A stretch of DNA of 64,000 nucleotides, taken from the NCBI RefSeq assembly GCF_016862635.1, contig NZ_BONI01000038.1, positions 1 to 64,000 on the forward strand, given 5' to 3'. A program made the position numbers and the translations under genes. This DNA comes from Catellatospora coxensis. Lineage in GTDB: Bacteria; Actinomycetota; Actinomycetes; Mycobacteriales; Micromonosporaceae. Under the pieces are notes generated by a model. That model made no database searches. It worked only from the letters and a program-made list of their open reading frames with translations, and was not told where the DNA came from. Every line of letters starts with the position of its first letter. Within the stretch, counting starts at the first letter, position 1. Below are positions 1-64,000 of the stretch, in pieces.

Positions 1-30
1 CTGCGTATGACGAAAGTCAGGTGGCCCGGG

Positions 31-1326
31 TCACGCCGTCGGGGAGACGCTCGGCGACGGCTGCGCCGACGCGGACGGGTCGGGCGAGCCGAGCGCGGCC
101 AGCTCCGGCGGGATCGGCAGGGCGCTGCCCTTCATGTAGTCCTCCCAGCCCACGGACCAGGCTGTCCAGCCGTTGGCGGGCTTGATCTTGCGCTCGGTGC
201 CCTTCACGGTGACCGGCGTGCCGATACTGGTCAGGTTGAACAGGTACACGGCGTTGGCCGTGGACACGTTCACGCAGCCGTGCGACACGTTGCGTACGCC
301 CTGGTGCTGCACCGACCACGGCGCGGCGTGGATGTACTCGCCACCCCAGGTCAGGCGCTGGGCGTACTCGATGTTGACGACGTAGCGGTCGACGTTGCCC
401 GGGTCGTCGGTGGTGTCGAAGACCGTCTTGCGCTGCTTGTCCATGATCACCATGGTTCCGGACGACGACGGGGTCTTCGTCTTGCCCAGGCTGACCGGAA
501 TCGTCTTGACCACCGTGTCGTTCTTGAACACCTGCATGCGCTTGTTCGCGTTGTCGACGATCAGCTCGATCTTCTCCTTGGCGATGTTGCCGACGCCCGA
601 GCGGTCGGCGTCGCCGTAGCGGCCGTCGCCCATCGGCACGCCCTCCAGCGCCGCCCGCACGGTGATCTTCGTGCCGGTCTGCCAGTACTGCGGGCCGCGG
701 TACATCACCTGCAGCGAGCTCGACCAGTGCCAGATCCCCGGCTGCGGCGGCTCCACCTTGACGAACAGACGGCGCTCCACGGCGGCCCGCGCCGACACCG
801 GCACCGGCTTGGTGAACTCGATGACCACCGGCATCGCCACGCCGTACGTGCGGTCGGAGAACAGGTACAGGCCCGCGCCGGTCGTCTTGCCCGGCTTGCC
901 CATCGTCGTGAACGACGTCTTCTTCTCCATGGTCGTGCCGTCCGGGCCGACCGCGACGACCGTCGCCGAGTACTTCTTGCCGTACTTGAGCGGCTTGGCC
1001 GGCACCCACGACGAGCCGTCGGCGCGCATGCTGCCCGCGACCTTGCCGCCGGCCGAGTCGGTCATCGTCACCGACTTCACCTCGCCGCCGCTGACCTTGG
1101 TGCCGATCTCGGCGCTCACCGGCTGGTTCTTCGCCGCCTCGGCGGGCGTGACCGCCAGCGCCAGCGGTTCCGTGCTCGCCGGCGCGGGCACCGGGGCCGA
1201 CTGCGTGGGCGTCACGAAAGAGGGCGACTCGTCGCCGTCCTTCGAACACGCGGTCAGCGCCAGCGGTGCGACCACCGCCAGCACCAGTGCCATCGCGCTC
1301 CTGCGCGCCATCGTGCTCAGGCTCAT
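31..1326 (-). CDS. L,D-transpeptidase lipoprotein with Ig-like region and YkuD domain
   Basis: This 431-residue protein is predicted to make 3-3 (L,D) peptidoglycan cross-links outside the membrane. A signal sequence ends in a lipobox, LTAC, at residues 24-27, so it should be a lipoprotein. An Ser/Pro/Thr linker and an Ig-like region (about 50-250) precede a YkuD domain with the catalytic motif SHGCVNVS at about 348-355; Cys351 is the expected nucleophile. A Ser/Pro-rich tail follows. This order matches actinobacterial Ldt enzymes of the LdtMt2 type. A second ATG five codons downstream is a possible start. The gene reads toward the window edge and no partner gene is visible. Confidence 0.93.
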   Translation of the reverse strand: MSLSTMARRSAMALVLAVVAPLALTACSKDGDESPSFVTPTQSAPVPAPASTEPLALAVTPAEAAKNQPVSAEIGTKVSGGEVKSVTMTDSAGGKVAGSMRADGSSWVPAKPLKYGKKYSATVVAVGPDGTTMEKKTSFTTMGKPGKTTGAGLYLFSDRTYGVAMPVVIEFTKPVPVSARAAVERRLFVKVEPPQPGIWHWSSSLQVMYRGPQYWQTGTKITVRAALEGVPMGDGRYGDADRSGVGNIAKEKIELIVDNANKRMQVFKNDTVVKTIPVSLGKTKTPSSSGTMVIMDKQRKTVFDTTDDPGNVDRYVVNIEYAQRLTWGGEYIHAAPWSVQHQGVRNVSHGCVNVSTANAVYLFNLTSIGTPVTVKGTERKIKPANGWTAWSVGWEDYMKGSALPIPPELAALGSPDPSASAQPSPSVSPTA

Positions 1327-1498
1327 CGCCGCCTACCCCGCTCCCCAGATCCACACATCGCGGAACATCCTGCCGCATCGCCCAAACGTTCCGTGAGCAC
1401 TGTTCGGTTCCTTCGGGACCAGCCGGATGGGGTAGAGATCGCCCACCACCTCGGATCATGGCACCGGCGCGGGGCGGGCGCGGCGGGTTCGGCGGCGC

Positions 1499-2656
1499 TC
1501 AGGCGGCGGCCTGGGCCAGCCAGTACGGCACGTCGTCGGCGTGGTACGGCCACTCGGACGGTTCGATGGCTTCGAGGAAGCCGGCGTACGCGGCGGCGTT
1601 GCGCAACGCGACCAGCGGCTCGATCAGCTCCAGCGACCGCTCGGGCTCGCACCCGGGCACGGCCGCCCGCCAGCCGCGGCTCCACGCCTGCCGCAGCGGC
1701 TCCGGGTCGGCGAGCCGCTCGGTCATCCGCAGCAGGTCGATCGCCGGGTGCCCGAGCACGGCGTCGCCCCAGTCGATGACGTGCAGCCGCTCGGCGGTGC
1801 CGCGCACGTTGCCGGGGTGGAAGTCCCCGTGCACGAGGGTGTCCGGCAGCCCGCAGGCGGTGAGCCGGTCCAGCCGCTCGTCCAGCCCGTCGAGCAGGGC
1901 CGCCAGCCGCTCGCCGGGCGCGGCGTCGCGGGTGGCGACGGCACGCAGGCGTTCGGCCAGTCGCGGCGGCCGCTGGTCGGGCACGCCCAGGGCGAGCAGG
2001 TCGCCGACCCGTTCCGCCGCGGTGACCTGGACGGTGTGCAGGAGGGGCAGCATACGGAGCCGCTCGTCGGCGGCCGCGCTGTAGCGGTCGGTGCCGGGCA
2101 GGTCGTCGAGCAGCATCCGGCCGCCGTCGGCGGCGAGCGGGGCGGGCGCGATGCCGGGGCAGTGCTCGTCCAGCCAGCGCAGCACGGCGGGCTCGTGCGC
2201 GAAGAAATCAGGGACCTGCTTGAGCCACACCGGCGTGGTGTCGGTCTCCAGCCGCCAGATCGTGGACAGGTTCCAGGTGCGCTGCTGCGCGGCGGCGGTG
2301 ACGGTCCGACCTTGGGCGGCCAGGGCGTCGGCGGCCCAGGCGAGGCTGGCGGCGGGGCCGCCGATCTCGGCGTACGGGGCGCGGCGCGGGTGCGGCACGA
2401 GGGCGGCGGCGGCCGGGCGGACCGGGCCGGGGTCACCGGCGACCTCGGCCAGGTAGGTGACCTTGCCGCCGGGCGGGGCGGCCAGCTCGGCGTGGAGCAG
2501 GCGCAACACGGTCACGTCGACGCCGTGGTGCTGACGTGCCCCGGCGACGACCTCGGCGACCTCCTGCCACCAGGGCACTTCCACGTCGTACGGCGGCAGC
2601 GCCCCCAGCACGGTCCCGGCCGGGTCCACCAGCACCAGCGTCACGATTCGTCCCAC
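1499..2656 (-). CDS. aminoglycoside phosphotransferase-family (APH/choline kinase fold) protein
   Basis: This 385-residue protein has the APH kinase-like core. The catalytic loop LVHGDFHPGN lies at about 274-283 and the metal-binding motif VIDWGDAVLGHPAIDLLR follows roughly 20 residues later. The first ~110 residues are an extra N-terminal region that is common in actinobacterial members of this family. The substrate cannot be predicted; such proteins phosphorylate small hydroxylated metabolites as well as drugs. The GTG at 2656 is chosen because the family-like N-terminus begins there and a TAGGGT hexamer lies 7 nt upstream, which fits a leaderless transcript. The frame stays open further upstream, but that stretch does not look protein-like. 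Confidence 0.88.
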   Translation of the reverse strand: MGRIVTLVLVDPAGTVLGALPPYDVEVPWWQEVAEVVAGARQHHGVDVTVLRLLHAELAAPPGGKVTYLAEVAGDPGPVRPAAAALVPHPRRAPYAEIGGPAASLAWAADALAAQGRTVTAAAQQRTWNLSTIWRLETDTTPVWLKQVPDFFAHEPAVLRWLDEHCPGIAPAPLAADGGRMLLDDLPGTDRYSAAADERLRMLPLLHTVQVTAAERVGDLLALGVPDQRPPRLAERLRAVATRDAAPGERLAALLDGLDERLDRLTACGLPDTLVHGDFHPGNVRGTAERLHVIDWGDAVLGHPAIDLLRMTERLADPEPLRQAWSRGWRAAVPGCEPERSLELIEPLVALRNAAAYAGFLEAIEPSEWPYHADDVPYWLAQAAA

Positions 2657-3087
2657 GCCGCGGACCCTACCGCCGCCCGTCCACCCCGTCGCCGGGTTTT
2701 CACCGCACATCCCCAGGTCGCAGGCTTGCGAAGCCGGGGCGGCCCGGCTGGTCGCGGCGGTACTGCGGCAGTACGCCGTCGTCGCATGTGATGCCTGCCT
2801 GAGGTCGAAGTGGGGTTGGTGACCGCTGCGGGTTCGGCCGCTGAATGCGGTCATGTAGCGACATGTATTGTCGGTATGTGGTTTCGCCTGCTGCCTGCCT
2901 GCGTTGGGCGATCTTCGTGCGGTGGGCGGGTCGGTGTGTCTGAGGTCGGCGGGGCGTGAAGAGGTTCGAGCCGCCGGGCTGGTTTCGTGGTGCAGGCGTA
3001 CCGGTTCGCCCTTGACCCGAACGGCTTCGGGCTCGGAGTCCGCGAGAAACTCCCCACCGCCCCGCTCAGCGCACCAGGGAGCACACC
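2657..3087. other. 431-bp intergenic region between divergent genes
   Basis: No convincing gene lies here. The minus-strand end holds the leaderless-type promoter of the phosphotransferase gene (2664-2669). Near 2851-2880 there is a lower-GC patch with a short inverted repeat, CATGT/ACATG at 2852-2856 and 2861-2865, which could belong to the promoter or operator of the GntR-family gene that follows. The rest is GC-rich with no repeat or hairpin that stands out. Confidence 0.5.
2664..2669 (-). promoter_or_regulatory. -10-like hexamer of the phosphotransferase gene (leaderless start)
   Basis: On the minus strand TAGGGT ends 7 nt before the GTG start at 2656, with no Shine-Dalgarno sequence between. 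The geometry matches the other leaderless-type starts in this window. Confidence 0.5.
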
Positions 3088-3759
3088 ATGGCACTGACCG
3101 ACGAGGCCATCGAGAAGATCAAAGAGATGATCCTGTCGGGCGCGCTGCGCCCCGGCGACAAGCTGCCCAAGGAGGCCGACCTCGCCGAACGGCTGGGCCT
3201 GTCCCGCAACTCGCTGCGCGAGGCCGTACGCGCCCTGTCCCTGATCCGGGTCCTCGACGTCCGCCAGGGCGACGGCACGTACGTGACCAGCCTCGAACCC
3301 GGGCTGCTGCTGGAGGCGCTGACGTTCGTCGTCGACTTCCACCGCGACGACACGGTGCTGCAGTTCCTGGAGATGCGCCGCATCCTCGAACCGGCCGCCG
3401 CGGCGCTGGCCGCGCAGCGGATGACCGAGGAGGACATCGCCAAGCTCGCCGCGATCGTCGAGGAGATCGGTCCCGACGCGTCCATGGAGGAGCTGGTTGC
3501 CAACGACCTGGAGTTCCACCGGCTGATCGCGGCGGGCACCGGCAACGCGGTGCTGTGCTCGCTGATCGACGGCATGTCCGGCCCGACCACCCGCGCCCGC
3601 ATCTGGCGCGGCCTCACCCAGGACAAGGCCGTCGAACGCACCCGCGAGCAGCACCTGGCCATCCTCGACGCGATCACCGCTCGCCGCCCGGAACTGGCCC
3701 AGTCCTGGGCCCTCATCCACGTCGCCGGTGTCGAAGAATGGCTCCGCCGAGCCCTCTGA
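3088..3759 (+). CDS. FadR/GntR-family transcriptional regulator with FCD ligand domain
   Basis: This 223-residue regulator has a GntR winged helix at about 8-70, with the family motif LSRNSLREAVRAL, and an all-helical FCD domain at about 80-215. The FCD metal/ligand signature is visible as DLEFHRLI, REQHLAIL and a further His in LIHVAG. FCD regulators sense carboxylates such as lactate, pyruvate or sugar acids. The neighbouring BASS-family transporter begins 93 bp downstream on the same strand but a strong hairpin lies between, so control of that transporter is only an inference. A short AGGGAG ribosome-binding site precedes the ATG. Confidence 0.93.
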   Translation: MALTDEAIEKIKEMILSGALRPGDKLPKEADLAERLGLSRNSLREAVRALSLIRVLDVRQGDGTYVTSLEPGLLLEALTFVVDFHRDDTVLQFLEMRRILEPAAAALAAQRMTEEDIAKLAAIVEEIGPDASMEELVANDLEFHRLIAAGTGNAVLCSLIDGMSGPTTRARIWRGLTQDKAVERTREQHLAILDAITARRPELAQSWALIHVAGVEEWLRRAL

Positions 3760-3761
3760 CC

Positions 3762-3799
3762 CTCTCCCCGCCCGCCCCTGCGGGGGTGGGCGGGGGAGG
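3762..3799 (+). terminator. GC-rich hairpin after the GntR gene
   Basis: CCCCGCCC on the left pairs with GGGCGGGG on the right around a tight loop at 3779-3781, with one bulge. It sits directly after the stop at 3759 and before the transporter gene, so it is a likely rho-independent-like terminator without a U tract. Confidence 0.6.
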
Positions 3800-3852
3800 T
3801 CGGCTGTCCGGCTGATGTGGTGCCGGTCACAGGCCATGAAGAATCCTCGGCT

Positions 3853-4731
3853 ATGGATTCAGTGCTGACCCAGGTGTTCCTGCCCGTCGCCCTCGGCATC
3901 GTGATGCTCGGCCTCGGCCTCGGGCTCACCGTCGCCGACTTCAAGCGGATCGTGGTGTTCCCGAAAGCGGTGCTGGTGGCGCTGGTGTGCCAGGTGCTGC
4001 TGCTGCCCGCGGTGTGTTTCGGGCTGGTCCTGCTCCTGGACCTGGATCCGACCCTGGCGGCGGGCATGATGCTGCTGGCCGCGTCGCCCGGCGGCACCAC
4101 CGCCAACCTGTACAGCCACCTGTTCGGCGGCAACGTGGCGCTCAACGTCACGCTGACCGCGGTGAACTCGGTACTGGCGATCTTCACGCTGCCGCTGGTG
4201 GTGAACTTCGCGCTGAACCACTTCCTGTCCGGCACCGACCAGATCGGGCTGCAGTTCGGCAAGTCGCTGCAGGTGTTCGCGATCGTGCTGATCCCGGTGG
4301 CGATCGGCATGTTCATCCGCAGCCGCTCGGTCGACTTCGCCGACCGGATGCACCGCCCGGTACGCATCCTGTCCGTGGTGGTGCTGGTGCTCGTCATCAT
4401 CGGCACGCTGGTGTCGGAGCGGGACAACATCGCCGACTACTTCGCCGACGCGGGCCTGGTCGCGCTGCTGTTCAACGTCATCAGCCTGGGCGTCGGCTAC
4501 TTCCTGCCGCGCCTGGCCGGGCTCGACCGCGCCGACTCGGTCGCCGCCGCGATGGAGATCGGCATCCACAACGGCACGCTGGCCATCTTCATCGCCACGA
4601 CGCTGCTCGCGAGCACGGCCCTGGCGGTGCCGGCCGCCGTGTACAGCATCATCATGTTCTTCACCGCCGCGGCCTTCGGCTACCTGGTCCGGCCCGCCCG
4701 GGTGGCAGCCGAACCGGCCCTGGAGAGCTGA
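3853..4731 (+). CDS. bile acid:sodium symporter (BASS) family transporter
   Basis: This 292-residue membrane protein has about nine hydrophobic segments. It carries the BASS-family motif around ASPGGTTANLYSHLFGGN (about 76-93) and the late IGIHNGTLAI motif, both in the sodium- and substrate-binding core. BASS proteins move organic anions such as bile acids, pyruvate or pantoate with sodium; the substrate here is unknown. The ATG at 3853 is preferred because the first transmembrane helix follows at once; a GTG at 3817 in the same frame would add 12 polar residues. The upstream FCD regulator is a plausible controller. Confidence 0.9.
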   Translation: MDSVLTQVFLPVALGIVMLGLGLGLTVADFKRIVVFPKAVLVALVCQVLLLPAVCFGLVLLLDLDPTLAAGMMLLAASPGGTTANLYSHLFGGNVALNVTLTAVNSVLAIFTLPLVVNFALNHFLSGTDQIGLQFGKSLQVFAIVLIPVAIGMFIRSRSVDFADRMHRPVRILSVVVLVLVIIGTLVSERDNIADYFADAGLVALLFNVISLGVGYFLPRLAGLDRADSVAAAMEIGIHNGTLAIFIATTLLASTALAVPAAVYSIIMFFTAAAFGYLVRPARVAAEPALES

Positions 4732-4738
4732 CGACCTC

Positions 4739-4776
4739 CCGCCGGCGTCCCTGCCCCGGGCAAGGGACGCCGGCGG
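4739..4776. terminator. bidirectional terminator hairpin
   Basis: A perfect 14-bp inverted repeat (CCGCCGGCGTCCCT at 4739-4752 and its complement at 4763-4776) with a 10-nt loop lies 7 bp after the transporter stop and 3 bp before the end of the convergent DJ-1/PfpI gene. It can serve both strands. Confidence 0.8.
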
Positions 4777-4779
4777 CCG

Positions 4780-5418
4780 TCAGGGCAGCGTCTCGGCCCG
4801 CATCAGATCAACGGCGAGCTGCACGGCCTCCGGCGACGCCGTGCGCAGCGATCCCGCGCGGTACGGCGGCTGCGGGTCGTACTCGATCGCCAGCTGCACC
4901 GCCTCCGCCACCGCCGGACCGGCCAGATGCGCCGCCAGCCGCAACCCCATGTCGATCCCCGCCGACACCCCCGCCGCCGTGATCACACGATCGTTCTCCA
5001 CCACCCGCTCCGCCACGTACGTCGCCCCGTACCGAGCCAGGTAATCCTTGGCCGCCCAATGCGTCGTCGCGGTCTGCCCGCGCAGAATCCCCGCCGCCCC
5101 GAGCATCAGCGCCCCCGTGCACACCGAGGTGGTCCAACTCGAAGTCACATGCGCGGTATGCACCCACTCGACATACCCCGCATCGGCGGCCGCCGCGAAG
5201 GACCCCTGCAACCCGCCCGGAATCACGACCACATCCGGCTCAGGCACCTCGTCCATCGCCTGCTCGGCAACCATGGTCAACGCCCCGGTATCAGCGACCA
5301 CCGGCCCCGCCTGCCGCCCCACGAACACCACCCTGGTGTCCGGCAACCGCGCCAGCACCTCATACGGCCCCACCGCATCCAGCGCCGTAAACCCCGGATA
5401 CAGCAACACCGCCACCAT
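4780..5418 (-). CDS. DJ-1/PfpI family protein (isonitrile hydratase-like)
   Basis: This 212-residue DJ-1/PfpI-fold protein has the nucleophile elbow SVCTGALMLGAAG with Cys100, close to Pseudomonas isonitrile hydratase InhA and the sensor domain of GlxA-type regulators. The acidic partner expected before the elbow is probably in the PDVVVIPGG strand. No AraC-type DNA-binding domain follows, so it is a stand-alone enzyme or stress protein. The ATG at 5418 is preceded by GGGGAGGTGACG, a good ribosome-binding site; an upstream in-frame start would add 17 atypical residues. It lies 112 bp downstream of a MarR gene on the same strand, with a long inverted repeat between. Confidence 0.88.
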   Translation of the reverse strand: MVAVLLYPGFTALDAVGPYEVLARLPDTRVVFVGRQAGPVVADTGALTMVAEQAMDEVPEPDVVVIPGGLQGSFAAAADAGYVEWVHTAHVTSSWTTSVCTGALMLGAAGILRGQTATTHWAAKDYLARYGATYVAERVVENDRVITAAGVSAGIDMGLRLAAHLAGPAVAEAVQLAIEYDPQPPYRAGSLRTASPEAVQLAVDLMRAETLP

Positions 5419-5472
5419 CGTCACCTCCCCACTATCACCCGCCCCACCTAGCACCCGCCTCGACTTCACCCC

Positions 5473-5545
5473 GACGATCTTGCGTGAACCGTGGGTGCGA
5501 CACGCCCGTTCCGGTCATCTGGGCAACAGTTCACGCAAGATCGTC
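5473..5545. repeat. 17-bp perfect inverted repeat overlapping the end of the MarR gene
   Basis: GACGATCTTGCGTGAAC (5473-5489) is repeated in reverse complement at 5529-5545 with a 39-nt spacer. The right arm covers the last codons and stop of the MarR gene. Related GCAAGATCG strings occur near 7070, 51633 and 57418, next to other gene ends or starts. Confidence 0.7.
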
Positions 5546-6052
5546 TTGATCTTGGGGTGGTGGGGGTGGTGGGGGTGGGGTGGGGAGGCCGGCGTCGGCG
5601 ATGCGTTGGCGGAAGGGGCGGTGGGTGAGGGCGGTGGTGAGTTCGGTGAGGAGGTCGACCAGGGGGATCGAGAGTTCTGTGTCCAATGTGCGCATTGCTG
5701 TGGTGGTCGCCGACCACTCGGCGGTGATCAGCGGGAGCAGGTCGTGTGCCTTGGTGGTGAGGTTGACCAGGCGTTGGCGGGCGTCGGGGCCGGGGGTCAG
5801 GTCGACCAGGCCGGCGCGGTTCATCTGGGCCACGGTCTGGCTGGCCGCGGAGTGGGTGACGCCGACGGTCCGGGCGAGGTCGCGGATCGGCATCGGGCCC
5901 TGCGCCAGCAGCGCGCGGACCACGGGGGAGTAGCGCGGGCGATAGTCGGCCAGATCGCGTTCGGCGTAGACCTTCGCCACGTCGCCGTCGAGCAGTTCCA
6001 GCACGTGCCGCAGCAGCGTGCCGACCGCTTCGCGGTCCGGGAGAGCCGTCAT
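5531..6052 (-). CDS. MarR-family transcriptional regulator
   Basis: This 173-residue protein has a MarR winged-helix core: DLARTVGVTHSAASQTVAQM is the recognition region and LTPGPDARQRLVNLT is the wing (DxRxxxxxLT). It ends in an unusual run of nine prolines followed by QDQDDLA, which is encoded by a G-rich simple stretch merging with an inverted repeat; the true functional C-terminus probably lies before it. The ATG at 6052 faces a divergent aminopeptidase gene 42 bp away, and the palindrome between them is the likely operator for autoregulation and control of that gene. Confidence 0.88.
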   Translation of the reverse strand: MTALPDREAVGTLLRHVLELLDGDVAKVYAERDLADYRPRYSPVVRALLAQGPMPIRDLARTVGVTHSAASQTVAQMNRAGLVDLTPGPDARQRLVNLTTKAHDLLPLITAEWSATTTAMRTLDTELSIPLVDLLTELTTALTHRPFRQRIADAGLPTPPPPPPPPQDQDDLA

Positions 6053-6056
6053 GCTA

Positions 6057-6080
6057 AAAACATAACAGTACTGTTGTATT
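6057..6080. promoter_or_regulatory. MarR operator candidate between divergent genes
   Basis: AACAGTACTGTT (6064-6075) is a perfect 12-bp palindrome, extended imperfectly by AT-rich flanks, in the 42-bp gap between the MarR gene and the proline iminopeptidase gene. Size, symmetry and position fit a MarR dimer site. Confidence 0.7.
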
Positions 6081-6094
6081 TCCTGGAGGTGGCC

Positions 6095-7045
6095 ATGCAC
6101 CCGCAGTCCGAGCCGTACGACAGCGGCCTGCTCGACGTCGGCGACGGCAACCTCGTGCACTGGGAGGTCTGCGGCAACCCCGACGGCAAACCGGCCGTCG
6201 TGCTGCACGGCGGACCCGGTTCCGGGGCGACCCCGGGCTGGCTGCGCTACTTCGACCCGGCTGCCTACCGGGTGGTGCTCGTCGACCAGCGCGGCTGCGG
6301 CCGCAGCACGCCCAGCGCCGGCGACCCGGCCACCGACCTGAGCGTCAACACCACCCACCACCTGATCCGCGACCTCGAACAGCTGCGCGCCCACCTGGGC
6401 ATCGAGCGCTGGCTGGTGCTCGGTGCGTCCTGGGGCTGCACCCTGGCGCTGGCCTACGCGCAGCGCCACCCGTCGTCGATCTCCGAGCTGGTGCTGTTCA
6501 GCCTCACCAACACCACCCACCGGGAGGTGGACTGGGTGACCCGGCAGATGGGGCGCATCCTGCCGGAGGAGTGGGCCCGGTTCCGCGACGGCGTGCCCGC
6601 GGCCGACCGCGACGGCGACCTCGCGGCGGCCTACGCCCGGCTGCTGGCCGACCCCGACCCTGCCGTACGCGACAAGGCGTCACGGGACTGGTGCACCTGG
6701 GAGGACCAGCACGTGGCCATCGCCACCGGCTTCGAGGCCGACCCGCGATTCGAGGACCCCGAGTTCCGGATGACCTTCGCCCGGCTGGTCACCCACTACT
6801 GGGCCAACGCGGCGTTCCTGGAGGACGGCGAGCTGCAGGCCAACGCGGGCAGGCTGGCCGGGATCCCGGGGGTGCTCGTGCACGGGCGGCTGGACATCAG
6901 CGGCCCGGCCGACATCGCCTGGAACCTCGCCCAGGCCTGGCCCGGCGCCGAACTGACCCTGGTCGACCGGGCCGGGCACGGCTCCCGCGGCGGCATCGGC
7001 GACGTCGTGCTCGCCGCCGTGGCCCGCTTCGCGACCCGCCGCTGA
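6095..7045 (+). CDS. pip: proline iminopeptidase (alpha/beta hydrolase, S33)
   Basis: This 316-residue cytosolic serine peptidase should release N-terminal proline from peptides. The oxyanion motif HGGPGSG is at 38-44, the nucleophile elbow GASWG places Ser112, and the remaining triad is probably Asp267 (HGRLDISGP) and His295 (RAGHGSRG). The length is normal for S33 iminopeptidases. TGGAGGTGGCC provides the ribosome-binding site just before the ATG at 6095. It is divergent from a MarR gene with a shared palindromic operator candidate, so it is likely MarR-controlled. Its role in this context (peptide use or detoxification) is not shown. Confidence 0.9.
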   Translation: MHPQSEPYDSGLLDVGDGNLVHWEVCGNPDGKPAVVLHGGPGSGATPGWLRYFDPAAYRVVLVDQRGCGRSTPSAGDPATDLSVNTTHHLIRDLEQLRAHLGIERWLVLGASWGCTLALAYAQRHPSSISELVLFSLTNTTHREVDWVTRQMGRILPEEWARFRDGVPAADRDGDLAAAYARLLADPDPAVRDKASRDWCTWEDQHVAIATGFEADPRFEDPEFRMTFARLVTHYWANAAFLEDGELQANAGRLAGIPGVLVHGRLDISGPADIAWNLAQAWPGAELTLVDRAGHGSRGGIGDVVLAAVARFATRR

Positions 7046-7073
7046 CCGCGCCCGCCGCCGGCGCGGCCCGCAA

Positions 7074-7148
7074 GATCGACGGACTTGCCTGGCACGTGGG
7101 CGAGAGCGTGCTCAAGATACGCCCAGGTGCCAGGCAAGTCCGATGATC
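7074..7148. terminator. 29-nt-arm inverted repeat between convergent genes
   Basis: Arms at 7074-7102 and 7120-7148 match with three mismatches around a 17-nt spacer; the core CGGACTTGCCTGGCAC pairs nearly perfectly. It sits between the convergent peptidase and anti-sigma-like genes and is a likely bidirectional terminator. Arm length and spacer resemble the repeats at 19139 and 28029. Confidence 0.75.
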
Positions 7149-7158
7149 GTGGAGTGGG

Positions 7159-8019
7159 TCAGCCGACCGTGGGCGCGGCCACGGTCACGGGGGTGCCGTA
7201 GGCGCTGAACTCGACGACCACGTGGGTGCCTGCGGGCCCCGGTTCGCCGCCGGGCTTCTGCCAGACGGCGTTGCGGTCGTAGACGACGCCCGAGATGCGG
7301 CCCTCGGCGTCGAGCGTCACGTCCCCGGTGACGGTCTCGCTGACCTGGTAGGACTGGAGTTCCTGGGCGGTGTACTCGAAGTGCAGCAGGTTCGGCCCGG
7401 TTTGGGTGACGACCGCGCCCGCCTGGGCCAGCGTCGCGAGCAGCTCCGCGGGGTCGGCGGTGCCGCCCAGCGGGCCGTCCAGCGTCGGCCTGCCGCCCAG
7501 ACTGTCGTGTATGCCCGGCCGGCGGATCCAGTGCATGATCCCGTCCTCCCCGCTCTCTCCGGCGTACTGGACGCCGTCGACCAGGCGCTCCTCACCCACA
7601 CCGGGCCCGTCACCGCCGAAGGGGGTCCGCAGGTAACCGGTCCGGGCCGCCGGGTCGAACGCCCCGGTGGAGACCAGGACGTCGGCGCCCGGCGTCGTGG
7701 TCGAGCTGGTCGTGATCTTCAACCGGTAGCTGGTGCTCTGGCTCGCCGTGATCGCCGCCACCAGTCGCGTGCCCGGGTCGGCCGCGGCCACCGAGGCCGG
7801 TGGGTTTTCGGCCGTCAGGCCCCCGCCGGGGGGCTGGTTCACGGCGGCGACCCCGGCCACCGCGCCCACCACCAGGACGGCCAGCGACGCGCCGGTGAGC
7901 GCGGTACGCCGGTGGCGGGCGCGCCGGCCACGGTTCAGCAGCCGCTGCGTCGGCGGTGCCGAGGCGGCCTGGCCGGCCAGTTCGTGCAGGCTCCCGGAGA
8001 GCCCGTCGAGATCGTTCAT
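7159..8019 (-). CDS. membrane-anchored partner of SigE-family sigma factor (putative anti-sigma, CU044_5270-like)
   Basis: The 286-residue product has a short cytoplasmic N-terminus (1-36), one transmembrane helix (about 37-60) and a large extracytoplasmic domain. This is the layout of proteins encoded directly after SigE-type ECF sigma factors in actinobacteria. No zinc-binding HxxxCxxC anti-sigma motif is visible, so the anti-sigma role is inferred from position. Two starts are possible: a GTG at 8028 whose GTGA overlaps the sigma stop, or the ATG at 8019, preferred here because AGGTGAGG lies just upstream. Translational coupling to the sigma gene is likely either way. Confidence 0.8.
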   Translation of the reverse strand: MNDLDGLSGSLHELAGQAASAPPTQRLLNRGRRARHRRTALTGASLAVLVVGAVAGVAAVNQPPGGGLTAENPPASVAAADPGTRLVAAITASQSTSYRLKITTSSTTTPGADVLVSTGAFDPAARTGYLRTPFGGDGPGVGEERLVDGVQYAGESGEDGIMHWIRRPGIHDSLGGRPTLDGPLGGTADPAELLATLAQAGAVVTQTGPNLLHFEYTAQELQSYQVSETVTGDVTLDAEGRISGVVYDRNAVWQKPGGEPGPAGTHVVVEFSAYGTPVTVAAPTVG

Positions 8020-8024
8020 CTGCC

Positions 8025-8543
8025 TCACCTCATGCTCGGGATTGCCGGTTCGGACATCGAGTGCCTGAGCTTGGCCAAGGCCTTGGCGTGCTGGCTCTTG
8101 ACGGTGCCCGGCGAGCAGCCGAGCACCCGGGCGATCTCACGTTCGGGCAGGTCCTCGTAGTGCCGCAGCACCACGACCGCGCGCTGCCTGGGTGGCAGCG
8201 CCCGCAGGGCCTCGCGTACCACCAGAGCCTGCGTGCTGACCTCCCCGACGGGCCCGGGCCGGTCGGGGACGTCGGAGACGAGGCTCTCCCGGCGCCGGCG
8301 GCGCCACACCGAGGTGTGGTTGTTCACCACCACCTTGCGCAGGTACGCGTGCAGGTCGTCGGTTCGCGACAGCCGGCGCCAGCGTTCGTAGATCCTGACC
8401 AGGCTGTCCTGGAGGAGTTCCTCCGCCTGCCACTGGTCACCGGTCAGCAGGAGGGCCAGCCGAAGGTGCCGTTGCCAGGCGAGCTCGACGAAGGCCGCAA
8501 ACGCCTGGTCGCCCTCGCTGAGGGCCTTGGTTCGTTCGGTCAC
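8025..8543 (-). CDS. SigE-family ECF RNA polymerase sigma factor
   Basis: This 172-residue protein has sigma region 2 at about 15-80 (AEELLQDSLVRIYERWRRL) and region 4 at about 110-160 (ALPPRQRAVVVLRHYEDLPEREIARVLGCSPGTVKSQHAKAL). The short length and FVELAWQRHLRLALLLTGD N-terminus match the small actinobacterial SigE family (TIGR02983 type). It forms a two-gene unit with the membrane partner immediately downstream, which probably holds the sigma factor until an envelope signal arrives. Confidence 0.93.
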   Translation of the reverse strand: MTERTKALSEGDQAFAAFVELAWQRHLRLALLLTGDQWQAEELLQDSLVRIYERWRRLSRTDDLHAYLRKVVVNNHTSVWRRRRRESLVSDVPDRPGPVGEVSTQALVVREALRALPPRQRAVVVLRHYEDLPEREIARVLGCSPGTVKSQHAKALAKLRHSMSEPAIPSMR

Positions 8544-8562
8544 GGTCCTTCCACGGTTCGGA

Positions 8563-8613
8563 CTCCTGCCCGGTTGCCCGGTCTGCGCCGGTTTCTCGGC
8601 GACCGGGCAGGAG
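8563..8613 (-). terminator. hairpin after the BtrH-like gene
   Basis: CTCCTGCCCGGT (8563-8574) is repeated in reverse complement at 8602-8613. It lies between the end of the BtrH-like gene (8622) and the start of the sigma gene (8543) on the minus strand and probably separates their transcripts. Confidence 0.6.
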
Positions 8614-8621
8614 CCGGGTCG

Positions 8622-9749
8622 TCAGACGCCGGTGAGGTGGCCGATCGCGGCCTGTTCGGCGGTCAGCGCGGCGTCGACGAGGTCGGCGGCGTGGTCGCAC
8701 CAGGCGCGCAGGTCGTCATCGGACGCCGCGCCCGCCGCGTGGGCGGCGAGCGCCGACCAGGTCTGCCCGGATTCGCGGAACAGCGGCGCGGCGGCGGCGG
8801 GCGCCGGTGCGGCGAGCAGCGCCGCAGCCTCGTCGAGGAAGTCGGCGTACAGCGGCCGGGTCGCGCCTGGAGCCGTGTACTCCCGCTCCAGGCAGTCGGC
8901 CAGCCGCCGCATGGCGTGCCCGTGCCCGGCCGGGTCGCCGAAGCGCCTGGCCCAGCCCTTGCGGGTACGGGTGTCGCGTTGCTCGGCGGCGAGTTTGGCC
9001 ATGCCGGAGAACCCGAAGTTGACGTCGAAGCTGTTGCCCAGCACCGGCCCGGTGAGGTGCGCGACCGTGGTGCGCAGCGCGTCGTGTACGGCCGGCCGCA
9101 GGTCGGACGGTTCGGCGACGCCGCGGCCAGGCTCGTCCGCGAGCGTGAGGAGCTGGTGGCGGCCCTGGCGGTGGGACGTCCAGGCGGCGGCGAAGTCCGC
9201 GAGGGACAGGTCCCGTGTGCCGTGGGGCGGGTCGAGCACGGTGACGGTGTCGCCGGTGAGCGCGGTGACCGCGACGGTGTACGGCTCGGCCGCGCTGAAC
9301 GGCGCGGGCTGCTGCCACGGCAGCCGGCCCCGGTCGACCAGGCACGACGCGGGCTGCCCGGTGTCGAGCGCGGCCCGCAGCCGCTCCACGGCCGCTTTCG
9401 CCGAGGTCCCGTTGGTCTGCCGGTACGCCACGCCGAGCCGGTCGAGCACGGCGGGCGCCCAGGGCTGCGGGTGGTGCTGGGCGACGATCGTGAGCAGCGG
9501 GTGGGGCACGCTGTCGTACTCGAAGACGGCGTACATGAAGCCGATGCCGCCGCCCAGCCCGCACACCATGGCCTCGGACAGCGGCCGCCCGGTGGCGGCG
9601 AGCAGGTGCCCGACCAGCACGGATTCGCGGTGCTGCCCGGCGGCGGTGACGACGGGACCGGCCAGCCGGCGGGCGGCGGTGGTGTAGCTCTCGCCGGTGC
9701 GCTCCATGCGCTCGCGGACGAGCTTCTTGAAGTTCCTGCGTGCAGTCAT
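8622..9749 (-). CDS. BtrH N-terminal domain / DUF4872-type protein
   Basis: This 375-residue protein starts with a basic segment (RRNFKKLVRERMERTGESYTTAARRL) followed by a papain-like BtrH_N region and a DUF4872-like C-terminal half. The motif QHRESVLVGHLLAA at about 39-52 and the CGLGGGIGF that follows match the N-terminal fold. BtrH moves a protected aminoacyl side chain in butirosin synthesis, but no other butirosin-type gene is nearby, so a biosynthetic role is not supported. The C39-peptidase-like fold could equally act as an acyltransferase or hydrolase on small peptides. It is transcribed alone, with a terminator hairpin downstream. Confidence 0.75.
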   Translation of the reverse strand: MTARRNFKKLVRERMERTGESYTTAARRLAGPVVTAAGQHRESVLVGHLLAATGRPLSEAMVCGLGGGIGFMYAVFEYDSVPHPLLTIVAQHHPQPWAPAVLDRLGVAYRQTNGTSAKAAVERLRAALDTGQPASCLVDRGRLPWQQPAPFSAAEPYTVAVTALTGDTVTVLDPPHGTRDLSLADFAAAWTSHRQGRHQLLTLADEPGRGVAEPSDLRPAVHDALRTTVAHLTGPVLGNSFDVNFGFSGMAKLAAEQRDTRTRKGWARRFGDPAGHGHAMRRLADCLEREYTAPGATRPLYADFLDEAAALLAAPAPAAAAPLFRESGQTWSALAAHAAGAASDDDLRAWCDHAADLVDAALTAEQAAIGHLTGV

Positions 9750-9971
9750 GACGGTGTCCTCCGCGACGGCGCTGCGCCCCTCCCACGCCGGCGACGCGTC
9801 CGTCGCTGAATGAGGGTTTCCAGCTGCACAGGCGGTCCCGCCCGCGATGAGATGGTCACCTTCGCCCCCGCGTCGCCGGCGCGCGTGGGGCGCCGGTCAG
9901 GAGGTATGGCGTACGGGCACGCCGTGCGCATCGTAACCCCTGGACAGGCCGGAGGCGAGGTCGGTAGCGTA

Positions 9972-9993
9972 ACGGCTGTTACGTAACGGCCGT
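9972..9993. promoter_or_regulatory. TetR operator candidate
   Basis: A 22-bp palindrome with core GTTACGTAAC, outer arms ACGGC/GCCGT and a single mismatched pair lies 18 bp upstream of the TetR start. GTAACGGC also repeats directly at 9969-9976 and 9983-9990. Autoregulation is likely. Confidence 0.75.
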
Positions 9994-10010
9994 GATGAAA
10001 CGGGGTGGAC

Positions 10011-10592
10011 GTGCCGCGACAGGTGGATCACGACGAGCGCCGCGAGCAGCTGTCCGCCGCCGTGTGGCACGTGGTCAGCGAGCACGGGCTCGACGGGCTG
10101 ACGCTGCGGGCGGTCGGCGACGCCGCCGGCTGCACCACGGGCCGCGTGGCGCACTACTTCCGCGACAAGAACGCGCTGCTCACCCACGCCCGCGACGTCA
10201 TGCACCGGCGCATGGCCGCGCGCATCGACGCCCTCGGCGACTTCGACAGCCCCCGCGATCGGCTGCGCGCCGTGTTGCAGGAGGGGGTGCCGCTCGACGA
10301 GGAGCGGCGGCTGAACTCGACCATCTGGGCCTACTTCCTGATGGCCGCGCGCACCGATCCGGTGCTGCTGGCCGAGCACGTGGTCCGGCACGAGTCGTGG
10401 ATCCGGCGGCTGACCGGGCTGCTGCGCGACGCGTACGCCGTACCCCCGGATGATCTGGAACTTCGGGCGCGCAACCTGGTCGCGCTGCTGGAGGGGCTGG
10501 CGCTGTGCGGGGTGGCCACGCCCGATCTCTACCCGCCCGACCTGCTGGTCAGGGCCGTCGACAACCACCTCGACCTGCTGCTGGGAGCGTAA
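10011..10592 (+). CDS. TetR-family transcriptional regulator
   Basis: This 193-residue regulator has an N-terminal helix-turn-helix at about 10-55 (LTLRAVGDAAGCTTGRVAHYF) followed by an all-helical ligand/dimer domain with a C-terminal region like BetI-type members. The GTG at 10011 (VPRQVDHDERR) is chosen because this opening is typical of the subfamily and GGGGTGG lies upstream. The 22-bp palindrome at 9972-9993 is its probable operator. It ends 2 bp before a GNAT gene, so the two are co-transcribed. Confidence 0.9.
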   Translation: MPRQVDHDERREQLSAAVWHVVSEHGLDGLTLRAVGDAAGCTTGRVAHYFRDKNALLTHARDVMHRRMAARIDALGDFDSPRDRLRAVLQEGVPLDEERRLNSTIWAYFLMAARTDPVLLAEHVVRHESWIRRLTGLLRDAYAVPPDDLELRARNLVALLEGLALCGVATPDLYPPDLLVRAVDNHLDLLLGA

Positions 10593-10594
10593 CG

Positions 10595-11062
10595 ATGAGC
10601 ACGGAGACCGCCACCATGGAGATCATCGAGGTGCCGCCGGACGATGCGCGGCTGCGACCGCTGGTCGGCGCGATGCGCGCCGAACTGGACGCGCTCTACC
10701 CCGAGGAGATCGACTTCGAGCACCCGACGGTCAAGGAGGCGGCCCGCTTCCTGCTGGTGCTCGCCGACGGTGTGGCGATCGGCTGCTGCGCGGTGCAGCC
10801 GCTCGACGGCGGCGAGGCGGAGCTCAAGCGCATGTACGTCGCCCCCGCCTGGCGCGGTCGCGGCATCGCCCGGCGGCTGATGCCCGAGGCCGAGGCGCTC
10901 GCGGTCCGCACCGGCGCGCACCGCTTCAAGCTGGAGACCGGCGTACGCCAGCCCGAGGCGATCGCCGTCTACGAACGGGCCGGCTTCACCCGCATCCCCA
11001 ACTACCCGCCGTACGACCGCTGGGAGCTGAGCGTCTGCTACGCCAAGCCGCTCCTGCCCTGA
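10595..11062 (+). CDS. GNAT-family N-acetyltransferase
   Basis: The 155-residue product is a single GNAT domain with the acetyl-CoA loop motif RMYVAPAWRGRGIARRLM at about 77-94 and a GFTRIPNYPPYDRW C-terminal strand. Small-molecule or protein N-acetylation is expected; the acceptor is unknown. Its ATG lies 2 bp after the TetR stop, with GGGAG in the TetR coding end acting as ribosome-binding site, so TetR control through the upstream palindrome is likely. Confidence 0.9.
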   Translation: MSTETATMEIIEVPPDDARLRPLVGAMRAELDALYPEEIDFEHPTVKEAARFLLVLADGVAIGCCAVQPLDGGEAELKRMYVAPAWRGRGIARRLMPEAEALAVRTGAHRFKLETGVRQPEAIAVYERAGFTRIPNYPPYDRWELSVCYAKPLLP

Positions 11063-11084
11063 TCAGCGGTCGTCAGGCGTTGAC

Positions 11085-11126
11085 AAGGGCACCTTCTACA
11101 ACGCGGAGCGATGTGAAGGTGCCCTT
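11085..11126. repeat. dispersed AAGGGCACCTTC element, inverted pair (site A)
   Basis: AAGGGCACCTTC (11085-11096) and its exact reverse complement (11115-11126) flank an 18-nt spacer between the convergent GNAT gene and the 11136-11957 gene. The hairpin can terminate both transcripts. Related copies occur at 19011, 26254 and 59572. Confidence 0.85.
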
Positions 11127-11135
11127 CCTTCTGCC

Positions 11136-11957
11136 TTAGGCGGGGCAGGGTTCGAGGTCGTGGCCGGCGGAGCGTTCCTGCTCGGGCAGACCGATGTGGG
11201 CGGCGACGACGCGTTTCGGGACGCCGTCGGCGAGGCTGTCGGCCAGCGCGCGTTCGCGCACGGCCAGCAGCCGTTCGGTGTTGTGCTCCAGGACCCGGTC
11301 GAGCAGGGTCAGCTGGGCCAGCAGGCCGCTGTCGGCATCGGACGGCGGGCTCGCCTCCGCCGCCGCCAGCGCCGAGGCGACCTCGTCCGTGGTCACCCCG
11401 CCCAGCTCGGCGACGTCGGCCAGCGGCCAGCCGTGGTGGTGGGCCAGGATCGCGGCGAACAGGATGCGCGAGGCCTCGTTGGCGGCCCGGTAGCCGTCCA
11501 CGAAACGCAGCCAGTGCGCGCAGTACGCGAGCCGCTCGGTGGGGTCGTCGGGCAGGTTCACGTCCACCGGGGCCGCCGGGAGCAGGCGCAGCGCCTTGTC
11601 GTAGGCCAGGGACAGCAGCTCGCGCAGCTGCGCCGCGACCTGCTGGCGTTCGGCCAGGTCGCGGGCGGTGCCGCCGTCGGTGGTCAGCCCGGTCCATTCC
11701 AGAATGACCGCGGCGCGCGGACCGCAGGCGCGATGGCCGCAGATGACCTCGGCGACGTCGGCGGCGGTCCAGTTCTCGTGCCGAACGAGGGACAGCGCGG
11801 CCTGGTCGCGGGCGACGAGGGCGCGGCGGTACTTGTGGCGCAGGTCCATGGTGAGGGTGCAGACGTCCAGCGCGCCCCGGGCGATCTCCTGACGCTCCAG
11901 CAGCGCGATCTGCCGGCTGAGCTCAGGCACGCTGATATCGGCGATCGGGTTCGTCAT
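11136..11957 (-). CDS. conserved hypothetical protein, mainly helical
   Basis: I do not recognise this 273-residue protein. It is soluble, rich in Ala, Leu, Glu and Arg and predicted helical, with no signal peptide or membrane segment. Two short stretches resemble helix-turn-helix-like segments: WTAADVAEVICGHRACGPRA at about 62-81 and WPLADVAELGGVTTDEVASA at about 176-195. That spacing suggests an internal repeat of a sigma-region-4-like or DNA-binding unit, but the resemblance is weak. It is alone on its strand between an element hairpin and a regulatory region. Codon use is normal for the window, which supports a real gene. Confidence 0.7.
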   Translation of the reverse strand: MTNPIADISVPELSRQIALLERQEIARGALDVCTLTMDLRHKYRRALVARDQAALSLVRHENWTAADVAEVICGHRACGPRAAVILEWTGLTTDGGTARDLAERQQVAAQLRELLSLAYDKALRLLPAAPVDVNLPDDPTERLAYCAHWLRFVDGYRAANEASRILFAAILAHHHGWPLADVAELGGVTTDEVASALAAAEASPPSDADSGLLAQLTLLDRVLEHNTERLLAVRERALADSLADGVPKRVVAAHIGLPEQERSAGHDLEPCPA

Positions 11958-12081
11958 GCCCTCGACGCTAACGCTGTGTAGCTGATACCTCTACGAACTG
12001 GTGATCTTCTGTGGCATTTCTGACTTTCGCCAGGTTCCCATCCCCGCCGAAGGTCACGTCTGCCCGGTTCGCCCCCGCCCT

Positions 12082-12154
12082 CCTGCCGCAACTCTTAAAA
12101 ACTCGCGGCTTCCGGCAAGGCTCGACGCCGCGACTCTTTAAAAGTTGCGGCAGG
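12082..12154. repeat. large imperfect inverted repeat upstream of the ArsR operon
   Basis: The outer arms (12082-12093 and 12143-12154, containing CTGCCGCAACT) match perfectly, the next AT-rich stretch pairs with a few mismatches, and GCGGC/GCCGC pairs inside. The whole 73-bp stretch can form one long stem. It lies between divergent genes, so a terminator role is unlikely; it may be a mobile or protein-bound palindrome. Confidence 0.65.
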
Positions 12155-12178
12155 GGGTGGGCGGGCAGGTCGTGCCTT

Positions 12179-12194
12179 GACAAAAAAATTTGTC
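12179..12194 (+). promoter_or_regulatory. ArsR-type operator candidate with TTGACA box
   Basis: GACAAA and TTTGTC form a 6-bp inverted repeat around four A residues, and TTGACA at 12178-12183 overlaps it. It lies 18 bp before the ArsR start, so repressor binding there would block the promoter or early elongation. Confidence 0.55.
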
Positions 12195-12211
12195 GGTGGG
12201 AGGGTGTGAGG

Positions 12212-12808
12212 GTGTTTGATGTTGCGGTTATCGACGATCCGGCTGCGGCCGAGGCGTCGCTGGATCCGATCCGGGCACGGCTGCTGGCCGCGCTGGTCGA
12301 GCCGGGCTCGGCGACCTCGCTGGCGGCCAAGGTCGGCCAGCCCCGGCAGAAGGTCAACTACCACCTGCGCGAGCTGGAGCGGCACGGGCTGGTCGAGCTG
12401 GTCGAGGAGCGGCGCAAGGGCAACGTCACCGAGCGCGTGCTGCAGGCGACCGCCGCGTCCTATGTGATCTCACCGATCGCGCTGTCGGCGGTGCAGCCCG
12501 ACCCGGGCCGCGCGCCCGACCGGCTGTCCGCCCGCTGGCTGCTGGCGCTGGCCGCGCGGCTGGTGCGCGACATCGGCGAGCTGCTGACCGGTGCGGCGAA
12601 GGCGAACAAGCGGCTGGCCACGTTCGCCATGGACGGCACGGTGCGGTTCGCGAGCCCGGCGCAGCGGTCCGCGTTCGCCGAGGAGCTGGCGGGCGCGGTG
12701 GCGGCGCTGGTGAGCAAGTACCACGACGAGCAGGCCGAGGGTGGGCGCGAGCACCGGATCATCGTGGCGGTGCACCCGAGCGTGTCCCGCCCGGCCGAGG
12801 AGGACTGA
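12212..12808 (+). CDS. ArsR/HTH_20-type transcriptional regulator
   Basis: The 198-residue protein has a winged helix near the N-terminus: DPIRARLLAALVEPGSATSL, then VGQPRQKVNYHLRELERHGLVELVEER. A C-terminal helical region of about 100 residues follows. It heads an operon with an SRPBCC protein and a hydrolase, a common actinobacterial arrangement in which the ArsR-like protein represses its own operon. The GTG at 12212 is preferred because GGGAGGG lies 7 nt upstream; a GTG two codons earlier would sit on that site. No metal-binding cysteine pair of the classical ArsR type is visible. Confidence 0.88.
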   Translation: MFDVAVIDDPAAAEASLDPIRARLLAALVEPGSATSLAAKVGQPRQKVNYHLRELERHGLVELVEERRKGNVTERVLQATAASYVISPIALSAVQPDPGRAPDRLSARWLLALAARLVRDIGELLTGAAKANKRLATFAMDGTVRFASPAQRSAFAEELAGAVAALVSKYHDEQAEGGREHRIIVAVHPSVSRPAEED

Positions 12809-12809
12809 G

Positions 12810-13541
12810 ATGGGCAAGGATTTCGAGATCGTCGAGGAGCTGCCGGTCGACGCGACCCCGGAGCAGGTCTGGGCCGCCATCGCGACCGGTCCGGGCATCG
12901 ACTCGTGGTTCATGGGCCGCAACGAGGTGGCGCCCGGTCCCGGCGGCGCGGTGAGTACGGCGTTCGGGGCGTACACCCCGACGCTGCCGATCACCGCGTG
13001 GGAGCCCGGACACCGCCTGGCGTACGGCGAGGCCCCCGATCCCGACGGCCGCTTCGTGGCGTACGAGTTCCTGATCGAGGGCCGGGCCGGCGGCAGTGCC
13101 GTGGTGCGTACGGTGACCAGCGGCTTCCTGCCCGGCGACGACTGGGCCGACGAGTTCGAGGCGATGGGCCTGGGCGGGGCGCTGTTCCACCGCACCCTCG
13201 TCGAATACCTCACCTGGTTCCTCGGCCGCACCGCCGTCCCGGTCACCGTGTTCGGCCCGCCGGTCGACGACTGGCCGCACGCCTGGCGGCTGCTGCACGG
13301 CGCGCTGGGCCTGTCCGACACGCCGAAACCCGGCGACGAGGCGGCGTTCACCGTCGCGGGCGTCTCGCGCACCGCGACCGTCTACCACGTCAGCGCCCAG
13401 ACCCTGGCCGTGCGCACCCCGGACGCGATGTACCGGTTCGTGCGCGGCTTCACCGGCTCGATGGTCGCCATGCACCACGTCTTCACCCCCACCGACGAGT
13501 CCGCCGCCTGGCAGTCCTGGCTGGACGAGTTGTATGCCTGA
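12810..13541 (+). CDS. SRPBCC (AHSA1/START-like) domain protein
   Basis: This 243-residue protein opens with the SRPBCC strand FEIVEELPVDATPEQVWAAI and GIDSWFMG, typical of Aha1/CalC-like ligand-binding folds, and has a second half of similar composition that may complete a helix-grip fold or be a separate domain. These proteins bind or act on hydrophobic ligands. It starts 1 bp after the ArsR stop, within GAGGAGGACTGAG, which supplies the ribosome-binding site. Co-regulation with the ArsR-like repressor is therefore almost certain; the ligand is unknown. Confidence 0.88.
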   Translation: MGKDFEIVEELPVDATPEQVWAAIATGPGIDSWFMGRNEVAPGPGGAVSTAFGAYTPTLPITAWEPGHRLAYGEAPDPDGRFVAYEFLIEGRAGGSAVVRTVTSGFLPGDDWADEFEAMGLGGALFHRTLVEYLTWFLGRTAVPVTVFGPPVDDWPHAWRLLHGALGLSDTPKPGDEAAFTVAGVSRTATVYHVSAQTLAVRTPDAMYRFVRGFTGSMVAMHHVFTPTDESAAWQSWLDELYA

Positions 13542-13554
13542 GAAGGAGCACCCC

Positions 13555-14346
13555 ATGAACACCGTCGACTCCGCGGACGGCACCGCGATCGCTTACAGCA
13601 GGGTCGGACAAGGCCCGGCGGTGATCCTGGTCGACGGAGCCATGTGCCACCGCGCCATGGGCCCGGCCGAGCCGCTGGCGAAGCTGCTGGCCGACAGCTA
13701 CACCGTCTACACCTACGACCGGCGCGGCCGGGGTGGCAGCGGCGACACCGCGCCGTACTCGGTCGAGCGGGAGGTCGAGGACCTCGACGCGCTGATCAAG
13801 GAGGCCGGGGGCAGTGCCTTCGTGTACGGCATCTCCTCCGGCGCGGTGTTGGCCTGCGACGCCGCCGCGCGGCTGGGCGGCGTCCGCAAGCTCGCCGTGT
13901 ACGAGCCGCCGGTCATCGTCGACGGCACGCACGAGGCCCGGCCCGACGACTACCTGGACAAGATGGACGCGATGATCGCGCAGGACCGCCGCGGCGACGC
14001 GGTCACCACGTTCATGAAGACGGTCGGGGTGCCCGGGATCGTGGTCGCGATCATGAAGCTGACGCCGAACTTCAAGAAGCTCAAGGCGGTGGCGCACACG
14101 CTGCCGTACGACTTCCGGGTGCTCGGCGACACCGGCCGCGGCAAGCCGCTGGACGCGTCCCGCTGGGCGGGTGCGCAGCTTCCGGCGCTGGTCATGGACG
14201 GCGGCAAGAGCCCGGAGTACATGCGCAACGGGGCCGAGGCCCTGTCCCGGGCGCTGCCCAGTGCCGACTACCGGACCCTGCCGGGGCAGACGCACCTGCT
14301 CAAGCCGGAGGCGGTCGCGCCGGTGCTCAAGGAGTTCTTCGTCTAG
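13555..14346 (+). CDS. alpha/beta hydrolase
   Basis: The 263-residue product is an alpha/beta hydrolase. A VILVDGAMCHRAMG loop stands where HG usually lies, then YDRRGRGGSGD and a nucleophile elbow YGISSGAVLA with the likely catalytic Ser. The C-terminal GQTHLLKPEA carries the probable His. The elbow GISSG fits GxSxG. It is the third gene of the ArsR operon, with AAGGAG 8 nt before the ATG. Its stop overlaps the stop of the convergent GNAT gene by four bases (CTAG). Confidence 0.88.
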   Translation: MNTVDSADGTAIAYSRVGQGPAVILVDGAMCHRAMGPAEPLAKLLADSYTVYTYDRRGRGGSGDTAPYSVEREVEDLDALIKEAGGSAFVYGISSGAVLACDAAARLGGVRKLAVYEPPVIVDGTHEARPDDYLDKMDAMIAQDRRGDAVTTFMKTVGVPGIVVAIMKLTPNFKKLKAVAHTLPYDFRVLGDTGRGKPLDASRWAGAQLPALVMDGGKSPEYMRNGAEALSRALPSADYRTLPGQTHLLKPEAVAPVLKEFFV

Positions 14347-14873
14347 ATCTTCTTGACGAGCAGCTCGAATTCGAGGTCGTCGCGCTGCGGCAGGCCGAAG
14401 CGCTCGTCGCCGTACGGGAAGGGGCTCGTCTGCCCGGTGCGCGTGTAACCACGGCGTTCGTACCAGGCGATGAGCTCCTCGCGGACCGAGATGACGGTCA
14501 TGTGCAGCTCGGGCACGCCCCACTCGTCGGCGGCGAAGCGCTCCGCTTCGGCGATCACGGTCTTGCCCAGGCCGCCGCCCTGCAGCAGCGGGCGCACCGC
14601 GAACATGCCGAAGTAGGCGTAGCCGTCGTGGCGTTCCAGGTGGCAGCAGGCCAGCAGGTCCCCGCCGCGCTCGGCCAGCAGCACCACGCTGTCCGGGTCG
14701 GCGACGTGCGCGGCCACGGCCTCGGCGTCGGTGCGCTGGCCCTGCAGGATGTCGGCCTCGGTGGTCCACCCGGCCCGGCTGCTGTCCCCGCGGTACGCCG
14801 ACTCCACCAGCGCCACGATCGCCGGCACATCCTGCGCGAGCGCCGCGCGCACGGCCAACGCCTGCTCCACCAT
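14343..14873 (-). CDS. GNAT-family N-acetyltransferase
   Basis: This 176-residue GNAT protein has the acyl-CoA motif FAVRPLLQGGGLGKTVIAEAE and the motif B segment LIAWYERRGYTRTGQ. Position 18 bp downstream of the LCP-family gene suggests co-transcription with the minus-strand run EamA-PaiB-LCP. Substrate is unknown. The ATG is preceded by GATCGAGGC, a modest ribosome-binding site. The last four bases overlap the stop of the convergent hydrolase gene. Confidence 0.9.
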   Translation of the reverse strand: MVEQALAVRAALAQDVPAIVALVESAYRGDSSRAGWTTEADILQGQRTDAEAVAAHVADPDSVVLLAERGGDLLACCHLERHDGYAYFGMFAVRPLLQGGGLGKTVIAEAERFAADEWGVPELHMTVISVREELIAWYERRGYTRTGQTSPFPYGDERFGLPQRDDLEFELLVKKI

Positions 14874-14891
14874 GCCTCGATCCTTGCAGCG

Positions 14892-16010
14892 TCAGCGGAG
14901 GTTGACGAGTTTGGGGTGGGATTTGGTCCAGGCGTCGAGCTTGTCGGCGCGGAGGGCGGTGAAGTAGGTGGCCTGGACGGGGTCGAGGCGTTCGCCGCGG
15001 TAGGCGCCGCCGCTGTAGACGCCGCTGCCGGGCAGGCCGACCAGGGTCAGGTTCGCGGGGCGGATGTTGCGCAGTGCGTACGCGAACTCGCTGGGTTTGC
15101 GGCCGCGGCCGTCGAAGGTGAACGTCTCGCCGAGCGCGCCGAGCACCTCGTCCAGCTTAGTGGGGTCGGTGAGCAGGTCGCCGCTGAGGACCTTGGTCAG
15201 CATCGCCTTCATGAGCTGGCGCTGGTGGCGCTGGCGGGCGTAGTCGCTGCCGGTGATGTAACGCTGCCGCGCGTAGTCCAGGGCCATCCAGCCGTTCATG
15301 TGCCGGGTGCCGACGTTGTAGGTCATCCGCGGCCCGGAGTAGCCGTGCGCGCAGCCGCCGCAGGTCGCGCGGTGCACGCCGTCGGGGCGGCGGTGGATCG
15401 AGACGACCTTCTGGTCGACGTAGATGTCGACGCCGCCGATGGCGTTGATCAGCCGGACGTAGCCGCCGAACGAGATGACCGCGCCAGCGTCGAACCGGGC
15501 GATCCCGGTGTACTTGCTGACCGTCTTGGCCAGCAGCTGGAAACCCTGGGCGATGTTCCACTTCGACCCGTTGCCGGGCACCCGCGCGCCGTAGGTCAGG
15601 GCGTGGGTGAGCTTGCTGCGCTCGCCGCGGAAGCGCGACGGCGCGAACGCCGGGATGTCGACGACCAGGTCCCGCGGCAGCGAGGTGAGGTACGCACCGG
15701 TCAGGTCCTTGTCGATGTGCAGGATCATTACCACGTCGCCGTGCGCGGGCGAGCCCTTCTGCTCCTCGCGCGTGTCCCGGCCGAGGATGAGCATGTTCAG
15801 CGGGCCCTTGATGTCCGCCCCGGCCGGGGGAGTGGGGCTGGCGCTCGGGCTCGGCGACGGCGACGGCTCCTCGCTCGGACCGAACAGGTCGACCTGCGGG
15901 ATGGCCTCGTCCACCCGGTCCCTGGTGACCTGGACCGCGGCGTAGGCCGCGCCGCCCACCAGCGCCAGCGCCAGGCCGAGGACGATGAACAGCCGAGTTG
16001 ACCGCGTCAT
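14892..16010 (-). CDS. LytR-CpsA-Psr (LCP) family cell-wall ligase
   Basis: The 372-residue protein has an N-terminal transmembrane helix (about 5-27), a Ser/Pro linker (about 45-65) and an LCP domain. LCP signatures are visible as LNMLILGRD, LTSLPRDLVVDIP, NAIGGVDIYVD and YARQRYITGSDYARQRHQRQ. LCP proteins attach teichoic acid-like or arabinogalactan-type glycopolymers to peptidoglycan outside the cell. The ATG at 16010 places the helix at the start; upstream in-frame codons would add 43 disordered residues. It lies 43 bp downstream of the PaiB-like gene on the same strand. Confidence 0.92.
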   Translation of the reverse strand: MTRSTRLFIVLGLALALVGGAAYAAVQVTRDRVDEAIPQVDLFGPSEEPSPSPSPSASPTPPAGADIKGPLNMLILGRDTREEQKGSPAHGDVVMILHIDKDLTGAYLTSLPRDLVVDIPAFAPSRFRGERSKLTHALTYGARVPGNGSKWNIAQGFQLLAKTVSKYTGIARFDAGAVISFGGYVRLINAIGGVDIYVDQKVVSIHRRPDGVHRATCGGCAHGYSGPRMTYNVGTRHMNGWMALDYARQRYITGSDYARQRHQRQLMKAMLTKVLSGDLLTDPTKLDEVLGALGETFTFDGRGRKPSEFAYALRNIRPANLTLVGLPGSGVYSGGAYRGERLDPVQATYFTALRADKLDAWTKSHPKLVNLR

Positions 16011-16053
16011 GGGGTGCGCTCCGGGGGTGTGGCGCTGTCGGGGGCCTCGAACT

Positions 16054-16680
16054 CTAGTCCGTGGGCCGGGCCCGGTCCACGGCGTCCGCGGCGGCGTGCT
16101 CGCCGTCGGCGCGGAGACCGGCGACGACACCGTCCACATCGGCCGCCGAGCGGTTCTGGCTCAGTTTCCACTTGGCCTCGATGCGGTTGATGCGCAGCTC
16201 GATCCCGACGATCGCGCGCAGCTGGCCGGTGACGTACGCGGCCGGGGCGTCGTCGACCGACCACGGGGCCGGGCGGCGGCCCTCGTGCTTGTCGCTCAGC
16301 CGCCGCACCAGCGCCCTGGTCCAGGCCGGGTCGTCGTGCACGACCAGCTCGCCGTACGCGTGCACGACGGCGTAGTTCCAGGTCGGCACGACCCGGCCGT
16401 GCTCGGCCTTGGCCGCGTACCAGGTCGGCGAGACATAGGCGTCCGGGCCGCGCACGATGGCCAGCGCCTCGCCGAGCACGGGGCGGCGCCACTGGTCGTT
16501 GTTGCGGGCCAGGTGGCCGAGCAGCGCGCCGTGCGGGCCGGTGTCCGGGTCGTACACGAACGGCAGCGTGGTCGCGACCAGGCCGTCCGCGGTCGCGGTG
16601 ACCAGGTCGGCGGCACCGTGCTCGGTCAGCAGCTCGCGGACGGCGGCCGCGCCGGCGGCGAAGTGGGCGGGTGTGTACAT
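16054..16680 (-). CDS. PaiB-like FMN-binding negative regulator/flavoprotein
   Basis: This 208-residue protein matches the PaiB family over its full length: MYTPAHFA at the start, LARNNDQWR, YVSPTWYAAK, VPTWNYAVVHAYG and a C-terminal KLSQNRSAADVDGVVAGL. The family has an FMN-binding split-barrel fold. Bacillus PaiB was linked to sporulation and protease repression, but the molecular role is unclear and the family may reduce or bind flavin ligands. It starts 2 bp after the stop of the EamA-type transporter, so both are on one transcript. Confidence 0.92.
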   Translation of the reverse strand: MYTPAHFAAGAAAVRELLTEHGAADLVTATADGLVATTLPFVYDPDTGPHGALLGHLARNNDQWRRPVLGEALAIVRGPDAYVSPTWYAAKAEHGRVVPTWNYAVVHAYGELVVHDDPAWTRALVRRLSDKHEGRRPAPWSVDDAPAAYVTGQLRAIVGIELRINRIEAKWKLSQNRSAADVDGVVAGLRADGEHAAADAVDRARPTD

Positions 16681-16682
16681 GG

Positions 16683-17621
16683 TCAGACCTTTCCGACGGC
16701 GGGCGCGGGCGTGCTCGCCCGGGTGCGCTGGATGAGCACGACGCAGGCGAGCACCACCAGCGCCGCCCCGATCGAGGCGGGAGTAACCGTCTCACCGAGC
16801 AGCAGCGCCGACCAGCCCAGGGTCAGCACGGGCTGGGCGAGCTGGATCTGGCCGACCTGGGCGATGCCGCCCCGGGCCAGGCCCGCGTACCAGGCGAAGA
16901 AGCCGAGGAACATGGAGATCGCGGTGAGGTAGCCGAATGCGGTCCAGCCCGTGGTGTCGGCGTGCGGGGGACGGGCCACCGCGGCGGCGATCGTCACCGG
17001 CACGGTGACCGGCAGCGCCACCAGCAGCGCCCAGCAGATGGTGCGCGCTCCACCCAGCTCGCGCGACAGCGCGCCGCCCTCGGCGTACCCGAGCCCGCAC
17101 AGCACGACCGCGGCCAGCAGGAACAGGTCGGCGACGGTCAGCGCGCCGCGCACCGCGCCGCTGGTGACCAAAAAGCCCAGCACCGCCAGCAGGCCCACCG
17201 TGCCGGCGGCCCAGAACGCGGGCGGCGGGCGCTCGCCGGCCCGCAGGACCGCGAAGATCGCGGTCATGGCGGGCAGCACGGTGTTCACGACGGCCCCGTG
17301 CGCGGACGTCTGCGTGGTCAGCGCCAGCGACGTGAACAGCGGGAAGCCGACCACGACGCCGAGGGCGACGACGGCCAGCCGCCGCCACTGGTCGCGGCTG
17401 GGGCGGGGCGCGCCGGTGAACCGGAGGTAGGCCAGGGCCAGCAGGGCCGCGCCGACCGCCCGGCCGAAGGCGACGAACCAGGGGTCGAGCTGCTGCACGG
17501 CGATCCGGGTCATCGGCAGCGACATGCTGAACGCCAGCACCCCGACCGCGCCCAGGGCCAGTCCGGCGACCCGGTCCGCTGTTACCGTCGAGGGCACAGT
17601 AGCGCTACTCTTGTCCGTCAT
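16683..17621 (-). CDS. EamA/DMT-family transporter
   Basis: This 312-residue integral membrane protein has about ten hydrophobic segments in two repeated EamA halves; GPVDxRxxxR-type residues are seen as FVAFGRAVGAALL and the second-half VLTLGWSALLLGE. Such DMT carriers export amino acids or other small metabolites. It is divergent from a MocR-type regulator, and the two predicted ATG codons overlap on opposite strands (CAT at 17619-17621 and ATG at 17620-17622). The regulator therefore probably controls this exporter. PaiB follows 2 bp downstream. Confidence 0.88.
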   Translation of the reverse strand: MTDKSSATVPSTVTADRVAGLALGAVGVLAFSMSLPMTRIAVQQLDPWFVAFGRAVGAALLALAYLRFTGAPRPSRDQWRRLAVVALGVVVGFPLFTSLALTTQTSAHGAVVNTVLPAMTAIFAVLRAGERPPPAFWAAGTVGLLAVLGFLVTSGAVRGALTVADLFLLAAVVLCGLGYAEGGALSRELGGARTICWALLVALPVTVPVTIAAAVARPPHADTTGWTAFGYLTAISMFLGFFAWYAGLARGGIAQVGQIQLAQPVLTLGWSALLLGETVTPASIGAALVVLACVVLIQRTRASTPAPAVGKV

Positions 17622-17655
17622 GAGTAACGGTAACGCAGTGACCCGCGTTATCCAA
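17581..17655. promoter_or_regulatory. overlapping divergent promoter/operator of the transporter and MocR genes
   Basis: The region carries a perfect palindrome AGTAGCGCTACT (17598-17609) and a wider inverted repeat GTTACCGT/ACGGTAAC (17581-17588, 17627-17634) that brackets both starts. TACTCT (17606-17611) lies 8 nt before the MocR ATG. On the minus strand TTGGAT (17650-17655), 17 nt, then TACCGT (17627-17632) lies 5 nt before the transporter ATG. Confidence 0.55.
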
Positions 17656-19038
17656 GATCTGCGCGGGCTCGCCGCCGTCGCGGGCCCTGGGGCGCGGCTG
17701 CCGTCGGTACGCGAGCTGACCGCCCGCCACCAGGCCTCCCCGGTCACCGTCGCCGAGGCGATCCGGCAGCTGGTGGCACAGAACGTGATCGAGGCACGGC
17801 CCGGCAAGGGCACCTTCGTGGCCGCCCCGCCCGCCGACCCCGGCGTGCCCGACCTGTCCTGGCAGACCGTCGCGCTCGGCGTACGCCCGCCGGGCGACGA
17901 GGAGCTGCAGGCGTTACTGGCGTTACCGCCCGCCGGGGCGATCCCGCTGGTCGGCGGCTACCTCGACGCGGACCTGCAGCCCGCCGCCGCACTGGGCGCG
18001 GCGCTGACCCGCGCCGCCCGCCAGCCCGCCTCGTGGCAGCGCGGACCCGTCGAGGGGCGTGAAGACCTGCGGGCCTGGTTCGCCCGCGAGGCCGGGGCCG
18101 GGCTGCGCGCCGACGACATGGTGATCTGCGCCGGCGGCCAGGCCGGGCTGTCCACCGCGCTGCGCGCGCTCACCGCCCCCGGCGACACGGTGCTCGTCGA
18201 GTCGCCGACCTACCTCGGCGCGCTGGCCGCGGCGCGGGCCGCGGGGCTGCGGGTGGTGCCGGTCCCGGCCGATGCCGACGGCGTACGCCCCGACCAGCTC
18301 GCCGCCGCGTTCGCCCGCACCGGAGCCCGCCTGTTCTACTGCCAGCCGCTGTACGCCAACCCGCACGGCGCGACCCTGGCCGGGCACCGCCGCGCCGAGG
18401 TGTACGCGGCCGTCCGCACCGCCGGGGCGTTCCTCATCGAGGACGACTACGCCCGCGACCTCACCATCGACGGGGAGGCACCGCCGCCGCTGGCCGCCGA
18501 CGACCCCGACGGCCACGTCGTCTACCTGCGCTCGCTCACCAAGGCGACCGCTCCCGGCCTGCGCGTCGCGGCGATCGGCGCCCGCGGCCCGGCCGGCGCG
18601 CGCCTGCGGGCGGCTCGCCTCCTCGACGACTTCTACGTGGCCGGCCCACTCCAGCAGGCCGCCCTGGAGTTCGTCGCCTCCCCGGCCTGGGCCCGCCACC
18701 GCCGCACCCTGCGCACAGCCCTCCGCGACCGCCGCGACGCCCTGCTGTCCGCGCTACGCCGCCACCTGCCCGACCTGATCCCGCCGGCCGTCCCCCGCGG
18801 CGGCCTGCACCTCTGGACCCCGCTCCCCGACGGCACCGACGACGTGGCCCTCGCCACCGCCGCCGCCACCGAGGGCGTCATCGTCTTCCCCGGCCGCCCC
18901 TGGTACGCCGCCGAACCCCCGGCCCCCCACCTGCGCCTCACCTACGCCGCCGCCCCACCCGCCCACCACGACGAAGCCATCACCCGCCTAGCCCACGCCC
19001 TCAAGAAAGGAAGGGCACCTTCCCATCGCTCCGCGTAG
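17620..19038 (+). CDS. MocR-type GntR/aminotransferase-fold transcriptional regulator
   Basis: The 472-residue protein joins a GntR winged helix (about 15-75; LPSVRELTARHQASPVTVAEAIRQL and PGKGTFVA) to a class I aminotransferase-like domain (about 110-460). The PLP lysine is in YLRSLTKATAPGLRV and the substrate-binding DDYARD is also present. MocR proteins sense amino acid or vitamin B6-type ligands through PLP. It probably controls the divergent EamA exporter. The start may be the ATG at 17620 or a GTG at 17638. The last eleven residues (KGRAPSHRSA and stop) are encoded by a dispersed repeat, so the C-terminus has been remodelled. Confidence 0.9.
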   Translation: MSNGNAVTRVIQDLRGLAAVAGPGARLPSVRELTARHQASPVTVAEAIRQLVAQNVIEARPGKGTFVAAPPADPGVPDLSWQTVALGVRPPGDEELQALLALPPAGAIPLVGGYLDADLQPAAALGAALTRAARQPASWQRGPVEGREDLRAWFAREAGAGLRADDMVICAGGQAGLSTALRALTAPGDTVLVESPTYLGALAAARAAGLRVVPVPADADGVRPDQLAAAFARTGARLFYCQPLYANPHGATLAGHRRAEVYAAVRTAGAFLIEDDYARDLTIDGEAPPPLAADDPDGHVVYLRSLTKATAPGLRVAAIGARGPAGARLRAARLLDDFYVAGPLQQAALEFVASPAWARHRRTLRTALRDRRDALLSALRRHLPDLIPPAVPRGGLHLWTPLPDGTDDVALATAAATEGVIVFPGRPWYAAEPPAPHLRLTYAAAPPAHHDEAITRLAHALKKGRAPSHRSA

Positions 19039-19053
19039 AGGAAGGGCACCTTC
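19011..19053. repeat. dispersed AAGGGCACCTTC element, direct pair (site B)
   Basis: Two copies of AAGGGCACCTTC (19011-19022 and 19042-19053) lie in direct orientation with a 31-bp period. The first copy and the TCGCTCCGCGTAG that follows encode the MocR C-terminus and stop. Site C at 26254 has the same period and orientation. Confidence 0.85.
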
Positions 19054-19138
19054 TTAACGCGACGTGAGCCTGAGCTGCGGAGTCGGCCTGGGCCGCGGCC
19101 GGCGGCGCCAGCTGCCCGGCGCGTCATGCGAACGCGTA

Positions 19139-19197
19139 GACGTTGGCCTATGACATCGACCCAACGTAGATCAAATTCGATGTAATAGGCCAACGTC
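19139..19197. repeat. GACGTTGGCCTAT inverted-repeat element, copy 1
   Basis: Two 21-nt arms (19139-19159 and 19177-19197) are reverse complements with one mismatch and a 17-nt AT-richer spacer. It lies between the convergent MocR and YbaK-like genes. A second copy with the same spacer length is at 28029-28087. Confidence 0.85.
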
Positions 19198-19227
19198 GAT
19201 GGAAAGGCGGGTCGGTCGGGCGGAGGC

Positions 19228-19698
19228 TCACTTCGCCGGTTCGGGGTCGGTGACGTCGGCGTACGTGCCGTCGAGCCCGCTCATCGCCGCGTCGGCGTCG
19301 ACCGCGACGGCCACCCCGTGCTCGCCCGCGCCCAGCGTGATCTCCCGCCCGCGCAGCCGCTCGTCGGCGATCACCGGCCACGGCTTGAGCGACCCGTACG
19401 GCGTGATCGTCCCGCGCTCGTACCCCGTGGCGGCCTTGGCCTCGCCCGCGTCCGGCATGGACAGCCGCGACACCCCGAGCAGCGCCCGCAGCTTCGGCCA
19501 CGAGATCACCCGGTCACCGGGGACCAGCACGAACAGGAAGTCGTCGTCCCCCCGCCGCACCACGATCGTCTTCACCACGTCGGGTATCTCCACGCCCCGG
19601 GCGGCCGCCGCCTCGGCGAGGCTGCGCACCGGCCCGTGCCGGATGACGCGATGGTCGAGGCCTGCGGAGACGAGCGCGTCGAGCGCCGAACCGGTCAT
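19228..19698 (-). CDS. YbaK/ProX-type aminoacyl-tRNA deacylase-like protein
   Basis: This 156-residue protein has the YbaK/EbsC fold over its full length: VVKTIVVRRGDDDFLFVLVPGDRVISWPKL, then GYERGTITPYG with the conserved GxxxP loop. These proteins hydrolyse mischarged aminoacyl-tRNAs such as Cys- or Ala-tRNAPro, or bind tRNA. The ATG at 19698 starts the family-like N-terminus; the frame remains open far upstream on the opposite strand of other genes and should not be extended. It is divergent from the alpha/beta hydrolase gene with TetR-type palindromes between. Confidence 0.9.
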   Translation of the reverse strand: MTGSALDALVSAGLDHRVIRHGPVRSLAEAAAARGVEIPDVVKTIVVRRGDDDFLFVLVPGDRVISWPKLRALLGVSRLSMPDAGEAKAATGYERGTITPYGSLKPWPVIADERLRGREITLGAGEHGVAVAVDADAAMSGLDGTYADVTDPEPAK

Positions 19699-19742
19699 GA
19701 CTCGCACCCTATCCCGTACCCCACCGCAATGACCTAGCTCAT

Positions 19743-19756
19743 AGAACGACCGTTCT
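19743..19756. promoter_or_regulatory. palindrome AGAACG-AC-CGTTCT, first TetR operator candidate
   Basis: A 6-bp inverted repeat with a 2-nt spacer lies in the gap between the YbaK-like gene and the hydrolase gene. Its ACCGTTCT half is shared with the larger palindrome at 19801, so both may bind the same regulator. Confidence 0.55.
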
Positions 19757-19800
19757 CCCCACTCTTGAAAGCCGACTGCGGCCGGGAGTAGTCTCAAGAC

Positions 19801-19820
19801 TAGACAGACCGTTCTGTCTA
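19801..19820. promoter_or_regulatory. 20-bp TetR operator candidate before the hydrolase-TetR pair
   Basis: TAGACAGACCGTTCTGTCTA has 8-bp perfect arms around CCGT, a classic TetR-site geometry, 22 bp before the hydrolase ATG. The TetR gene encoded just downstream (20664) is the obvious candidate to bind it. Confidence 0.75.
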
Positions 19821-19842
19821 CTAGACGAGGAGATGACCGGCC

Positions 19843-20640
19843 ATGACCGCCCCCGACACGATCGTGCTGATCCACGGCCTGTGGATGACTCCGCTGAGCT
19901 GGGAGCACTGGATCGACCGCTACACCGAGGCGGGCTACCGGGTGCTCGCCCCGTCCTGGCCCGGCCTGGAGGGCGGCGTCGACGCGCTGCGCCGGGACCC
20001 GTCGCCGCTGGCCGGCCTGGGCGTCGGCGAGGTCGCCGACCACTACGAGCGGATCATCGCCGACCTGGGCACGCAGCCGATCATCATGGGCCACTCGTTC
20101 GGCGGCGCGCTCACGCAGATCCTGCTCGGCCGGGGCCTCGGCGCGGCCGGCGTCGCGATCAACTCCGGCCAGGTGCGCGGCGTCCACCGGCTCCCGCTCA
20201 CCCAGCTCAAGGCCGCGTCGCCGGTGCTCGGCAACCCGGCCAACCGGGGCCGGGCGGTGCCGTTCACGCCCGAGCAGTTCCATTACGCGTTCACCAACAC
20301 GCTCACCGCCGAGCAGTCGCGGCAGGTGTACGACCGCTACCACGTCCCCGCCGCCGCCCGTGCCCTGTTCCAGGGGGCCTTCGCCAACCTGGACCCGAAC
20401 TCGCCGCTGAGGGTCGACGTACGCCGCGACGACCGCGCGCCGCTGCTGTTCGTCGCGGGTGGAGCCGACAACATCGTGCCCGCCTCGGTGAACCGGGCCA
20501 ACCACCGCCTCTACCGGCACTCGTCCGCGCTCACCGAATACCGCGAGTACCCCGGCCGCAGCCACTACACCGTCGGGCAGGACGGCTGGCAGGAAGTGGC
20601 CGATCACGCCCTGGCCTGGGCCGTGCGCAACGCGCGCTGA
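19843..20640 (+). CDS. alpha/beta hydrolase
   Basis: This 265-residue alpha/beta hydrolase has the oxyanion motif LIHGLWMTPLSWEHW near the start, a nucleophile elbow MGHSFGGALTQILLG with the catalytic Ser at about 87, a late Asp in VAGGADNIVPAS and His in PGRSHYTVGQ. The fold is that of small esterases and haloperoxidase-like hydrolases; the substrate is unknown. AGGAGATGACCGGCC supplies the ribosome-binding site. A TetR gene follows 23 bp downstream and a TetR-type palindrome lies upstream, so repression by that regulator is likely. Confidence 0.9.
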   Translation: MTAPDTIVLIHGLWMTPLSWEHWIDRYTEAGYRVLAPSWPGLEGGVDALRRDPSPLAGLGVGEVADHYERIIADLGTQPIIMGHSFGGALTQILLGRGLGAAGVAINSGQVRGVHRLPLTQLKAASPVLGNPANRGRAVPFTPEQFHYAFTNTLTAEQSRQVYDRYHVPAAARALFQGAFANLDPNSPLRVDVRRDDRAPLLFVAGGADNIVPASVNRANHRLYRHSSALTEYREYPGRSHYTVGQDGWQEVADHALAWAVRNAR

Positions 20641-20651
20641 GCCCGGGTCCC

Positions 20652-20657
20652 TACCCT
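20652..20657 (+). promoter_or_regulatory. -10-like hexamer for a leaderless TetR transcript
   Basis: TACCCT ends 6 nt before the GTG start at 20664, with no ribosome-binding site between, in the 23-bp gap after the hydrolase gene. It would give the TetR gene its own promoter in addition to read-through. Confidence 0.5.
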
Positions 20658-20663
20658 GGTCAG

Positions 20664-21254
20664 GTGACCGAGATGATCGTTCGGCCTTCCGCTGCCCGCG
20701 AGCGCCTGCTCGCGGCCGCGGCGCAGGTCTTCTACGCCGAGGGCGTCCACGCGGTCGGCGTGGACCGGGTGATCGAGCAGGCGCAGGTCACCCGCGCCAC
20801 CTTCTACCGCCACTTTCCCGGCAAGGACGACCTGGTCCGCGCGTACGTCGAGCACGCCGACGCGGCGATCCGGGCCCGCCTGGACGCGGCCGTCGGGCAC
20901 GTCCGGGATCCGTGGGAGCTGTTGGGTCTGCTCGTCGACGGCATCGGCGCGGACATCTGCGCGCCCGGGTTCCGGGGCTGCCCGTTCATCAACGCCGCCG
21001 CCGAGTTCCCGGACCCGGCCCACCCCGTGCACCAGGCGGTGCTGGCCCACCGCGGGTGGTTCCGTGCGGCCCTGGTCGACCTGCTGACCACCATGGGGTA
21101 CGCAGACCCGCCGCTGGGCGCGGACACCCTGGTCATGCTGCGCGACGGGGCGATGGTCGCGGGTTACCTCGGCGCGCCCGAGGCGGCCCGCGACAACCTG
21201 CGCGCCGCGGTCGGCGATCTGATCGGCCCGGTCCCGGGTCACGCCGCCCCGTGA
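20664..21254 (+). CDS. TetR-family transcriptional regulator
   Basis: The 196-residue protein has a TetR helix-turn-helix (RERLLAAAAQVFYAEGVHAV, VDRVIEQAQVTRATFYRHF at about 9-52) and a helical ligand domain. CAPGFRGCPFINAAAEFPD is a Cys-containing loop common in one actinobacterial TetR branch. The GTG at 20664 fits a leaderless transcript from TACCCT; an ATG three codons later is possible. It lies downstream of a hydrolase on the same strand and is the likely reader of the palindromes at 19743 and 19801. Confidence 0.92.
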   Translation: MTEMIVRPSAARERLLAAAAQVFYAEGVHAVGVDRVIEQAQVTRATFYRHFPGKDDLVRAYVEHADAAIRARLDAAVGHVRDPWELLGLLVDGIGADICAPGFRGCPFINAAAEFPDPAHPVHQAVLAHRGWFRAALVDLLTTMGYADPPLGADTLVMLRDGAMVAGYLGAPEAARDNLRAAVGDLIGPVPGHAAP

Positions 21255-21281
21255 CGGCATGATCCGGGAACGGGCCGTGGC

Positions 21282-22751
21282 TCAGGCGGTCCGCAGGTCC
21301 TGGAGATCGGTGCGGGTGCGCAGGGTCGCCGCGGCCAGGCCCGCGATCAGTGCCACCAACCCGATGCCCGCTGCGCTGACCAGGGCGACCTCGGTCCAGT
21401 CGACGAACCACGTCTCGTACCGGTACTCGATGCGCATCTCGCTCCGGCAGGCTCCGCCCGTGCAGGCGGGGTCCGGGACCTCCGTGAACACGGTGTCGTA
21501 CATCTCGGGCAGGATCTGCTGGACCATGCCCGCGCCGAGTAGGACGGCGGCGGGCATCATCAGCGCGACCGGCAGCACCGCCTGCCAGAGCAGTGCCTGT
21601 GCCAGCACGCGTCGGCGTACCCCGGCGGCGGTGAGCGTCGCGAAGGCCCGCCGCCGCGCCGCGACGGCCTCCAGCAGCGCCGTCAGCACGCCGATCGCGG
21701 CGATCGCGGCGGCGACACCGACCGCCAGGCTGATCCCCTTGAGCCCACTGGCGAAGAAGGGGTCGATCGGCTCGCCCTGCCGCACCCGCTCCATCAGCTC
21801 CGGCGGCGGCTCATGGCGCAACCAGATCCGCAGCTGCGCCGCGTAGTGGTCGCGCATACCGAGGCCGCCGCCCGCGACCAGCCCGCACACCAGCAGGACG
21901 CCGACGGTGCGGCTGCCGCTCCACGGGTCTGCGGTCAGCCGGCGGGCGGCCAGCAGCGTCGCGGGTCCGCGGCCTACCCGGTGCAGCAGCCGGCCGGCCT
22001 GGTGACTCAGCCAGGCCATGCCGAGCACCAGCCCGGCCGCGGTCACCGCGCCACCGAAGAACAGCCGCAGTACCACCGAACCGCTCATGCCGTCGCGGGT
22101 CTCGACCACCGCGAAGACCGCGAAACCGAGTGGCACGAACAGCAGCGGCCACGGCTTCGGCACCGGCGTCTCGGCGGCCCGGGCCACGCCGAGCGGTGAG
22201 TGCTGCATGTGCCGCAGCAGCAGCGCGGCCACGGAGGCGGCGGCCACGGGCAGCCCCACCAGGATCAGCACGAGCAGCCAGGGCCACGGCGACACGTCGG
22301 TCGGCAGCCAGAGCCGGCCGTCCGGGTTGCGCTGGTGCAGCAGCACCCGCCCGGCGAGGCAGGCGGCCAGCCCCAGCCCGGTGCCGAGCGCGGCGGCGAC
22401 GCCGGTCTCGGCCGCCGCGATCGTGACGACCTGGCGCGGGGTCGCCCCGGCCAGCCGCAGCGCGGCGAGGCGGCGCTGCCGGGCCGGTGCGCCGATGCGG
22501 CCCGCCTGCGCGGCCAGCGCGAGCACCGGCAGGCTCACCAGCAGCAGCGTCGCCGCGACGGTCTGCCGCAGGTCGAAGTGGTTCAGCAGGACCACCTGGT
22601 ATCGCGGCTCCGGCACGTCGACGGCCAGCACGGTCGCCGCGACCAGCAACATCACGGTCGCCAGGGTCGCCGTGGCGATGGTCAGCGCCACCCGCACCCG
22701 GTCGGTGCGCGTGCCCGCCACGGCCAGCCGCACCAGCACCCCGGGCCTCAC
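21282..22751 (-). CDS. ABC transporter permease, FtsX/MacB type
   Basis: This 489-residue membrane protein has the FtsX-family pattern: several transmembrane helices, with FtsX cores around LAALRLAGATPRQVVTIAAAE and AFATLTAAGVRRRVLAQALLWQ, and an extracellular segment near the end containing two cysteines (DPACTGGACRSEM). Its GTG start overlaps the ATPase stop by four bases, so the two are translationally coupled. The pair with PadR resembles antimicrobial-peptide or envelope-stress exporters, but no peptide gene or two-component system is nearby. Confidence 0.9.
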   Translation of the reverse strand: MRPGVLVRLAVAGTRTDRVRVALTIATATLATVMLLVAATVLAVDVPEPRYQVVLLNHFDLRQTVAATLLLVSLPVLALAAQAGRIGAPARQRRLAALRLAGATPRQVVTIAAAETGVAAALGTGLGLAACLAGRVLLHQRNPDGRLWLPTDVSPWPWLLVLILVGLPVAAASVAALLLRHMQHSPLGVARAAETPVPKPWPLLFVPLGFAVFAVVETRDGMSGSVVLRLFFGGAVTAAGLVLGMAWLSHQAGRLLHRVGRGPATLLAARRLTADPWSGSRTVGVLLVCGLVAGGGLGMRDHYAAQLRIWLRHEPPPELMERVRQGEPIDPFFASGLKGISLAVGVAAAIAAIGVLTALLEAVAARRRAFATLTAAGVRRRVLAQALLWQAVLPVALMMPAAVLLGAGMVQQILPEMYDTVFTEVPDPACTGGACRSEMRIEYRYETWFVDWTEVALVSAAGIGLVALIAGLAAATLRTRTDLQDLRTA

Positions 22752-23443
22752 GCGCCCGTCCCGACGGCGACGCCCAGCCCGGTCGGGTCCACCGCGCCGT
22801 CGCGCAGCACCAGCTCCCGCTCGGCGTACGCGGCGATCGTCGCGTCGTGGGTGACCACCACGACGGCCGTGCCCTGCTCCCGGGCGACCCGGGTGAGCAG
22901 CTGCATCACCAGCTCGCCGGCCAGGGAGTCCAGCGCCCCGGTGGGTTCGTCGGCGAACAGCACCTCGGGCTGGGTCACCATGGCGCGGGCCAGCGCGACC
23001 CGCTGCGACTGCCCGCCGGACAGCCGGCCCGGGATCTGCTCGGCGGCCTCCGCCACGCCGAGCCGTCCCAGCCAGGTGGCCGCCGCGGCCAGCGCGGCCC
23101 GGCGCGAACCGCCGCCGAGCAGCAGCGGCAGCGCCACGTTCTCCGCCGCGGTGAGTTCCGCGACCAGGTGGCCGTGCTGCAGCAGCACGCCGAACCGGGT
23201 GCGGCGCAGCTCGCTGCGGTGGGCCTCGCCGGTGTCGTCGAGGCGTTCGCCCCGGAAGTGCACCTGCCCGCCGTCGGGCCGGATGATGCCGCTCAAGCAG
23301 TGCAGCAGCGTGGACTTGCCGCAGCCGCTGCGGCCGCGTACCGCGACGATCTCGCCCTCGTGCAGGTCGAGGTCCACGCCGCGCAGCGCGGGCTGGACGC
23401 CGAAGGTCTTGGTCACGTCGCGGGCGGTCAGGATCGGGCTCAT
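22748..23443 (-). CDS. ABC transporter ATP-binding protein (MacB/LolD type)
   Basis: The 231-residue ATPase has all motifs: Walker A GRSGCGKST at about 37-45, Q-loop LLQHGHL, signature LSGGQSQRVALARAM, Walker B VLFADEPTGALDS and H-loop VVTHD. It powers the FtsX-like permease encoded directly downstream. GGGAGGTGCGATC gives a strong ribosome-binding site that lies inside the PadR coding end, and the start codon overlaps the PadR stop (ATGA), so the three genes form one coupled operon. Confidence 0.95.
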   Translation of the reverse strand: MSPILTARDVTKTFGVQPALRGVDLDLHEGEIVAVRGRSGCGKSTLLHCLSGIIRPDGGQVHFRGERLDDTGEAHRSELRRTRFGVLLQHGHLVAELTAAENVALPLLLGGGSRRAALAAAATWLGRLGVAEAAEQIPGRLSGGQSQRVALARAMVTQPEVLFADEPTGALDSLAGELVMQLLTRVAREQGTAVVVVTHDATIAAYAERELVLRDGAVDPTGLGVAVGTGA

Positions 23444-23976
23444 GATCGCACCTCCCGGTGCAGGTCGGCGACGCGGTGCAGCGCGCTCTGCAGCCAGCGC
23501 AGGTCCGCGTCGAGGTGGGTGAGGGCGTAGTCCACGGCGATGTGGTCGCCCACGGTGAGGTCCTGGTCGGACTTGAGCCGGGTGAGCTCGCGCATGCGGG
23601 TGGTGTGCGCCTGCTGCTGGGCGCTCAGGTACTCGGTGGCGCGGGCGGGGTCGGCGACGAGCAGCGCGACGACGACCTTGCTGAGCAGGGCGCTGGTGAC
23701 GTACGGGGCGGGCGCCTCGACGTCGCTCAGCCAGGCTTCGAGCGCGGCGCGGCCCTCGCCGGTGATGGCGAAGGTCGTACGCTCCGGTCCGCCGGCCTGG
23801 TCCTGCCCGGCCTGGGTGACGAGGCCGTCGCGTTCGAGCCGGCCGAGGGTGCTGTAGACCTGTCCGAACGCGAGTGGCTTGGCGCGGGGCAACCGCTGGT
23901 CGTAAGCATGTTTCAGCTCGTAACCGTGCATCGGCCCCCGCGCCAGCAGCCCCAGCAACACATAGGACGCTGACAT
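23440..23976 (-). CDS. PadR-family transcriptional regulator
   Basis: This 178-residue PadR protein has the winged helix SYVLLGLLARGPMHGYELKHAYD and VYSTLGRLERDGLV, then a C-terminal helical dimer domain (about 90-178) with ALTHLDADLRWLQ. It is the first gene of an operon with an ABC ATPase and FtsX-like permease, an arrangement in which PadR usually represses the exporter until a ligand is bound. The palindrome 8 bp upstream of its ATG is the likely operator. Confidence 0.93.
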   Translation of the reverse strand: MSASYVLLGLLARGPMHGYELKHAYDQRLPRAKPLAFGQVYSTLGRLERDGLVTQAGQDQAGGPERTTFAITGEGRAALEAWLSDVEAPAPYVTSALLSKVVVALLVADPARATEYLSAQQQAHTTRMRELTRLKSDQDLTVGDHIAVDYALTHLDADLRWLQSALHRVADLHREVRS

Positions 23977-23983
23977 GCCGACC

Positions 23984-24004
23984 ACTATTCATCGAGTGAA
24001 TAGT
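23984..24004. promoter_or_regulatory. PadR operator candidate
   Basis: ACTATTCA (23984-23991) and TGAATAGT (23997-24004) are perfect 8-bp arms with a 5-nt spacer, just upstream of the PadR start. Arm length, AT content and position fit a PadR site. Confidence 0.75.
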
Positions 24005-24048
24005 CTGCGTCAAGGGCCGCGCTGCCGCCGGTGCCCGGATCCGCCGTC

Positions 24049-24054
24049 TAGGCT
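24049..24054 (+). promoter_or_regulatory. -10-like hexamer of a leaderless GNAT gene
   Basis: TAGGCT ends 6 nt before the GTG start at 24061 and no ribosome-binding site intervenes. This fits a leaderless transcript. Confidence 0.55.
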
Positions 24055-24060
24055 GCTCAT

Positions 24061-24867
24061 GTGTACTCCGTGCGGCAGGCGAGCGCGGCCGACCTGGCCG
24101 GCGTGCGCGCCGTCGCGAACCGCTTCGGCAACCTGAGCGGCTGGCCGCAGCGCCCCGACTACCTGGACCGTGAAATGGCCAACGGCCGCCTGCATGCCGG
24201 GTTCGCCGGGGACGCCGTGGCCGGCTTCGGGGCGACCTTCGCCCGCGGCGGCCTGCTGCACCTGGCCGACCTGTTCGTGCTGCCGGAACACCAGTCCTCG
24301 GGCCTGGGCCGGTCCCTGCTGGAGTCGCTGCTGCCCCGCGACGCGCCCCGGGTCACCTTCGCCTCGTCGGACCCGCGGGCGCTCGCGCTCTACGTACGGC
24401 AGGGCATGCGCCCGGTCAGTCCACTGCTGTACCTGCGCGGCCCGCTCGACGCCCTACCCGGCCACGGGTCGCGTCCGGCTGCCGTGACCCCGACGGAGAT
24501 CGCCGGCCTCGACGCGGACGTCTCAGGCGGCCGCCGCGCCGCCGACCTCGCCTGGTACGCCGGGCTGCCCGGGGTGAGCGCCTACCGGCTCGGTGACGGC
24601 TACGCGATGGCGCGCGAGTCGGGCGGGGTGCTGCTCGTCGGACCCGCCGGGGGGCGTACCACCCAGGCCTGCGCGGACGCGGTGCTGGCGGTGCTGGCCC
24701 GGCATCGCGCGGCAGGCGCCGCCAGACTGTGCGTGTTCGGCCCGAACCCGCTGCTGCCACTGCTGCTGGCGGCCCGGTTCACCATCGCCGACCTGGATCA
24801 GTTCCTGTCCGGTGACGGTGACCCGGTGGCCCTGGACCGCTACCTGCCACACCCCGACCTCGGCTGA
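24061..24867 (+). CDS. GNAT-family acetyltransferase
   Basis: The 268-residue protein carries an N-terminal GNAT domain: LADLFVLPEHQSSGLGRSLLESLL is the acetyl-CoA motif and ALYVRQGMRPVSPL is motif B. A second, less clear GNAT-like half follows at about 140-265 (LAWYAGLPGVSAYRLGDGYAM), giving the tandem layout seen in some actinobacterial acetyltransferases. The acceptor is unknown. The GTG at 24061 sits 6 nt after a TAGGCT hexamer, a leaderless arrangement. It is divergent from the PadR operon. Confidence 0.88.
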   Translation: MYSVRQASAADLAGVRAVANRFGNLSGWPQRPDYLDREMANGRLHAGFAGDAVAGFGATFARGGLLHLADLFVLPEHQSSGLGRSLLESLLPRDAPRVTFASSDPRALALYVRQGMRPVSPLLYLRGPLDALPGHGSRPAAVTPTEIAGLDADVSGGRRAADLAWYAGLPGVSAYRLGDGYAMARESGGVLLVGPAGGRTTQACADAVLAVLARHRAAGAARLCVFGPNPLLPLLLAARFTIADLDQFLSGDGDPVALDRYLPHPDLG

Positions 24868-25039
24868 GCAGGCTCCGGACCGGCCCGGGGCGGGGACTTC
24901 CGCCGAGGTGCCCGGCCACGCCTGTACCAGGCGCTCTTTTTGGTCGGTGGCTGATGCGATGCTTACCCCGTCGCGCACCGTCCACTTGACACTGACTCAT
25001 CGTGTTGGGAACGTTACAGCTGGTCCTGGGGAGGAAATC

Positions 25040-25501
25040 ATGCTGTTCCTGGTGTTCGGCACCGTGCTCGTCGTCTGGGGCCTGTCGATCGACAACGGCA
25101 CGCTGACCACGGTGGGCTGGATCGCCTGGGCCCTCGGCGTCATCGTGATCTGGATGCGCTCGGCGGGCCGGTTCGGCATGCGCGCGATCATGACCCGGCG
25201 CATGCTGCGGGACATGGACCTCATGCGGGCGGCCGCGGAGAAGGGCGACCCGGTCGCGATGCGGGCGCTGGGCAGCATGCTCAAGGTGTCCGGCGACTGG
25301 GACGGGGCCGAGCACTGGCTGAGCAGGTCGGCCTGGGCCGGCGACCGCGAGGCGATGTTCGACATGGGCCGCCTGGCCGACCAGCGCAGCGGGCTCGAAG
25401 CCGCCGAGCAGTGGTTCCGGATGGCCTCGGAGGCCGGCCACCCGGTGGCCAGGATGATGTTCGTCGAGGGCGGCCTCTACAACCGCGACGGCAGGTCCTG
25501 A
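25040..25501 (+). CDS. membrane-anchored Sel1-like repeat protein
   Basis: This 153-residue protein has two N-terminal hydrophobic segments (about 1-18 and 24-40), then Sel1/TPR-like repeats: MRAAAEKGDPVAMRALGSML, AEHWLSRSAWAGDREAMFDM and AEQWFRMASEAGHPVARMMF. Sel1 repeats bind partner proteins. GGGGAGGAAATC gives a strong ribosome-binding site before the ATG at 25040. TTGACA at 24986-24991 is a possible -35 box but no good -10 follows at the right spacing. The stop lies 6 bp from the end of a convergent SDR gene. Confidence 0.85.
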   Translation: MLFLVFGTVLVVWGLSIDNGTLTTVGWIAWALGVIVIWMRSAGRFGMRAIMTRRMLRDMDLMRAAAEKGDPVAMRALGSMLKVSGDWDGAEHWLSRSAWAGDREAMFDMGRLADQRSGLEAAEQWFRMASEAGHPVARMMFVEGGLYNRDGRS

Positions 25502-25507
25502 CGGCGC

Positions 25508-26191
25508 TCAGACGTTGAGCTGGGCGTTGCGCACGGCCCGGGAGGCGTCGGAGCACAGGTAGGCGACCGTGTCGGCGATGTCGGCCGGGGCGGTCCAGCC
25601 CTTGCGGTCGGCGTCGGGCATGTCCGCGCGGTTGGCCGGGGTGTCGATGACGCCGGGCAGGATCGTGTTGACCCGTACGCCGTCCTTGCCGTACTCGGCA
25701 TGCAGCGCGCCGGCCAGTCCCAGCACGGCGGTCTTCGCGGTCAGGTAACCGGCCGCGCCGCTGAACGGCTTGCGCACCGCCTGGCTCGACACCAGCACCA
25801 TCGCCCCGCCGCCCGCCCCGACCAGGTGCGGCAGCGTCGCCTGGCAGACCAGGTACGCCGGGCGCAGGTTCAGCCGCAGCTGCGCCTCGAACTGCTCGAC
25901 CGGGGTCTCGTGCACCCGCCCGCCCATCGCGAACCCGCCGACGAGGTTCACCACGGCCCGCAGCGGCCGGTCGGGGTCGGCGGCGGCCCGCGCCGCGCAC
26001 ACGCCCACCGAGGCGGCGTCGGTCAGGTCCGCCTGCACCAGCACGAGCCCGTCCGCGCCCGCGGGCACCCGCGCCAGCTCCGACTCCGCGTACCACGGCA
26101 CCACCACCCGCCAGCCCCGCTCCAGCAACGTCGCCGTCACCGCCGCCCCGAGCCCGCCCGTACCCCCGGTGACCAGCGCCGTCCCGCCCAT
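25508..26191 (-). CDS. short-chain dehydrogenase/reductase
   Basis: The 227-residue SDR has the cofactor motif TGGTGGLG at 8-15, NLVGG after the fourth strand (about 82-86), and the catalytic Ser136, Tyr149 and Lys153 in VSSQAVR and YLTAK. The length is that of classical SDRs, so it should be a soluble NAD(P)-dependent oxidoreductase. Substrate unknown. A TAACCT hexamer on the minus strand about 45 bp upstream is a possible -10. It converges on the Sel1-like gene. Confidence 0.92.
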   Translation of the reverse strand: MGGTALVTGGTGGLGAAVTATLLERGWRVVVPWYAESELARVPAGADGLVLVQADLTDAASVGVCAARAAADPDRPLRAVVNLVGGFAMGGRVHETPVEQFEAQLRLNLRPAYLVCQATLPHLVGAGGGAMVLVSSQAVRKPFSGAAGYLTAKTAVLGLAGALHAEYGKDGVRVNTILPGVIDTPANRADMPDADRKGWTAPADIADTVAYLCSDASRAVRNAQLNV

Positions 26192-26253
26192 ACCCGTCCC
26201 CTCGCCGCTTCATCCCGAACCCGCGGTCCAGGTTAGACGACCCGAAACGAAGG

Positions 26254-26296
26254 AAGGGCACCTTCTTGTCGCTATTCGTAGCGGAAGGGCACCTTG
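26254..26296. repeat. dispersed AAGGGCACCTTC element, direct pair (site C)
   Basis: AAGGGCACCTTC (26254-26265) and AAGGGCACCTTG (26285-26296) are in direct orientation with a 31-bp period, as at site B. They lie in the 150-bp gap between the SDR start and the end of the MarR gene. Confidence 0.85.
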
Positions 26297-26341
26297 CCAT
26301 CCTCGCGGAGCGGGTGGGCTGGGGGTTTGGCGGTGGCGGGG

Positions 26342-26803
26342 TCAGGTGGGCGTGGTGAGGCGGGTGATGACGCGGTGGGTGAGGGAGTCGAGGGCGGCGA
26401 TCTCGTCTTCGGTGAGCAGATCGATCAGGTGGCGGCGGACCGAGGCGACGTGGTGGGGGGCCGCCTCCTCGATGGCGCGGAGGCCGGCCTCGGTCAGCAC
26501 GATGATCGAGCCGCGCGCGTCTCCCGCGCACTCCTCCCGGTCGACCAGGCCGCGCTGCTGCATCCGGGTGAGGTGGTGCGACAGGCGGCTCTTGGACCAG
26601 AGCATGGTGGTGGCCAGCTCGGTGAGCCGCAGCCGGTGCGGCGAGGTCTCCGACAGGTTGGACAGCACGTCGTAGTCGGCGTCGGACAGCCCGCTGTCGG
26701 CGGCCAGGTCGCGGGTGATCTGCAGGTCGAGCAGGGCGCGCATGCGCCGGTAACCGCGCCAGGCGCGGGCCTGCTTCTCGTCGAGCCAGCGGGGTTCGGT
26801 CAC
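26342..26803 (-). CDS. MarR-family transcriptional regulator
   Basis: This 153-residue MarR protein has the core LTELATTMLWSKSRLSHHLTRMQQRGLV and the wing DREECAGDARGSIIVLTEAG (DxRxxxxxLT). One Cys in the wing (CAGD) could be a redox switch in the OhrR style, though this is only a possibility. It is divergent from an NADPH-dependent FMN reductase, and an 18-bp perfect inverted repeat between them is its likely operator. The GTG at 26803 follows a TATGGT hexamer by 6 nt, so the transcript is probably leaderless. Confidence 0.92.
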   Translation of the reverse strand: MTEPRWLDEKQARAWRGYRRMRALLDLQITRDLAADSGLSDADYDVLSNLSETSPHRLRLTELATTMLWSKSRLSHHLTRMQQRGLVDREECAGDARGSIIVLTEAGLRAIEEAAPHHVASVRRHLIDLLTEDEIAALDSLTHRVITRLTTPT

Positions 26804-26809
26804 CGGGTC

Positions 26810-26815
26810 ACCATA
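26810..26815 (-). promoter_or_regulatory. -10-like hexamer of the leaderless MarR gene
   Basis: On the minus strand TATGGT ends 6 nt before the GTG start at 26803, without a ribosome-binding site. It lies just beside the divergent operator. Confidence 0.55.
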
Positions 26816-26822
26816 CCCCCTT

Positions 26823-26867
26823 GTTGACATGTCACCAACCGCGCCGCTAGGTTGGTGACATGTCAAC
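26823..26867. promoter_or_regulatory. MarR operator and leaderless promoter of the FMN reductase gene
   Basis: GTTGACATGTCACCAACC (26823-26840) recurs as its exact reverse complement at 26850-26867, with a 9-nt spacer; each arm holds GACATGTC. The left arm contains a TTGACA -35 box (26824-26829); 18 nt later TAGGTT (26848-26853) lies 6 nt before the ATG at 26860, which sits inside the right arm. Repressor binding would cover promoter and start codon together. Confidence 0.85.
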
Positions 26868-27441
26868 AGAGCTTCCTCGCCTCAACGTCGTCGTCGCCTC
26901 GACCCGGCCCGGACGGGTCGGCCACGTCATCGGCGCCTGGTTCGCCGGGGTCGCCGCCGCCCACGGCGGGTTCGACGTGCGCGTCGTCGATCTCGCCGAG
27001 CTGGATCTGCCGTTCCACGACGAGCCCGGCCAGCCCGTCGACGGCGGGCCGTACGCCCACGAGCACACCCGGCGCTGGAGCGAGACCACCGACGCCGCCG
27101 ACGCGTTCGTGTTCGTGATGCCGGAGTACAACCGCGGCTACAGCGCGCCCCTGAAGAACGCCCTGGACTACCTCTACCGCGAGTGGCACCACAAGCCCGC
27201 GGGCTTCGTCAGCTACGGCATGTCCTCGGCCGGCATGCGGGCGGTCGAGCAGCTCAAGCCGGTGCTCGGCGCGCTGCGCATGGTCCCGCTGGCCGAATCG
27301 GTCAACATTCACCTGCGCCAGGCCGTCGACGCCGACGGCGCGCTCGTGCCGAACCCCGCCATGGAGGCTTCGGCGCGGGGCATGCTGGACGAGTTGCGGC
27401 TGATGGCCGAGCTGATGGCGGCCGCCCGGGTCGCGGCGTGA
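26860..27441 (+). CDS. NADPH-dependent FMN reductase (flavodoxin-like)
   Basis: The 193-residue protein has the flavodoxin-like fold of the YieF/chromate reductase type: VVVASTRPGRVGHVIGAWFA at the start binds phosphate and MPEYNRGYSAPLKNALDYLY (about 88-107) is the family hallmark contacting FMN. These enzymes reduce quinones, azo compounds or chromate and protect against redox stress. It is divergent from a MarR gene and transcribed from a leaderless promoter embedded in the MarR operator. A small repeat-type ORF and a PPOX protein follow. Confidence 0.93.
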   Translation: MSTELPRLNVVVASTRPGRVGHVIGAWFAGVAAAHGGFDVRVVDLAELDLPFHDEPGQPVDGGPYAHEHTRRWSETTDAADAFVFVMPEYNRGYSAPLKNALDYLYREWHHKPAGFVSYGMSSAGMRAVEQLKPVLGALRMVPLAESVNIHLRQAVDADGALVPNPAMEASARGMLDELRLMAELMAAARVAA

Positions 27442-27467
27442 CGGCGACGGCGGGACGGGGTGCGGGC

Positions 27468-27539
27468 TTGAGCGAGCAGCGCGAGCGAGTCAGCAGGCTT
27501 GCACATGCCGCCGACGAGCGCAGTGAGGAGAAGGCATGA
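27468..27539 (+). CDS. repeat-type mini-ORF, copy at the FMN reductase-PPOX junction
   Basis: A 23-codon frame from TTG (27468) reads LSEQRERVSRLAHAADERSE and ends EKA; its TGA overlaps the next ATG as ATGA. The end of this frame (GAGGAGAAGG) is the ribosome-binding site of the PPOX gene. The peptide matches the mini-ORFs at 39848-39978 and 43345-43452. Whether it is translated is unknown; a TTG start is weak, so read-in from a nearby frame is also possible. Confidence 0.5.
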   Translation: MSEQRERVSRLAHAADERSEEKA

Positions 27540-27955
27540 GCGGGCAGGACCGGCTGTGGCAGGTCATCGGGCGTACCGGCCGGGGCGTGCTGGCCACGAT
27601 CAAGCGCGACGGGCGGCCGCAGCTGTCCAACGTCGACTACCTGGCCGGGGACGGCGTGATCCGGTTCTCCAGCACGGCCGACCGGGCCAAGGTGCGCAAC
27701 CTGCGCCGTGACCCTCGCGCCAGCTTCTACGTGACGACTCCGGGCGGCGGGACGTACGCCGTCGCGGAGGGGCTCGCCGAGCTGTCCGCCATCGCCGCGG
27801 AGCCGTTCGACGCGGCCGTGGAGGAGCTGGTGGAGCTGTATCGGGAGATCCGCGGCGAGCACCCCGACTGGGCCGAGTACCGGGCCGCGATGGTCGCCGA
27901 CGGCCGCCTGGCCGTCCGCATCCACGTCGACCGCCTCTACGGCTGGCTCGGCTGA
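27536..27955 (+). CDS. PPOX-class (F420-dependent) flavin/deazaflavin split-barrel oxidoreductase
   Basis: This 139-residue protein has the split-barrel fold of PPOX-class F420-dependent enzymes: GRGVLATIKRDGRPQLSNVD, then VIRFSSTADRAKVRNLRRDPRASF, which are the cofactor- and phosphate-binding strands. It probably reduces a small substrate with F420H2 or binds flavin. It is joined to the FMN reductase gene through a mini-ORF with an ATGA overlap, so both are likely on the MarR-controlled transcript. Confidence 0.9.
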   Translation: MSGQDRLWQVIGRTGRGVLATIKRDGRPQLSNVDYLAGDGVIRFSSTADRAKVRNLRRDPRASFYVTTPGGGTYAVAEGLAELSAIAAEPFDAAVEELVELYREIRGEHPDWAEYRAAMVADGRLAVRIHVDRLYGWLG

Positions 27956-28028
27956 CCCCGCGCCCTGGTCGCCCCGCGTCGCGCCGCGTCGCGCCGCACC
28001 CGCCCGCCGCCCAGCCCCGCTCTCGATA

Positions 28029-28087
28029 GACGTCGGCCTATCACGTCGAGAATTTCGCCGCCCCAGTCGATGTGATAGGCCAACGTC
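28029..28087. repeat. GACGTTGGCCTAT inverted-repeat element, copy 2
   Basis: Arms at 28029-28049 and 28067-28087 are 21-nt reverse complements with two mismatches and a 17-nt spacer, the same as copy 1 at 19139. It follows the PPOX gene, with a GC-rich simple stretch at about 27975-28010 before it. Confidence 0.85.
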
Positions 28088-28157
28088 GATGCAAAACGCG
28101 TCGGGGAGGCCGCCGGATCGGCGGGCGGGGTGGGGCGGGGCGTGCGAGGCTGGAGGC

Positions 28158-28403
28158 ATGGACGAGAAGCAGATCTTCGAGCGGATCGACTCGCTGGTCG
28201 CCGAGGAGCACGACCTGCGGACCAAGCGGGTGCACGGCGCGATCGACCCCGAGACCGAGTCCGCCCGGCTCCGGTCGCTGGAGGAGACCCTCGACCAGTG
28301 CTGGGACCTGCTGCGCCGCCGCCGCGCGCTCAGGGACGCGGGGGAGAACCCGGACGACGCGAAGGCCGGCGACGTCAAGCAGGTCGAGGGCTACCTGCAG
28401 TAG
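28158..28403 (+). CDS. DUF2630 family protein
   Basis: The 81-residue protein is a compact helical DUF2630 member: FERIDSLVAEEHDLRTKRVH, then LRSLEETLDQCWDLLRRRRA and a DAKAGDVKQVEGYLQ tail. The family is small, acidic and actinobacterial and has no known function. CTGGAGGC precedes the ATG. A strong terminator hairpin follows at 28413. Confidence 0.88.
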   Translation: MDEKQIFERIDSLVAEEHDLRTKRVHGAIDPETESARLRSLEETLDQCWDLLRRRRALRDAGENPDDAKAGDVKQVEGYLQ

Positions 28404-28412
28404 CGATGGAAA

Positions 28413-28447
28413 AAGGGTGGGCGCGGGGGACCTCCGCGCCCACCCTT
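28413..28447. terminator. bidirectional terminator hairpin
   Basis: AAGGGTGGGCGCGG (28413-28426) pairs perfectly with 28434-28447 over a 7-nt loop, between the DUF2630 gene and the end of the convergent symporter gene. An A-run precedes it, so the minus-strand transcript ends with U residues. Confidence 0.85.
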
Positions 28448-28493
28448 GGCCGTGCGCGCCGCCGCGTACGATGCCCGCGGCGGCCAGCACGGC

Positions 28494-30137
28494 TCACGCG
28501 ACGGCCACCGGCTCCCCTTCGGAGTCGATGCCGCGCCGGGGCGAGTCCTCGTCGACGAAGTAGTCGTCGTGCTCGGTGGCGTCGGGCCCGTCGGTCACCT
28601 TCCCGGCCCGCAGCACCAGCGTCGCCAGTACCGCGAAAATGATGTTGACCAGCACCGCGACGAAACCGACGTAGATAGTCGCCTTGGTGTCGAAGCCGAA
28701 CTTCTCCAGCGGGAACGCCGAGCCGGCGAAGTGCATGCGCCCGGTCGCCGGGTTGGCGATCTGGTACAGCATCCACATGCCCAGGCCCATGCCCGCGACC
28801 CAGCCGGTGATCAGCGCGCCCTTGTGGAACCAGCGGGTGAACAGGCCCAGCGCCACCGACGGCAGCGTCTGCAGGATGATCACGCCGCCGATGAGCTGCA
28901 GGTCGATGGAGAACTGCGGGTCGAGCAGCACGATGCACAGCAGCGCGCCGACCTTGACCACCAGCGAGGCGACCTTGCTGACCTTGGCCTCCTGGGCGGG
29001 GCTGGCCTCGCGGTTGAGGTACTCCTTGTAAATGTTGCGGGTGAACAGGTTCGCCGCGGCGATCGACATGATCGCGGCGGGGACCAGCGCGCCGATGCCG
29101 ATCGCAGCGAACGCGACGCCCGCGAACCAGTCCGGGAACTGCTTGTCGAACAGCACCGGCACGATCGTGTTGGTGTCGACCGAGCCGGGGTTCGCCCCGG
29201 GCAGCGGCTTGACCCCGGCCGCGATCGCGGCGAAGCCGAGCATCGCGAGCAGACCCAGCAGCAGCGAGTACGCGGGCAGCGCGGACATGTTGCGCTTGAT
29301 CACGTCGCGGTTGCGGGAGGCGAGCACGCCGGTGACCGAGTGCGGGTAGAGGAACAGCGCCAGCGCCGAGCCGAACGCCAGGGTGATGTACTGCAGCTGG
29401 TTGTTGGCGTTGAGCAGCAGCCCGTCACCGGGGGCGGGACTCGCCTCGTACTTGGCCTGCGCCGCGCCGAAGATCGCGCCCCAGCCGCCGAGCTGCGACG
29501 GCAGCCAGAACACCGCGACCAGGATGACGATGTAGATCAGCGTGTCCTTGACGAACGCGATCAGCGCGGGGGCGCGCAGGCCGGACTGGTAGGTGTACGC
29601 GGCGAGGATGGCGAACGCGATGATGATCGGCGCGTGCCTGGCCAGGGTGGACTCGCCGGTGACGCCCATCGTCTTGAGCACCGCCTCGATGCCGACGAGC
29701 TGCAGCGCGATGTACGGCATGGTGGCGACGATGCCGGTGATCGCGACGAGCAGCGCCAGTGTCGGCGAGCCGAACCGGGCGCGGACGAAGTCGGCCGGGG
29801 TGACCATGCCGTGCCGGTGCGACACCGACCACAACCGCACCAGGACCAGGAAGAACAGCGGGTAGATGATGACGGTGTACGGCACCGCGAAGAAGCCCAT
29901 CGCGCCGGCGCCGAAGACCAGCGCGGGCACGGCGACGAAGGTGTACGCGGTGTAGAGGTCGCCGCCGACCAGGAACCAGGTGATCCACGAGCCGAAGTTG
30001 CGCCCGCCCAGGCCCCACTCGTCGAGGTGCTCCATGTCGGTCGGCCGCCGCCACTTGGCGGCCACGAAGCCCAGCACGCTCACGCCGACGAACAGCACCG
30101 CGAAGACGATGATCTCGGTGAGATGGTCACGCCACAT
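28494..30137 (-). CDS. mctP: sodium:solute symporter, monocarboxylate permease MctP-like
   Basis: This 547-residue SSS-family carrier has about 13 transmembrane segments. The MctP-type N-terminus GGRNFGSWITWFLVGGDLYTAYTF and the sodium-site region ALFLYPHSVTGVLASRNRDV match monocarboxylate (lactate, pyruvate, alanine) uptake permeases. A polar acidic C-terminal tail of about 30 residues ends the protein. It follows a DUF3311 gene by 3 bp; small DUF3311 proteins commonly partner SSS carriers. No FCD or two-component regulator is adjacent, and the FCD gene at 3088 is too far to link. Confidence 0.9.
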   Translation of the reverse strand: MWRDHLTEIIVFAVLFVGVSVLGFVAAKWRRPTDMEHLDEWGLGGRNFGSWITWFLVGGDLYTAYTFVAVPALVFGAGAMGFFAVPYTVIIYPLFFLVLVRLWSVSHRHGMVTPADFVRARFGSPTLALLVAITGIVATMPYIALQLVGIEAVLKTMGVTGESTLARHAPIIIAFAILAAYTYQSGLRAPALIAFVKDTLIYIVILVAVFWLPSQLGGWGAIFGAAQAKYEASPAPGDGLLLNANNQLQYITLAFGSALALFLYPHSVTGVLASRNRDVIKRNMSALPAYSLLLGLLAMLGFAAIAAGVKPLPGANPGSVDTNTIVPVLFDKQFPDWFAGVAFAAIGIGALVPAAIMSIAAANLFTRNIYKEYLNREASPAQEAKVSKVASLVVKVGALLCIVLLDPQFSIDLQLIGGVIILQTLPSVALGLFTRWFHKGALITGWVAGMGLGMWMLYQIANPATGRMHFAGSAFPLEKFGFDTKATIYVGFVAVLVNIIFAVLATLVLRAGKVTDGPDATEHDDYFVDEDSPRRGIDSEGEPVAVA

Positions 30138-30140
30138 GGC

Positions 30141-30383
30141 TCAGCCCTCCCCGTCACGGCGCTTGGCCAGCTTGGTCATCCGGTACACCAGGGTCGTGGT
30201 GCTGACGCCGACAAGGATGTAGGCCAGCTGCTGCCAGTAGAAACGCGGAAAGCCGAGCAGGTCCGGACTGGACGCGTTGTAGAAGGTCGTGATCAGCGGC
30301 AGCACGATCGGGACGATCAGCAGCCAGTTCCACGGACTGTGATCGCGATCGCCGGGTCGCCGGTCGGGTGCGGGTTCACCCAT
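30141..30383 (-). CDS. DUF3311 small membrane protein, SSS transporter partner
   Basis: The 80-residue product has two hydrophobic helices (about 17-35 and 47-65) separated by a polar loop containing FPRFYWQQLAYILVG, the DUF3311 signature. Such proteins are encoded next to sodium:solute symporters and probably assist or stabilise them. It precedes the MctP-like gene by 3 bp on the same strand and so is co-transcribed. Confidence 0.88.
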   Translation of the reverse strand: MGEPAPDRRPGDRDHSPWNWLLIVPIVLPLITTFYNASSPDLLGFPRFYWQQLAYILVGVSTTTLVYRMTKLAKRRDGEG

Positions 30384-30477
30384 GGCACGTGCCTCCTCGC
30401 ACGAAGGGGACGGATCAACGGTGCGAGGGAGGATATGCAGCCCAAGCCGTCAGACTTGCCGTTCGTCGTCCTGACAC

Positions 30478-30510
30478 GCGCCGAACGGTGTCTGCGGTGC
30501 GCCGAACGGT
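30478..30510. promoter_or_regulatory. paired direct repeat GCGCCGAACGGT, 21-bp period
   Basis: GCGCCGAACGGT occurs at 30478-30489 and again at 30499-30510 in direct orientation, two helical turns apart, in the divergent region between the symporter pair and the protein kinase. It is a candidate site for a regulator binding as a tandem dimer. Confidence 0.5.
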
Positions 30511-30591
30511 TGGCATCATACGGCCGAAGGTCTCACCAGATCTGGATCACACTCGGGTTCCCTGCGTGGTGTACACCGTCACCCGGTTGGG

Positions 30592-30597
30592 TAGGGT
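30592..30597 (+). promoter_or_regulatory. -10-like hexamer of the leaderless kinase gene
   Basis: TAGGGT ends 6 nt before the ATG at 30604 and no ribosome-binding site intervenes, which fits a leaderless mRNA. Confidence 0.55.
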
Positions 30598-30603
30598 CCT
30601 CGA

Positions 30604-32532
30604 ATGCCCGCTGTGCCACCTCGTGTCCTCGCAGACCGGTACCGGTTGCTCGAACCTCTCGGCCAGGGCGGGATGGGCATGGTCTGGCTGGCCCGCGACG
30701 AGACCCTGCACCGCGACGTCGCGGTCAAGGAGGTCGTCCCCCCGGCCGGCCTCACCGAGGACGAGCGCGCCGAGATGAACGCCCGCTCGCTGCGCGAGGC
30801 CCGCGCCATCGCCCGGCTCAGCCACCCCAACGTGGTACGCATCTTCGACGTCGTCACCGTCGACGGTCGTCCTTGGATCGTCATGGAGTACCTGTCGGGC
30901 AAGTCCCTGGCCGCGCTGATGGGCGAGCAGGGCCGGCTGGCCCCGGTCAAGGTCGCCGAGATCGGCCTCGGCGTGCTCGCCGCGCTGCGGGCCGCGCACG
31001 GCGCGGGCATGCTGCACCGCGACGTCAAGCCCGGCAACGTCATGCTCGGCGACGACGGCCGCGTCGTGCTCACCGACTTCGGCCTGGCCACCCTGCCCGG
31101 CGACCCTGCCGTGACCCGCACCGGCCTCATCCTCGGCTCACCGTCCTACATCTCCCCGGAACGCGTCGAAGGCGGCGCGGTCGGGCCTGCCGCCGACCTG
31201 TGGTCGCTGGGCGCGACGCTCTACGCCGCCGTCGAGGGCCAGTCCCCGTACGCCCGGCCGAACGCGATGGCGACGCTCGCCGCGCTCGCCACCGAGGAGC
31301 CCGCCCCGCCACGGCTGGCGGGGCCGCTCAAACCGCTGCTGGCGGGCCTGCTGCGCAAGGACCCGCGCCTGCGCATGACCGCGGCCGAGGCCGAGCAGGT
31401 GCTGCTGCGGGTCGCCGTCGGCCGCCGCGGCGGCGCGGGCTTCCTCTCCGGCGTACGGCCCGGCGCGGTTCCCGGCCAGCGACGGACCGCTCCGCCCCTG
31501 GCGCTGCCCGCACGGGCCGCCGCCACGCCGGCCGCCCCCGAAGCCGAGCGACCGGCCCGGACGCTGCCCGACCCGCAGCGGCCCGCCGAACCGAAGACGC
31601 CTGCCGAGTCCGATGTGCCTGCCGGGCTCGATGTGCCCGCCGAGTCCAAGGCATCTGCCAAGTCCAAGCCGCCTGCCGGGCCGAAGGCGCCTGCCGCCGG
31701 TGGTCCTGCCGCGTCCGGAGCCGCCCCTGCCGTGGCCGCCGCAGCAGGGGCCGGTCCGGCCGCGTCGAAGCCGAAGACTGCCGCCGCGGCGGCAGCCGTG
31801 CCCGGTCAGCGGGCTGGGTCGAACGCGGCCGATCGTGCGGTGGGCGCCGCCGAGGTGCCGGGCCCGCCGGAGGGCGCGCTCGTGGCGCGGCAGCAGAAGA
31901 GCCGCCTGCTGGTGATCGCCGCGGCGGCGGCCGTGGTGCTGGCCGTGATCGCGGTCGTGGTCGTGCCGCGCCTGGGTGGCAAGCCGCGCGGCGACGCCGC
32001 CACCGGCACGTCACCGTCGGCGGCAGCGAGCCCGTCCGCCGCGGTCTCGCCGAGCGCATTGCCCTCGCCGTCGCCGAGCGGGCTGGTGCTGCCCGAGGGC
32101 TGGTACATGTACAAGGACCGCACCGGCTTCGCGGTCGCCGTGCCGCGCACGTGGAAGGTCACCCGCGACCGCACCATCGTGCGGTTCAAGGAGCCCGACG
32201 GCGGCCGGCTGCTGCTCGTCGACCAGTCCGACAGCCCGAAGAAGGACCCGGTCGCCGACTGGACCCGACAGGAAGGCAACCGCGTGCGCGCGGGCCACTG
32301 GAACGACTACCGCCGGGTGCGCATCGTCAAGGTCGACTACTTCATCGCCTGCGCGGACTGGGAGTTCACCTACCAGGGCACCTCCGGGCGGGTCCACGTG
32401 ATCAACCGCGGGTTCGTCACCGGGCCGAAGCAGGCGCACGCCATCTACTGGTCCACGCCGGAGTCCCAGTGGCAGGACAACCTCGACGAGTTCGCCCTGA
32501 TCACGGCCAGCTTCCAGCCCAACCCGGTGTGA
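30604..32532 (+). CDS. serine/threonine protein kinase, membrane-anchored (PknB type)
   Basis: The 642-residue protein has a Hanks-type kinase domain (about 12-275): glycine loop GQGGMG at 20-25, Lys42 in VAVKEV, HRDVKPGN with catalytic Asp140, and DFG at 158-160. A low-complexity Ala/Pro/Lys linker (about 290-430) includes imperfect pentapeptide repeats (PAESD, PAGLD, PAESK). One transmembrane helix at about 433-456 leads to an extracellular domain of about 150 residues unlike PASTA. The ligand is unknown. It reads divergently from the symporter pair and probably leads into the GNAT gene 44 bp downstream. Confidence 0.95.
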   Translation: MPAVPPRVLADRYRLLEPLGQGGMGMVWLARDETLHRDVAVKEVVPPAGLTEDERAEMNARSLREARAIARLSHPNVVRIFDVVTVDGRPWIVMEYLSGKSLAALMGEQGRLAPVKVAEIGLGVLAALRAAHGAGMLHRDVKPGNVMLGDDGRVVLTDFGLATLPGDPAVTRTGLILGSPSYISPERVEGGAVGPAADLWSLGATLYAAVEGQSPYARPNAMATLAALATEEPAPPRLAGPLKPLLAGLLRKDPRLRMTAAEAEQVLLRVAVGRRGGAGFLSGVRPGAVPGQRRTAPPLALPARAAATPAAPEAERPARTLPDPQRPAEPKTPAESDVPAGLDVPAESKASAKSKPPAGPKAPAAGGPAASGAAPAVAAAAGAGPAASKPKTAAAAAAVPGQRAGSNAADRAVGAAEVPGPPEGALVARQQKSRLLVIAAAAAVVLAVIAVVVVPRLGGKPRGDAATGTSPSAAASPSAAVSPSALPSPSPSGLVLPEGWYMYKDRTGFAVAVPRTWKVTRDRTIVRFKEPDGGRLLLVDQSDSPKKDPVADWTRQEGNRVRAGHWNDYRRVRIVKVDYFIACADWEFTYQGTSGRVHVINRGFVTGPKQAHAIYWSTPESQWQDNLDEFALITASFQPNPV

Positions 32533-32564
32533 GAACCGGGTTGCCCGGTGATGATCGAGATGGG

Positions 32565-32570
32565 GATACT
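32565..32570 (+). promoter_or_regulatory. -10-like hexamer of the leaderless GNAT-fusion gene
   Basis: GATACT ends 6 nt before the GTG start at 32577, so the gene may have its own leaderless transcript in addition to read-through from the kinase. Confidence 0.45.
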
Positions 32571-32576
32571 CCGCGG

Positions 32577-33296
32577 GTGACCGATGCATACACGTCCGCG
32601 CTGCTGGTGGTGGGGGACAAGGACGAGGAACTCACCGCGCTGCTGGACCGGGAGCTGACCGCGTTCAACAACGCCGCGGTGGGCGTGCACGAGGAACGGT
32701 CCCTGTCCGTGCGGGTGACCGGCCCGGACGGCGCGGTGATCGCCGGGCTGACCGGCTGGACCTGGGGTGCCAGCGCCGGGATCTCCATGGTGTGGGTGCA
32801 CGCCGACCACCGCCGCGACGGCTGGGGCGGCCGCCTGCTGGCCGCCGCCGAGGACGAGGCCCGTGCCCGCGGCTGCGACCGGATCAGCGTCTCGTCGTTC
32901 ACGTTCCAGGCCCCCGAGTTCTACCGCCGCCACGGATACGTCGCCACCGGCCGCACCGAGGGCTACCCCGGGGACGTATCCGACGTGCACTTCTGGAAGC
33001 GCCTCGACGGGCCGACGGTCGCGCCGCGGCTGCGGCTGGTGGCCGTCGTGGACTACCCGGCCGGTCACGAGGAGACCGTGCAGCGGTACGAGGACGACGT
33101 GCTGGCGCTGCTGCCGCGCCACGGCGGCCTGCTGGAGCAGCGGCTGCGCGGGCCGGAGGCCGAGGTGCACGTGATCTCGTTCTCCGCACGGGCCGGACTC
33201 GACGACTACATGGCCGACCCGGACCGCGCCAAACTGCGCGCCGAGATCGGCGACCTCGCGCCGAATGCCCGTGTCCTGACTGTCACCGAAGTCTGA
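32577..33296 (+). CDS. GNAT acetyltransferase fused to a DUF1330/monooxygenase-like ferredoxin-fold domain
   Basis: This 239-residue protein has two parts. Residues 1 to about 150 are a GNAT domain (VWVHADHRRDGWGGRLLAAA acetyl-CoA motif; FYRRHGYVATGRTE motif B). Residues about 155-239 (LVAVVDYPAGHEETVQRYED, then VISFSARAGLDDYMADPDRA) resemble the small dimeric alpha-beta barrel domains of DUF1330 or antibiotic-monooxygenase type. The combination may sense or modify a small molecule. The GTG at 32577 follows GATACT by 6 nt. It may be co-transcribed with the kinase. Confidence 0.8.
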   Translation: MTDAYTSALLVVGDKDEELTALLDRELTAFNNAAVGVHEERSLSVRVTGPDGAVIAGLTGWTWGASAGISMVWVHADHRRDGWGGRLLAAAEDEARARGCDRISVSSFTFQAPEFYRRHGYVATGRTEGYPGDVSDVHFWKRLDGPTVAPRLRLVAVVDYPAGHEETVQRYEDDVLALLPRHGGLLEQRLRGPEAEVHVISFSARAGLDDYMADPDRAKLRAEIGDLAPNARVLTVTEV

Positions 33297-33402
33297 GGGT
33301 GTCTTCGGCCGGGTGCCCGGCGAGTGATCTGACTCACCGAACGTCACCAGGCGCGGGATGCGCGGTGTCTTGAGGCCGAACCTTGCCGACGAAGGAGAGG
33401 TC

Positions 33403-34377
33403 ATGGCTGAGAACACCCAGGTCGTTGCGGATGGTGCGGGAGGCGCGTCAGCCCGGTCGGTTCCATCGCCGGTTGACGGAGCGCCCGTGCCGCCACCCGA
33501 CGGCCGCGGCCGCGCTGTCGCCATCACCCAGTGGGTGCTGGTCGCCGCCGGCCTGACGGTGGCCCTGGTGATGCCGCTCGCCACATCGGGCGCCGCCCCC
33601 GTGGTCGGCCTGCTGCTGCTGGCGGTCCCGTTCGCGGCGATCCACGGGACCTGCCGCTACGGCTGGCGGCGGTTCCTGACCTTCTTCGCCGTAAGCTTCG
33701 TGGTCAGCAACTTCTTCGAGAACCTCAGCATCATGACCGGGTTCCCGTTCGGTGACTACCACTACACCGGTAGCGTCAAGCTGTTCCATGTCCCGATCGA
33801 GATCGGCCCGATCTACTTCGGCCTGGGCTACCTCAGCTGGCTGACCGCCTCCACTCTGCTGGACCGTGCCGACGAGCAACTGAACTGGCGTGAACGCACC
33901 GGGCGGTTCAACACCTTCGCGCTGCCCGCCCTCGCGGCCGCCGTGATGACCATGTTCGACGTATCGGTCGACTCGCAGGCCTCCACGGTCAACCATGTCT
34001 GGATCTGGGAGGACGGCGGCGGTGTATTCGGTGTCCCGTACACCAACTACCTGGGCTGGTGGTTGGTCACCCACATCTTCTTCCAGATCTTCGCGCTGCT
34101 GCTCGCCGGCCACCAGACCCGGGCCGAGAAGCCCGGTGCCGCTGTCACACCCGGGTCGCTCCTGCAGCCTGTGCTGTTCTACATGGCGACCGGGCTGGCG
34201 TCCGTCTCGATGTTCTTCGCCGCGGAGACCGGCACCGTCGTCGATGCTGCCGGAGTCATCTGGGACCGCACCGCGATCAACGAGACGATGATGACGATCG
34301 GCGTCTTCAGCGTCATCACCGTCGCCCTCCTCGCCCTGGCGAAGATCGCGCGCGGTGACACCCGCACGCCGCTGTAG
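33403..34377 (+). CDS. carotenoid biosynthesis protein (DUF422/CruF family)
   Basis: The 324-residue membrane protein has about eight hydrophobic segments and the DUF422 core GTCRYGWRRFLTFFAVSFVV, then NFFENLSIMTGFPFGDYHYT. The family includes CruF, the carotenoid 1,2-hydratase. No crtB, crtI or crtE gene is in the window, so its substrate is uncertain. GAAGGAGAGGTC gives a strong ribosome-binding site before the ATG at 33403; an earlier in-frame start would add a poor N-terminus. It stands alone between a GNAT gene and a convergent small gene. Confidence 0.88.
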   Translation: MAENTQVVADGAGGASARSVPSPVDGAPVPPPDGRGRAVAITQWVLVAAGLTVALVMPLATSGAAPVVGLLLLAVPFAAIHGTCRYGWRRFLTFFAVSFVVSNFFENLSIMTGFPFGDYHYTGSVKLFHVPIEIGPIYFGLGYLSWLTASTLLDRADEQLNWRERTGRFNTFALPALAAAVMTMFDVSVDSQASTVNHVWIWEDGGGVFGVPYTNYLGWWLVTHIFFQIFALLLAGHQTRAEKPGAAVTPGSLLQPVLFYMATGLASVSMFFAAETGTVVDAAGVIWDRTAINETMMTIGVFSVITVALLALAKIARGDTRTPL

Positions 34378-34468
34378 CCCGCCGGCTGCCGGCCTTGCTG
34401 ATGAGGCCACGGATCCGGCGTCGAGCGTCGCGCAGACCGGTGTGCTTGAGGCGGCGGCCTGCTCACGG

Positions 34469-34843
34469 TCACCGAGCTGTCGGACCGCTGGGTTCGACGC
34501 GGCCGGTTCGCATCCGGCTGAAGAACCGCCTCAGCAACCCCTGCCGGGTGCGGCGAACGGGTTCGGTGCTGGTCGGTGTGGTGCGAGCGGTGACGACGGG
34601 CAGTGCGACCGTCAGATCCAGCAGAGCGAGCCTGCCTTCGTAGTGCTCGGCGACAGCGGACAGCGACTCCTGCTGCGGGCAGGGCCACGGCCTGCCGCAC
34701 CGGCAGCCGCCGGGCACCGGTCCGTGCCCGGCCAGCAAGGTTGTCGCCGTGTCGATCCGGCTTCGGGCATACGCGATGAACTGGCCGCGATCCAGTACCC
34801 GACCGCTTCGTGCTCCGGGGTGAGACCCCGCGCGGTGTGACAT
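34469..34843 (-). CDS. small Cys-rich protein partner of the XRE-TPR regulator
   Basis: I do not know a function for this 124-residue protein. Its mark is the motif CRCGRPWPCP at about 48-57, with Cys and Trp residues able to bind a metal or form disulfides, followed by a helical stretch (QESLSAVAEHYEGRLALLDL) and an Arg-rich tail. Similar CxCGxxxPC proteins accompany XRE-type regulators in Micromonosporaceae. GGAGGCGCGC precedes the ATG at 34843. It lies 148 bp downstream of the XRE-TPR gene, and that gap carries several hairpins. Confidence 0.75.
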   Translation of the reverse strand: MSHRAGSHPGARSGRVLDRGQFIAYARSRIDTATTLLAGHGPVPGGCRCGRPWPCPQQESLSAVAEHYEGRLALLDLTVALPVVTARTTPTSTEPVRRTRQGLLRRFFSRMRTGRVEPSGPTAR

Positions 34844-34872
34844 GCGCGCCTCCCTCGCTGCTGGTGACCGAC

Positions 34873-34901
34873 ATCCGCCTGCTGAACTTAGGCAGGCGGA
34901 T
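34873..34901 (-). terminator. hairpin between the XRE-TPR and Cys-rich genes
   Basis: ATCCGCCTGC (34873-34882) pairs perfectly with 34892-34901 around a 9-nt loop. On the minus strand it lies before the Cys-rich gene, so it can terminate or attenuate read-through. Confidence 0.6.
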
Positions 34902-34921
34902 CGGTGGCAGGGAGGGCCGCT

Positions 34922-34975
34922 TGTCCTACTTAGACGATGGTGTGGTGTGGCGGGTAGGACATCCGGCCCTACCCG
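34922..34975 (-). promoter_or_regulatory. two mutually exclusive hairpins in the XRE/Cys-rich gap
   Basis: CGGGTAGG (34951-34958) can pair with CCTACCCG (34968-34975), or its GTAGGACA (34954-34961) can pair with TGTCCTAC (34922-34929). Both use 34954-34958, so only one can form at a time. The geometry resembles an attenuator. Confidence 0.4.
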
Positions 34976-34991
34976 CCGTTGTCCGGCCTGA

Positions 34992-36233
34992 TCAGCTCGT
35001 TGGTACGCCCATACGAGCGGCGAGCGAGGCCAGACCGGGAAGGCGCTGGCGGGAGCGGCGGGGCAGCAACTCGGTGACTATCGTCCGGGCGATCGTCTGG
35101 TGGGCGAGCATCTCCGGGGCCAGCTTCTCGGCTCGCAGTAGCGTGCCCACCGAATCCGCCGAACGGAACTCGGCCATCTGGGCCCAGGCGACGGTCAGCA
35201 GGTGCCTCGATCGCATGGCGGGGGAGATCGAGTCGAAGGCCGGGACCTGTGCCTCCAGGCGGAGGGCCTCCCGGTAGCGGTCGTCGGCCGCGGCCACCGT
35301 GACCGCGGTTATGCCGGCCAGCGTCGCGCCGAAGCCGAGCCCGGCCAGCGGCGCGGTGCCTTTCTTGTCCTCCACTCGCGCCTGCCATGGTCGGGACGGG
35401 CGTTCGGCCTCGATCCGGGCGGCGGCACCGGCCAACCGTGGCAGCAGCTCGCGGGCCTCGGCGTGGCGGCCGCCGCGCGCCAGCGCCACGCAGCCGTAAC
35501 GAAGGTTCTCACCCCAGATAGCGACCTGATCGACATTCGCGGTGCCCATGCGCGGCTCGACCTCGCGGGCGGTGGCCATGGCGAGGTTCTCGGCCTCACC
35601 GGTCAGGCCCTGCCGAGAGAGCAGCCACACCCTGCTCGCCGACAGCCCCGCCGCCACCAGTGGATTGTCACTGGCGTACGCGGCGGTCAGCGCCTGGTGC
35701 ATGGCCAGGGCGGCAAGGTCGTCGTGGGCCAGATGGGCCAGCAGCGATGCGGTCAGGTGGAGGAAGTCGGCCAGCACCTCCTGGGCGCGAACCGTCTCCG
35801 CACCGGAGCACGCCGCCCGTACGCCGGCCCGCGCGGCGGTGATCCCGTACGGCAGCGCCCGCGCTAGCGGTGCGTAGCGTCCGGCCCAGTACAGCCCCCA
35901 GTTCTCGCCCAGCTCGATGCGCAGCGTCTCCGACGTCGGCGGCTCCGACTCGGCGGGGATGACGTCGAGCACGGCGCGGCGTAGGCGGTACATCTCGCTC
36001 TCCTCGGCGCCGACCACGAGCCCTCTGGGCTTGCCCACGAGGTCCGCCACGGTTTGGTCGAGTGCCGCCGCGATTCGGATGAGCGTGTCCATCCGCGCTG
36101 TGTGCCTGCGGCCCCGTTCCAACTTACGGATCACGTCGACCGACACACCCGCCTGCGCGGCAAGGTCGGCCTGCGCAATCCCGCGTCGTCGGCGTACCCG
36201 CCTTATGTGCTCACCCAGATGGTGCTCGGTCAT
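34992..36233 (-). CDS. XRE-family regulator with TPR-like C-terminal domain
   Basis: The 413-residue protein starts with an XRE helix-turn-helix (about 7-65; IAQADLAAQAGVSVDVIRKLERGRRHTARMDTLIRIAAAL) followed by about 330 residues of helical TPR-like repeats, as in actinobacterial XRE-TPR regulators that sense peptides or act with DUF397 partners. The ATG at 36233 follows GGGAG. No DUF397 gene is adjacent; instead a small Cys-rich protein lies downstream and a possible 51-codon ORF upstream. Signal and targets are unknown. Confidence 0.9.
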   Translation of the reverse strand: MTEHHLGEHIRRVRRRRGIAQADLAAQAGVSVDVIRKLERGRRHTARMDTLIRIAAALDQTVADLVGKPRGLVVGAEESEMYRLRRAVLDVIPAESEPPTSETLRIELGENWGLYWAGRYAPLARALPYGITAARAGVRAACSGAETVRAQEVLADFLHLTASLLAHLAHDDLAALAMHQALTAAYASDNPLVAAGLSASRVWLLSRQGLTGEAENLAMATAREVEPRMGTANVDQVAIWGENLRYGCVALARGGRHAEARELLPRLAGAAARIEAERPSRPWQARVEDKKGTAPLAGLGFGATLAGITAVTVAAADDRYREALRLEAQVPAFDSISPAMRSRHLLTVAWAQMAEFRSADSVGTLLRAEKLAPEMLAHQTIARTIVTELLPRRSRQRLPGLASLAARMGVPTS

Positions 36234-36586
36234 GACGGCTCCCACCCCAGCGCGGACATCGACTGCCTACTGATCGACCGCCCAATCCTGACGAACGGGC
36301 CAGTATCACCAATGTAGGCAGCCATCAGCGTTCGTGGAACTTCCAGCGGATGATCATTGAGGGGGATTCATGGTGGCTTGTCGCTTACGGTCGGCATGCT
36401 GACGGAGACGATGGCGTGCGCGTGCCGGACCTCGCCTCGCGGGTAGGCGACGCGGTCGACCGCTCCGAAGGATCCTTCACGAGCACCAACATAGGTCACC
36501 GTTAATCGCGCGGCATGGCGTGGCGGTCGTCGTGTCGTACCCGAGACGCATCATGCGGTGACGGTCTGCACGTGGGGGAGGACACC
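36234..36586. other. 353-bp region upstream of the XRE-TPR gene
   Basis: This stretch between the XRE-TPR gene and the 36587 gene is lower in GC than its surroundings. It holds a possible 51-codon ORF (36350-36505) and a decent ribosome-binding site before the 36587 gene. No repeat or mobile-element end was found. Confidence 0.5.
36350..36505 (+). CDS. possible small protein upstream of the XRE-TPR gene
   Basis: A 51-codon frame starts at ATG 36350: MIIEGDSWWLVAYGRHADGD, then an acidic helical stretch ending in HR and TAA. Third-position GC is clearly lower than in neighbouring genes, so it may be a foreign gene, an eroded gene or chance. A weak ribosome-binding site precedes it. It is on the strand opposite to the regulator. 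I do not recognise a family. Confidence 0.3.
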   Translation: MIIEGDSWWLVAYGRHADGDDGVRVPDLASRVGDAVDRSEGSFTSTNIGHR

Positions 36587-37171
36587 ATGGACGTGCACTT
36601 GGCGAGCAGGCGCCGAGCTGCCGCGTCGATCGAGGCGGCGTATCCAGGGGCCGTGGTCGTCGACGTGACCTCGCGTGGCCCGCAGCCGTGGGTGCGGCTG
36701 AGCCCGTTCTGCCCGCACGGGGACATCCCGGTGCCGTTCACGCCCGGCGTGACCAGCCAGTCCGTCGAGGGCGTCTGGCAGGCGCTGAAGGTCTTCATGC
36801 ACGCCGATGTGGACCCGGGCAAGCTGGCCGTCACCGCGATGCGCGGCCTCAAACGCACGACGGCCGCGTACGGCCCGCCGCTGGGTCACCGCCGCGGCCT
36901 GCACGGGACGATCCTGCTCGGCTACGAGCACGCCCGCCGCGAGATCTACCTGCCGACGTACCGGCACGTCCTGGAGGGCGCGGCCGCCGCCGAGGTGGCG
37001 CGGCTGCGTGAACTGGCCGGCAGCGGCACGCTCGTGCTGCTGGACTACACGCTCAACGGCGACCCGGCCGACCTGCGTACCCCGCTGTCGCACGCGGCGC
37101 TGCTGCGCCGGCACCTGCTCGGCGACTGGCCGTCGGAAATCCACGTGGAGCCCGCCGCCGCCGCGGGTTAG
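36587..37171 (+). CDS. conserved hypothetical protein (DUF6939-like)
   Basis: This 194-residue soluble protein has a conserved-looking N-terminal half: VVVDVTSRGPQPWVRLSPFC, PHGDIPVPFTPGV, SVEGVWQALKVFMHADVD and GLKRTTAAYGPPLGHRRGLH. It ends with LVLLDYTLNGDPADLRTPLS. The organisation suggests an enzyme or nucleotide-binding fold of the DUF6939 type, but I cannot assign a reaction. GGGGGAGGACACC precedes the ATG. A HEAT-like protein gene starts 9 bp downstream, so the two are co-transcribed. Confidence 0.75.
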   Translation: MDVHLASRRRAAASIEAAYPGAVVVDVTSRGPQPWVRLSPFCPHGDIPVPFTPGVTSQSVEGVWQALKVFMHADVDPGKLAVTAMRGLKRTTAAYGPPLGHRRGLHGTILLGYEHARREIYLPTYRHVLEGAAAAEVARLRELAGSGTLVLLDYTLNGDPADLRTPLSHAALLRRHLLGDWPSEIHVEPAAAAG

Positions 37172-37180
37172 CGTGCGGCG

Positions 37181-37519
37181 GTGTCGAAGTTCTTCCGGGA
37201 CTGCATGCGGCAGATGCGGTCGCGTGACCCGCAGGAGATGGAGGACGGCTTCCACGGCCTGGCCCCGCGAGCGGCGGAGTACGTGCCGGAGCTGATCGAG
37301 GCCTTCGAGCAGGAGCGGGCGGACAGCGGCCTGCGGTGCTGGCTGCTGGAGCTGCTCGGCGAGGCGCGCTCGGAGGCGGCACTGGCGGTGTTCCGGGAGC
37401 AGCTGTACGGCGACGACGACTCCCTGCGGTTCTGGGCCGTCTCCGGCCTGCGCAAGCTGGACACCCGGGACTCGCGCCGCGAGCTGTGGCAGGCGCGCTG
37501 CAACGGCCGCATCGACTGA
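37181..37519 (+). CDS. small HEAT-repeat-like protein
   Basis: The 112-residue protein is entirely helical and resembles a few HEAT repeats: VPELIEAFEQERADSGLRCW, LLELLGEARSEAALAVFREQ and LRFWAVSGLRKLDTRDSRRE. Such proteins bind partners rather than catalyse reactions. Its GTG start lies 9 bp after the 36587 gene, with which it is likely co-transcribed. No cofactor or metal motif is visible. Confidence 0.8.
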   Translation: MSKFFRDCMRQMRSRDPQEMEDGFHGLAPRAAEYVPELIEAFEQERADSGLRCWLLELLGEARSEAALAVFREQLYGDDDSLRFWAVSGLRKLDTRDSRRELWQARCNGRID

Positions 37520-37621
37520 GCAATAAGTAGTCACATAGTCGCTTTAAGTAACCAACTCGGGCATCCCCAGTTGATCGGACAGGAGCAGCAGGTCCCCGGT
37601 CCGGGGCTCGAGGAGGTACGC

Positions 37622-38956
37622 ATGCGTCAGTGGGTTCGCAGGGCGGCGTCGGCCGCCGCGGTCAGCCTGTCGGCGGGGGTCGCTGGACTGTCCCTGCCCG
37701 CACCCGCGCTGGCGGTCTCGCCCGACATCGTGATCAGCCAGGTGTACGGCGGCGGCGGCAACACCGGCGCGACGTACACCAACGACTTCATCGAGCTGTA
37801 CAACCGCGGCTCCATGACGGTCGACGTGACCGGGTGGACGGTCCAGTACGCGAGCGCGGCCGGCAGCACGTGGCAGACCACCGCCCTGAGCGGCGAGATC
37901 CTCCCCGGCGCGTACTACCTCGTCCAGGAGGCCCAGGGTCCCGGCGGCACGACGCCGCTGCCGACCCCGAACGCCGTCGGCGACATCGCGATGAGCCTCA
38001 GCTCGGGCAAGGTCGCCCTGGTCACCACCTCGGCTCCGCTCGCGTGTGCCATCGGTTGCGACACGGCCGCCGGGGTGCGCGACTTCGTCGGGTACGGCAG
38101 CTCGGCGACCTCCGCCGAGGGCAGCCCCGCGCCGACGCTGAGCAACACCACCGCCGCGCTGCGCGACGACGACGGGGCGGTCGACACCGACGACAACAGC
38201 GTCGACTTCTCGGCCGGCCCGCCCGACCCGCGCAACAGCCCGCCGCCCGCCGCCGAGGCCGACCTGGCCGTCACGAAGTTCGACGCGCCGGACCCGGTGA
38301 CCGCCGGCGCGAACCTGACGTACACCATCGCCGTGCGCAACGAAGGTCCCGGCACGGCTGAGTCGGTCGTGCTGCGTGACGGGATCCCGGCGGGCACCAC
38401 CTTCGTGTCGTTCGCGGCGTCGGCGGCCGGCTGGGCGCTGGCCACCCCGCCGGTCGGCGGCACCGGTGAGGTGCGGGCGACCCGGTCGAGCCTGAGCTCC
38501 GGCGACAGCGCCGAGTTCACCCTGGTCGTGCAGGTCGGGCTGACCGCGACCGGGCGGATCCGGAACAGCGGCGGCATCACCAGCGCCACCCCGGACCCGG
38601 ACACCACGAACAACGCCGACACCGAGTTCACCACCGTCGGCCCGAGCACTCCGGGATGCACCATCACCGGCACCGAGGGGACCGACATCCTCAACGGCAC
38701 CCTCGGCGACGACGTCATCTGCGGCCTCGGCGGCAACGACATCATCAACGGCCGGGGCGGCAACGACGTCATCTACGGCGGTCCGGGCCGCGACCTGATC
38801 AGCGGCGGCAAGGGCGACGACATGGTGTACGGCGAGGAGGGCACCGACTTCATCAAGATCGATGACGGGGTGTCCGGCAACGACAACGCCGACGGCGGTC
38901 CGGGCTTCGACCTGTGCAGCACCGACCCGCTCGACGCGGTGCTGAGCTGCCCCTGA
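37622..38956 (+). CDS. secreted lamin-tail/DUF11/RTX-like repeat protein
   Basis: This 444-residue exported protein has a signal peptide (1-31, cleavage after ALA), a lamin-tail domain (about 33-165; PDIVISQVYGGGGNTGAT), a DUF11 conserved repeat (about 215-345; ADLAVTKFDAPDPVTAGANL) and a C-terminal stretch of RTX-like nonapeptides (about 350-425; GGNDIINGRGGNDVIYGG). The repeats should bind calcium once outside. In Gram-positive actinobacteria such proteins are exported by Sec or Tat, and no type I secretion genes are seen. The role is probably surface adhesion or matrix. GAGGAGGTACGC gives a ribosome-binding site before the ATG. Confidence 0.85.
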   Translation: MRQWVRRAASAAAVSLSAGVAGLSLPAPALAVSPDIVISQVYGGGGNTGATYTNDFIELYNRGSMTVDVTGWTVQYASAAGSTWQTTALSGEILPGAYYLVQEAQGPGGTTPLPTPNAVGDIAMSLSSGKVALVTTSAPLACAIGCDTAAGVRDFVGYGSSATSAEGSPAPTLSNTTAALRDDDGAVDTDDNSVDFSAGPPDPRNSPPPAAEADLAVTKFDAPDPVTAGANLTYTIAVRNEGPGTAESVVLRDGIPAGTTFVSFAASAAGWALATPPVGGTGEVRATRSSLSSGDSAEFTLVVQVGLTATGRIRNSGGITSATPDPDTTNNADTEFTTVGPSTPGCTITGTEGTDILNGTLGDDVICGLGGNDIINGRGGNDVIYGGPGRDLISGGKGDDMVYGEEGTDFIKIDDGVSGNDNADGGPGFDLCSTDPLDAVLSCP

Positions 38957-38976
38957 TCCGGCACCCGATGACCCGG

Positions 38977-39006
38977 AGCTCCGCCCGTGCCCGCACGGGT
39001 GGAGCT
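38977..39006. terminator. bidirectional terminator between convergent genes
   Basis: AGCTCCGCCCGTGC (38977-38990) pairs with 38993-39006 with one mismatch and a 2-nt centre, between the secreted protein and the RsdA-like gene. Confidence 0.8.
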
Positions 39007-39014
39007 GCGGCGTT

Positions 39015-39851
39015 TCACAACAGCGGCAGGTCCGGCAGCAGCGACGGCAGGATCGGCGGCAGCGACGGCAGGCCCGGCAGGAGGCCGCCCGAGCCCGCGG
39101 TCGGGCTGGGCGCCGGCCGGTCGGTCCGGCCCGGGGCAGGCGTCGCAGTGGCACCGGACGGAGCCGGCGAGCCGGAGGGTGCGGGCGTCGGCAGCGGGGC
39201 GGCGGTGGGCGACGTTCCCGCGGCGAAGGCGGCCAGCAGCCGCATCAGCTCGGCCCGCAGCCGCTCGTGGTCCGCCTTCTCGCGTACCCCGCCCAGCCGG
39301 TCCCAGGCCTGGCGGAGCAGCGTCTCGGCGTCGCCGTACGGCTGCTCCCGCAACGCGAGTTCGGCCCGTGCCAGCAGCTCTGCCGTGTCCCGCGCGGCGA
39401 CGCGGGAGTCGGCGCGCTCGGCGTAGACGAGCTGCGTGACCGGCCACAGCGGGGTGCCCGGCTGTCCTGCCCCGGCCCCGAGGACGACCCCGCCACCGAG
39501 AGCTGCGGCGAGCAGCGCGGCGGCGAGCAGCATCCGGCCTGGGCGCACGCGCCCGCCTCGCGCGGGTCGGGCGAAGCCGCCACGGCGACCGGGCGGGCGC
39601 GAGGAACCCGCCGGCCCCGTGGCGGCGGGCCGGAGCACGGTGGCTGCCGGCTCGTCGTCGGAGTCCAGGCCGATCGGGTCGGCCAGAGCGGCCTGCTCGG
39701 CGATGTCCAGGTCGCGGGCGGGTGCGAACGGCGGCTCGGCGAGGTCTGCCCGCCAGGCGGCCAGCATCCCGGCGAGCGGGTCGTCGGCGTGGGCGGCCCC
39801 GCCGAGGCCAAGCCCGTCCAGCAGCGCGTCATCCCGATCCAGCGTGCTCAT
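39015..39851 (-). CDS. rsdA: anti-sigma factor RsdA-like, membrane-anchored
   Basis: The 278-residue protein has an N-terminal sigma-binding region (about 1-50; LDRDDALLDGLGLGGAAHAD and DDPLAGMLAAWRADL) as in RsdA, one transmembrane helix (about 107-127) and an extracytoplasmic domain. It ends in a Leu/Pro-rich tail (GGLLPGLPSLPPILPSLL). In Mycobacterium, RsdA holds SigD until it is proteolysed. It lies downstream of the sigma gene through two tandem mini-ORFs whose ATGA overlaps lead to its own ATG at 39851, so it should be coupled to sigma expression. Confidence 0.82.
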   Translation of the reverse strand: MSTLDRDDALLDGLGLGGAAHADDPLAGMLAAWRADLAEPPFAPARDLDIAEQAALADPIGLDSDDEPAATVLRPAATGPAGSSRPPGRRGGFARPARGGRVRPGRMLLAAALLAAALGGGVVLGAGAGQPGTPLWPVTQLVYAERADSRVAARDTAELLARAELALREQPYGDAETLLRQAWDRLGGVREKADHERLRAELMRLLAAFAAGTSPTAAPLPTPAPSGSPAPSGATATPAPGRTDRPAPSPTAGSGGLLPGLPSLPPILPSLLPDLPLL

Positions 39852-39919
39852 GCCACCTCCTCGCTTCGCTCGTCGGCGGCATCGCCGAACCTGCTGATTC
39901 GCTCGCTGCGCTCGCTCAT
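39848..39919 (-). CDS. repeat-type mini-ORF, second of two tandem copies
   Basis: A 23-codon frame begins [20 protein letters not shown] and ends EVA; its TGA overlaps the RsdA ATG (ATGA). It is a tandem duplicate of 39916-39978 with one extra SER unit. GAGGAGG near its end is the RsdA ribosome-binding site. Translation is inferred only from the coupled starts and stops. Confidence 0.5.
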   Translation of the reverse strand: MSERSERISRFGDAADERSEEVA

Positions 39920-39975
39920 GCCACCTCCTCGCTTCGCTCGTCGGCGGCATCGCCGAACCTGCTGATTCGCTCGCT
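39849..39975. repeat. 68-bp direct duplication in the sigma-anti-sigma gap
   Basis: 39849-39916 and 39917-39975 are identical except that the first copy has nine extra bases (GCGCTCGCT, an added SER repeat). Each copy encodes one mini-ORF of the MSER type. Confidence 0.9.
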
Positions 39976-39978
39976 CAT
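39916..39978 (-). CDS. repeat-type mini-ORF, first of two tandem copies
   Basis: A 20-codon frame, [20 protein letters not shown], starts at an ATG that overlaps the sigma stop (ATGA) and ends with a TGA that overlaps the start of the second copy. This gives a chain of stop-start couplings from sigma factor to RsdA. Confidence 0.55.
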
Positions 39979-40592
39979 GCCGGCCTCCGCTCCAGGGCCG
40001 GTTGCTGCGCGGCGTCCTCGCGCAGGTCGTCGGCGAGGGCGCGCAGGCGGGCCAGGGCCCGGGACTGGGCGACGCGGACGGCTCCGGCCGACATGTTGAG
40101 GGAGACGCCGACCTCGTCGGCGGTCAGGCCGACGGCGACCCGCAGCACGATGATCTCCCGCTGCGGGTCGGGGAGCAGGTCGAGCAGGCGGGCCAGGCGG
40201 CGGGCCTGGTCGTTGTCCAGGGCCTGCTGCTCCGGTCCGGGGGTGTCGTCGGGCTGGTCGAGCGGGTCGGCCTCGGTGCGCGGGGACGGCACGGCGGCGG
40301 ACAGGTGGCGCATCGCGGCGCGCTGCGCGTCGGCGACCTTGCGGGCGGAGATGCCGTACACGAAGGCGGAGAACGGCACGCCCTGCTGCCGGTAGCGGGG
40401 CAGCGCCTGCAGCAGCGCGATGCAGACGTCCTGGGCCACGTCGTCGGCGGTGGTGTACGCGCCGCCGACCGGCCCGAGCCGGGCCCGGCAGTAGCGGATC
40501 ACGCCGGGGCGCACGTCCGCCAGCAGGGTGGCGGTGGCGTCGGGCTCGCCACGGGTGGCGCGCGCCACGAGTTCGGTCTCCGACCAGGTCAA
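39975..40592 (-). CDS. sigD: ECF sigma factor, SigD/ShbA-like
   Basis: This about 205-residue sigma factor has region 2 ([14 protein letters not shown] and [20 protein letters not shown]) and region 4 ([20 protein letters not shown] and [19 protein letters not shown]). It matches the actinobacterial SigD/ShbA group; ShbA in Streptomyces drives transcription of the main sigma factor gene hrdB. The TTG at 40592 is preferred because GGAGGAGG lies 10 nt before it; a GTG at 40652 would add 20 atypical residues. It heads a unit with mini-ORFs and RsdA, and is divergent from the mce operon. Confidence 0.85.
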
Positions 40593-40767
40593 GGCGACGA
40601 CACCTCCTCCCCGGGTCCCCGACCGCCGCGCCGCGCGTACGAGTACGTGCACCTTATCGGCCTGCGACCGGGCACTGAAACCCGCGCCGACCCGATCGCG
40701 CGAAATTCTCGTGTAACACCGCGCGCCCCCGCAGCGATATGTGAGGGCGGACTACGGAGGGAGCGCG

Positions 40768-41724
40768 GTGGGCGTCGAGGTGCGGGTCGAAGGGCTGACC
40801 AAGTCGTTCGGGCGTACGCCCGTGTGGTCGGACGTGACCTTGACGCTGCCCGCGGGTGAGATCTCGGTGCTGCTCGGGCCCTCCGGGACGGGCAAGTCGG
40901 TGTTCCTGAAGACGCTGGTCGGGCTGCTGCGCCCGGACCGCGGCTCGATCTGGATCGAGGGCCGGGATCTGCCCGCGCTGCCCGAACGCGAGCTGTACGA
41001 GGTGCGCAAGCTGTTCGGGGTGCTGTTCCAGGACGGCGCGCTGTTCGGCTCGATGGACATCTACGACAACGTGGCGTTCCCGCTGCGCGAGCACACCCGG
41101 ATGACCGAGGCGCAGATCCGCGTGATCGTGGGCGAGAAGCTGGAGATGGTCGGCCTGACCGGCGCGGAGCGCAAGCTGCCCGGCGAGATCTCCGGCGGTA
41201 TGCGCAAACGGGCGGGCCTGGCCCGCGCGCTGGTGCTCGACCCGCAGATCGTGCTGTTCGACGAGCCCGACTCGGGCCTCGACCCGGTGCGCACCGCGTA
41301 CCTGAACCAGCTGATCGTGGATCTGAACCAGCAGCTCGACGCGACGTTCCTGATCGTCACGCACGACATCAACACCGCCCGCACGGTGCCGGACAACATC
41401 GGGCTGATCTACCACGGGCACCTGGCCATGTTCGGGCCGCGAGAGATGCTGCTGTCGAGCACCGAGCCGGTGGTGCGGCAGTTCCTCAACGCGCAGCGGG
41501 TCGGCCCGATCGGGATGTCCGAGGAGAAGGATGCCGACGAGCTGGCCGCCGAGGCCGCCTCCGGCCGCCGCCTGGCCGCGCTGCCGCCGATCCCGGTGCA
41601 GCTGCGCCCCTCCGACGGCGGCCCGCGCCGCGCCGAGCGCCCGCCGGGCCGGTGGTGCGCTGCCCACGGGGTGACCCCGCCACCGGGCTCGTTCGAACCG
41701 CCGACGTACGAGGACCGGGCATGA
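40768..41724 (+). CDS. mceG: Mce-system ATPase MceG (MlaF-like)
   Basis: The 318-residue ATPase energises lipid import by the mce system. Motifs: Walker A GPSGTGKS at 37-44, Q-loop LFQDGALFG, signature EISGGMRKRAGLARAL and Walker B VLFDEPDSGLD, then THDINTA with the H-loop. Residues about 240-318 form the C-terminal extension typical of MceG. It opens the mce operon and is joined to yrbEA by a mini-ORF with ATGA overlaps at both ends. GGAGGGAGCGCG precedes the GTG at 40768. Confidence 0.95.
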   Translation: MGVEVRVEGLTKSFGRTPVWSDVTLTLPAGEISVLLGPSGTGKSVFLKTLVGLLRPDRGSIWIEGRDLPALPERELYEVRKLFGVLFQDGALFGSMDIYDNVAFPLREHTRMTEAQIRVIVGEKLEMVGLTGAERKLPGEISGGMRKRAGLARALVLDPQIVLFDEPDSGLDPVRTAYLNQLIVDLNQQLDATFLIVTHDINTARTVPDNIGLIYHGHLAMFGPREMLLSSTEPVVRQFLNAQRVGPIGMSEEKDADELAAEAASGRRLAALPPIPVQLRPSDGGPRRAERPPGRWCAAHGVTPPPGSFEPPTYEDRA

Positions 41725-41786
41725 GCGCGCGGATGGTGCCGGCCCGAAGTCGTGCCGCCGCCGGGCGCAGCGAGGCGGAGGCATGA
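41721..41786 (+). CDS. degenerate repeat-type mini-ORF, mceG-yrbEA junction
   Basis: A 21-codon frame (MSARMVPARSRAAAGRSEAE, ending A) starts on an ATG that overlaps the mceG stop (ATGA) and ends with a TGA that overlaps the yrbEA ATG. The MSA-start and GRSEAEA-end resemble the MSER/ADERSEE mini-ORFs, with a divergent middle. Its end provides the ribosome-binding site of yrbEA. Confidence 0.4.
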   Translation: MSARMVPARSRAAAGRSEAEA

Positions 41787-42541
41787 GGGCGCTGGTCGCC
41801 GTCGGCGACTTCCTGATCTTCTGCGGGAGTGCCCTGCGGGCGCTTTTCCGCAGGCCGTGGCAGGTGCGCGAGTTCGTGCAGCAGGCGTGGTTCCTGTCGT
41901 CGGTGTCGATCCTGCCCGCGGCGCTGGTGTCGATCCCGTTCGGCGCGGTGGTCGCGCTGCAGCTCGGCTCGCTGGTGCGCCAGCTGGGCGCGCAGTCGTT
42001 CACCGGTGCGGCTTCGGTGCTGGCGGTGGTGCGCGAGGCGGGCCCGATCGTGACCGCGCTGATCATCGCGGGGGCGGGCGGTTCGGCGATCTGCGCCGAC
42101 CTGGGCGCTCGCAAGATCCGCGAGGAGCTGGACGCGATGCGGGTGCTGGGCATCGACCCGGTGCACCGCCTCGTCGTGCCGCGGGTGCTCGCCTCGATGC
42201 TGGTCGCGGTGCTGCTCAACGGCGTGGTGAGCGTCGTCGGGGTGTCCGGCGGCTACTTCTTCAACGTGATCATGCAGGGCGGCACGCCGGGGTCGTACCT
42301 GGCCAGCTTCCAGGCGCTCGGGCAGCTGCCCGACCTGATCTCCGGGGAGCTGAAGGCGCTGGTCTTCGGCCTGGTCGCCGCGCTGGTCGCGACGTACCTG
42401 GGGATGAACGCCAAGGGCGGGCCCAAGGGCGTCGGCGATGCCGTCAACCAGTCCGTGGTGATCACCTTCATGCTGCTGTTCGCGCTGAACTTCGTGCTGA
42501 CCGCGGTGTACTTCCAGGTCGTCCCGCAGAAGGGGTCCTGA
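41783..42541 (+). CDS. yrbEA: Mce permease YrbEA (MlaE family)
   Basis: This 252-residue integral membrane permease has about five transmembrane helices and the MlaE-family EQ loop region EAGPIVTALIIAGAGGSAIC, then GARKIREELDAMRVLGIDPV (about 89-130). With YrbEB it forms the inner-membrane pore of the mce lipid importer, driven by MceG. It starts directly after the mini-ORF stop and stops 1 bp before yrbEB, within one operon. Confidence 0.93.
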   Translation: MRALVAVGDFLIFCGSALRALFRRPWQVREFVQQAWFLSSVSILPAALVSIPFGAVVALQLGSLVRQLGAQSFTGAASVLAVVREAGPIVTALIIAGAGGSAICADLGARKIREELDAMRVLGIDPVHRLVVPRVLASMLVAVLLNGVVSVVGVSGGYFFNVIMQGGTPGSYLASFQALGQLPDLISGELKALVFGLVAALVATYLGMNAKGGPKGVGDAVNQSVVITFMLLFALNFVLTAVYFQVVPQKGS

Positions 42542-42542
42542 C

Positions 42543-43340
42543 ATGTGGCGGCTGTTGGACGACCTCGGCGGCCAGCTCGCCTTCTACCTGAAGGCGGCGG
42601 CGTGGACGCCGCGCGCGCTGCGCCGGTACAAGCGCGAGGTGGCCCGCCTGCTCGCGGAGATCAGCTTCGGGACCGGCGGCCTGGCCGTGGTCGGCGGCAC
42701 CATCGGCGTCATCTGCTTCCTGACCTTCTTCACCGGCACCGAGGTCGGGCTGCAGGGCTACCAGGCGCTCAACCAGCTCGGCAGCAGTGCCTTCACCGGC
42801 TTCATCTCCGCCTACTTCAACACCCGGGAGATCTCGCCGCTGGTCGCGGCGCTGGCCCTGTCGGCGACGGTGGGCTGCGGGTTCACCGCGCAGCTCGGCG
42901 CGATGCGGATCTCCGAGGAGGTCGACGCGCTGGAGGTGATGGCGATCCCGTCGGTGCCGTTCCTGGTCACCACCCGCATGATCGCCGGTTTCGTCGCGGT
43001 GATCCCGCTGTACGTGCTCGGCCTGCTGGCCAGCTACATCGCCACCCGCGGCATCGCCACCGTGTACTTCGGGCAGTCCCCGGGCACCTACGACTACTAC
43101 TTCGACCTGTTCCTGCCGCCGGGCGACGTGCTCTGGTCGTTCGGCAAGGTGCTGGTGTTCAGCGTGCTGGTGGTGCTGATCCACTGCTACTACGGGTTCA
43201 CCGCGAGCGGCGGCCCGGCGGGCGTCGGCATCGCGGTCGGCCGCGCGGTGCGCACCGCCATCGTCGCGGTCAACATCGTCGACTTCTTCCTGTCGCTGGC
43301 CATCTGGGGCGCGGGCACGACCGTGCGGATCGCGGGGTGA
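42543..43340 (+). CDS. yrbEB: Mce permease YrbEB (MlaE family)
   Basis: The 265-residue permease is the MlaE-family partner of YrbEA, with about five transmembrane helices and the conserved coupling stretch GCGFTAQLGAMRISEEVDAL (about 112-131). It completes the membrane part of the lipid importer. A 35-codon mini-ORF follows 4 bp after its stop and links it to mceA. Confidence 0.93.
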   Translation: MWRLLDDLGGQLAFYLKAAAWTPRALRRYKREVARLLAEISFGTGGLAVVGGTIGVICFLTFFTGTEVGLQGYQALNQLGSSAFTGFISAYFNTREISPLVAALALSATVGCGFTAQLGAMRISEEVDALEVMAIPSVPFLVTTRMIAGFVAVIPLYVLGLLASYIATRGIATVYFGQSPGTYDYYFDLFLPPGDVLWSFGKVLVFSVLVVLIHCYYGFTASGGPAGVGIAVGRAVRTAIVAVNIVDFFLSLAIWGAGTTVRIAG

Positions 43341-43344
43341 CGGC

Positions 43345-43452
43345 ATGAGCGAGCGCAGCGAGCAGGCGAGCGAGTCTCGCGAGCGAGCAATGTCGTGGAG
43401 CATGGCAGCACGTGGACATGCCTGCGACGAGCGCAGCGAGGAGCGGGCATGA
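43345..43452 (+). CDS. repeat-type mini-ORF, yrbEB-mceA junction
   Basis: A 35-codon frame begins MSERSEQASESRERAMSWSM and ends HACDERSEERA; the closing ERSEE block matches the other mini-ORFs. Its TGA overlaps the mceA ATG (ATGA) and its last codons (GAGGAGCGGG) are the ribosome-binding site of mceA. Translation is inferred from the coupled starts and stops. Confidence 0.5.
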   Translation: MSERSEQASESRERAMSWSMAARGHACDERSEERA

Positions 43453-44690
43453 GACAGCGGTTACTCGGGGCCGGGTTCGTGTTGGGGCTGGTGAGCGCGC
43501 TGGCGCTGTCGGTGCTGGTGTACCAGCGGGCGTTCACGCCGGTGGAGTGGGTGACGCTGCGCACCGGCCACGTCGGCATGCAGCTGTCCGAGGGCGCGGA
43601 CGTGAAACTGCGCGGCGTCGTCATCGGCGACGTACGCGAGGTCAGCGCCGACGGCGACGCGGCCACGCTGCGGCTGGCCCTGGAACCGGCGCTGATCGGC
43701 CTCGTCCCGGCCGATGTCACGGCCCGGCTGCTGCCCAAGACGCTGTTCGGCGAGCGCTACGTGGAACTCGTGCCCCCGGCGGCTCCCGCTGGGCCGCGGC
43801 TGCGCCCCGGGGCCGTCATCGATGAGGACCGGTCGGCGAGCGCCGTCGAGCTGGAGCAGGTGCTCGACCGGGCGCTGCCCGTGCTCCAGTCGATCAAACC
43901 GGACAAGCTCGCCGCGACCCTCGGCGCGCTCGCGTACGCCCTGGAGGGCCGCGGGGACCAGCTCGGCCGGAACCTGACCACCGCCAACGCGTACCTGGCC
44001 GCGCTCAACGAGCAGATGCCGGTCATCGCGACCGACGTCAAGCGGCTGGCGCAGGTGCTCGACGTCTACCACGGGGCGCTGCCGGATCTGCTGGCGCTGC
44101 TGCGCGACGTCACCGTCACCGCGCGGACCGTCGTCGACCAGCGCGCGGAGCTGAGCCGCTTCCTCGCCGACACCACCGACCTGGCCGGGCGCGGGCGGGA
44201 GTTCCTGGACCGGCACGATGCGCGCATCGTCCAGGTCGGGCAGGTCAGCCGCCCGGTGCTGGAGCTGCTGGCGGCGTACGCACCGGAGTATCCGTGCCTG
44301 CTGCGCGGCCTGGTCGCCCTGCAGCCCCGGGTGGAGAAGGTGTTCAGCACCGGGCGCATGCACATCACCCTCGAAGTGGGCCGGGACAACGGCAAGTACA
44401 CCGCCGCCGACCGGCCGGTCTACGGCGCCGACGACGGCCCCGAGTGCCGCGGCCTGCCCGACCCGAAGGTCCCGGCCGCCCAGCACGCCATCGACGACGG
44501 CTACGAGTACGGCGCGAAGCGCTCGCCGCTGCCGTACGCCGACATGGGCTCGGCCGGCACCGCGCAGGAGCAGGCGCTGCTCAAGCCTCTGCTCGGGCTG
44601 GCCCAGGGGTCCGCGCCCGAGCAGGTCCCCGATGTCGCGGTCCTGCTGTGGGGCCCGCTGCTGCGTGGAACGGTGGTGAACGCGTCATGA
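43449..44690 (+). CDS. mceA: Mce protein MceA
   Basis: This 413-residue MlaD/Mce-domain protein has an N-terminal transmembrane helix (about 5-25), the Mce core (GMQLSEGADVKLRGVVIGDV, then LRLALEP; about 45-115), a long helical region (about 140-300) and a C-terminal domain. Mce proteins form the periplasmic-side tube that passes lipids to the YrbE pore. It starts on the mini-ORF stop (ATGA) and its end overlaps mceB by four bases. Confidence 0.92.
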   Translation: MRQRLLGAGFVLGLVSALALSVLVYQRAFTPVEWVTLRTGHVGMQLSEGADVKLRGVVIGDVREVSADGDAATLRLALEPALIGLVPADVTARLLPKTLFGERYVELVPPAAPAGPRLRPGAVIDEDRSASAVELEQVLDRALPVLQSIKPDKLAATLGALAYALEGRGDQLGRNLTTANAYLAALNEQMPVIATDVKRLAQVLDVYHGALPDLLALLRDVTVTARTVVDQRAELSRFLADTTDLAGRGREFLDRHDARIVQVGQVSRPVLELLAAYAPEYPCLLRGLVALQPRVEKVFSTGRMHITLEVGRDNGKYTAADRPVYGADDGPECRGLPDPKVPAAQHAIDDGYEYGAKRSPLPYADMGSAGTAQEQALLKPLLGLAQGSAPEQVPDVAVLLWGPLLRGTVVNAS

Positions 44691-45715
44691 CGGGCGTGCG
44701 GGGTCCGCTGCTCAAACTGCTGGCGTTCGCCGCGGTCACGCTGGTGCTGACCGGCGCGCTGGCGCAGACGCTGGGCTCGTTCGGATTCGGCGGCGGGCAC
44801 ACCTACCGCGCCCGGTTCACCGACGTGACCGGGGTGCTGGTCGGCGACGACGTGCGCATCGCGGGCGTGAAGGTCGGCGAGGTGACGGAGATCCGGCTGG
44901 TCGACCGCACGGTCGCGGAGCTGGAGTTCACCGTGGACGAGCAGGTCACGGTGGCCGCAGGGGTACGCGCGAAGATCCGCTACCGGGACCTGGTCGGCCA
45001 GCGCTACCTGGCCCTGGCCGAGGGGCCCGGCGGCACCGCCCCGCTGGCCGAGCACGGGCTGATCCCGCTCGCGCAGACCACGCCCGCGCTGGACCTGACG
45101 GTCGTGTTCAACGGCTTTCGACCGCTGTTCGCCGGGCTGTCGCCGGACGAGGTCAACGGCTTCGCGTACGAGATCATCAAGATGCTGCAGGGCGAGGGCG
45201 GCACCGTGGCCGACCTGCTGCGCCGCACCGCGTCGCTGACCGGCACGCTCGCCGACCGCGACGAGGTCCTCGGCCGGGTCATCACCAACCTGAACACGGT
45301 GCTCGGCACGCTCGACGAGCGCGACGCCCGGCTGTCGGAGACCGTCAAGCAGCTGCAGCTGCTGGTGTCCGGGCTGGCCGGAGACCGCAAGGCGGTCGGC
45401 GACGCGCTGACCAACCTCAGCGGCCTGGCCGACGCGACCTCGTCGCTGCTGCGCGACGCCCGGCCCAGCGTCGCCGCCGACATCGCCGCGCTGAACAAGC
45501 TGGCCGGCACGCTGATCGACAACACCGCGGTCATCGAGCAGACCCTGGCCACCGCGCCCGGCCGGCTCGACGCGCTGACCCGCACCGCCTCGTACGGGTC
45601 CTGGTTCAACTTCTACCTGTGCGACTTCGACGGCCGCGTCGTCGCCGTCGGGCAGACCCTCAACCCGGCGACGCTCAACGGCACGTCGGCGAAGTGCTCC
45701 GGAGGTGGGCGGTGA
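44687..45715 (+). CDS. mceB: Mce protein MceB
   Basis: The 342-residue protein repeats the Mce layout: a transmembrane helix near 8-28, the MlaD-type core YRARFTDVTGVLVGDDVRIA, then VGEVTEIRLVD (about 40-110), and a helical tail rich in Thr/Leu repeats up to TASYGSWFNFYLCDFDG, a segment shared by the family. It overlaps mceA and mceC by four bases each, so the operon is tightly coupled. Confidence 0.92.
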   Translation: MTGVRGPLLKLLAFAAVTLVLTGALAQTLGSFGFGGGHTYRARFTDVTGVLVGDDVRIAGVKVGEVTEIRLVDRTVAELEFTVDEQVTVAAGVRAKIRYRDLVGQRYLALAEGPGGTAPLAEHGLIPLAQTTPALDLTVVFNGFRPLFAGLSPDEVNGFAYEIIKMLQGEGGTVADLLRRTASLTGTLADRDEVLGRVITNLNTVLGTLDERDARLSETVKQLQLLVSGLAGDRKAVGDALTNLSGLADATSSLLRDARPSVAADIAALNKLAGTLIDNTAVIEQTLATAPGRLDALTRTASYGSWFNFYLCDFDGRVVAVGQTLNPATLNGTSAKCSGGGR

Positions 45716-46803
45716 ACAGGCTGCGCACGCTGTTCCGGGTTCGCGGCCGACGGCCGGTGACCCGCCTGCGGGCGATCGCCGCTCGCGCGATCGGCGGCGA
45801 CCGGCGCACCCGGCGGGCGAGCGGGCCGCCGCGCAAGCCCCGGCCCGCGCTGGTCGGCGCGGTCGGCATCGCCGTCGCGGCGGGACTGCTGCTGGCCGCG
45901 TTCCGGATCGACGACCTGCCGCTGATCGGCGGCGGGGACACGTACCATGCCGCGTTTCGCGACGCGTCCGGGCTGGCCGAGGGCAACGAGGTCCGCATCG
46001 CCGGGGTCAAGGTCGGCAAGGTCACGCAGGTGGCGCTGGCCCGCGGCGAGTCCGGGCCGTACGTGCGGGTCACCTTCCGGGTCCGCGACGCCGAACTCGG
46101 CGCCGACACCGGGGCGACCATCCGGATCAAGACGGTGCTGGGGCAGAAGTACCTGGCGCTGGCGCCGCAGGGCGAGGGGCGGCTGGCCGAGGACGCCGAG
46201 ATCCCGCTGACCCGCACGTCGTCCCCGTTCGACGTGATGCAGGCGGTGGAGGGGCTGGCCGGCACCCTGCAGCAGATCGACACCGGGCAGCTGGCGCAGG
46301 CGTTCACGGTGCTGTCGGAGACGTTCGCCGACACCCCCGCCAGCGTGCAGGCGTCGCTGACCGGCCTGTCCCGGCTCTCGCAGACCGTCGCCTCCCGCGA
46401 CCAGCAGCTGCGCGAGCTGCTGTCGCACACCCGCGGGGTCACCAAGGTGCTCGCCGGCCGCGACGAGGAGTTCCGCAAGCTGCTCGGCGACGCGAACCTG
46501 CTGCTGGCCGAGGTGCAGCGCCGCCGCGACGCCATCCACACCCTGCTGGAATCGACCGTAGAGCTGTCGAAGCAGCTGTCCGGGCTGGTCGCCGACAACC
46601 GCGACACGCTCGGCCCCGCGCTGCGCAACATGCGCACCGTCGTCGGCGTGCTGCAGCGCAACCGGACCCGGCTGGAGGCGACGCTGACCAGCCTCGCCCC
46701 GTTCGTCACCGCGTTCGCGAACGTGACGGGCAACGGCCGGTGGTTCGACTCGTACGTGGACGGGCTCGTGCAGGGCTTCACCCCGACGACGGGAGGTCGC
46801 TGA
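45712..46803 (+). CDS. mceC: Mce protein MceC
   Basis: This 363-residue Mce protein has an Arg-rich cytoplasmic N-terminus, a transmembrane helix at about 44-62, the MlaD core (YHAAFRDASGLAEGNEVRIA, then VGKVTQVALARG) and a long helical tail ending in FANVTGNGRWFDSYVDGLVQ. GGAGGTGGGC before the GTG supplies the ribosome-binding site. It overlaps mceB by four bases and mceD by one. Confidence 0.92.
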   Translation: MNRLRTLFRVRGRRPVTRLRAIAARAIGGDRRTRRASGPPRKPRPALVGAVGIAVAAGLLLAAFRIDDLPLIGGGDTYHAAFRDASGLAEGNEVRIAGVKVGKVTQVALARGESGPYVRVTFRVRDAELGADTGATIRIKTVLGQKYLALAPQGEGRLAEDAEIPLTRTSSPFDVMQAVEGLAGTLQQIDTGQLAQAFTVLSETFADTPASVQASLTGLSRLSQTVASRDQQLRELLSHTRGVTKVLAGRDEEFRKLLGDANLLLAEVQRRRDAIHTLLESTVELSKQLSGLVADNRDTLGPALRNMRTVVGVLQRNRTRLEATLTSLAPFVTAFANVTGNGRWFDSYVDGLVQGFTPTTGGR

Positions 46804-47909
46804 TGGACCGCAGGCGATGGCGGGTGGCAGGCGCGGCCGTGCTGGCGGTGGCCGTGGCGGCCGCGGCGCTGGTGGTGCGGCAGGAGCCGGACCGGCTGCG
46901 GCTGACCGTGCACTTTCCGGCCGCGGTCGGCATCCACGCCGGATCCGAGGTGCGGGTGCTGGGGGTCGAGGTCGGCGAGGTCGTCGCGGTCACCCCGCAG
47001 GGCAAGGGGGTACGCGTCGAGCTGCGGTACGACCGCGACTGGCCGGTGCCGGCCGACGCCACGGCGCTGATCGTCCCGCCGAGCGTGGTCAGCGACCGGT
47101 ACGTGCAGCTCGCACCCGCCTACACCGGCGGACCGAAGCTGGCGGACGGGGCCGAGCTGCCCGTCGAGCGCACCTCGGTGCCGATCGAGCTGGACGAGGT
47201 CTACCGCTCGCTGGACGAGCTGAGCACCGCGCTCGGACCGCAGGGCGCCAACGCCGACGGCGCGCTGCGCGACCTGGTCCGCACCGGTGCCGCCAACCTG
47301 CGCGGCAACGGCGACGAGCTGCACCAGACGCTGTCCGGGCTGTCGCAGGCGATGTCGACGCTGTCGGCCGGGCGCGACGACCTGTTCGGTTCCGTCGCCG
47401 ACCTGCAGCGGTTCACCACGATGCTGGCCGCGAGCGACGCCACGGTGCGCCAGTTCAACGACCGGCTGGCCGACGTGTCCGAGCAGCTGGCCGCCGAGCG
47501 CGAGGACCTCGCCGCGGCGGTGCGGGCACTGTCGCTGGCGCTGGCCGACGTGTCCGCGTTCGTGAAGGCCAACCGCGCCGAGCTCAAGGCCAACGTCGCC
47601 GCGCTGGCCGACCTGACCGGGGTGCTGGCCCGCCAGCAGCGGGCGCTGGCCCAGGTGCTCGACGTCGCCCCGCTGGCTCTGTCGAACCTGAACCTGGCCT
47701 ACAACCCGCGCTCGGGCACCATCGACACCCGCGACAACGCGCTCGGCCCGTACGAGCCGGCCAGCTTCGTGTGCTCGCTGCTGGTCAGCAGCGTCCCGGT
47801 GGCGCAGGTGCCCGCCGCCTGCACGGAGCTGGCCAAGGCGCTGCAGACGGCGAAGCTGCCGCTCACCGCCGAGCTGCAGCAGCTGCTCAAGGCGGTGGTG
47901 AAGAAATGA
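46803..47909 (+). CDS. mceD: Mce protein MceD
   Basis: The 368-residue Mce protein has a short N-terminal transmembrane helix (about 7-24), the MlaD core (LTVHFPAAVGIHAGSEVRVL, then VGEVVAVTPQG), a helical region and the C-terminal ALGPYEPASFVCSLLVSSVP. It starts at the last base of the mceC stop and ends overlapping mceE by four bases. Confidence 0.92.
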   Translation: MDRRRWRVAGAAVLAVAVAAAALVVRQEPDRLRLTVHFPAAVGIHAGSEVRVLGVEVGEVVAVTPQGKGVRVELRYDRDWPVPADATALIVPPSVVSDRYVQLAPAYTGGPKLADGAELPVERTSVPIELDEVYRSLDELSTALGPQGANADGALRDLVRTGAANLRGNGDELHQTLSGLSQAMSTLSAGRDDLFGSVADLQRFTTMLAASDATVRQFNDRLADVSEQLAAEREDLAAAVRALSLALADVSAFVKANRAELKANVAALADLTGVLARQQRALAQVLDVAPLALSNLNLAYNPRSGTIDTRDNALGPYEPASFVCSLLVSSVPVAQVPAACTELAKALQTAKLPLTAELQQLLKAVVKK

Positions 47910-49264
47910 GGCAGGCTGAGGCGGCGTCCACCCGGCGCAGGCCTGGCGCCGATGTCGGCACGGTGTCGCGGCGCGGAGCGCGCCGGGCCCTGCCCGCGCT
48001 GGTCCTGGCGTCGGCACTGCTCGCGGGCTGCGACGTGGGCCTGCCGGGCGGCGGGCCGGACGGGCCGTCCTACCGGGTGACCGTCGAGTTCGCGGACGTG
48101 CTCGACCTGGTGCCGCAGGCCGCGGTGAAGGTCAACGACGTGACGGTCGGCAGCGTCAGCGGCATCGAGCTGCGCGGCTGGACGGCGGTGGTGCGGCTGG
48201 ACGTGGCCGACACGGTCGTGCTGCCCGACAACGCGACGGCGGCGATCCGGCAGTCGAGCCTGCTCGGCGAGAAGTTCGTGGCGCTGGCCGCACCGCAGGG
48301 CGAGGCGGCGCAGGGCACGCTGTCCGACGGGGACACCATCCCGCTGGCCCGCACCCGCCGCGGCGCCGAGGTCGAGGAGGTGCTCGGCGCGCTGGGCCTG
48401 CTGCTCAACGGCGGCGGCCTCGGGCAGCTCAAGACGATCAACGCGGAGGTCGTCAAGGCGCTGTCCGGCCGGGAGGGCGACGCCAAGGGCGCGCTGCGGG
48501 AGCTGGACCGGTTCGTCGCCGGGCTGGACGCGCAGAAGGACGACATCGTCCGGGCCATCGAGGCGCTCGACCGTTTCTCGGCGCGGCTGGCCGAGCAGAC
48601 CGGGACGCTGGCCGACGCCGTGGACGCGCTGGAGCCGGGCCTGACCGTGCTGGCCGAGCAGCGCCCGCAGCTCACCGCGATGCTGACCGCGCTGCGCGAC
48701 CTCGGCGCGGTCGGGGAACGTGTCATCGCGGAGAGCCGCGACGACACGCTGCGCTCGCTGCGTGCCCTGCAGCCGCTGCTGGAACAGCTGGTCAAGGCCG
48801 GTGACGCGCTGCCGCGCGGGCTGGACTTCGCGCTGTCCTACCCGTTCCCGCCGAATGTCGGCAAGGCGATCGCGGGCGACTTCGTACGCCTGCACGCCAC
48901 GCTCGACCTCGACGCCGCCTCGATCCTGGCCAACGCCCTGGCCGCGGGCTCGTCCACGCCGGGCACGCCGACGACGCCCGGCCTGCCGCTGCCGGAGCTG
49001 CCCCTGCCGCTGCCCAGCCTGCCCGCACTGCCGCTGCCGTCGCTGCCGCTCCCGCTGCCCAGCGGGATCCTGCCCAGCGGCATCCTGCCGGGCCTGCCGG
49101 GGCTGCCGGGCGGCCTGGCCGCGAGCCGCGACGGCCGCTGGGACCCGGCGACCGGCGAGGTGGTCCGGGTGAGCGGTGGCCTCACCGAACTGCTGACCGC
49201 CGCCGGGGAGTTCCCGACGGCCGACGGCCCGGCGCGGCCGTCCACCCGTGGAGGCCAGGCATGA
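47906..49264 (+). CDS. mceE: Mce lipoprotein MceE
   Basis: This 452-residue protein is the lipoprotein of the set: a basic N-terminus, a hydrophobic segment and a lipobox LLAGC with Cys42, then the MlaD core (YRVTVEFADVLDLVPQAAVK, then VGSVSGIELRG) and a helical region. Residues about 350-400 are a Leu/Pro repeat (PLPELPLPLPSLPALPLPSL) leading into a Gly-rich stretch, unlike the other Mce proteins. The repeat may be a stalk. It overlaps mceD and mceF by four bases. Confidence 0.9.
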   Translation: MRQAEAASTRRRPGADVGTVSRRGARRALPALVLASALLAGCDVGLPGGGPDGPSYRVTVEFADVLDLVPQAAVKVNDVTVGSVSGIELRGWTAVVRLDVADTVVLPDNATAAIRQSSLLGEKFVALAAPQGEAAQGTLSDGDTIPLARTRRGAEVEEVLGALGLLLNGGGLGQLKTINAEVVKALSGREGDAKGALRELDRFVAGLDAQKDDIVRAIEALDRFSARLAEQTGTLADAVDALEPGLTVLAEQRPQLTAMLTALRDLGAVGERVIAESRDDTLRSLRALQPLLEQLVKAGDALPRGLDFALSYPFPPNVGKAIAGDFVRLHATLDLDAASILANALAAGSSTPGTPTTPGLPLPELPLPLPSLPALPLPSLPLPLPSGILPSGILPGLPGLPGGLAASRDGRWDPATGEVVRVSGGLTELLTAAGEFPTADGPARPSTRGGQA

Positions 49265-50556
49265 TCCTTACTCGGCTCGCACGGCTGCAGCTGCTGGTGT
49301 TCGCGCTGGTGGCGGTGCTCGGCGTCGGCTACGTCGCGGTCCGCTACGTGGGCGTCGGCGACGGGCTGACCGGCAAGTACACCGTGCACGCCGACTTCGC
49401 GGTGGCCGGTGGCATCTTCGCCAACGCCTCGGTCACCTACCGCGGGGTGCCGGTGGGCCGGGTCGACGCGGTGCAGCTGCACGGCGACGGGGTGCGGGTC
49501 GACCTGCGCCTGGACGGCGGCACGCGGGTGCCTACCGACCTGCGCGCGGTGGTCGCGCACCGCTCCGCCGTCGGCGAGCAGTACGTCGACCTGCGCCCGA
49601 ACACCGACGCCGGGCCGTACCTGGCCGACGGGGACGTCATCCCGGCCGACCGGACCGGGGTGCCGCTGCCCGTGGAGACGCTGCTGTCGAACCTGGACGC
49701 GCTGGTCGCCTCGGTCGACCCCGAGCAGCTCGGGGTGCTGGTCGACGAGCTGGGCACGGCGTTCGCGGGCAACGAGCGCGCGCTGCGTACCCTGCTCGAC
49801 TCCGGCGACGCCCTGCTCACCGAGGCGAACACGTACCTGCCGCAGACCATCGCGCTGATCCGCGACTCGGCCACCGTGCTGGAGACCCAGGCGCGGTCCG
49901 CCGACGAGATCAGACGGTTCGCCAAGGCGCTCGCGCAGCTCTCGGCGACGGTGCGGGCCGCCGACCCCGACCTGCGCCGATTGCTGGCCAACGGCCCGCC
50001 CGCCTCGGCGGAGCTGCTGGCGCTGCTGCGCGACCTGGACCCGGCACTGGGGCCGCTGCTGGGCAACCTGATCACGGTCAACGGCGTCGCGGTGCGGCGG
50101 CTGAACGGCATCGAGCAGATCCTGGTGACGTATCCGCTGGTGGTGGCGGGCGGGTTCACCGTCGCGCCCGGCGACGGCACGGCGCACCTGGGCCTGGTGC
50201 TCAACGTCAGCGACCCGCCGGCGTGCAACTACACGAAGTCCGGGCAGTCCCTGCGGTGCACCGACGCCGAGCTGGGCCGCGGTTCGGGCGTACGCAGCTC
50301 CACTCGAGCCCCGCGGGGTGGTGCCCCTCCGTCCCCCGCGCCCCTGGGCGCGGGTGCGGCACCCGCGGGCCCGGGCGCCGGCGCGAGCCCCGTCGCGCCG
50401 GCGCCCGGCACCACCGTCGCCGGGTACGACCCGGTGACCGGGTTGGTGATCGGGCCGGACGGGCTGCCGTTGCAGTTCGGCGGCACCGGCGGGCAGGCCG
50501 CGACGGCCGGCGGGCAGTCCTGGAAGTTGCTGTTGCTCAACGGGCTCGCGCCCTGA
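49261..50556 (+). CDS. mceF: Mce protein MceF
   Basis: The 431-residue Mce protein has an N-terminal transmembrane helix (about 10-28), the MlaD core (YTVHADFAVAGGIFANASVT, then GVPVGRVDAVQLHG) and a long helical region with LLSNLDALVASVD. A Gly/Ala/Pro-rich tail of about 90 residues follows, with cysteines in CNYTKSGQSLRCTDAELG before it. It is the last canonical mce gene; two Mce-associated proteins follow. Confidence 0.9.
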   Translation: MILTRLARLQLLVFALVAVLGVGYVAVRYVGVGDGLTGKYTVHADFAVAGGIFANASVTYRGVPVGRVDAVQLHGDGVRVDLRLDGGTRVPTDLRAVVAHRSAVGEQYVDLRPNTDAGPYLADGDVIPADRTGVPLPVETLLSNLDALVASVDPEQLGVLVDELGTAFAGNERALRTLLDSGDALLTEANTYLPQTIALIRDSATVLETQARSADEIRRFAKALAQLSATVRAADPDLRRLLANGPPASAELLALLRDLDPALGPLLGNLITVNGVAVRRLNGIEQILVTYPLVVAGGFTVAPGDGTAHLGLVLNVSDPPACNYTKSGQSLRCTDAELGRGSGVRSSTRAPRGGAPPSPAPLGAGAAPAGPGAGASPVAPAPGTTVAGYDPVTGLVIGPDGLPLQFGGTGGQAATAGGQSWKLLLLNGLAP

Positions 50557-50578
50557 CGGGCCGATGGAGGAGACGACG

Positions 50579-51061
50579 ATGAGACACAGGTCGACCACCG
50601 TGCTGGCGGCGGTGCTGGTGGTGGTGCTCGGCGCAGCCGGCTGGCTGGGCTGGCGCCGGTACGAGGCGCAGCAGCAGGAGCGGGCGCGCGAGCAGGCGGT
50701 GGCCGCGGCCCGGCAGTTCGTCGTGGACTTCGTGTCGGTCAGCGCCGCCAGCATCGACCAGGACCTGGCCCGGGTGGCGGTTGCCGCGACCGGCGAGTTC
50801 GGTGAGCAGTTCCAGCAGGGCATGCCCGCGGTACGCGCGGCGGTGCTGGAGAACAAGGTCGAGTCCACCGGCTCGGCGCTGCGGGCGGGGCTGGTGTCCG
50901 CGGACGCCGATTCGGCCGTGGTGCTGGTCGCCGCCGACGCGACGGTCAAGAACGTGAAGGCGCCCGAGGGCCGGGTGGCCCACTACCGCATCCAGCTCGA
51001 GCTGGCCCGCGACGCCGGCAGCGGCACGTGGCTGGTCGCCAAGCTGCAGTTCGTGGGATAG
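50579..51061 (+). CDS. Mce-associated membrane protein
   Basis: This 160-residue protein has a single transmembrane helix (about 7-22) and an outer domain like the Mas proteins found after mce genes (FVVDFVSVSAASIDQDLARV, then YRIQLELARDAGSGTWLVAK). Such proteins are thought to stabilise the mce complex. GGAGGAGACGACG precedes the ATG at 50579. It is in the same transcript, 22 bp after mceF. Confidence 0.85.
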   Translation: MRHRSTTVLAAVLVVVLGAAGWLGWRRYEAQQQERAREQAVAAARQFVVDFVSVSAASIDQDLARVAVAATGEFGEQFQQGMPAVRAAVLENKVESTGSALRAGLVSADADSAVVLVAADATVKNVKAPEGRVAHYRIQLELARDAGSGTWLVAKLQFVG

Positions 51062-51071
51062 GGGAGAGACG

Positions 51072-51629
51072 GTGACCATGGACATGGCCGTGACGGACGT
51101 GCACGTCGACGACGTGCAGGAAGACGAGCCGCGCGACGGCGACGGGCCGGCTCGCCGCCCGCGGCGGGCGGTGCTCGCGCTGTCCCTGGCGATCGCGGTC
51201 GTCGTGGGGGTCGGGTGGTTTCTCTGGTTCGACCGGGCGCGGGCGGGTGAGGCCGAGGCGGCCGCGCGGGAGTGCACGGCCGTGGCCCCGGCAGCCGCGA
51301 CGGCGCTGTTCTCCTACGACTACCGCACCTTCGATGCGAGCGCGGCGAGCGGGCGCTCGTTCGCGGCCGGCGCGTTCGCCGACGAGTACGCCCGCACCAC
51401 CGCCTCGCTCAAGGAGGCCGCGGTCAAGGAGCAGGCCGTGGTGACCGCGCAGGTCACCGGAGTCAGCGTGGTGACCGCCGCACCCGACCGGGTGGAACTG
51501 CTGCTGTTCGTCAACCAGTACCGCCGCAACGTGAACATCACCGGCGAGAAGGTCGATCAGAACCGTGTCGTGCTGACCCTCGTCCGCACCGGCGGCGCCT
51601 GGAAGGTCACCGCCGTCTCGGCGCTCTGA
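51072..51629 (+). CDS. second Mce-associated membrane protein
   Basis: The 185-residue protein has an acidic cytoplasmic N-terminus, a transmembrane helix at about 33-53 and an outer domain (FSYDYRTFDASAASGRSFAA, then VNQYRRNVNITGEKVDQNRV) of the Mas type. It starts 10 bp after the previous gene. The GTG at 51072 is used; ATGs at 51078 and 51084 are alternatives. It is the last gene of the mce operon, and a GCAAGATCG motif lies just after it. Confidence 0.85.
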   Translation: MTMDMAVTDVHVDDVQEDEPRDGDGPARRPRRAVLALSLAIAVVVGVGWFLWFDRARAGEAEAAARECTAVAPAAATALFSYDYRTFDASAASGRSFAAGAFADEYARTTASLKEAAVKEQAVVTAQVTGVSVVTAAPDRVELLLFVNQYRRNVNITGEKVDQNRVVLTLVRTGGAWKVTAVSAL

Positions 51630-51690
51630 CCTGCAAGATCGTCCGGGGGAACCGCCTGCGGCCAGGGCGGAGTCCCTCCAGGATGGTGGT

Positions 51691-52365
51691 GTGGGCGGGG
51701 CGGTCGCGGGGGTGGTGCCGTACGCGCTGGGGGTGGCGGCGAGCCCGCTGCCGATCATCGCGGTGATCCTCGTGCTGTTCTCCGACCGGGCCCGGATCGC
51801 CGGGCCCGCTTTCCTGGCCGGGGCCCTGGCCGGGGTGATCGCGGTGGGTGCGGCCGTCTACATCCTCACCGGCTACGGCTACCTGGAGGGCGAGCACCAG
51901 GGCGGCACCGTCTCGCAGGTCGTGCGCATCGGGCTGGGACTGGTCCTGCTGTTCGCCGCATACCTGCACGTCGTGCGGCATCGCCGGGCCAACGGCACGC
52001 ACGCCATGCCGAAGTGGATGGCGAGCGCCGACCGCTGGTCACCGGTGAAAGCGGCGATCCTGGCGCTGCTGATGTACGGCGTCGACCCGAAGAACTTCGC
52101 CCTGTGCGTGGCCGCCGCCAAGAGCCTGGCCGCGTCGTCGACGGTCGTCGCGATGGTGGCGCTGAGCGTCTTCGCGCTGATCGCCTGCCTGCCGGTGGCG
52201 GTGCCGGTGATTCTCTACCTGGCGGGCGGCGACCGGGCGGCACGGCAGCTCGAACGGCTCAAGACCTGGCTGTCCAAGCACCACCTGCTGGTCATGGCCG
52301 GGCTGCTGGTGGTCTTCGGCGTCCTGCTGATCAGCCACGGCGTACGCGGCATCCTCGGCCACTGA
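51691..52365 (+). CDS. GAP-family (Sap-like) membrane protein
   Basis: This 224-residue membrane protein has about six helices and the GAP-family pattern VVPYALGVAASPLPIIAVILVL, then FLAGALAGVIAVGAAVYI and GVDPKNFALCVAAAKS. The mycobacterial Sap member assists sulfolipid export; the role of this one is unknown. It starts 61 bp after the mce operon and may belong to the same transcript. It ends 5 bp from a convergent glycosyltransferase gene. Confidence 0.82.
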   Translation: MGGAVAGVVPYALGVAASPLPIIAVILVLFSDRARIAGPAFLAGALAGVIAVGAAVYILTGYGYLEGEHQGGTVSQVVRIGLGLVLLFAAYLHVVRHRRANGTHAMPKWMASADRWSPVKAAILALLMYGVDPKNFALCVAAAKSLAASSTVVAMVALSVFALIACLPVAVPVILYLAGGDRAARQLERLKTWLSKHHLLVMAGLLVVFGVLLISHGVRGILGH

Positions 52366-52370
52366 ACCCG

Positions 52371-53186
52371 CTACGCGAAGCCGGCCACCCGGGCGGCCAG
52401 CGCGTGGTGGCGTTCCTGCCGGAAGCCGGGGCGGAAGCCCTCGGTCCACGGCTTGCGGGGGCCCGCGAAGTGCATGACGCGCACGTCCGGCTCGGCGGGC
52501 TGCGGCGTCTGCTCCAGCAGGAAGCTGCGCATGTTGTTCCAGCGGTGCGGCAGGCGCAGCCAGCGGCCGTACGCCACGAGGTTGAGCGCGTCCTGGTCCG
52601 GGAAGCGCAACCGGCCGGCGTGCGCGGCCAGGTAGTCCATGCAGCGCGTGGACACCTGCTCGCGCCGCCACACGGGCAGGTTCATCAGCAGCACCCCGGA
52701 GTTGAAGTAGGGCGCGTCCGGGTCGTGCTCCGGGCCCGACCCGGGCACCCCGCCGTGCGTGGCGAACGTGGCGGTGAACGCGTCGCGTACGGCGGCCAGC
52801 GGGGCGTCGCCGAGGTCGATCTCCCACAGCGGGGACAGGTCGCCGCAGACGTGCACGTCGGCGTCGAGGTAGAGCAGCCGCCGCGCCTGGTCGCCGATCA
52901 GGTCGGGCAGCAGCAGGCGCAGGTACATGCCGGTGCTGACGTAGGCGAGCCAGTCCTCGTCGACCACGGGCAGGTCGCGGAAGCCGTCGCCGGTGGTGAG
53001 CAGCCGCAGCCTGCCGCGCCCGGCGAGCTGGCGGCGCAGCGCGGGCTCCCGCTCCTTGGCCACGTCGGCCGTGGTGAGCAGCCAGAAGGTGAGGTCGTCG
53101 CGCCCGGTGTGGCAGTCGAGCACGGATTCGACGGCGACCTGGGCGTGGCCGGCGTATGCCTCGTCGAAGGCGAAGGCAATGTCCAT
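52371..53186 (-). CDS. family 8 glycosyltransferase
   Basis: The 271-residue GT8 protein has a GT-A fold with FAFDEAYAGHAQVAVESVL at the start, the metal/nucleotide site YLDADVHV (DxD) at about 108-115, and PYFNSGVLLMNL, then FPDQDALNLV, typical of GT8. A nucleotide-sugar donor (UDP-glucose or galactose) is probable; the acceptor is unknown. It is followed on the plus strand by an AT-richer region of 92 bp, which probably holds its promoter. Confidence 0.9.
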   Translation of the reverse strand: MDIAFAFDEAYAGHAQVAVESVLDCHTGRDDLTFWLLTTADVAKEREPALRRQLAGRGRLRLLTTGDGFRDLPVVDEDWLAYVSTGMYLRLLLPDLIGDQARRLLYLDADVHVCGDLSPLWEIDLGDAPLAAVRDAFTATFATHGGVPGSGPEHDPDAPYFNSGVLLMNLPVWRREQVSTRCMDYLAAHAGRLRFPDQDALNLVAYGRWLRLPHRWNNMRSFLLEQTPQPAEPDVRVMHFAGPRKPWTEGFRPGFRQERHHALAARVAGFA

Positions 53187-53278
53187 GGGACATTGTCTAT
53201 CATAGATCTAAGGATTTTACAGCGTGCACATTCTGTTCTTAACCGACATTCGTCAACTCCTTGCATTGCCGCAACGGC

Positions 53279-54142
53279 TCACTTCGCCCCGAGCAGGTCG
53301 ATGAGCTGGGACGCGTTGCGCTGGGCGTAGTCGGAGTAGCAGTTGTTCATGAGCACATGCGTCTGCTCCGCCTCGCCGGCCAGCTCGCGCAGCTTCGGCG
53401 CCCAGTCTTTCAGCTCGCGCGGGGAGTACAGGTAGCCGAACTTCTCGTGGATGTCCTTGCTGGTCCACTTGTCGCTGTGGCCGTGGAAGCGCACCGCGGC
53501 CAGGTCGGCCGTGGCGGCGAGCACCGGCGGCACCGAGTTCTTGTGTCCTTGCGGCATGTCGACGCAGACATAGGGCAGCTTGTGCTCGCGCAGGAAGTCC
53601 AGCGTCTCGGCGGCGTTGTCGCCCTTGAACCAGGACTCGTGGCGCAGCTCGATGCCCACCCGCAGCGGCGCGCAGCGCTTGGCGACCTCCAGCAGGTACT
53701 GCTTGTTGTCCCGGCGGATGGTGAACCACGGCGGGAACTGGAACAGCAGCATGCCGAGCTTACCGGCCTCGACCAGCGGGTCCAGCGCGGCCAGGAACCG
53801 GGTCCACACCTCCTCGTAAGCCTGTGGCTGCAGCCCGTCCGGGTACACGTTGCGCTTGTCGGTCTCCGGCCGAAGGTCCTTCGGTAGCGCGCTGACCTTT
53901 GTCGGATGCCCGGTGAGCATGCTGAACGCCTTGATGTTGAACACGAAGTCCTTCGGCGTACGCGCCGCCCACAGCGCGACCGTGCTCTCCGCCGGCGACG
54001 CGTAATAGGTCGCGTCGACCTCGACCAGCGAGAACTTGCGCGCGTAGTACCGCAGCCGCTCCTCCGGCGTCTTGGCCGTCTCGGGATACCACCCCGACGC
54101 CAGCAGCGTGCTGTCCGTCCACGAAGCGGTCCCCACCCTCAT
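53279..54142 (-). CDS. DUF72 family protein
   Basis: This 287-residue DUF72 protein has the family TIM-barrel pattern: VGTASWTDSTLLASGWYP, FSLVEVDATYYASP, FVFNIKAFSMLTGHP and VGIELRHESWFKGD. The C-terminal VRFHGHSDKW and VLMNNCYSDYAQRN are also conserved. The function is unknown; the fold suggests a sugar or metal-binding enzyme. The ATG at 54142 has GGAGGGTGGGTGGG upstream; a GTG at 54151 is closer to the site and less likely. Confidence 0.9.
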   Translation of the reverse strand: MRVGTASWTDSTLLASGWYPETAKTPEERLRYYARKFSLVEVDATYYASPAESTVALWAARTPKDFVFNIKAFSMLTGHPTKVSALPKDLRPETDKRNVYPDGLQPQAYEEVWTRFLAALDPLVEAGKLGMLLFQFPPWFTIRRDNKQYLLEVAKRCAPLRVGIELRHESWFKGDNAAETLDFLREHKLPYVCVDMPQGHKNSVPPVLAATADLAAVRFHGHSDKWTSKDIHEKFGYLYSPRELKDWAPKLRELAGEAEQTHVLMNNCYSDYAQRNASQLIDLLGAK

Positions 54143-54189
54143 CCCACCCACCCTCCCCCTGTACCCCGCCCCACCCCACCCCTACGCGT

Positions 54190-54246
54190 TGATCATGAAC
54201 TTATGGCACGGTTCGACGGCGTGTCCCGTCCACAACTTCATGATCG
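54190..54246. repeat. TGATCATGAA inverted repeat between tandem genes
   Basis: Arms at 54190-54206 and 54230-54246 are reverse complements with a few mismatches (TGATCATGAACTTATGG and its counterpart), with a 23-nt spacer. It lies in the gap between metG and the DUF72 gene, both on the minus strand, where it could terminate metG transcription. Confidence 0.6.
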
Positions 54247-54265
54247 ATCCGCTGGTGGGGGCGGG

Positions 54266-55774
54266 TCAGGGTTCGAGGCGGGGGAAGAGCGGGGTGGGCG
54301 GGGGTAGGAGGCCGTCGGGGTCGGCCGTGCATTGAGCAGTGATCAGCGCGGACGCGCCGGGTAGGAACGGGGCGAGCAGGTCGGCGAAGGCCAGGCACGC
54401 GCCGAGCAGCACGGCCAGGGCCGCGTCCAGTCGCGGCCCGGCTAGTGGATCGCCGCCGCGCTCCGCCTTGGCCAGGTCCCAGGGGCGTACCCGGTCGATG
54501 TGGCGGTTGGCCTGCTCGACGACGGCCCAGACGGCTGCGGTGGCGCGGCGGAAGTCGTAGTCCGCCAGGGCCGCGGCGATCAGCCCGGGCGCGTCCGTGC
54601 AGGCGGCGACCAGGTCCTTCGCGTCCGTGGCGCCGGGCACGGTGAGGTCGACGCGGCCGGCGCGGAAGCGGTGGGCCATGGTGACGATCCGGTTGACCAG
54701 GTTGCCCGCGCCGCCGGCGAGGTCCTCGTCGGCCCGCGCGATCAGCCGGTCGGCGGTGAAGTCGGCGTCGCCGACCCGGGGCACCTCGCGCAGCAGCCAG
54801 CACCGCAGCGCGTCGGCGCCGTAGGTGTCGGCCAGCACCACGGGGTCGACCGCCGTACCCGCCGATTTGCTGATCTTGCGGCCGTCCACGGTGAGGTAGT
54901 CGTGCACCAGGATGTCGGTAGGCAGCGGCAGCCCGGCGGACAGCAGCATCGCCGGCCAGTACACGGCGTGAAACCGCAGCACGCCCTTGCCGATCACGTG
55001 CACCCGCCGGTCCGCGCCCTCCCACCAGGTGCGGTACGCCTCGCCGTCGGTGCCGTGGTCGAGGCTGGTCAGGTAGTTTGCCAGCGCGTCCCACCAGACG
55101 TAGACCACCTGGTCGGGGTCGCCGGGCACGGTGATGCCCCAGCCGCGGGCCCGCTGCTGCGAGCGCGAGACGGAGAAGTCGCGCAGCCCGGCGTCGATGA
55201 AAGCGAGCACCTCGTTGCGCCGCGACTCCGGTTCGATGCGCAGCCGCCCGCCGGTGATCGCCTCCCGCAGCGGTTCGGCGTACTTCGACAGCCGGAAGAA
55301 CCAGTTCCGTTCCTCGATGCGCTGCGGCGGCACCCCGTGCTCGGGGCAGTGCCCGGATCCGTCGAGTTCGTCGGGCGTCAGGTAGTGCTCGCAGCCCACG
55401 CAGTACAGGCCGGTGTAGGTGTCGAGGTGGAGGTCGTGCGCGCAGGCCCGCCAGAGCCGTTCGACGCCGGGCCGGTGGCGCGGGTCGCGGCTGGTCCGGA
55501 TGAAGTCGTCGTACGACAGCGCGAGCGGCTCGCGCAGCCGCGCGAACGCGGCCGCGTTGGCGTCGACGAACTCCTGCACCGGCACGCCCGCTCCGTCGGC
55601 GGCGAGCACGTTCTTCAGCGAGTTGTCGTCGGTGCCGGTGAGCAGCCTGACCTCGTCGCCGAGGGAGCGCCGGTGGCGGGCGATCACGTCGGCCTGCACC
55701 GCCTCCAGGGCGAAGCCGAGGTGCGGGGCGGCGTTGACGTACGGGATGGTGGTGGTGAGGTAGAAACGGGTCAT
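54266..55774 (-). CDS. metG: methionyl-tRNA synthetase with atypical HIGH motif (paralogue)
   Basis: This 502-residue class I aminoacyl-tRNA synthetase has the MetRS layout: catalytic domain with HLGF at 18-21, TGTDDNS at 46-52 instead of TGTDEHG, a CxxC/CxxH zinc-knuckle-like segment (YCVGCEHYLTPDEL and GHCPEHG, about 124-148), KISKS at 300-304 and an anticodon-binding region with PWDLAK at about 433. The second His of HIGH is Phe. It is probably a divergent MetRS paralogue, perhaps conferring resistance or acting on an unusual substrate; charging of tRNAMet is not shown. Its leader holds a small ORF and hairpins. Confidence 0.82.
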   Translation of the reverse strand: MTRFYLTTTIPYVNAAPHLGFALEAVQADVIARHRRSLGDEVRLLTGTDDNSLKNVLAADGAGVPVQEFVDANAAAFARLREPLALSYDDFIRTSRDPRHRPGVERLWRACAHDLHLDTYTGLYCVGCEHYLTPDELDGSGHCPEHGVPPQRIEERNWFFRLSKYAEPLREAITGGRLRIEPESRRNEVLAFIDAGLRDFSVSRSQQRARGWGITVPGDPDQVVYVWWDALANYLTSLDHGTDGEAYRTWWEGADRRVHVIGKGVLRFHAVYWPAMLLSAGLPLPTDILVHDYLTVDGRKISKSAGTAVDPVVLADTYGADALRCWLLREVPRVGDADFTADRLIARADEDLAGGAGNLVNRIVTMAHRFRAGRVDLTVPGATDAKDLVAACTDAPGLIAAALADYDFRRATAAVWAVVEQANRHIDRVRPWDLAKAERGGDPLAGPRLDAALAVLLGACLAFADLLAPFLPGASALITAQCTADPDGLLPPPTPLFPRLEP

Positions 55775-56077
55775 GACTCCTCCTGGCTTGCAAGAAAGCC
55801 GGAGCGTCGACCCGTGCCGAGGCCCCGGACTCGGGCCTCGCGGTCGTGAACGCGCGTGTCAGCAGCCCCGGGAGCGGGGCATCATCACCTGGCACGACGA
55901 GAAGATCACGTGGCCAAGGTAGCAGCGGCCGGTCCCGCCCGCGACCAGGTTTTGCGCAACAAGTCGACCGATCGACATGTTCCACTGGCTGGTTTGTTGT
56001 TGAAGCGCTCTCCCGAAGGCAGCAGGATCGGACGGTAAGCCCCGTGAGAGCGCGGCCCCGCCGCTGAAGGAGTGTCG
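55775..56077. other. 303-bp divergent region upstream of metG and the glycosyltransferase gene
   Basis: On the metG side the minus-strand leader holds an 8-residue ORF beginning with two Met codons (55859-55885, MMPRSRGC) and two hairpins (55865-55880 and 55818-55840). On the other side GCGCTCTC and GAGAGCGC lie 33 nt apart before the glycosyltransferase, and GAAGGAGTGTCG is its ribosome-binding site. No gene other than the tiny ORF is seen. Confidence 0.5.
55818..55885 (-). promoter_or_regulatory. candidate attenuator in the metG leader
   Basis: Minus strand order is a short ORF beginning with two Met codons (MMPRSRGC), a hairpin within it (55865-55880, 6-bp arms) and a stronger one (55818-55840, CGAGGCCC with its complement, 7-nt loop), all within 110 nt of the metG start. 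Only two Met codons and no U tract weaken the idea of attenuation. Confidence 0.35.
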
Positions 56078-57397
56078 ATGTCCGGCGGAGTCCCGCGGCT
56101 CAGTGTGCTCATCCCGACGTTCGGCGACGCGCACACGCTGGCGCTGACCCTGTCCACGCTGTGCGCGCAGACCCTGGATCCGGACCTGTTCGAGGTCGTC
56201 GTGGTCAACGACGGCTCCGATCCGCTGCCGTACGCGGAGCTGGCCGCCGCGGCGTACCCCTTCCGGTTCCGGTTCGACAGCCTGCCGGCGAACCTGGGGC
56301 GGGCCGCGGCGCGCAACCAGGCGGTCCGCCTGGCCGCCGGTGAGCTGGTCTGCTTCCTCGACAGCGATGTGCTCGCCGAGCCGCACCTGCTGGCCCGGCA
56401 CCTGGCCTTCCACGACGGGCGCGACGGACCCTCCGTGCTGATCGGCAAGCGCTACGAGGGCGACTGGGCGGTGCTGGCCGCGGCGCAGGCAGGCGAGCCG
56501 GTCACCCTCGACCTGGTGCGCCCGGTGCATGAGGACTTCCGGTTCCGGGTCCCCGGCCGCGACAGCGAGCCGGACCAGTGGCTGTCGGGCGCGCCGTGGG
56601 TGTTCGCGCTGACCAACAACGTGTCCATGCCCCGGCGGACGGTCCTCGACGCGGGCCTGTTCGACGAGGCGTACGGGGCACGCTGGGGGTTCGAGGACAC
56701 CGACCTGGCGTACCGCATCCACCACGTGCTCGGCGACGCCGGGTTCGCCTACGACGGCCTGGCCGCGGGCTTCCACGTGCCCGCGGTGCGCGACCTGACC
56801 AACCTGGCGGGCGACTACCAGGAGAACCTGGAACTGTTCCGGCGCAAGCATCGCAGCCTCGCGGCGGAGCTGGTCGACATGCCCGCGCCGAGCGACGTCA
56901 CCCGCAAGATCCGGCACTACCGCCGGGCGCTGGCGTGCTGCGCCGAGCTGGGGCTCGGCCGGCTGCCCGAGGTGTCGTCGCTGCTGGGCGCGGAGCTGGC
57001 CGGGGCGGTGCTGTGCCAGGCGTTCGGCACCGACGAGGTGGCGCTCGGGCAGGGCTCGGCGACCTACGACCACGGGCGGCCGGAGTCCGAGACCAACCTG
57101 CACCTGCTCGGGGTGTGGTCGCCGTACCCGGACGGCACGTTCGGCACGGTGGTGAGCGTGGACGTGTGGCGGTTCATGGAGCAGCGGGAGCTGTCGCGTT
57201 TCCTGCGGCTGGCGTTGCGGCAGGCGCGCGAGGTGGTGCTGGTCTACACCAGCGGGCCGGCGGAGAAGGCGTTCACCGCGGACGTTCCCGCACTGACCAG
57301 CCCGGACTTCTTCGGATCGCTGCTGCGGCGGCGTTATCCGCAGGCGCGCACCGACCATTTCGGAGACGTGACGTTGTTCCGCGTCACAGCGTCTTGA
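56078..57397 (+). CDS. family 2 glycosyltransferase
   Basis: This 439-residue GT2 protein has an N-terminal GT-A domain with LSVLIPTFGDAHTLALTLST, VVVVNDGSDP, GRAAARNQAV and FLDSDVLAEPHLLARHLAFH (DxD-type), then WGFEDTDLAYR, which carries the catalytic-base EDxD motif. Residues 240-439 form a separate helical domain. Cytoplasmic glycan or cell-wall glycosylation is expected. The ATG at 56078 follows GAAGGAGTGTCG. It is divergent from metG. Confidence 0.9.
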   Translation: MSGGVPRLSVLIPTFGDAHTLALTLSTLCAQTLDPDLFEVVVVNDGSDPLPYAELAAAAYPFRFRFDSLPANLGRAAARNQAVRLAAGELVCFLDSDVLAEPHLLARHLAFHDGRDGPSVLIGKRYEGDWAVLAAAQAGEPVTLDLVRPVHEDFRFRVPGRDSEPDQWLSGAPWVFALTNNVSMPRRTVLDAGLFDEAYGARWGFEDTDLAYRIHHVLGDAGFAYDGLAAGFHVPAVRDLTNLAGDYQENLELFRRKHRSLAAELVDMPAPSDVTRKIRHYRRALACCAELGLGRLPEVSSLLGAELAGAVLCQAFGTDEVALGQGSATYDHGRPESETNLHLLGVWSPYPDGTFGTVVSVDVWRFMEQRELSRFLRLALRQAREVVLVYTSGPAEKAFTADVPALTSPDFFGSLLRRRYPQARTDHFGDVTLFRVTAS

Positions 57398-57398
57398 C

Positions 57399-57414
57399 TT
57401 CAAGCATGCTTGAA
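57399..57414. promoter_or_regulatory. 16-bp perfect palindrome upstream of the Ddn-like gene
   Basis: TTCAAGCATGCTTGAA lies 17 bp before the ATG at 57432, overlapped by TTGACT at 57394-57399, a possible -35 box. It is a good candidate operator for an unlinked dimeric regulator. Confidence 0.65.
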
Positions 57415-57431
57415 CTCGCAAGATCGTAGGC

Positions 57432-57800
57432 ATGACTGAGAGCAGCGAATACGGCTACCTGAGCACTACTGACCGCCACACCGGCCGGTGGCACACCGTC
57501 GAGAGCCGGTACGCGGCCCGGGGCGGGGTGATCTACCTGATGTCCGGCGACCGCGAGCGGGCCGACTGGGTGCGCAACATCCTCGCGAACCCGCAGGTCT
57601 TATGGCGGGTCGGCGGACCAGGTGAGCTGACCCCGGACGGCGCGGTGCCCGCCGAGGCCCGCCCCGTCACTGACGACCCCTACGCCGAGGCGGAGGCTCG
57701 CCGCCTGCTCGCCGTCCGCTACGAGGGCTGGCGGGACGGCGACGAGCTGTCCGAGTGGGCGAACACCGCCATGGTCGTGGCCGTACACCCGTCGTACTGA
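57432..57800 (+). CDS. Ddn-like (DUF385) deazaflavin-dependent nitroreductase/quinone reductase
   Basis: The 122-residue protein has the split-barrel fold of mycobacterial Ddn and F420H2-dependent quinone reductases: GRWHTVESRYAARGGVIYLM, DWVRNILANPQVLWRVGG and the C-terminal LSEWANTAMVVAV. Such enzymes reduce quinones and nitro compounds and need F420. It has its own palindromic operator candidate. A strong hairpin follows at 57808. Confidence 0.85.
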   Translation: MTESSEYGYLSTTDRHTGRWHTVESRYAARGGVIYLMSGDRERADWVRNILANPQVLWRVGGPGELTPDGAVPAEARPVTDDPYAEAEARRLLAVRYEGWRDGDELSEWANTAMVVAVHPSY

Positions 57801-57807
57801 CCGCGGA

Positions 57808-57849
57808 CCGTGCCGCCGCCGGACGGGCAAGCGCCCGGCGGCGGCACGG
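57808..57849. terminator. bidirectional terminator hairpin
   Basis: A perfect 15-bp inverted repeat (CCGTGCCGCCGCCGG at 57808-57822 and 57835-57849) with a 12-nt loop lies between the convergent Ddn-like and secreted-protein genes. Confidence 0.85.
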
Positions 57850-57850
57850 C

Positions 57851-58741
57851 TCAGGGTGCGCAGATCGCGTAGACGGTCGTCGTCCAGTTTCCCGCGTAGC
57901 CGGTCTGGTCCTCGTGGGCGGCCACGTCGACCCCGGCGAGCGCGCCGGCTCCGAACAGGCCGATCCGGTTGAGATGCAGTTGGCCGACGACAGGGCTGCC
58001 GCCGCCGGGTCCGCTGCCTGCCTTCGCTCCCGTGCCGTGCACTTTCGTGCCGGCCGGGCATGCCACGCTGAGGCCCTTGTTGATCGACGAGGAGACGCTC
58101 TCGGCCCAGACGACCTGCTGCCCGATCGGATCGGCGCAGATCGCGTACGACCAGGCCCCGTAGGTGGCGTTGACGTTCTCGTCGGGGGCGACTCCCGTCG
58201 AGACGGTGATGTGGTCGGCGCCGCCGGGGATGATGTAGATCAGTTTGAACCGGTATCCGCCGACGACGGCGCCTCCGGTGCCGACCACCTTCTTGTTGCC
58301 GGTGCAGAACGCCAGCGAGTGCACGTAGGAGTTGCCGGGCACCACCGCGGCGTAGTTGGACCTGACCTCCCAGCCGGCGATCGGGTTGCCGCAGATCGCC
58401 CAGGTGTAGAGCGTCCAGTCCGCGGCGTAACTGCCGTCTTCCATCGCGGCCGCGTAGTAGGAGTGGGTGGGCAGGCCGGGCGCGGCCGGGATCATCGCGG
58501 TCAGGCGGACCTCGTTGCCGCCGCCGACGATGTCGGCCCCGCCACCGAGGACGAACTTGCCGGCGGGGCAGATGGCGTTGGCGGTCTTGGTCGACTCCGA
58601 GCCGGTCAGGGCACTCCAGCCGATCGTCACGATGATGCCGGACACGGCCTGGGCGGGTGCGGCGGCCGTCAGCGAGACGGCGGTGCCGAGCGTGACGGCG
58701 GCGAGAGCGGTGAGGAGCTTCGAACCACGAAACGAGCGCAT
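57851..58741 (-). CDS. secreted protein with repeated Gly-rich domains, unknown function
   Basis: This 296-residue protein has a signal peptide (about 1-31, after AQA) followed by repeated blocks: CPAGKFVLGGGADIVGGGNE and CTGNKKVVGTGGAVVGGYRF, then CPAGTKVHGTGAKAGSGPGG. Each block has a Cys, a GxGG turn and a conserved Trp/Tyr-rich strand (YTWAICGNP, YAICADP, VYAICAP), suggesting three tandem domains. No catalytic motif is recognised. It is likely an extracellular binding protein. The ATG at 58741 is preceded by GAGGTGCCAC. Confidence 0.78.
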   Translation of the reverse strand: MRSFRGSKLLTALAAVTLGTAVSLTAAAPAQAVSGIIVTIGWSALTGSESTKTANAICPAGKFVLGGGADIVGGGNEVRLTAMIPAAPGLPTHSYYAAAMEDGSYAADWTLYTWAICGNPIAGWEVRSNYAAVVPGNSYVHSLAFCTGNKKVVGTGGAVVGGYRFKLIYIIPGGADHITVSTGVAPDENVNATYGAWSYAICADPIGQQVVWAESVSSSINKGLSVACPAGTKVHGTGAKAGSGPGGGSPVVGQLHLNRIGLFGAGALAGVDVAAHEDQTGYAGNWTTTVYAICAP

Positions 58742-58913
58742 GTGGCACCTCGCGGAATCAGCGGCCCCGGCGGGGGCGGGGCCTGCGCGGTTCACAGTAG
58801 GAACCGGCCTGGACACCCGCATCCGTGCAGCGCCAACCCGACACAGCCGCGCCACGCACGGCAGCGGGGCAGCTTCGCGCAGGCGAAGCTGCCCCGGATC
58901 CCTGCCGCGCCGG

Positions 58914-59474
58914 TCAGCTCCAGCGATGCGAGCTGGTGCGGTTGTCCATCGCGCCGCCGATGTACGACCGCGTCGACTCGTAGCCGACCGACGCGCCGCC
59001 GAAGCCGGTGTTCTCGAAGTGCTTGTCCCAGCAGTTGGCGTAGGTCTTGAACGACGTGATCACGTTGTCCCAGCCGGCGGGCATGCTTGAGGCGAAGTAG
59101 TCGACGTTGCCCGTCGGCGTGCTGCAGTTGCCGGAGGTGCCGGTCCAGATCAGGTCCGAGCCGGTGTGGTTGCTGCCGGAGTACTCGATGCTGATCACCG
59201 TGTTGACGACGTTGACGCCGAACTTGGCGTTCAGGGCGTCGACCTTCGCCGACACGCTGCTGCCCTTGGGCAGGTCGTACAGCACGCCGCCGCTGGCGAA
59301 CTGCAGCGCCTTGTCGAAGGTGTCGAAGCAGATCGCCTGCGGCTCGGCCACGTTGGCGCGGGCGACGCAGTGCTTGTCGACCGGCTCCGCCGCGGCGGCG
59401 GGTGCGGTCGGGACGGCGAGGCCGACGATCACGAACGCCGCGATCACCATGGCGGCCCGGTGGAGCTTTCGCAT
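58914..59474 (-). CDS. secreted beta/gamma-crystallin-like protein (peptidase inhibitor I36-like)
   Basis: The 186-residue exported protein has a signal peptide (about 1-29, after AAA) and a C-terminal beta/gamma-crystallin-like part: SSMPAGWDNVITSFKTYANC, then MDNRTSSHRWS, as in I36 metallopeptidase inhibitors (SMPI). It may protect the cell from its own extracellular proteases. The N-terminal half contains CFDTFDKALQFASGG. AGGAGGAATC before the ATG is a good ribosome-binding site. It sits between two other secreted proteins. Confidence 0.7.
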   Translation of the reverse strand: MRKLHRAAMVIAAFVIVGLAVPTAPAAAAEPVDKHCVARANVAEPQAICFDTFDKALQFASGGVLYDLPKGSSVSAKVDALNAKFGVNVVNTVISIEYSGSNHTGSDLIWTGTSGNCSTPTGNVDYFASSMPAGWDNVITSFKTYANCWDKHFENTGFGGASVGYESTRSYIGGAMDNRTSSHRWS

Positions 59475-59571
59475 GATTCCTCCTGTGTCGTGGAGCGGTG
59501 ACAACAGGTTCGGACCCGGGCATCACGGTGGCCTCAGCGTCGCATCAGCGCGGGCAAGCCCCGGGCGTTAA

Positions 59572-59615
59572 GAAGGGCACCTTCTTATAGGCGGAGCGAT
59601 AAGAAGGTGCCCTTC
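59572..59615. terminator. dispersed AAGGGCACCTTC element, inverted pair (site D)
   Basis: GAAGGGCACCTTCTTAT (59572-59588) is repeated as its exact reverse complement at 59599-59615 with a 10-nt loop. It follows the glucanase gene (minus) and precedes the I36-like gene, and has the best terminator shape among the four copies of this element. Confidence 0.85.
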
Positions 59616-59630
59616 CTTTGTTCTCAGCGG

Positions 59631-62600
59631 TCAGGGGGCGTAGACCTCGAACTCGAAGAGGGAGTAGCCCCAGGCGGTGGCGCGGGTGGTGGCGTTGACG
59701 CGGACGTAGCGGCCGGATCCGGTCAGGCCGGTGAGGTCGTCGACGCCGCCGTCACCGCCGGTGACGGACCGGATGGTGGTCCAGGTGTTGCCGTCGGGCG
59801 AGGTCTGGATCTGGTACGCCGACCCGTAGGCCGCCTCCCAGACCAGGCGCACCCGGCTGATGGAGTACGTCTGACCCAGGTCGACGCGGATCGTCTGCGG
59901 GTCGCTGAACGCGCTGGACCAGCGGGTGGTGGTGGCGTTGCCGTCCACCGCCGCCGAGCCCGGGTAGGCCGCCGTCTCGGTGCTGGACACCAGGACCGGC
60001 TTGTTCAGGGCCACGTTGACCGAGGGCTGGCTCGTGGTGCCGGTGTACGGCAGCACGACCCGCGACTGGTTGCCGATGCCCAGCGTGGTCGCCCCGTTGC
60101 CGATGGCGCTCCACACCTCCACGCGGACCGAGCCGTTGGCCAGCGCGGCGAACGAGCCGGTGCTGGTCTTCACGTTCGACGCGTGGGTGTAGTGCTCGTA
60201 GCCGGCGACCGGGTCGGTGGGGAAGTAGTTGTACGTCTCCAGCCGGTCCCAGCTGCCGTTGCCGGTGAAGTCGTACGACACCCGGACCTGGGTGGCGTTG
60301 CCGACTCCGGAGCCCGCGTCGACGTACATGTCGAAGTTGGTGGCGCCGCCGTTGTGCGTGGCGTTGAGGCCGGTGGCGGTGAACACCTGCGGGTTGGTGG
60401 GCACGCCGTCCCAGTTGCCGTTGGCCGCGGCCACGGTGACCGAGCCGGCCGCGCCCGCGGTGCCGGGCAGGCCGCCGCCGGAGACCAGGTAGCGGGTGGC
60501 GGCGAAGTTGCCGGGCGGGTTCGGCGAGGTGGACGGCGACGGCGAGGCCGGCGGGGACGGCGACGCCGGGGGCGAGGACGGCGGGTTCGACGGCGGGTTG
60601 GACGGCGTGGGGTTGCCGCCGCCGCAGGCGTTGCCGCCGGACCAGGTGAACGCGCCCGAGGTGACCGTCTTGCAGGCGGGCACGGCGAGCGTGGTGCCGT
60701 TGGAGAACGTCACCGTGATCGCCGCGTTGCTGATGTTCGACGCCACGTACGTGCGCACGCCGCTCTTGTTGAACACCTTGGCCAGCGGGTGGTTCGCGGT
60801 GATCGAGGTGTCGACGTTGCCCAGCGCCGCGAGGTTGCGGATCCAGTGGTACGTGTGCGCCTTGGACTCGCCCTCCTCGGAGGTGAACCCGCTGTTGGCG
60901 TTGAAGTTGTTCAGTGCCGTCTGCCCGTTGCCCAGGGCCAGGAACTCCCAGAGGATGTCCTGCCACACCGTCGGCGGGCCGCCGTTGTTGGTGACCAGCT
61001 CGTTGTAGTTGGTCGTCACGTAGGCCGGGTTGTCGCCGAGGTAGAAGTGGCCGCCGGTGATGGGCAGCATGTTGATGCCCTGGATCATCTCCGGCTCGCC
61101 GGAGAACCACGTCGCGTACGCGCCGCCGTCGCCCCAGACCATGCCGACCGTGTTGTGCCCGAAGGCGGACGGGAAGTTCTGGTTGCGCACGTCGAACCAG
61201 TACTCGGCGATCGCCGCGGACTGCGTGGTGTAGATGAAGATGCCGGCGTCGCGGACCGCGGCGTTGCCGGTCGCCTGACCCCACTGGATCAGGGCGTTGG
61301 CGAAGTTCATGCCCTCCGACGAGGACTCCTGGTTGTTGCCCGCGCCGAACGCGCCGTGCCCGGCCGCCCAGTCGTGACCGGCGTAGATGTCGAAGTCACG
61401 CAGGTACGGGAAGCGGGTGTCGGTGCGGTCGTAGTTGTTGGCGTCGCGGATCAGCAGGTCCACCATGCCGCCGTACTGGGCGCTGGTGGCCCAGGTCTTG
61501 TCGAACTTGGCCAGCGTCGCCGCGGCGGCCACGAAGTACCCGTAGTGGAAGTGGTGGTCGTTGAGCTCCTGGTCGGAGCCGTACGAGGCCGGGTAGCCGA
61601 GCAAAGTGCCCCAGGCGCTGTTGTAGTAGAAGACCCGGCTGGTCTTGCCCGCCGAGGCGGTGAACCAGTCGTTGAGCCGGGTGCGGATGGTGTTCAGCGC
61701 GGTGTCGCGGATCGAGGTCAGGTTGAGCTGGTCGGCGATCTCGGCGATGCGCGCCGCCCGGCCCAGGCCCTTGCCGGTCCAGTAGGTGTCGTCGCCGCGG
61801 AAGTCGGCCGGGTTGCCCGCGACCGCGTTGAGGTAGTTGGTGATCGTGGTCAGGTCCGCGCCGGAGCTGTCGGCGACCGCGGGGATCTCCGGCAGCACGC
61901 CGGTGTACTTCATCGAGGTCGTGAACGAGCCGATCCCGGTGAGGATCTTCATCTGGCCGCGGGCGCTGGTGTACGTGTTCGCCAGCGGCGACGAGCCGGT
62001 GAGGCTGTTCCACTGGTGCGGGTACAGCGCCGCGACGGTGGCCGTCTGCGAGCCCTGCCGCGCCGTGGTGGTGAACGTGTACGTGGTGTTCAGCGTGCCG
62101 GCGGCCTGGTTGTAGCTGTAGGACACCCGGGTGCCGGTGACGTGCGCGTGGGCGTACTGGCCGTAGGTGCTCGCCAGCGCGGCCCGGTCGGCGCCCGCGG
62201 GCAGCACGGCGACGGAGAAGAAGCCCTGCCCGCCCAGCGTCGAGCTGATCGACGTGCCGCTGACGGTCCAGGTCGAACCGGTCGGGGCGTACGCGACGTA
62301 GTCGCGCCCGTTGACGTTGAAACCGATCTGGCCGCCGCTGTTGGACCACACGGTCGGCGTCGCCGCCGTGGTCAGCTGCGCGTTGCCACCGGTGATCTGG
62401 AAGTACGCGAACGGCAGGCCGTGGCCGATGGTGGCCTTCATGGTCCGCGCGCCGTCACTCCAGTACGGCGTCACGGTCCAGTCGCTCCACCCGTCGACCT
62501 TGGCGTCGGGGGAGTTGAGGCCGGCCACGCCGACGAGCATGTCCTGCACGTACGGGTAGTGGAACTCGCCGGGCCCGGTCGCGCTGCCGCTGATCGCGGC

Positions 62601-63014
62601 CGTGGTGTTGTAGGAGAACCCGAGCCCGCCCGCGAGGGTGTCGTAGGAGATCGGGTGGGCGTGCAGCGGCTCGCTGTAGCTGCAGTCGAACTTCTTGAAC
62701 AGCAGCGAGGACCACCAGTCGTTGGTGGGCACGCCGCCGGCCGGGGCGTTGGCGGTGACGTACTGCCGCGGGTTGGTCGACAGCGACCCGCAGCCGGTCG
62801 GCAGCGAGCGGCCCGCGGGCAGGCTGTCGAGGTAGCTGCCGGCGCCGACGGTGCCCGCCTGGGCGGTCTGCGCGACGGCGATGCCGAACAGGGCGGCGGA
62901 CAGGACGGCGACCGCGCCGAGGACGAGGGCGCGGTGGCGCGCCCAGGAGTGGCGTCGGTGACCCGCGCGGCGGGCGACGCCGCCTGGGGTCACGGACCGG
63001 ATGGACGGTTCCAT
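59631..63014 (-). CDS. secreted GH81 endo-beta-1,3-glucanase with carbohydrate-binding-like modules
   Basis: This 1127-residue exported enzyme should cut beta-1,3-glucan. It has a signal peptide (about 28-53), a GH81 catalytic domain (about 60-780) with ELNDHHFHYGYFV at about 482-494 and ESSSEGMNFA near 563, which hold candidate catalytic acids, and a Ser/Pro linker (about 801-835). Two accessory modules follow: one at about 839-985 (YLVSGGGLPGTAGAAGSVTV; CBM56-like, tentative) and a discoidin/CBM32-like domain at about 990-1127 (NVALNKPVLVSSTETAAYPG). GGAGG precedes the ATG at 63014. A LacI-type operator lies in the promoter. Confidence 0.9.
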   Translation of the reverse strand: MEPSIRSVTPGGVARRAGHRRHSWARHRALVLGAVAVLSAALFGIAVAQTAQAGTVGAGSYLDSLPAGRSLPTGCGSLSTNPRQYVTANAPAGGVPTNDWWSSLLFKKFDCSYSEPLHAHPISYDTLAGGLGFSYNTTAAISGSATGPGEFHYPYVQDMLVGVAGLNSPDAKVDGWSDWTVTPYWSDGARTMKATIGHGLPFAYFQITGGNAQLTTAATPTVWSNSGGQIGFNVNGRDYVAYAPTGSTWTVSGTSISSTLGGQGFFSVAVLPAGADRAALASTYGQYAHAHVTGTRVSYSYNQAAGTLNTTYTFTTTARQGSQTATVAALYPHQWNSLTGSSPLANTYTSARGQMKILTGIGSFTTSMKYTGVLPEIPAVADSSGADLTTITNYLNAVAGNPADFRGDDTYWTGKGLGRAARIAEIADQLNLTSIRDTALNTIRTRLNDWFTASAGKTSRVFYYNSAWGTLLGYPASYGSDQELNDHHFHYGYFVAAAATLAKFDKTWATSAQYGGMVDLLIRDANNYDRTDTRFPYLRDFDIYAGHDWAAGHGAFGAGNNQESSSEGMNFANALIQWGQATGNAAVRDAGIFIYTTQSAAIAEYWFDVRNQNFPSAFGHNTVGMVWGDGGAYATWFSGEPEMIQGINMLPITGGHFYLGDNPAYVTTNYNELVTNNGGPPTVWQDILWEFLALGNGQTALNNFNANSGFTSEEGESKAHTYHWIRNLAALGNVDTSITANHPLAKVFNKSGVRTYVASNISNAAITVTFSNGTTLAVPACKTVTSGAFTWSGGNACGGGNPTPSNPPSNPPSSPPASPSPPASPSPSTSPNPPGNFAATRYLVSGGGLPGTAGAAGSVTVAAANGNWDGVPTNPQVFTATGLNATHNGGATNFDMYVDAGSGVGNATQVRVSYDFTGNGSWDRLETYNYFPTDPVAGYEHYTHASNVKTSTGSFAALANGSVRVEVWSAIGNGATTLGIGNQSRVVLPYTGTTSQPSVNVALNKPVLVSSTETAAYPGSAAVDGNATTTRWSSAFSDPQTIRVDLGQTYSISRVRLVWEAAYGSAYQIQTSPDGNTWTTIRSVTGGDGGVDDLTGLTGSGRYVRVNATTRATAWGYSLFEFEVYAP

Positions 63015-63083
63015 GTGCATGGCCTCCGGGGCTGGGGCTGGCATGGCGGGAGAAGCGGAGGAACGGTGTTGCGATGAGCACCG

Positions 63084-63097
63084 TGAGAGCGCTCTCT
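63084..63097. promoter_or_regulatory. LacI-type operator at the glucanase promoter
   Basis: TGAGAGCGCTCTCT, one base from a perfect palindrome, lies about 70 bp upstream of the glucanase ATG on the minus strand, just past its -10 hexamer, at the likely transcription start. The motif resembles sites of LacI-family sugar repressors. Confidence 0.7.
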
Positions 63098-63103
63098 GCG
63101 CGC

Positions 63104-63133
63104 AAACTATCGGGCAACCCCTCGATACGTCAA
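63104..63133 (-). promoter_or_regulatory. promoter of the glucanase gene
   Basis: On the minus strand TTGACG (63128-63133) and TAGTTT (63104-63109) are separated by 18 nt, a sigma70-like promoter. The LacI-type operator at 63084 follows immediately, which fits repression of transcription initiation. Confidence 0.65.
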
Positions 63134-63211
63134 TGTTTCCGGGCCATGGCATCGGAGTTAATCCCGCGACGTGGACAGAGCGTGACGGTCGCGGGACGGC
63201 ATAACGTGATA

Positions 63212-63243
63212 ACGGCCCTGTGAGAGCGCTCTCACAGGGCCGT
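63212..63243. promoter_or_regulatory. 32-bp perfect palindrome containing TGAGAGCGCTCTCA
   Basis: A perfect palindrome at 63212-63243 has the core TGAGAGCGCTCTCA (63221-63234). It lies 19 bp after the DLH-type gene end and about 200 bp upstream of the glucanase start. It may be a second LacI-type site and a terminator for the DLH-type gene. Confidence 0.7.
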
Positions 63244-63261
63244 CGTCGATGGCTCGACGGG

Positions 63262-63996
63262 TCAGCGGCGGTGCCGCGTGGTGAAGGAGATGATGCGGTT
63301 CCAGGCGTCGGTGCACGCGCCGGCCCACTGCTCGAAGGAGCGGTCGAAGAACGAGTGCGGCGCGCCCTCGTACACGTGCATCTCCGGGCCGACGCCGGCC
63401 TCCTCCAGCTGCGCGGCGAGCTTCTCGAACTCGCTCACCGGCGTCGAGTCCGCGCCCGCGACCAGCATCAGGATCGGCTTGTCCACCTCGTCGACGACGT
63501 CGGCGACCCGCTCCGGCTTGCCGTAGAAGCCGATCACCCCGGCCAGGTCGAGGTCCGAGGCGGCCAGCCGCCACGAGTGGCTGCCGCCGAAGCAGAACCC
63601 GATGGTGTACACCGACGCGTCCGGCTCGGACTCGGACAGCACCGCCATCGCCGCCGCCGTGTCCGCGCGCACGTGCGCGGGCGTGACCTGCGGGATGTGC
63701 TCCATGAACGGGAAGCTCTCGTCGCGCTGGGACACCCCGGCGGTGCGGCCGAAGTAGTCGATCGCGATCGCCTCGTACCCGGCCTCGGCCAGGCGTTGGG
63801 TCAGCCCGACGTAGAACGGGTGCAGGCCGCGCACGTCCGGCAGCACGACGATCTTCATGCCGTTCGGGGTCTGCGGGATCGCCCGGTATGCCGCGAGGGT
63901 GTTGCCGTCCTCGGCGCGCAGTTCGAGCGGGCCGTGCCCGGCGACCGCGCCCGCGTTCGGGGCCTGCGGGGCCTGGCTGTCGTCACTGTGGCACAT
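63262..63996 (-). CDS. dienelactone hydrolase family protein
   Basis: This 244-residue alpha/beta hydrolase has the dienelactone hydrolase motif GFCFGGSHS with nucleophile Cys135 and probable Asp183 (AGADSTP) and His214 (GAPHSFFD). It begins MCHSDDSQAP, an N-terminus common in actinobacterial members. It may hydrolyse lactones or esters; no aromatic-degradation genes are in view. The gene is complete: its ATG at 63996 is 4 bp from the window end, so its upstream region cannot be seen. Confidence 0.9.
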   Translation of the reverse strand: MCHSDDSQAPQAPNAGAVAGHGPLELRAEDGNTLAAYRAIPQTPNGMKIVVLPDVRGLHPFYVGLTQRLAEAGYEAIAIDYFGRTAGVSQRDESFPFMEHIPQVTPAHVRADTAAAMAVLSESEPDASVYTIGFCFGGSHSWRLAASDLDLAGVIGFYGKPERVADVVDEVDKPILMLVAGADSTPVSEFEKLAAQLEEAGVGPEMHVYEGAPHSFFDRSFEQWAGACTDAWNRIISFTTRHRR

Positions 63997-64000
63997 CGGG

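Follow-up and report, generated by a model that had tools for sequence, protein, structure and literature searches.

Why should several short open reading frames with MSER...DERSEE peptides sit exactly between neighboring genes in Catellatospora coxensis? The window, i.e., the whole 64,000-nt stretch of DNA that was analyzed, contains five such open mini-ORF units at four sites, and in all five the TGA stop codon overlaps the following ATG. Each of the five frames reported by the first-pass annotation was found between same-strand genes with this overlap. Its statement that three of them start on the previous stop or within 4 bp of it also held, with e2a and e3 overlapping that stop and e4 lying 4 nt from it (the gap for e1 is 26 nt), and its reading of the last codons as a ribosome-binding site agrees with the AGGAG found before the next start. 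The units, their hairpins and the neighboring genes are as follows.

26860..27441, + strand: NADPH-dependent FMN reductase gene, before e1 (Pfam PF03358)
27468..27539, + strand: e1, single unit, 23-aa mini-ORF with start TTG, TGA overlapping the ATG of the PNPOx-like gene
27468..27490, + strand: e1 head hairpin region, read against the family pairing; loop AGC, base weakened (T1/T23, T2/G22)
27504..27538, + strand: e1 tail hairpin, CATGCC...GGCATG around GACGAGC-GCA-GTGAGGA, containing the next start codon
27536..27955, + strand: pyridoxamine 5'-phosphate oxidase-like gene, after e1 (Pfam PF01243)
39015..39851, - strand: anti-sigma-D (RsdA)-like gene, after e2 (Pfam PF16751, 26.2 bits, just below the cut-off of 26.7)
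39848..39919, - strand: e2b, second of the tandem pair, 68 bp, peptide of 23 residues
39916..39978, - strand: e2a, first of the tandem pair, 59 bp from ATG to ATG, head shortened
39975..40652, - strand: sigma-70 family sigma factor gene, before e2 (Pfam PF04542/PF04545), the tandem thus lying between this gene and the RsdA-like gene
40741..41724, + strand: ABC transporter ATPase gene, before e3 (Pfam PF00005)
41721..41786, + strand: e3, degenerate unit between the ABC ATPase and MlaE permease genes
41783..42541, + strand: MlaE-type permease gene, after e3 (Pfam PF02405)
42543..43340, + strand: MlaE-type permease gene, before e4 (Pfam PF02405)
43345..43452, + strand: e4, long unit, 104 bp from ATG to ATG, between the MlaE permease and Mce-family genes
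43417..43451, + strand: e4 tail hairpin, 9-bp outer stem CATGCCTGC/GCGGGCATG, next start codon included
43449..44690, + strand: Mce-family protein gene, after e4 (Pfam PF11887/PF02470)

The window has 7 matches to the motif GAGCGCAGCGAGC with up to 1 mismatch, where 0.88 are expected; this count was reached by 0 of 100 shuffles, and just 3 of the 7 matches lie inside units. An Rfam search of the window returned no family above its gathering score.

The units are members of a family with about 90 copies in the C. coxensis genome, where GACGAGCGCAGCGAGGAG (at most 2 mismatches) gave 109 matches compared with 8 for the reversed pattern; in a 250-genome sample the reversed-pattern control was 0 in every row. 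Across 11 Catellatospora genomes the copy number runs from 1 to 118, a range that makes the spread of such an element testable in soil bacteria. A class-wide scan of 394 genomes with the strict tail retrieved C. coxensis and 2 others, i.e., the family in its exact strict-tail form is not general across the class. The idea that these are portable modules gains support from sites that are filled in one congener and empty in another. For instance, the e1 insert is absent in all 7 alignable congeners, and that of e4 is absent in G520, G516, and G524, with a 71-bp unit at the site in G478. The e2 site holds two units in C. coxensis, one each in G520 and G478, and a lone ATGA in G516, G491, G500, G524, and G509; because a single ATGA in five congeners corresponds to two units here, units are gained or lost at the start codon. 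Additional start-codon sites are polymorphic for units among the congeners, and the 0, 1 or 2 units of the e2 site have a counterpart within C. coxensis, where 11 of the 62 arrays carry two counted units.

Placement was counted over the arrays of this genome; the copies are related to one another, so these counts and those below are not independent. Among 55 arrays with no more than 1 mismatch in the final tail, 52 have behind them a coding-like frame that begins at that very xTG (one of the other three lies at a contig end, and two are misfits). A same-strand upstream gene with its stop at most 60 nt away was found for 55 of 62 arrays. The stop overlaps the unit in 34 of the 62, lies 3-48 nt before the overlap position in 21 and further away in 2, while a clear upstream gene is missing for 4 and is on the other strand in 1. 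The target is the start codon and not the stop-start overlap, as e1, e4, and the 21 arrays show; overlap with the previous stop is common yet dispensable. The restriction to start codons is tighter than a 4-base target should produce.

These observations suggest that the units are probably small MIRU-like mobile elements whose insertion point is a start codon, xTGA with x being A or G, mostly within operons. The mechanism that we infer would combine translation, coupling, movement as a single strand and a guide role. Insertion would land on a gene's start codon, so that the old start and ribosome-binding site would drive a mini-ORF of about 20-35 codons, and the unit would supply a new AGGAG and a TGA overlapping the gene's own start. 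Termination-reinitiation would then carry translation on into the gene, and the insertion would thus be tolerated. In our view the hairpins described below would serve above all in movement, for which the DNA would fold as a single strand and its pairing with the start-codon region would choose or match the site. At the mRNA level, the second hairpin would also tie the next gene to ribosomes that have first passed through the mini-ORF.

A typical unit consists of two hairpins in the same orientation, in which Watson-Crick pairs are mixed with tandem G.A pairs, a class of motif with known stability rules in DNA. The first hairpin has the start codon of the mini-ORF at its base and the second holds the next gene's start codon within its stem. 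Covariation links the first base of either start codon to the base it pairs with. At head positions 1 and 23 of 203 heads, the pairs were A-T in 152, G-C in 21, A-C in 16, and G-T in 5 (Fisher 7.5e-14 for those four types). In the tail stem, 27 two-sided cells were counted against 5.7 when shuffled (reached by 0 of 500 shuffles; slid maximum 19), and a second covariation run gave 75 against a shuffle mean of 36 and maximum of 50 in 1000 shuffles; the number of pairs with two-sided change was 4 against 2.7, which 54 of 500 shuffles attained. Hairpins that hold start codons in this way seem new, as none was found in the open-access literature searched, and start codons built into covarying hairpins yield concrete predictions on movement and coupling.

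Would such hairpins act in mRNA instead? On this account, the stem hides the next start until it is melted by ribosomes that translate the mini-ORF, and their termination at the overlapping TGA then permits reinitiation, so that units are kept for coupled expression and their spread is secondary. We regard this as quite possible, though we lean against it. In its favor, RNA folding predicts an xTG with all its bases paired in 100 of 168 tails (the tails were folded as short pieces, a procedure that favors local hairpins), and real tails give more stable folds than tails with swapped arms (-15.07 vs. -13.27 kcal/mol; p 3e-8, five swaps pooled). For e4, L002, and L324 the RNA folds reach z values under -3 (for e4, z is -3.67, with equal stability in 0 of 200 shuffles), and those of 2 of 5 tail pieces show no clear gain over shuffles; the e1 tail hairpin is the minimum free energy fold but, at z -1.34, is not significant as a single copy. 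With DNA parameters the folds were not significant for 4 of 5 pieces. The RNA fold of a composite whole unit was mixed and lacked the head hairpin, which is read solely from covariation and conservation. Against a primary role in mRNA, the range of copy numbers within one genus and the polymorphic sites fit spread better than a needed regulator, and some tails without AGGAG nevertheless form a long perfect hairpin (L324). Additionally, head loops are GNA in 94 of 173 cases and GNNA in 11 of 12 four-base loops, and both match very stable DNA mini-hairpins described in the available part of PMC4686876.

The preferred reading, movement as folded single-stranded DNA, raises the possibility of a guide, for which a relative of the unit in Dactylosporangium is informative: one of its arms is complementary to the start-codon region that it occupies. 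At two variable positions the arms are complementary in 73 and 70 of 87 cases (shuffle maxima 56 and 50), the left end is identical to the gene start in 47 and 43 of 56 (maxima 41 and 35), and the inner arm matches the gene start in 40 and 37 of 56. One rare start, GTGATCGA, carries no unit in a sister, and the arm CCGATCAC matches it; among gene starts with a rare fifth base, the arm matches in just 2 of 7. We only tentatively generalize this to widespread actinobacterial guide-bearing single-stranded mini-elements, in which an internal arm complementary to the start codon plus the adjoining downstream bases would select the insertion site and the mini-ORF would restore translation of the host gene. 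The covariation could also stem from template-switch repair or from selection on the mRNA. Template switching during replication would perfect imperfect palindromes, so that arms would copy each other with neither selection nor a guide, and the Dactylosporangium counts, in which the arms agree with each other as given above beside the lower gene-start matches of the left and inner arms, would fit such copying. We nevertheless find a purely mutational origin doubtful, as the four positions with G.A in the head stem of Catellatospora were preserved as G.A in 176, 193, 197, and 195 of 203 heads and not converted to Watson-Crick pairs.

Taking the units as mobile elements, we compared them with known systems, foremost the mycobacterial MIRUs, whose description is reportedly due to Supply et al. 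in 1997. The first-pass annotation had called the organization little described, which does not stand: the available text of PMC12548453 describes MIRUs with the same coupled start-codon layout, their ORF overlapping at -4 nt. Like MIRUs as presented there and in the accessible part of PMC4213456, the Catellatospora units are short, interspersed and tandem, lie at start codons within operons, have filled and empty sites and variable tandems, and encode an ORF coupled at -4 nt; the published MIRU lengths of 77 and 53 bp are, like theirs, 2 mod 3. Judged by the same portions of these papers, the units differ in sequence outside the tail, in host family, in their covarying start-codon hairpins and in not requiring overlap with the upstream stop. 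We found no paper on such units outside mycobacteria in the open-access literature searched, and the MIRU principle is hereby extended to Catellatospora, Dactylosporangium, and some other Micromonosporaceae. Kinship by descent rather than likeness we consider unlikely. The shared layout speaks for it, as do 77-bp units at start codons, with a tail resembling that of Catellatospora, in genomes taken for Mycobacterium (used here in place of authenticated MIRU sequence). However, the likeness is confined to the tail, several of these 77-bp units have direct repeats of about 9 bp, and the two that were folded showed no start-codon hairpins of the Catellatospora kind. Small ORFs with a TGA that overlaps the following start codon (RTGA) are over-represented in mycobacteria according to the part of Shell et al. 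2015 (PMC4633059) available, where they appear as small ORFs of leaderless transcripts rather than as a repeated mobile unit.

The ends of IS200/IS605 elements, which use a Y1 transposase, resemble the units in having same-orientation hairpins at both ends (the head hairpin of the units being known by covariation), no terminal inverted repeats, a tetranucleotide at both ends and internal sequence complementary to the target. The complementarity to the start region is present and may reflect a guide. The units differ in their restriction to start codons and in having no Y1 enzyme tied to them, and the Dactylosporangium sites differ in that some have direct repeats of 5-7 nt. REP sequences mobilized by TnpA-REP (RAYT) are likewise short, dispersed repeats that form hairpins and presumably move as single-stranded DNA. 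Unlike these, the units sit at start codons and are open in frame, and their consensus lacks GTAG, the conserved 5' tetranucleotide that defines the REP palindrome in the available text of PMC8266576. As for a cognate RAYT (Y1) gene, the sole Y1 match in the C. coxensis genome has an internal stop. A MITE of DDE transposons was rejected, since terminal inverted repeats are lacking and the head and tail ends are not inverted copies.

No mobilizing enzyme for the units was found among the C. coxensis and congener genomes. Y1 transposases (PF01797) occur in 6 of 11 congeners, and G491, with 64 copies of the unit, has none. The resident Y1 transposase was dismissed as mobilizer, its C. coxensis copy being broken and the surrounding stretches that were fetched containing no unit ends. 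Unit ends shared with a Y1 element were sought with CGAGCNNNGCGAG in 9 loci of 3.1-3.4 kb; this gave no link, its two matches lying in one TnpB-like coding sequence that recurs in L342 and L344. An autonomous element of greater length with identical ends was likewise set aside after 19 C. coxensis regions with heads unmatched by the tail pattern were read. Fifteen of the 20 heads in these regions belong to short units ending exactly at xTGA, some near-standard and others with different tails. L319 continues in frame past its own ATGA to a later GTGA, L333 ends before ATGG, L334 and L335 continue as a long frame, and a contig end truncates one further head. None of the short units in the 19 regions contains an enzyme.

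The reading frame itself is conserved. Of the 61 C. coxensis units with a good head, 58 carry xTGA where it should be, and every one of these 58 is open and keeps the frame; if heads are chosen less strictly, 70 of 74 are in frame (the exceptions being L055, L064, and the first units of L062 and L076), and pooling gives 138 of 143. The start codon is missing or the frame is lost in 5 of 72 named units, and behind the frame-broken C. coxensis unit L064, a single case, no coding-like frame follows. Comparison of copies, proposed by the first-pass annotation as a check on coding, gave nonsynonymous/synonymous ratios below expectation in the 68-, 71-, and 74-bp classes (2.4, 2.6, and 2.7 vs. 4.9, 4.7, and 3.8), but this ratio is confounded by the hairpin. 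Because the hypervariable head bases are those of the hairpin loop, whatever their codon position, the conservation of the peptide, DERSEE included, is largely a shadow or by-product of the hairpin. A functional peptide was rejected on the same ground, and three mini-peptides had no Pfam matches. Conservation of MSER...DERSEE should not be taken as evidence that the peptide has a function.

That the units are non-coding interspersed repeats, open merely through high G+C, is very improbable even though their core is conserved as a hairpin and not as a peptide would predict and four-base-loop heads alter the peptide beyond residue 4: all 58 units above are in frame with xTGA at both ends, four of the five four-base-loop units read (L002, L053, L237, L292, and L064) retain a length of 2 mod 3, and no internal stop occurs in the 58, 56, and 16 copies of the three classes, where random substitution predicts 9.3, 12.9, and 3.6 (keeping the substituted positions lowers these to 2.2, 4.2, and 1.5, with zero stops reached by 47, 4, and 93 of 500 simulations). 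The mark that the first-pass annotation had named for such a repeat, copies without ATGA in every frame and position, was not seen. Due to their resemblance to N-termini or tiny genes, the units also affect the annotation of start sites.

The window holds five of these short repeat units at four sites, each with a mini-ORF of MSER-like start and DERSEE-like end, and in all five the TGA overlaps the next ATG, be it that of a unit or of a gene, as the first-pass annotation had claimed. The genes flanking all four sites are ordinary operon genes, per Pfam:

27468-27539 (+), e1: mini-peptide of 23 aa in its own frame; FMN reductase before, PNPOx-like gene after
39916-39978 (-), e2a: 20 aa in its own frame, in tandem with e2b; sigma factor before the site
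39848-39919 (-), e2b: 23 aa in its own frame; RsdA-like anti-sigma factor after the site, slightly below the Pfam cut-off
41721-41786 (+), e3: MSARMVPARSRAAAGRSEAEA, then stop, in its own frame; ABC ATPase before, MlaE after
43345-43452 (+), e4: MSERSEQASESRERAMSWSMAARGHACDERSEERA, then stop, in its own frame; MlaE before, Mce after

Across the Catellatospora coxensis genome, xTGA (x being A or G) follows at the expected distance in 58 of 61 units with a good head (the 5' hairpin part), and each of these 58 is an open frame kept in register; the exceptions are L011, which has lost the junction, and both L021 units, whose tail (the 3' hairpin part) is three bases longer. A looser choice of heads leaves 70/74 in frame. 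When units of this genome, congeners and relatives are pooled, 138/143 are in frame and 4 further units lack the junction; this set takes in 73 units found by a pattern requiring GGCATGA, so that in those frame alone is tested, and 5/72 from that pattern fail. ATG-to-ATG lengths are chiefly 68, 71 and 74, nearly all 2 mod 3. With genes called by codon-position G+C rather than annotation, 52 of the 55 arrays (one or more units at a site) whose last tail has at most one mismatch precede a frame of coding composition and 1 lies at a contig end, L047 and L048 being misfits. The previous stop overlaps the array in 34 of 62, lies 3-48 nt upstream of the overlap position in 21 and further off in 2, while for 4 no upstream gene could be made out clearly and for 1 the best frame is on the opposite strand; this set contains at least one chance match within a gene (L072), and head positions are uncertain in the 17 arrays whose heads score 13-15. 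Overlap with the previous stop is common without being required.

That the units are portable, as had been proposed, is borne out by filled and empty orthologous sites among congeners. The e2 site is a single ATGA in G516, G491, G500, G524 and G509, and holds one unit in G520 and G478 and two in C. coxensis (three other congeners could not be aligned). The e1 insert is absent from all seven alignable congeners; since the start there is ATGA in four of these and the previous stop does not always overlap, the insertion target is the start codon. At e4, G516 and G520 (start GTGA) as well as G524 (ATGC) lack an insert, and a unit is present in G478; at e3, G520, G516 and G478 carry other, likewise degenerate inserts and G524 carries none. 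Two further regions of ~19 kb, compared in seven congeners, add filled and empty sites, e.g., one filled in four species and bare ATGA in G520. Differing inserts occupy a junction in five congeners besides C. coxensis, between genes we take to be rimI-like and tsaD-like. This junction (L168, L345-L351) is an insert hot spot, the inserts differing in most Catellatospora species compared.

Insertion at a start codon, together with a frame that would pass ribosomes on, would explain why hosts tolerate the units. The conservation of the unit sequence is explained better by hairpins than by the peptide. In 68-bp units, bases 2 and 3 of codon 4 and base 1 of codon 5 are variable (53-60%), and the other bases of codons 1-7 at most 7%. 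Paired as AT-GA-GC-GA-GC [NNN] GC-GA-GC-GA-AT, the head has these variable bases in its loop, and its stem interleaves Watson-Crick dinucleotides with tandem G.A pairs. The start codon's first base, tallied with position 23 over 203 heads, gives A-T in 152, G-C in 21, A-C in 16, G-T in 5 and otherwise in 9 (Fisher 7.5e-14, four main classes); by inspection of the tables, with no statistical test, positions 20, 21, 22 and 24 have no comparable link. Two-sided changes occur at stem positions 9-15 (6) and 6-18 (5), and the first units of one orthologous site differ, with G...C in C. coxensis vs A...T in G491. Loops are GNA in 94/173 three-base cases and GNNA in 11/12 four-base cases; a single-base insertion into GNA yields GNNA about half the time, so the latter count is modest evidence. 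According to excerpted text of PMC4686876, such loops closed by G-C stems make DNA mini-hairpins of extraordinary stability. A gene in L354, presumably from C. methionotrophica, has MSERISG... as its own N-terminus, which looks like a unit head that became fused to the coding sequence.

The tail reads CATGCC(nn) GA-C-GA-GC [GNA] GC-GA-G-GA (nn)GGCATG-A, with a conserved core that, like the head, combines Watson-Crick with tandem G.A pairs. Sixty tails chosen to be diverse have 27 cells with two-sided change vs 5.7 when shuffled (0/500) and at most 19 when slid; 184 tails have 75, where shuffles average 36 and never exceed 50. The partner of the start base is the matching C in 13/17 GTGA copies and the matching T in 146/167 ATGA copies. 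The next gene's start codon lies within the outer stem, and the hairpins might act as RNA by masking it. RNA folding of short pieces recovered the tail hairpin unprompted, and the e4, L002 and L324 tails fold more stably than all 200 shuffles; the e1 and L025 tails do not go beyond shuffles (22/200 and 128/200 as stable), and folding a composite of the whole unit as RNA did not reveal the head hairpin. In C. coxensis, L318, L320, L321, L323, L324, L326, L330 and L333 keep the standard head with other tails, several of which are long hairpins, as in L324, L330 and L333. L333 ends at ATGG, not ATGA, and the frame of L319 continues past its own ATGA to a later GTGA.

A related unit lies in 8 to 107 places in each of seven sampled Dactylosporangium genomes (reversed control 0). 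Its head, xTGANCGG ... CCGN'TCAx', is perfect over 8 pairs in 59 of 117 and over 7 pairs in 13. A right end was assigned to 87 units, the remaining 30 being excluded. At variable positions 1 and 5 the arms are complementary in 73/87 and 70/87 (shuffle maxima 56 and 50). In last units the left end is identical to the gene start at these positions in 47/56 and 43/56 (maxima 41 and 35), and the inner arm fits that start in 40/56 and 37/56 (maxima 37 and 32). Position 6 gave no signal against the gene start, and of seven gene starts whose fifth base is rare just two match the arm. One rare site is unfilled in the sister genome G486, where the gene start shows GTGATCGA once; in G513 it is filled, GTGATCG flanks the unit on both sides and the inner arm is CCGATCAC.

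The hairpins may act as DNA in movement, an arm serving as a guide in the manner of IS200/IS605 elements, whose cleavage site is selected by guide complementarity (excerpted text of PMC8266576). Alternatively, the arms may have been matched by repair. One argument against pure DNA targeting is that a target of four bases should yield non-coding insertions as well, which are rare among the C. coxensis copies. A Y1 transposase search there and in Catellatospora congeners found no mobilising enzyme. Of the 87 Dactylosporangium unit lengths, 44 are 2 mod 3 (ATGA coupling), 39 are 0 mod 3 (in-frame fusion) and 4 are 1 mod 3; as right end we took an xTGA at which a long frame or the following unit begins, a choice that favours this result. 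Units of 84 bp, a multiple of three, in L360, L361, L365 and L397 continue without a frame change into the unit or gene that follows; in a tandem array each could lengthen its N-terminus by 28 residues.

The tail GACGAGCGCAGCGAGGAG has 109 matches with at most 2 mismatches in C. coxensis vs 8 for the reversed pattern; the fetched loci, short of all 109, comprise 101 distinct tail matches, some of them chance matches within genes. A longer tail pattern found at least one match in 106/250 Micromonosporaceae genomes, and its reversal none in any. Catellatospora counts per genome were 1, 3, 7, 8, 17, 26, 64, 91, 94 (C. coxensis), 116 and 118. The matches listed are mostly Catellatospora, also Dactylosporangium, Micromonospora, Plantactinospora and one Streptomyces; 5/6 Micromonospora matches examined are a single conserved locus rather than dispersed units. 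A strict tail pattern in a class-wide sample of 394 genomes matched C. coxensis and two others, one match each.

The coupled layout, thought at first to be little described, is already known from mycobacterial interspersed repetitive units (MIRUs), mobile repeats that sit at start codons and contain a coupled ORF (excerpted text of PMC12548453). Their published lengths, 77 and 53 (excerpted text of PMC4213456), are 2 mod 3, as in Catellatospora. Presumed Mycobacterium genomes carry 77-bp units of MIRU-type layout, with a match in 89/248 genomes at E <=0.01, some weak. As their likeness to Catellatospora units is confined to the tail, the latter vary a known theme; the hairpin anatomy, the start-codon covariation and the spread in Micromonosporaceae appear new, no report having been found in the open-access literature searched. 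Among the presumed Mycobacterium loci L191-L220, several 77-bp start-codon units are flanked by direct repeats of ~9 bp, e.g., ATGAGCCCG and ATGACTTCC. In L176, L178, L181 and L186, also presumed Mycobacterium, a 35-bp coupled mini-ORF with GAGCGAAGCGAGGC precedes the start of a gene that we take to be pknA-like, and is in tandem in L181 and L186.
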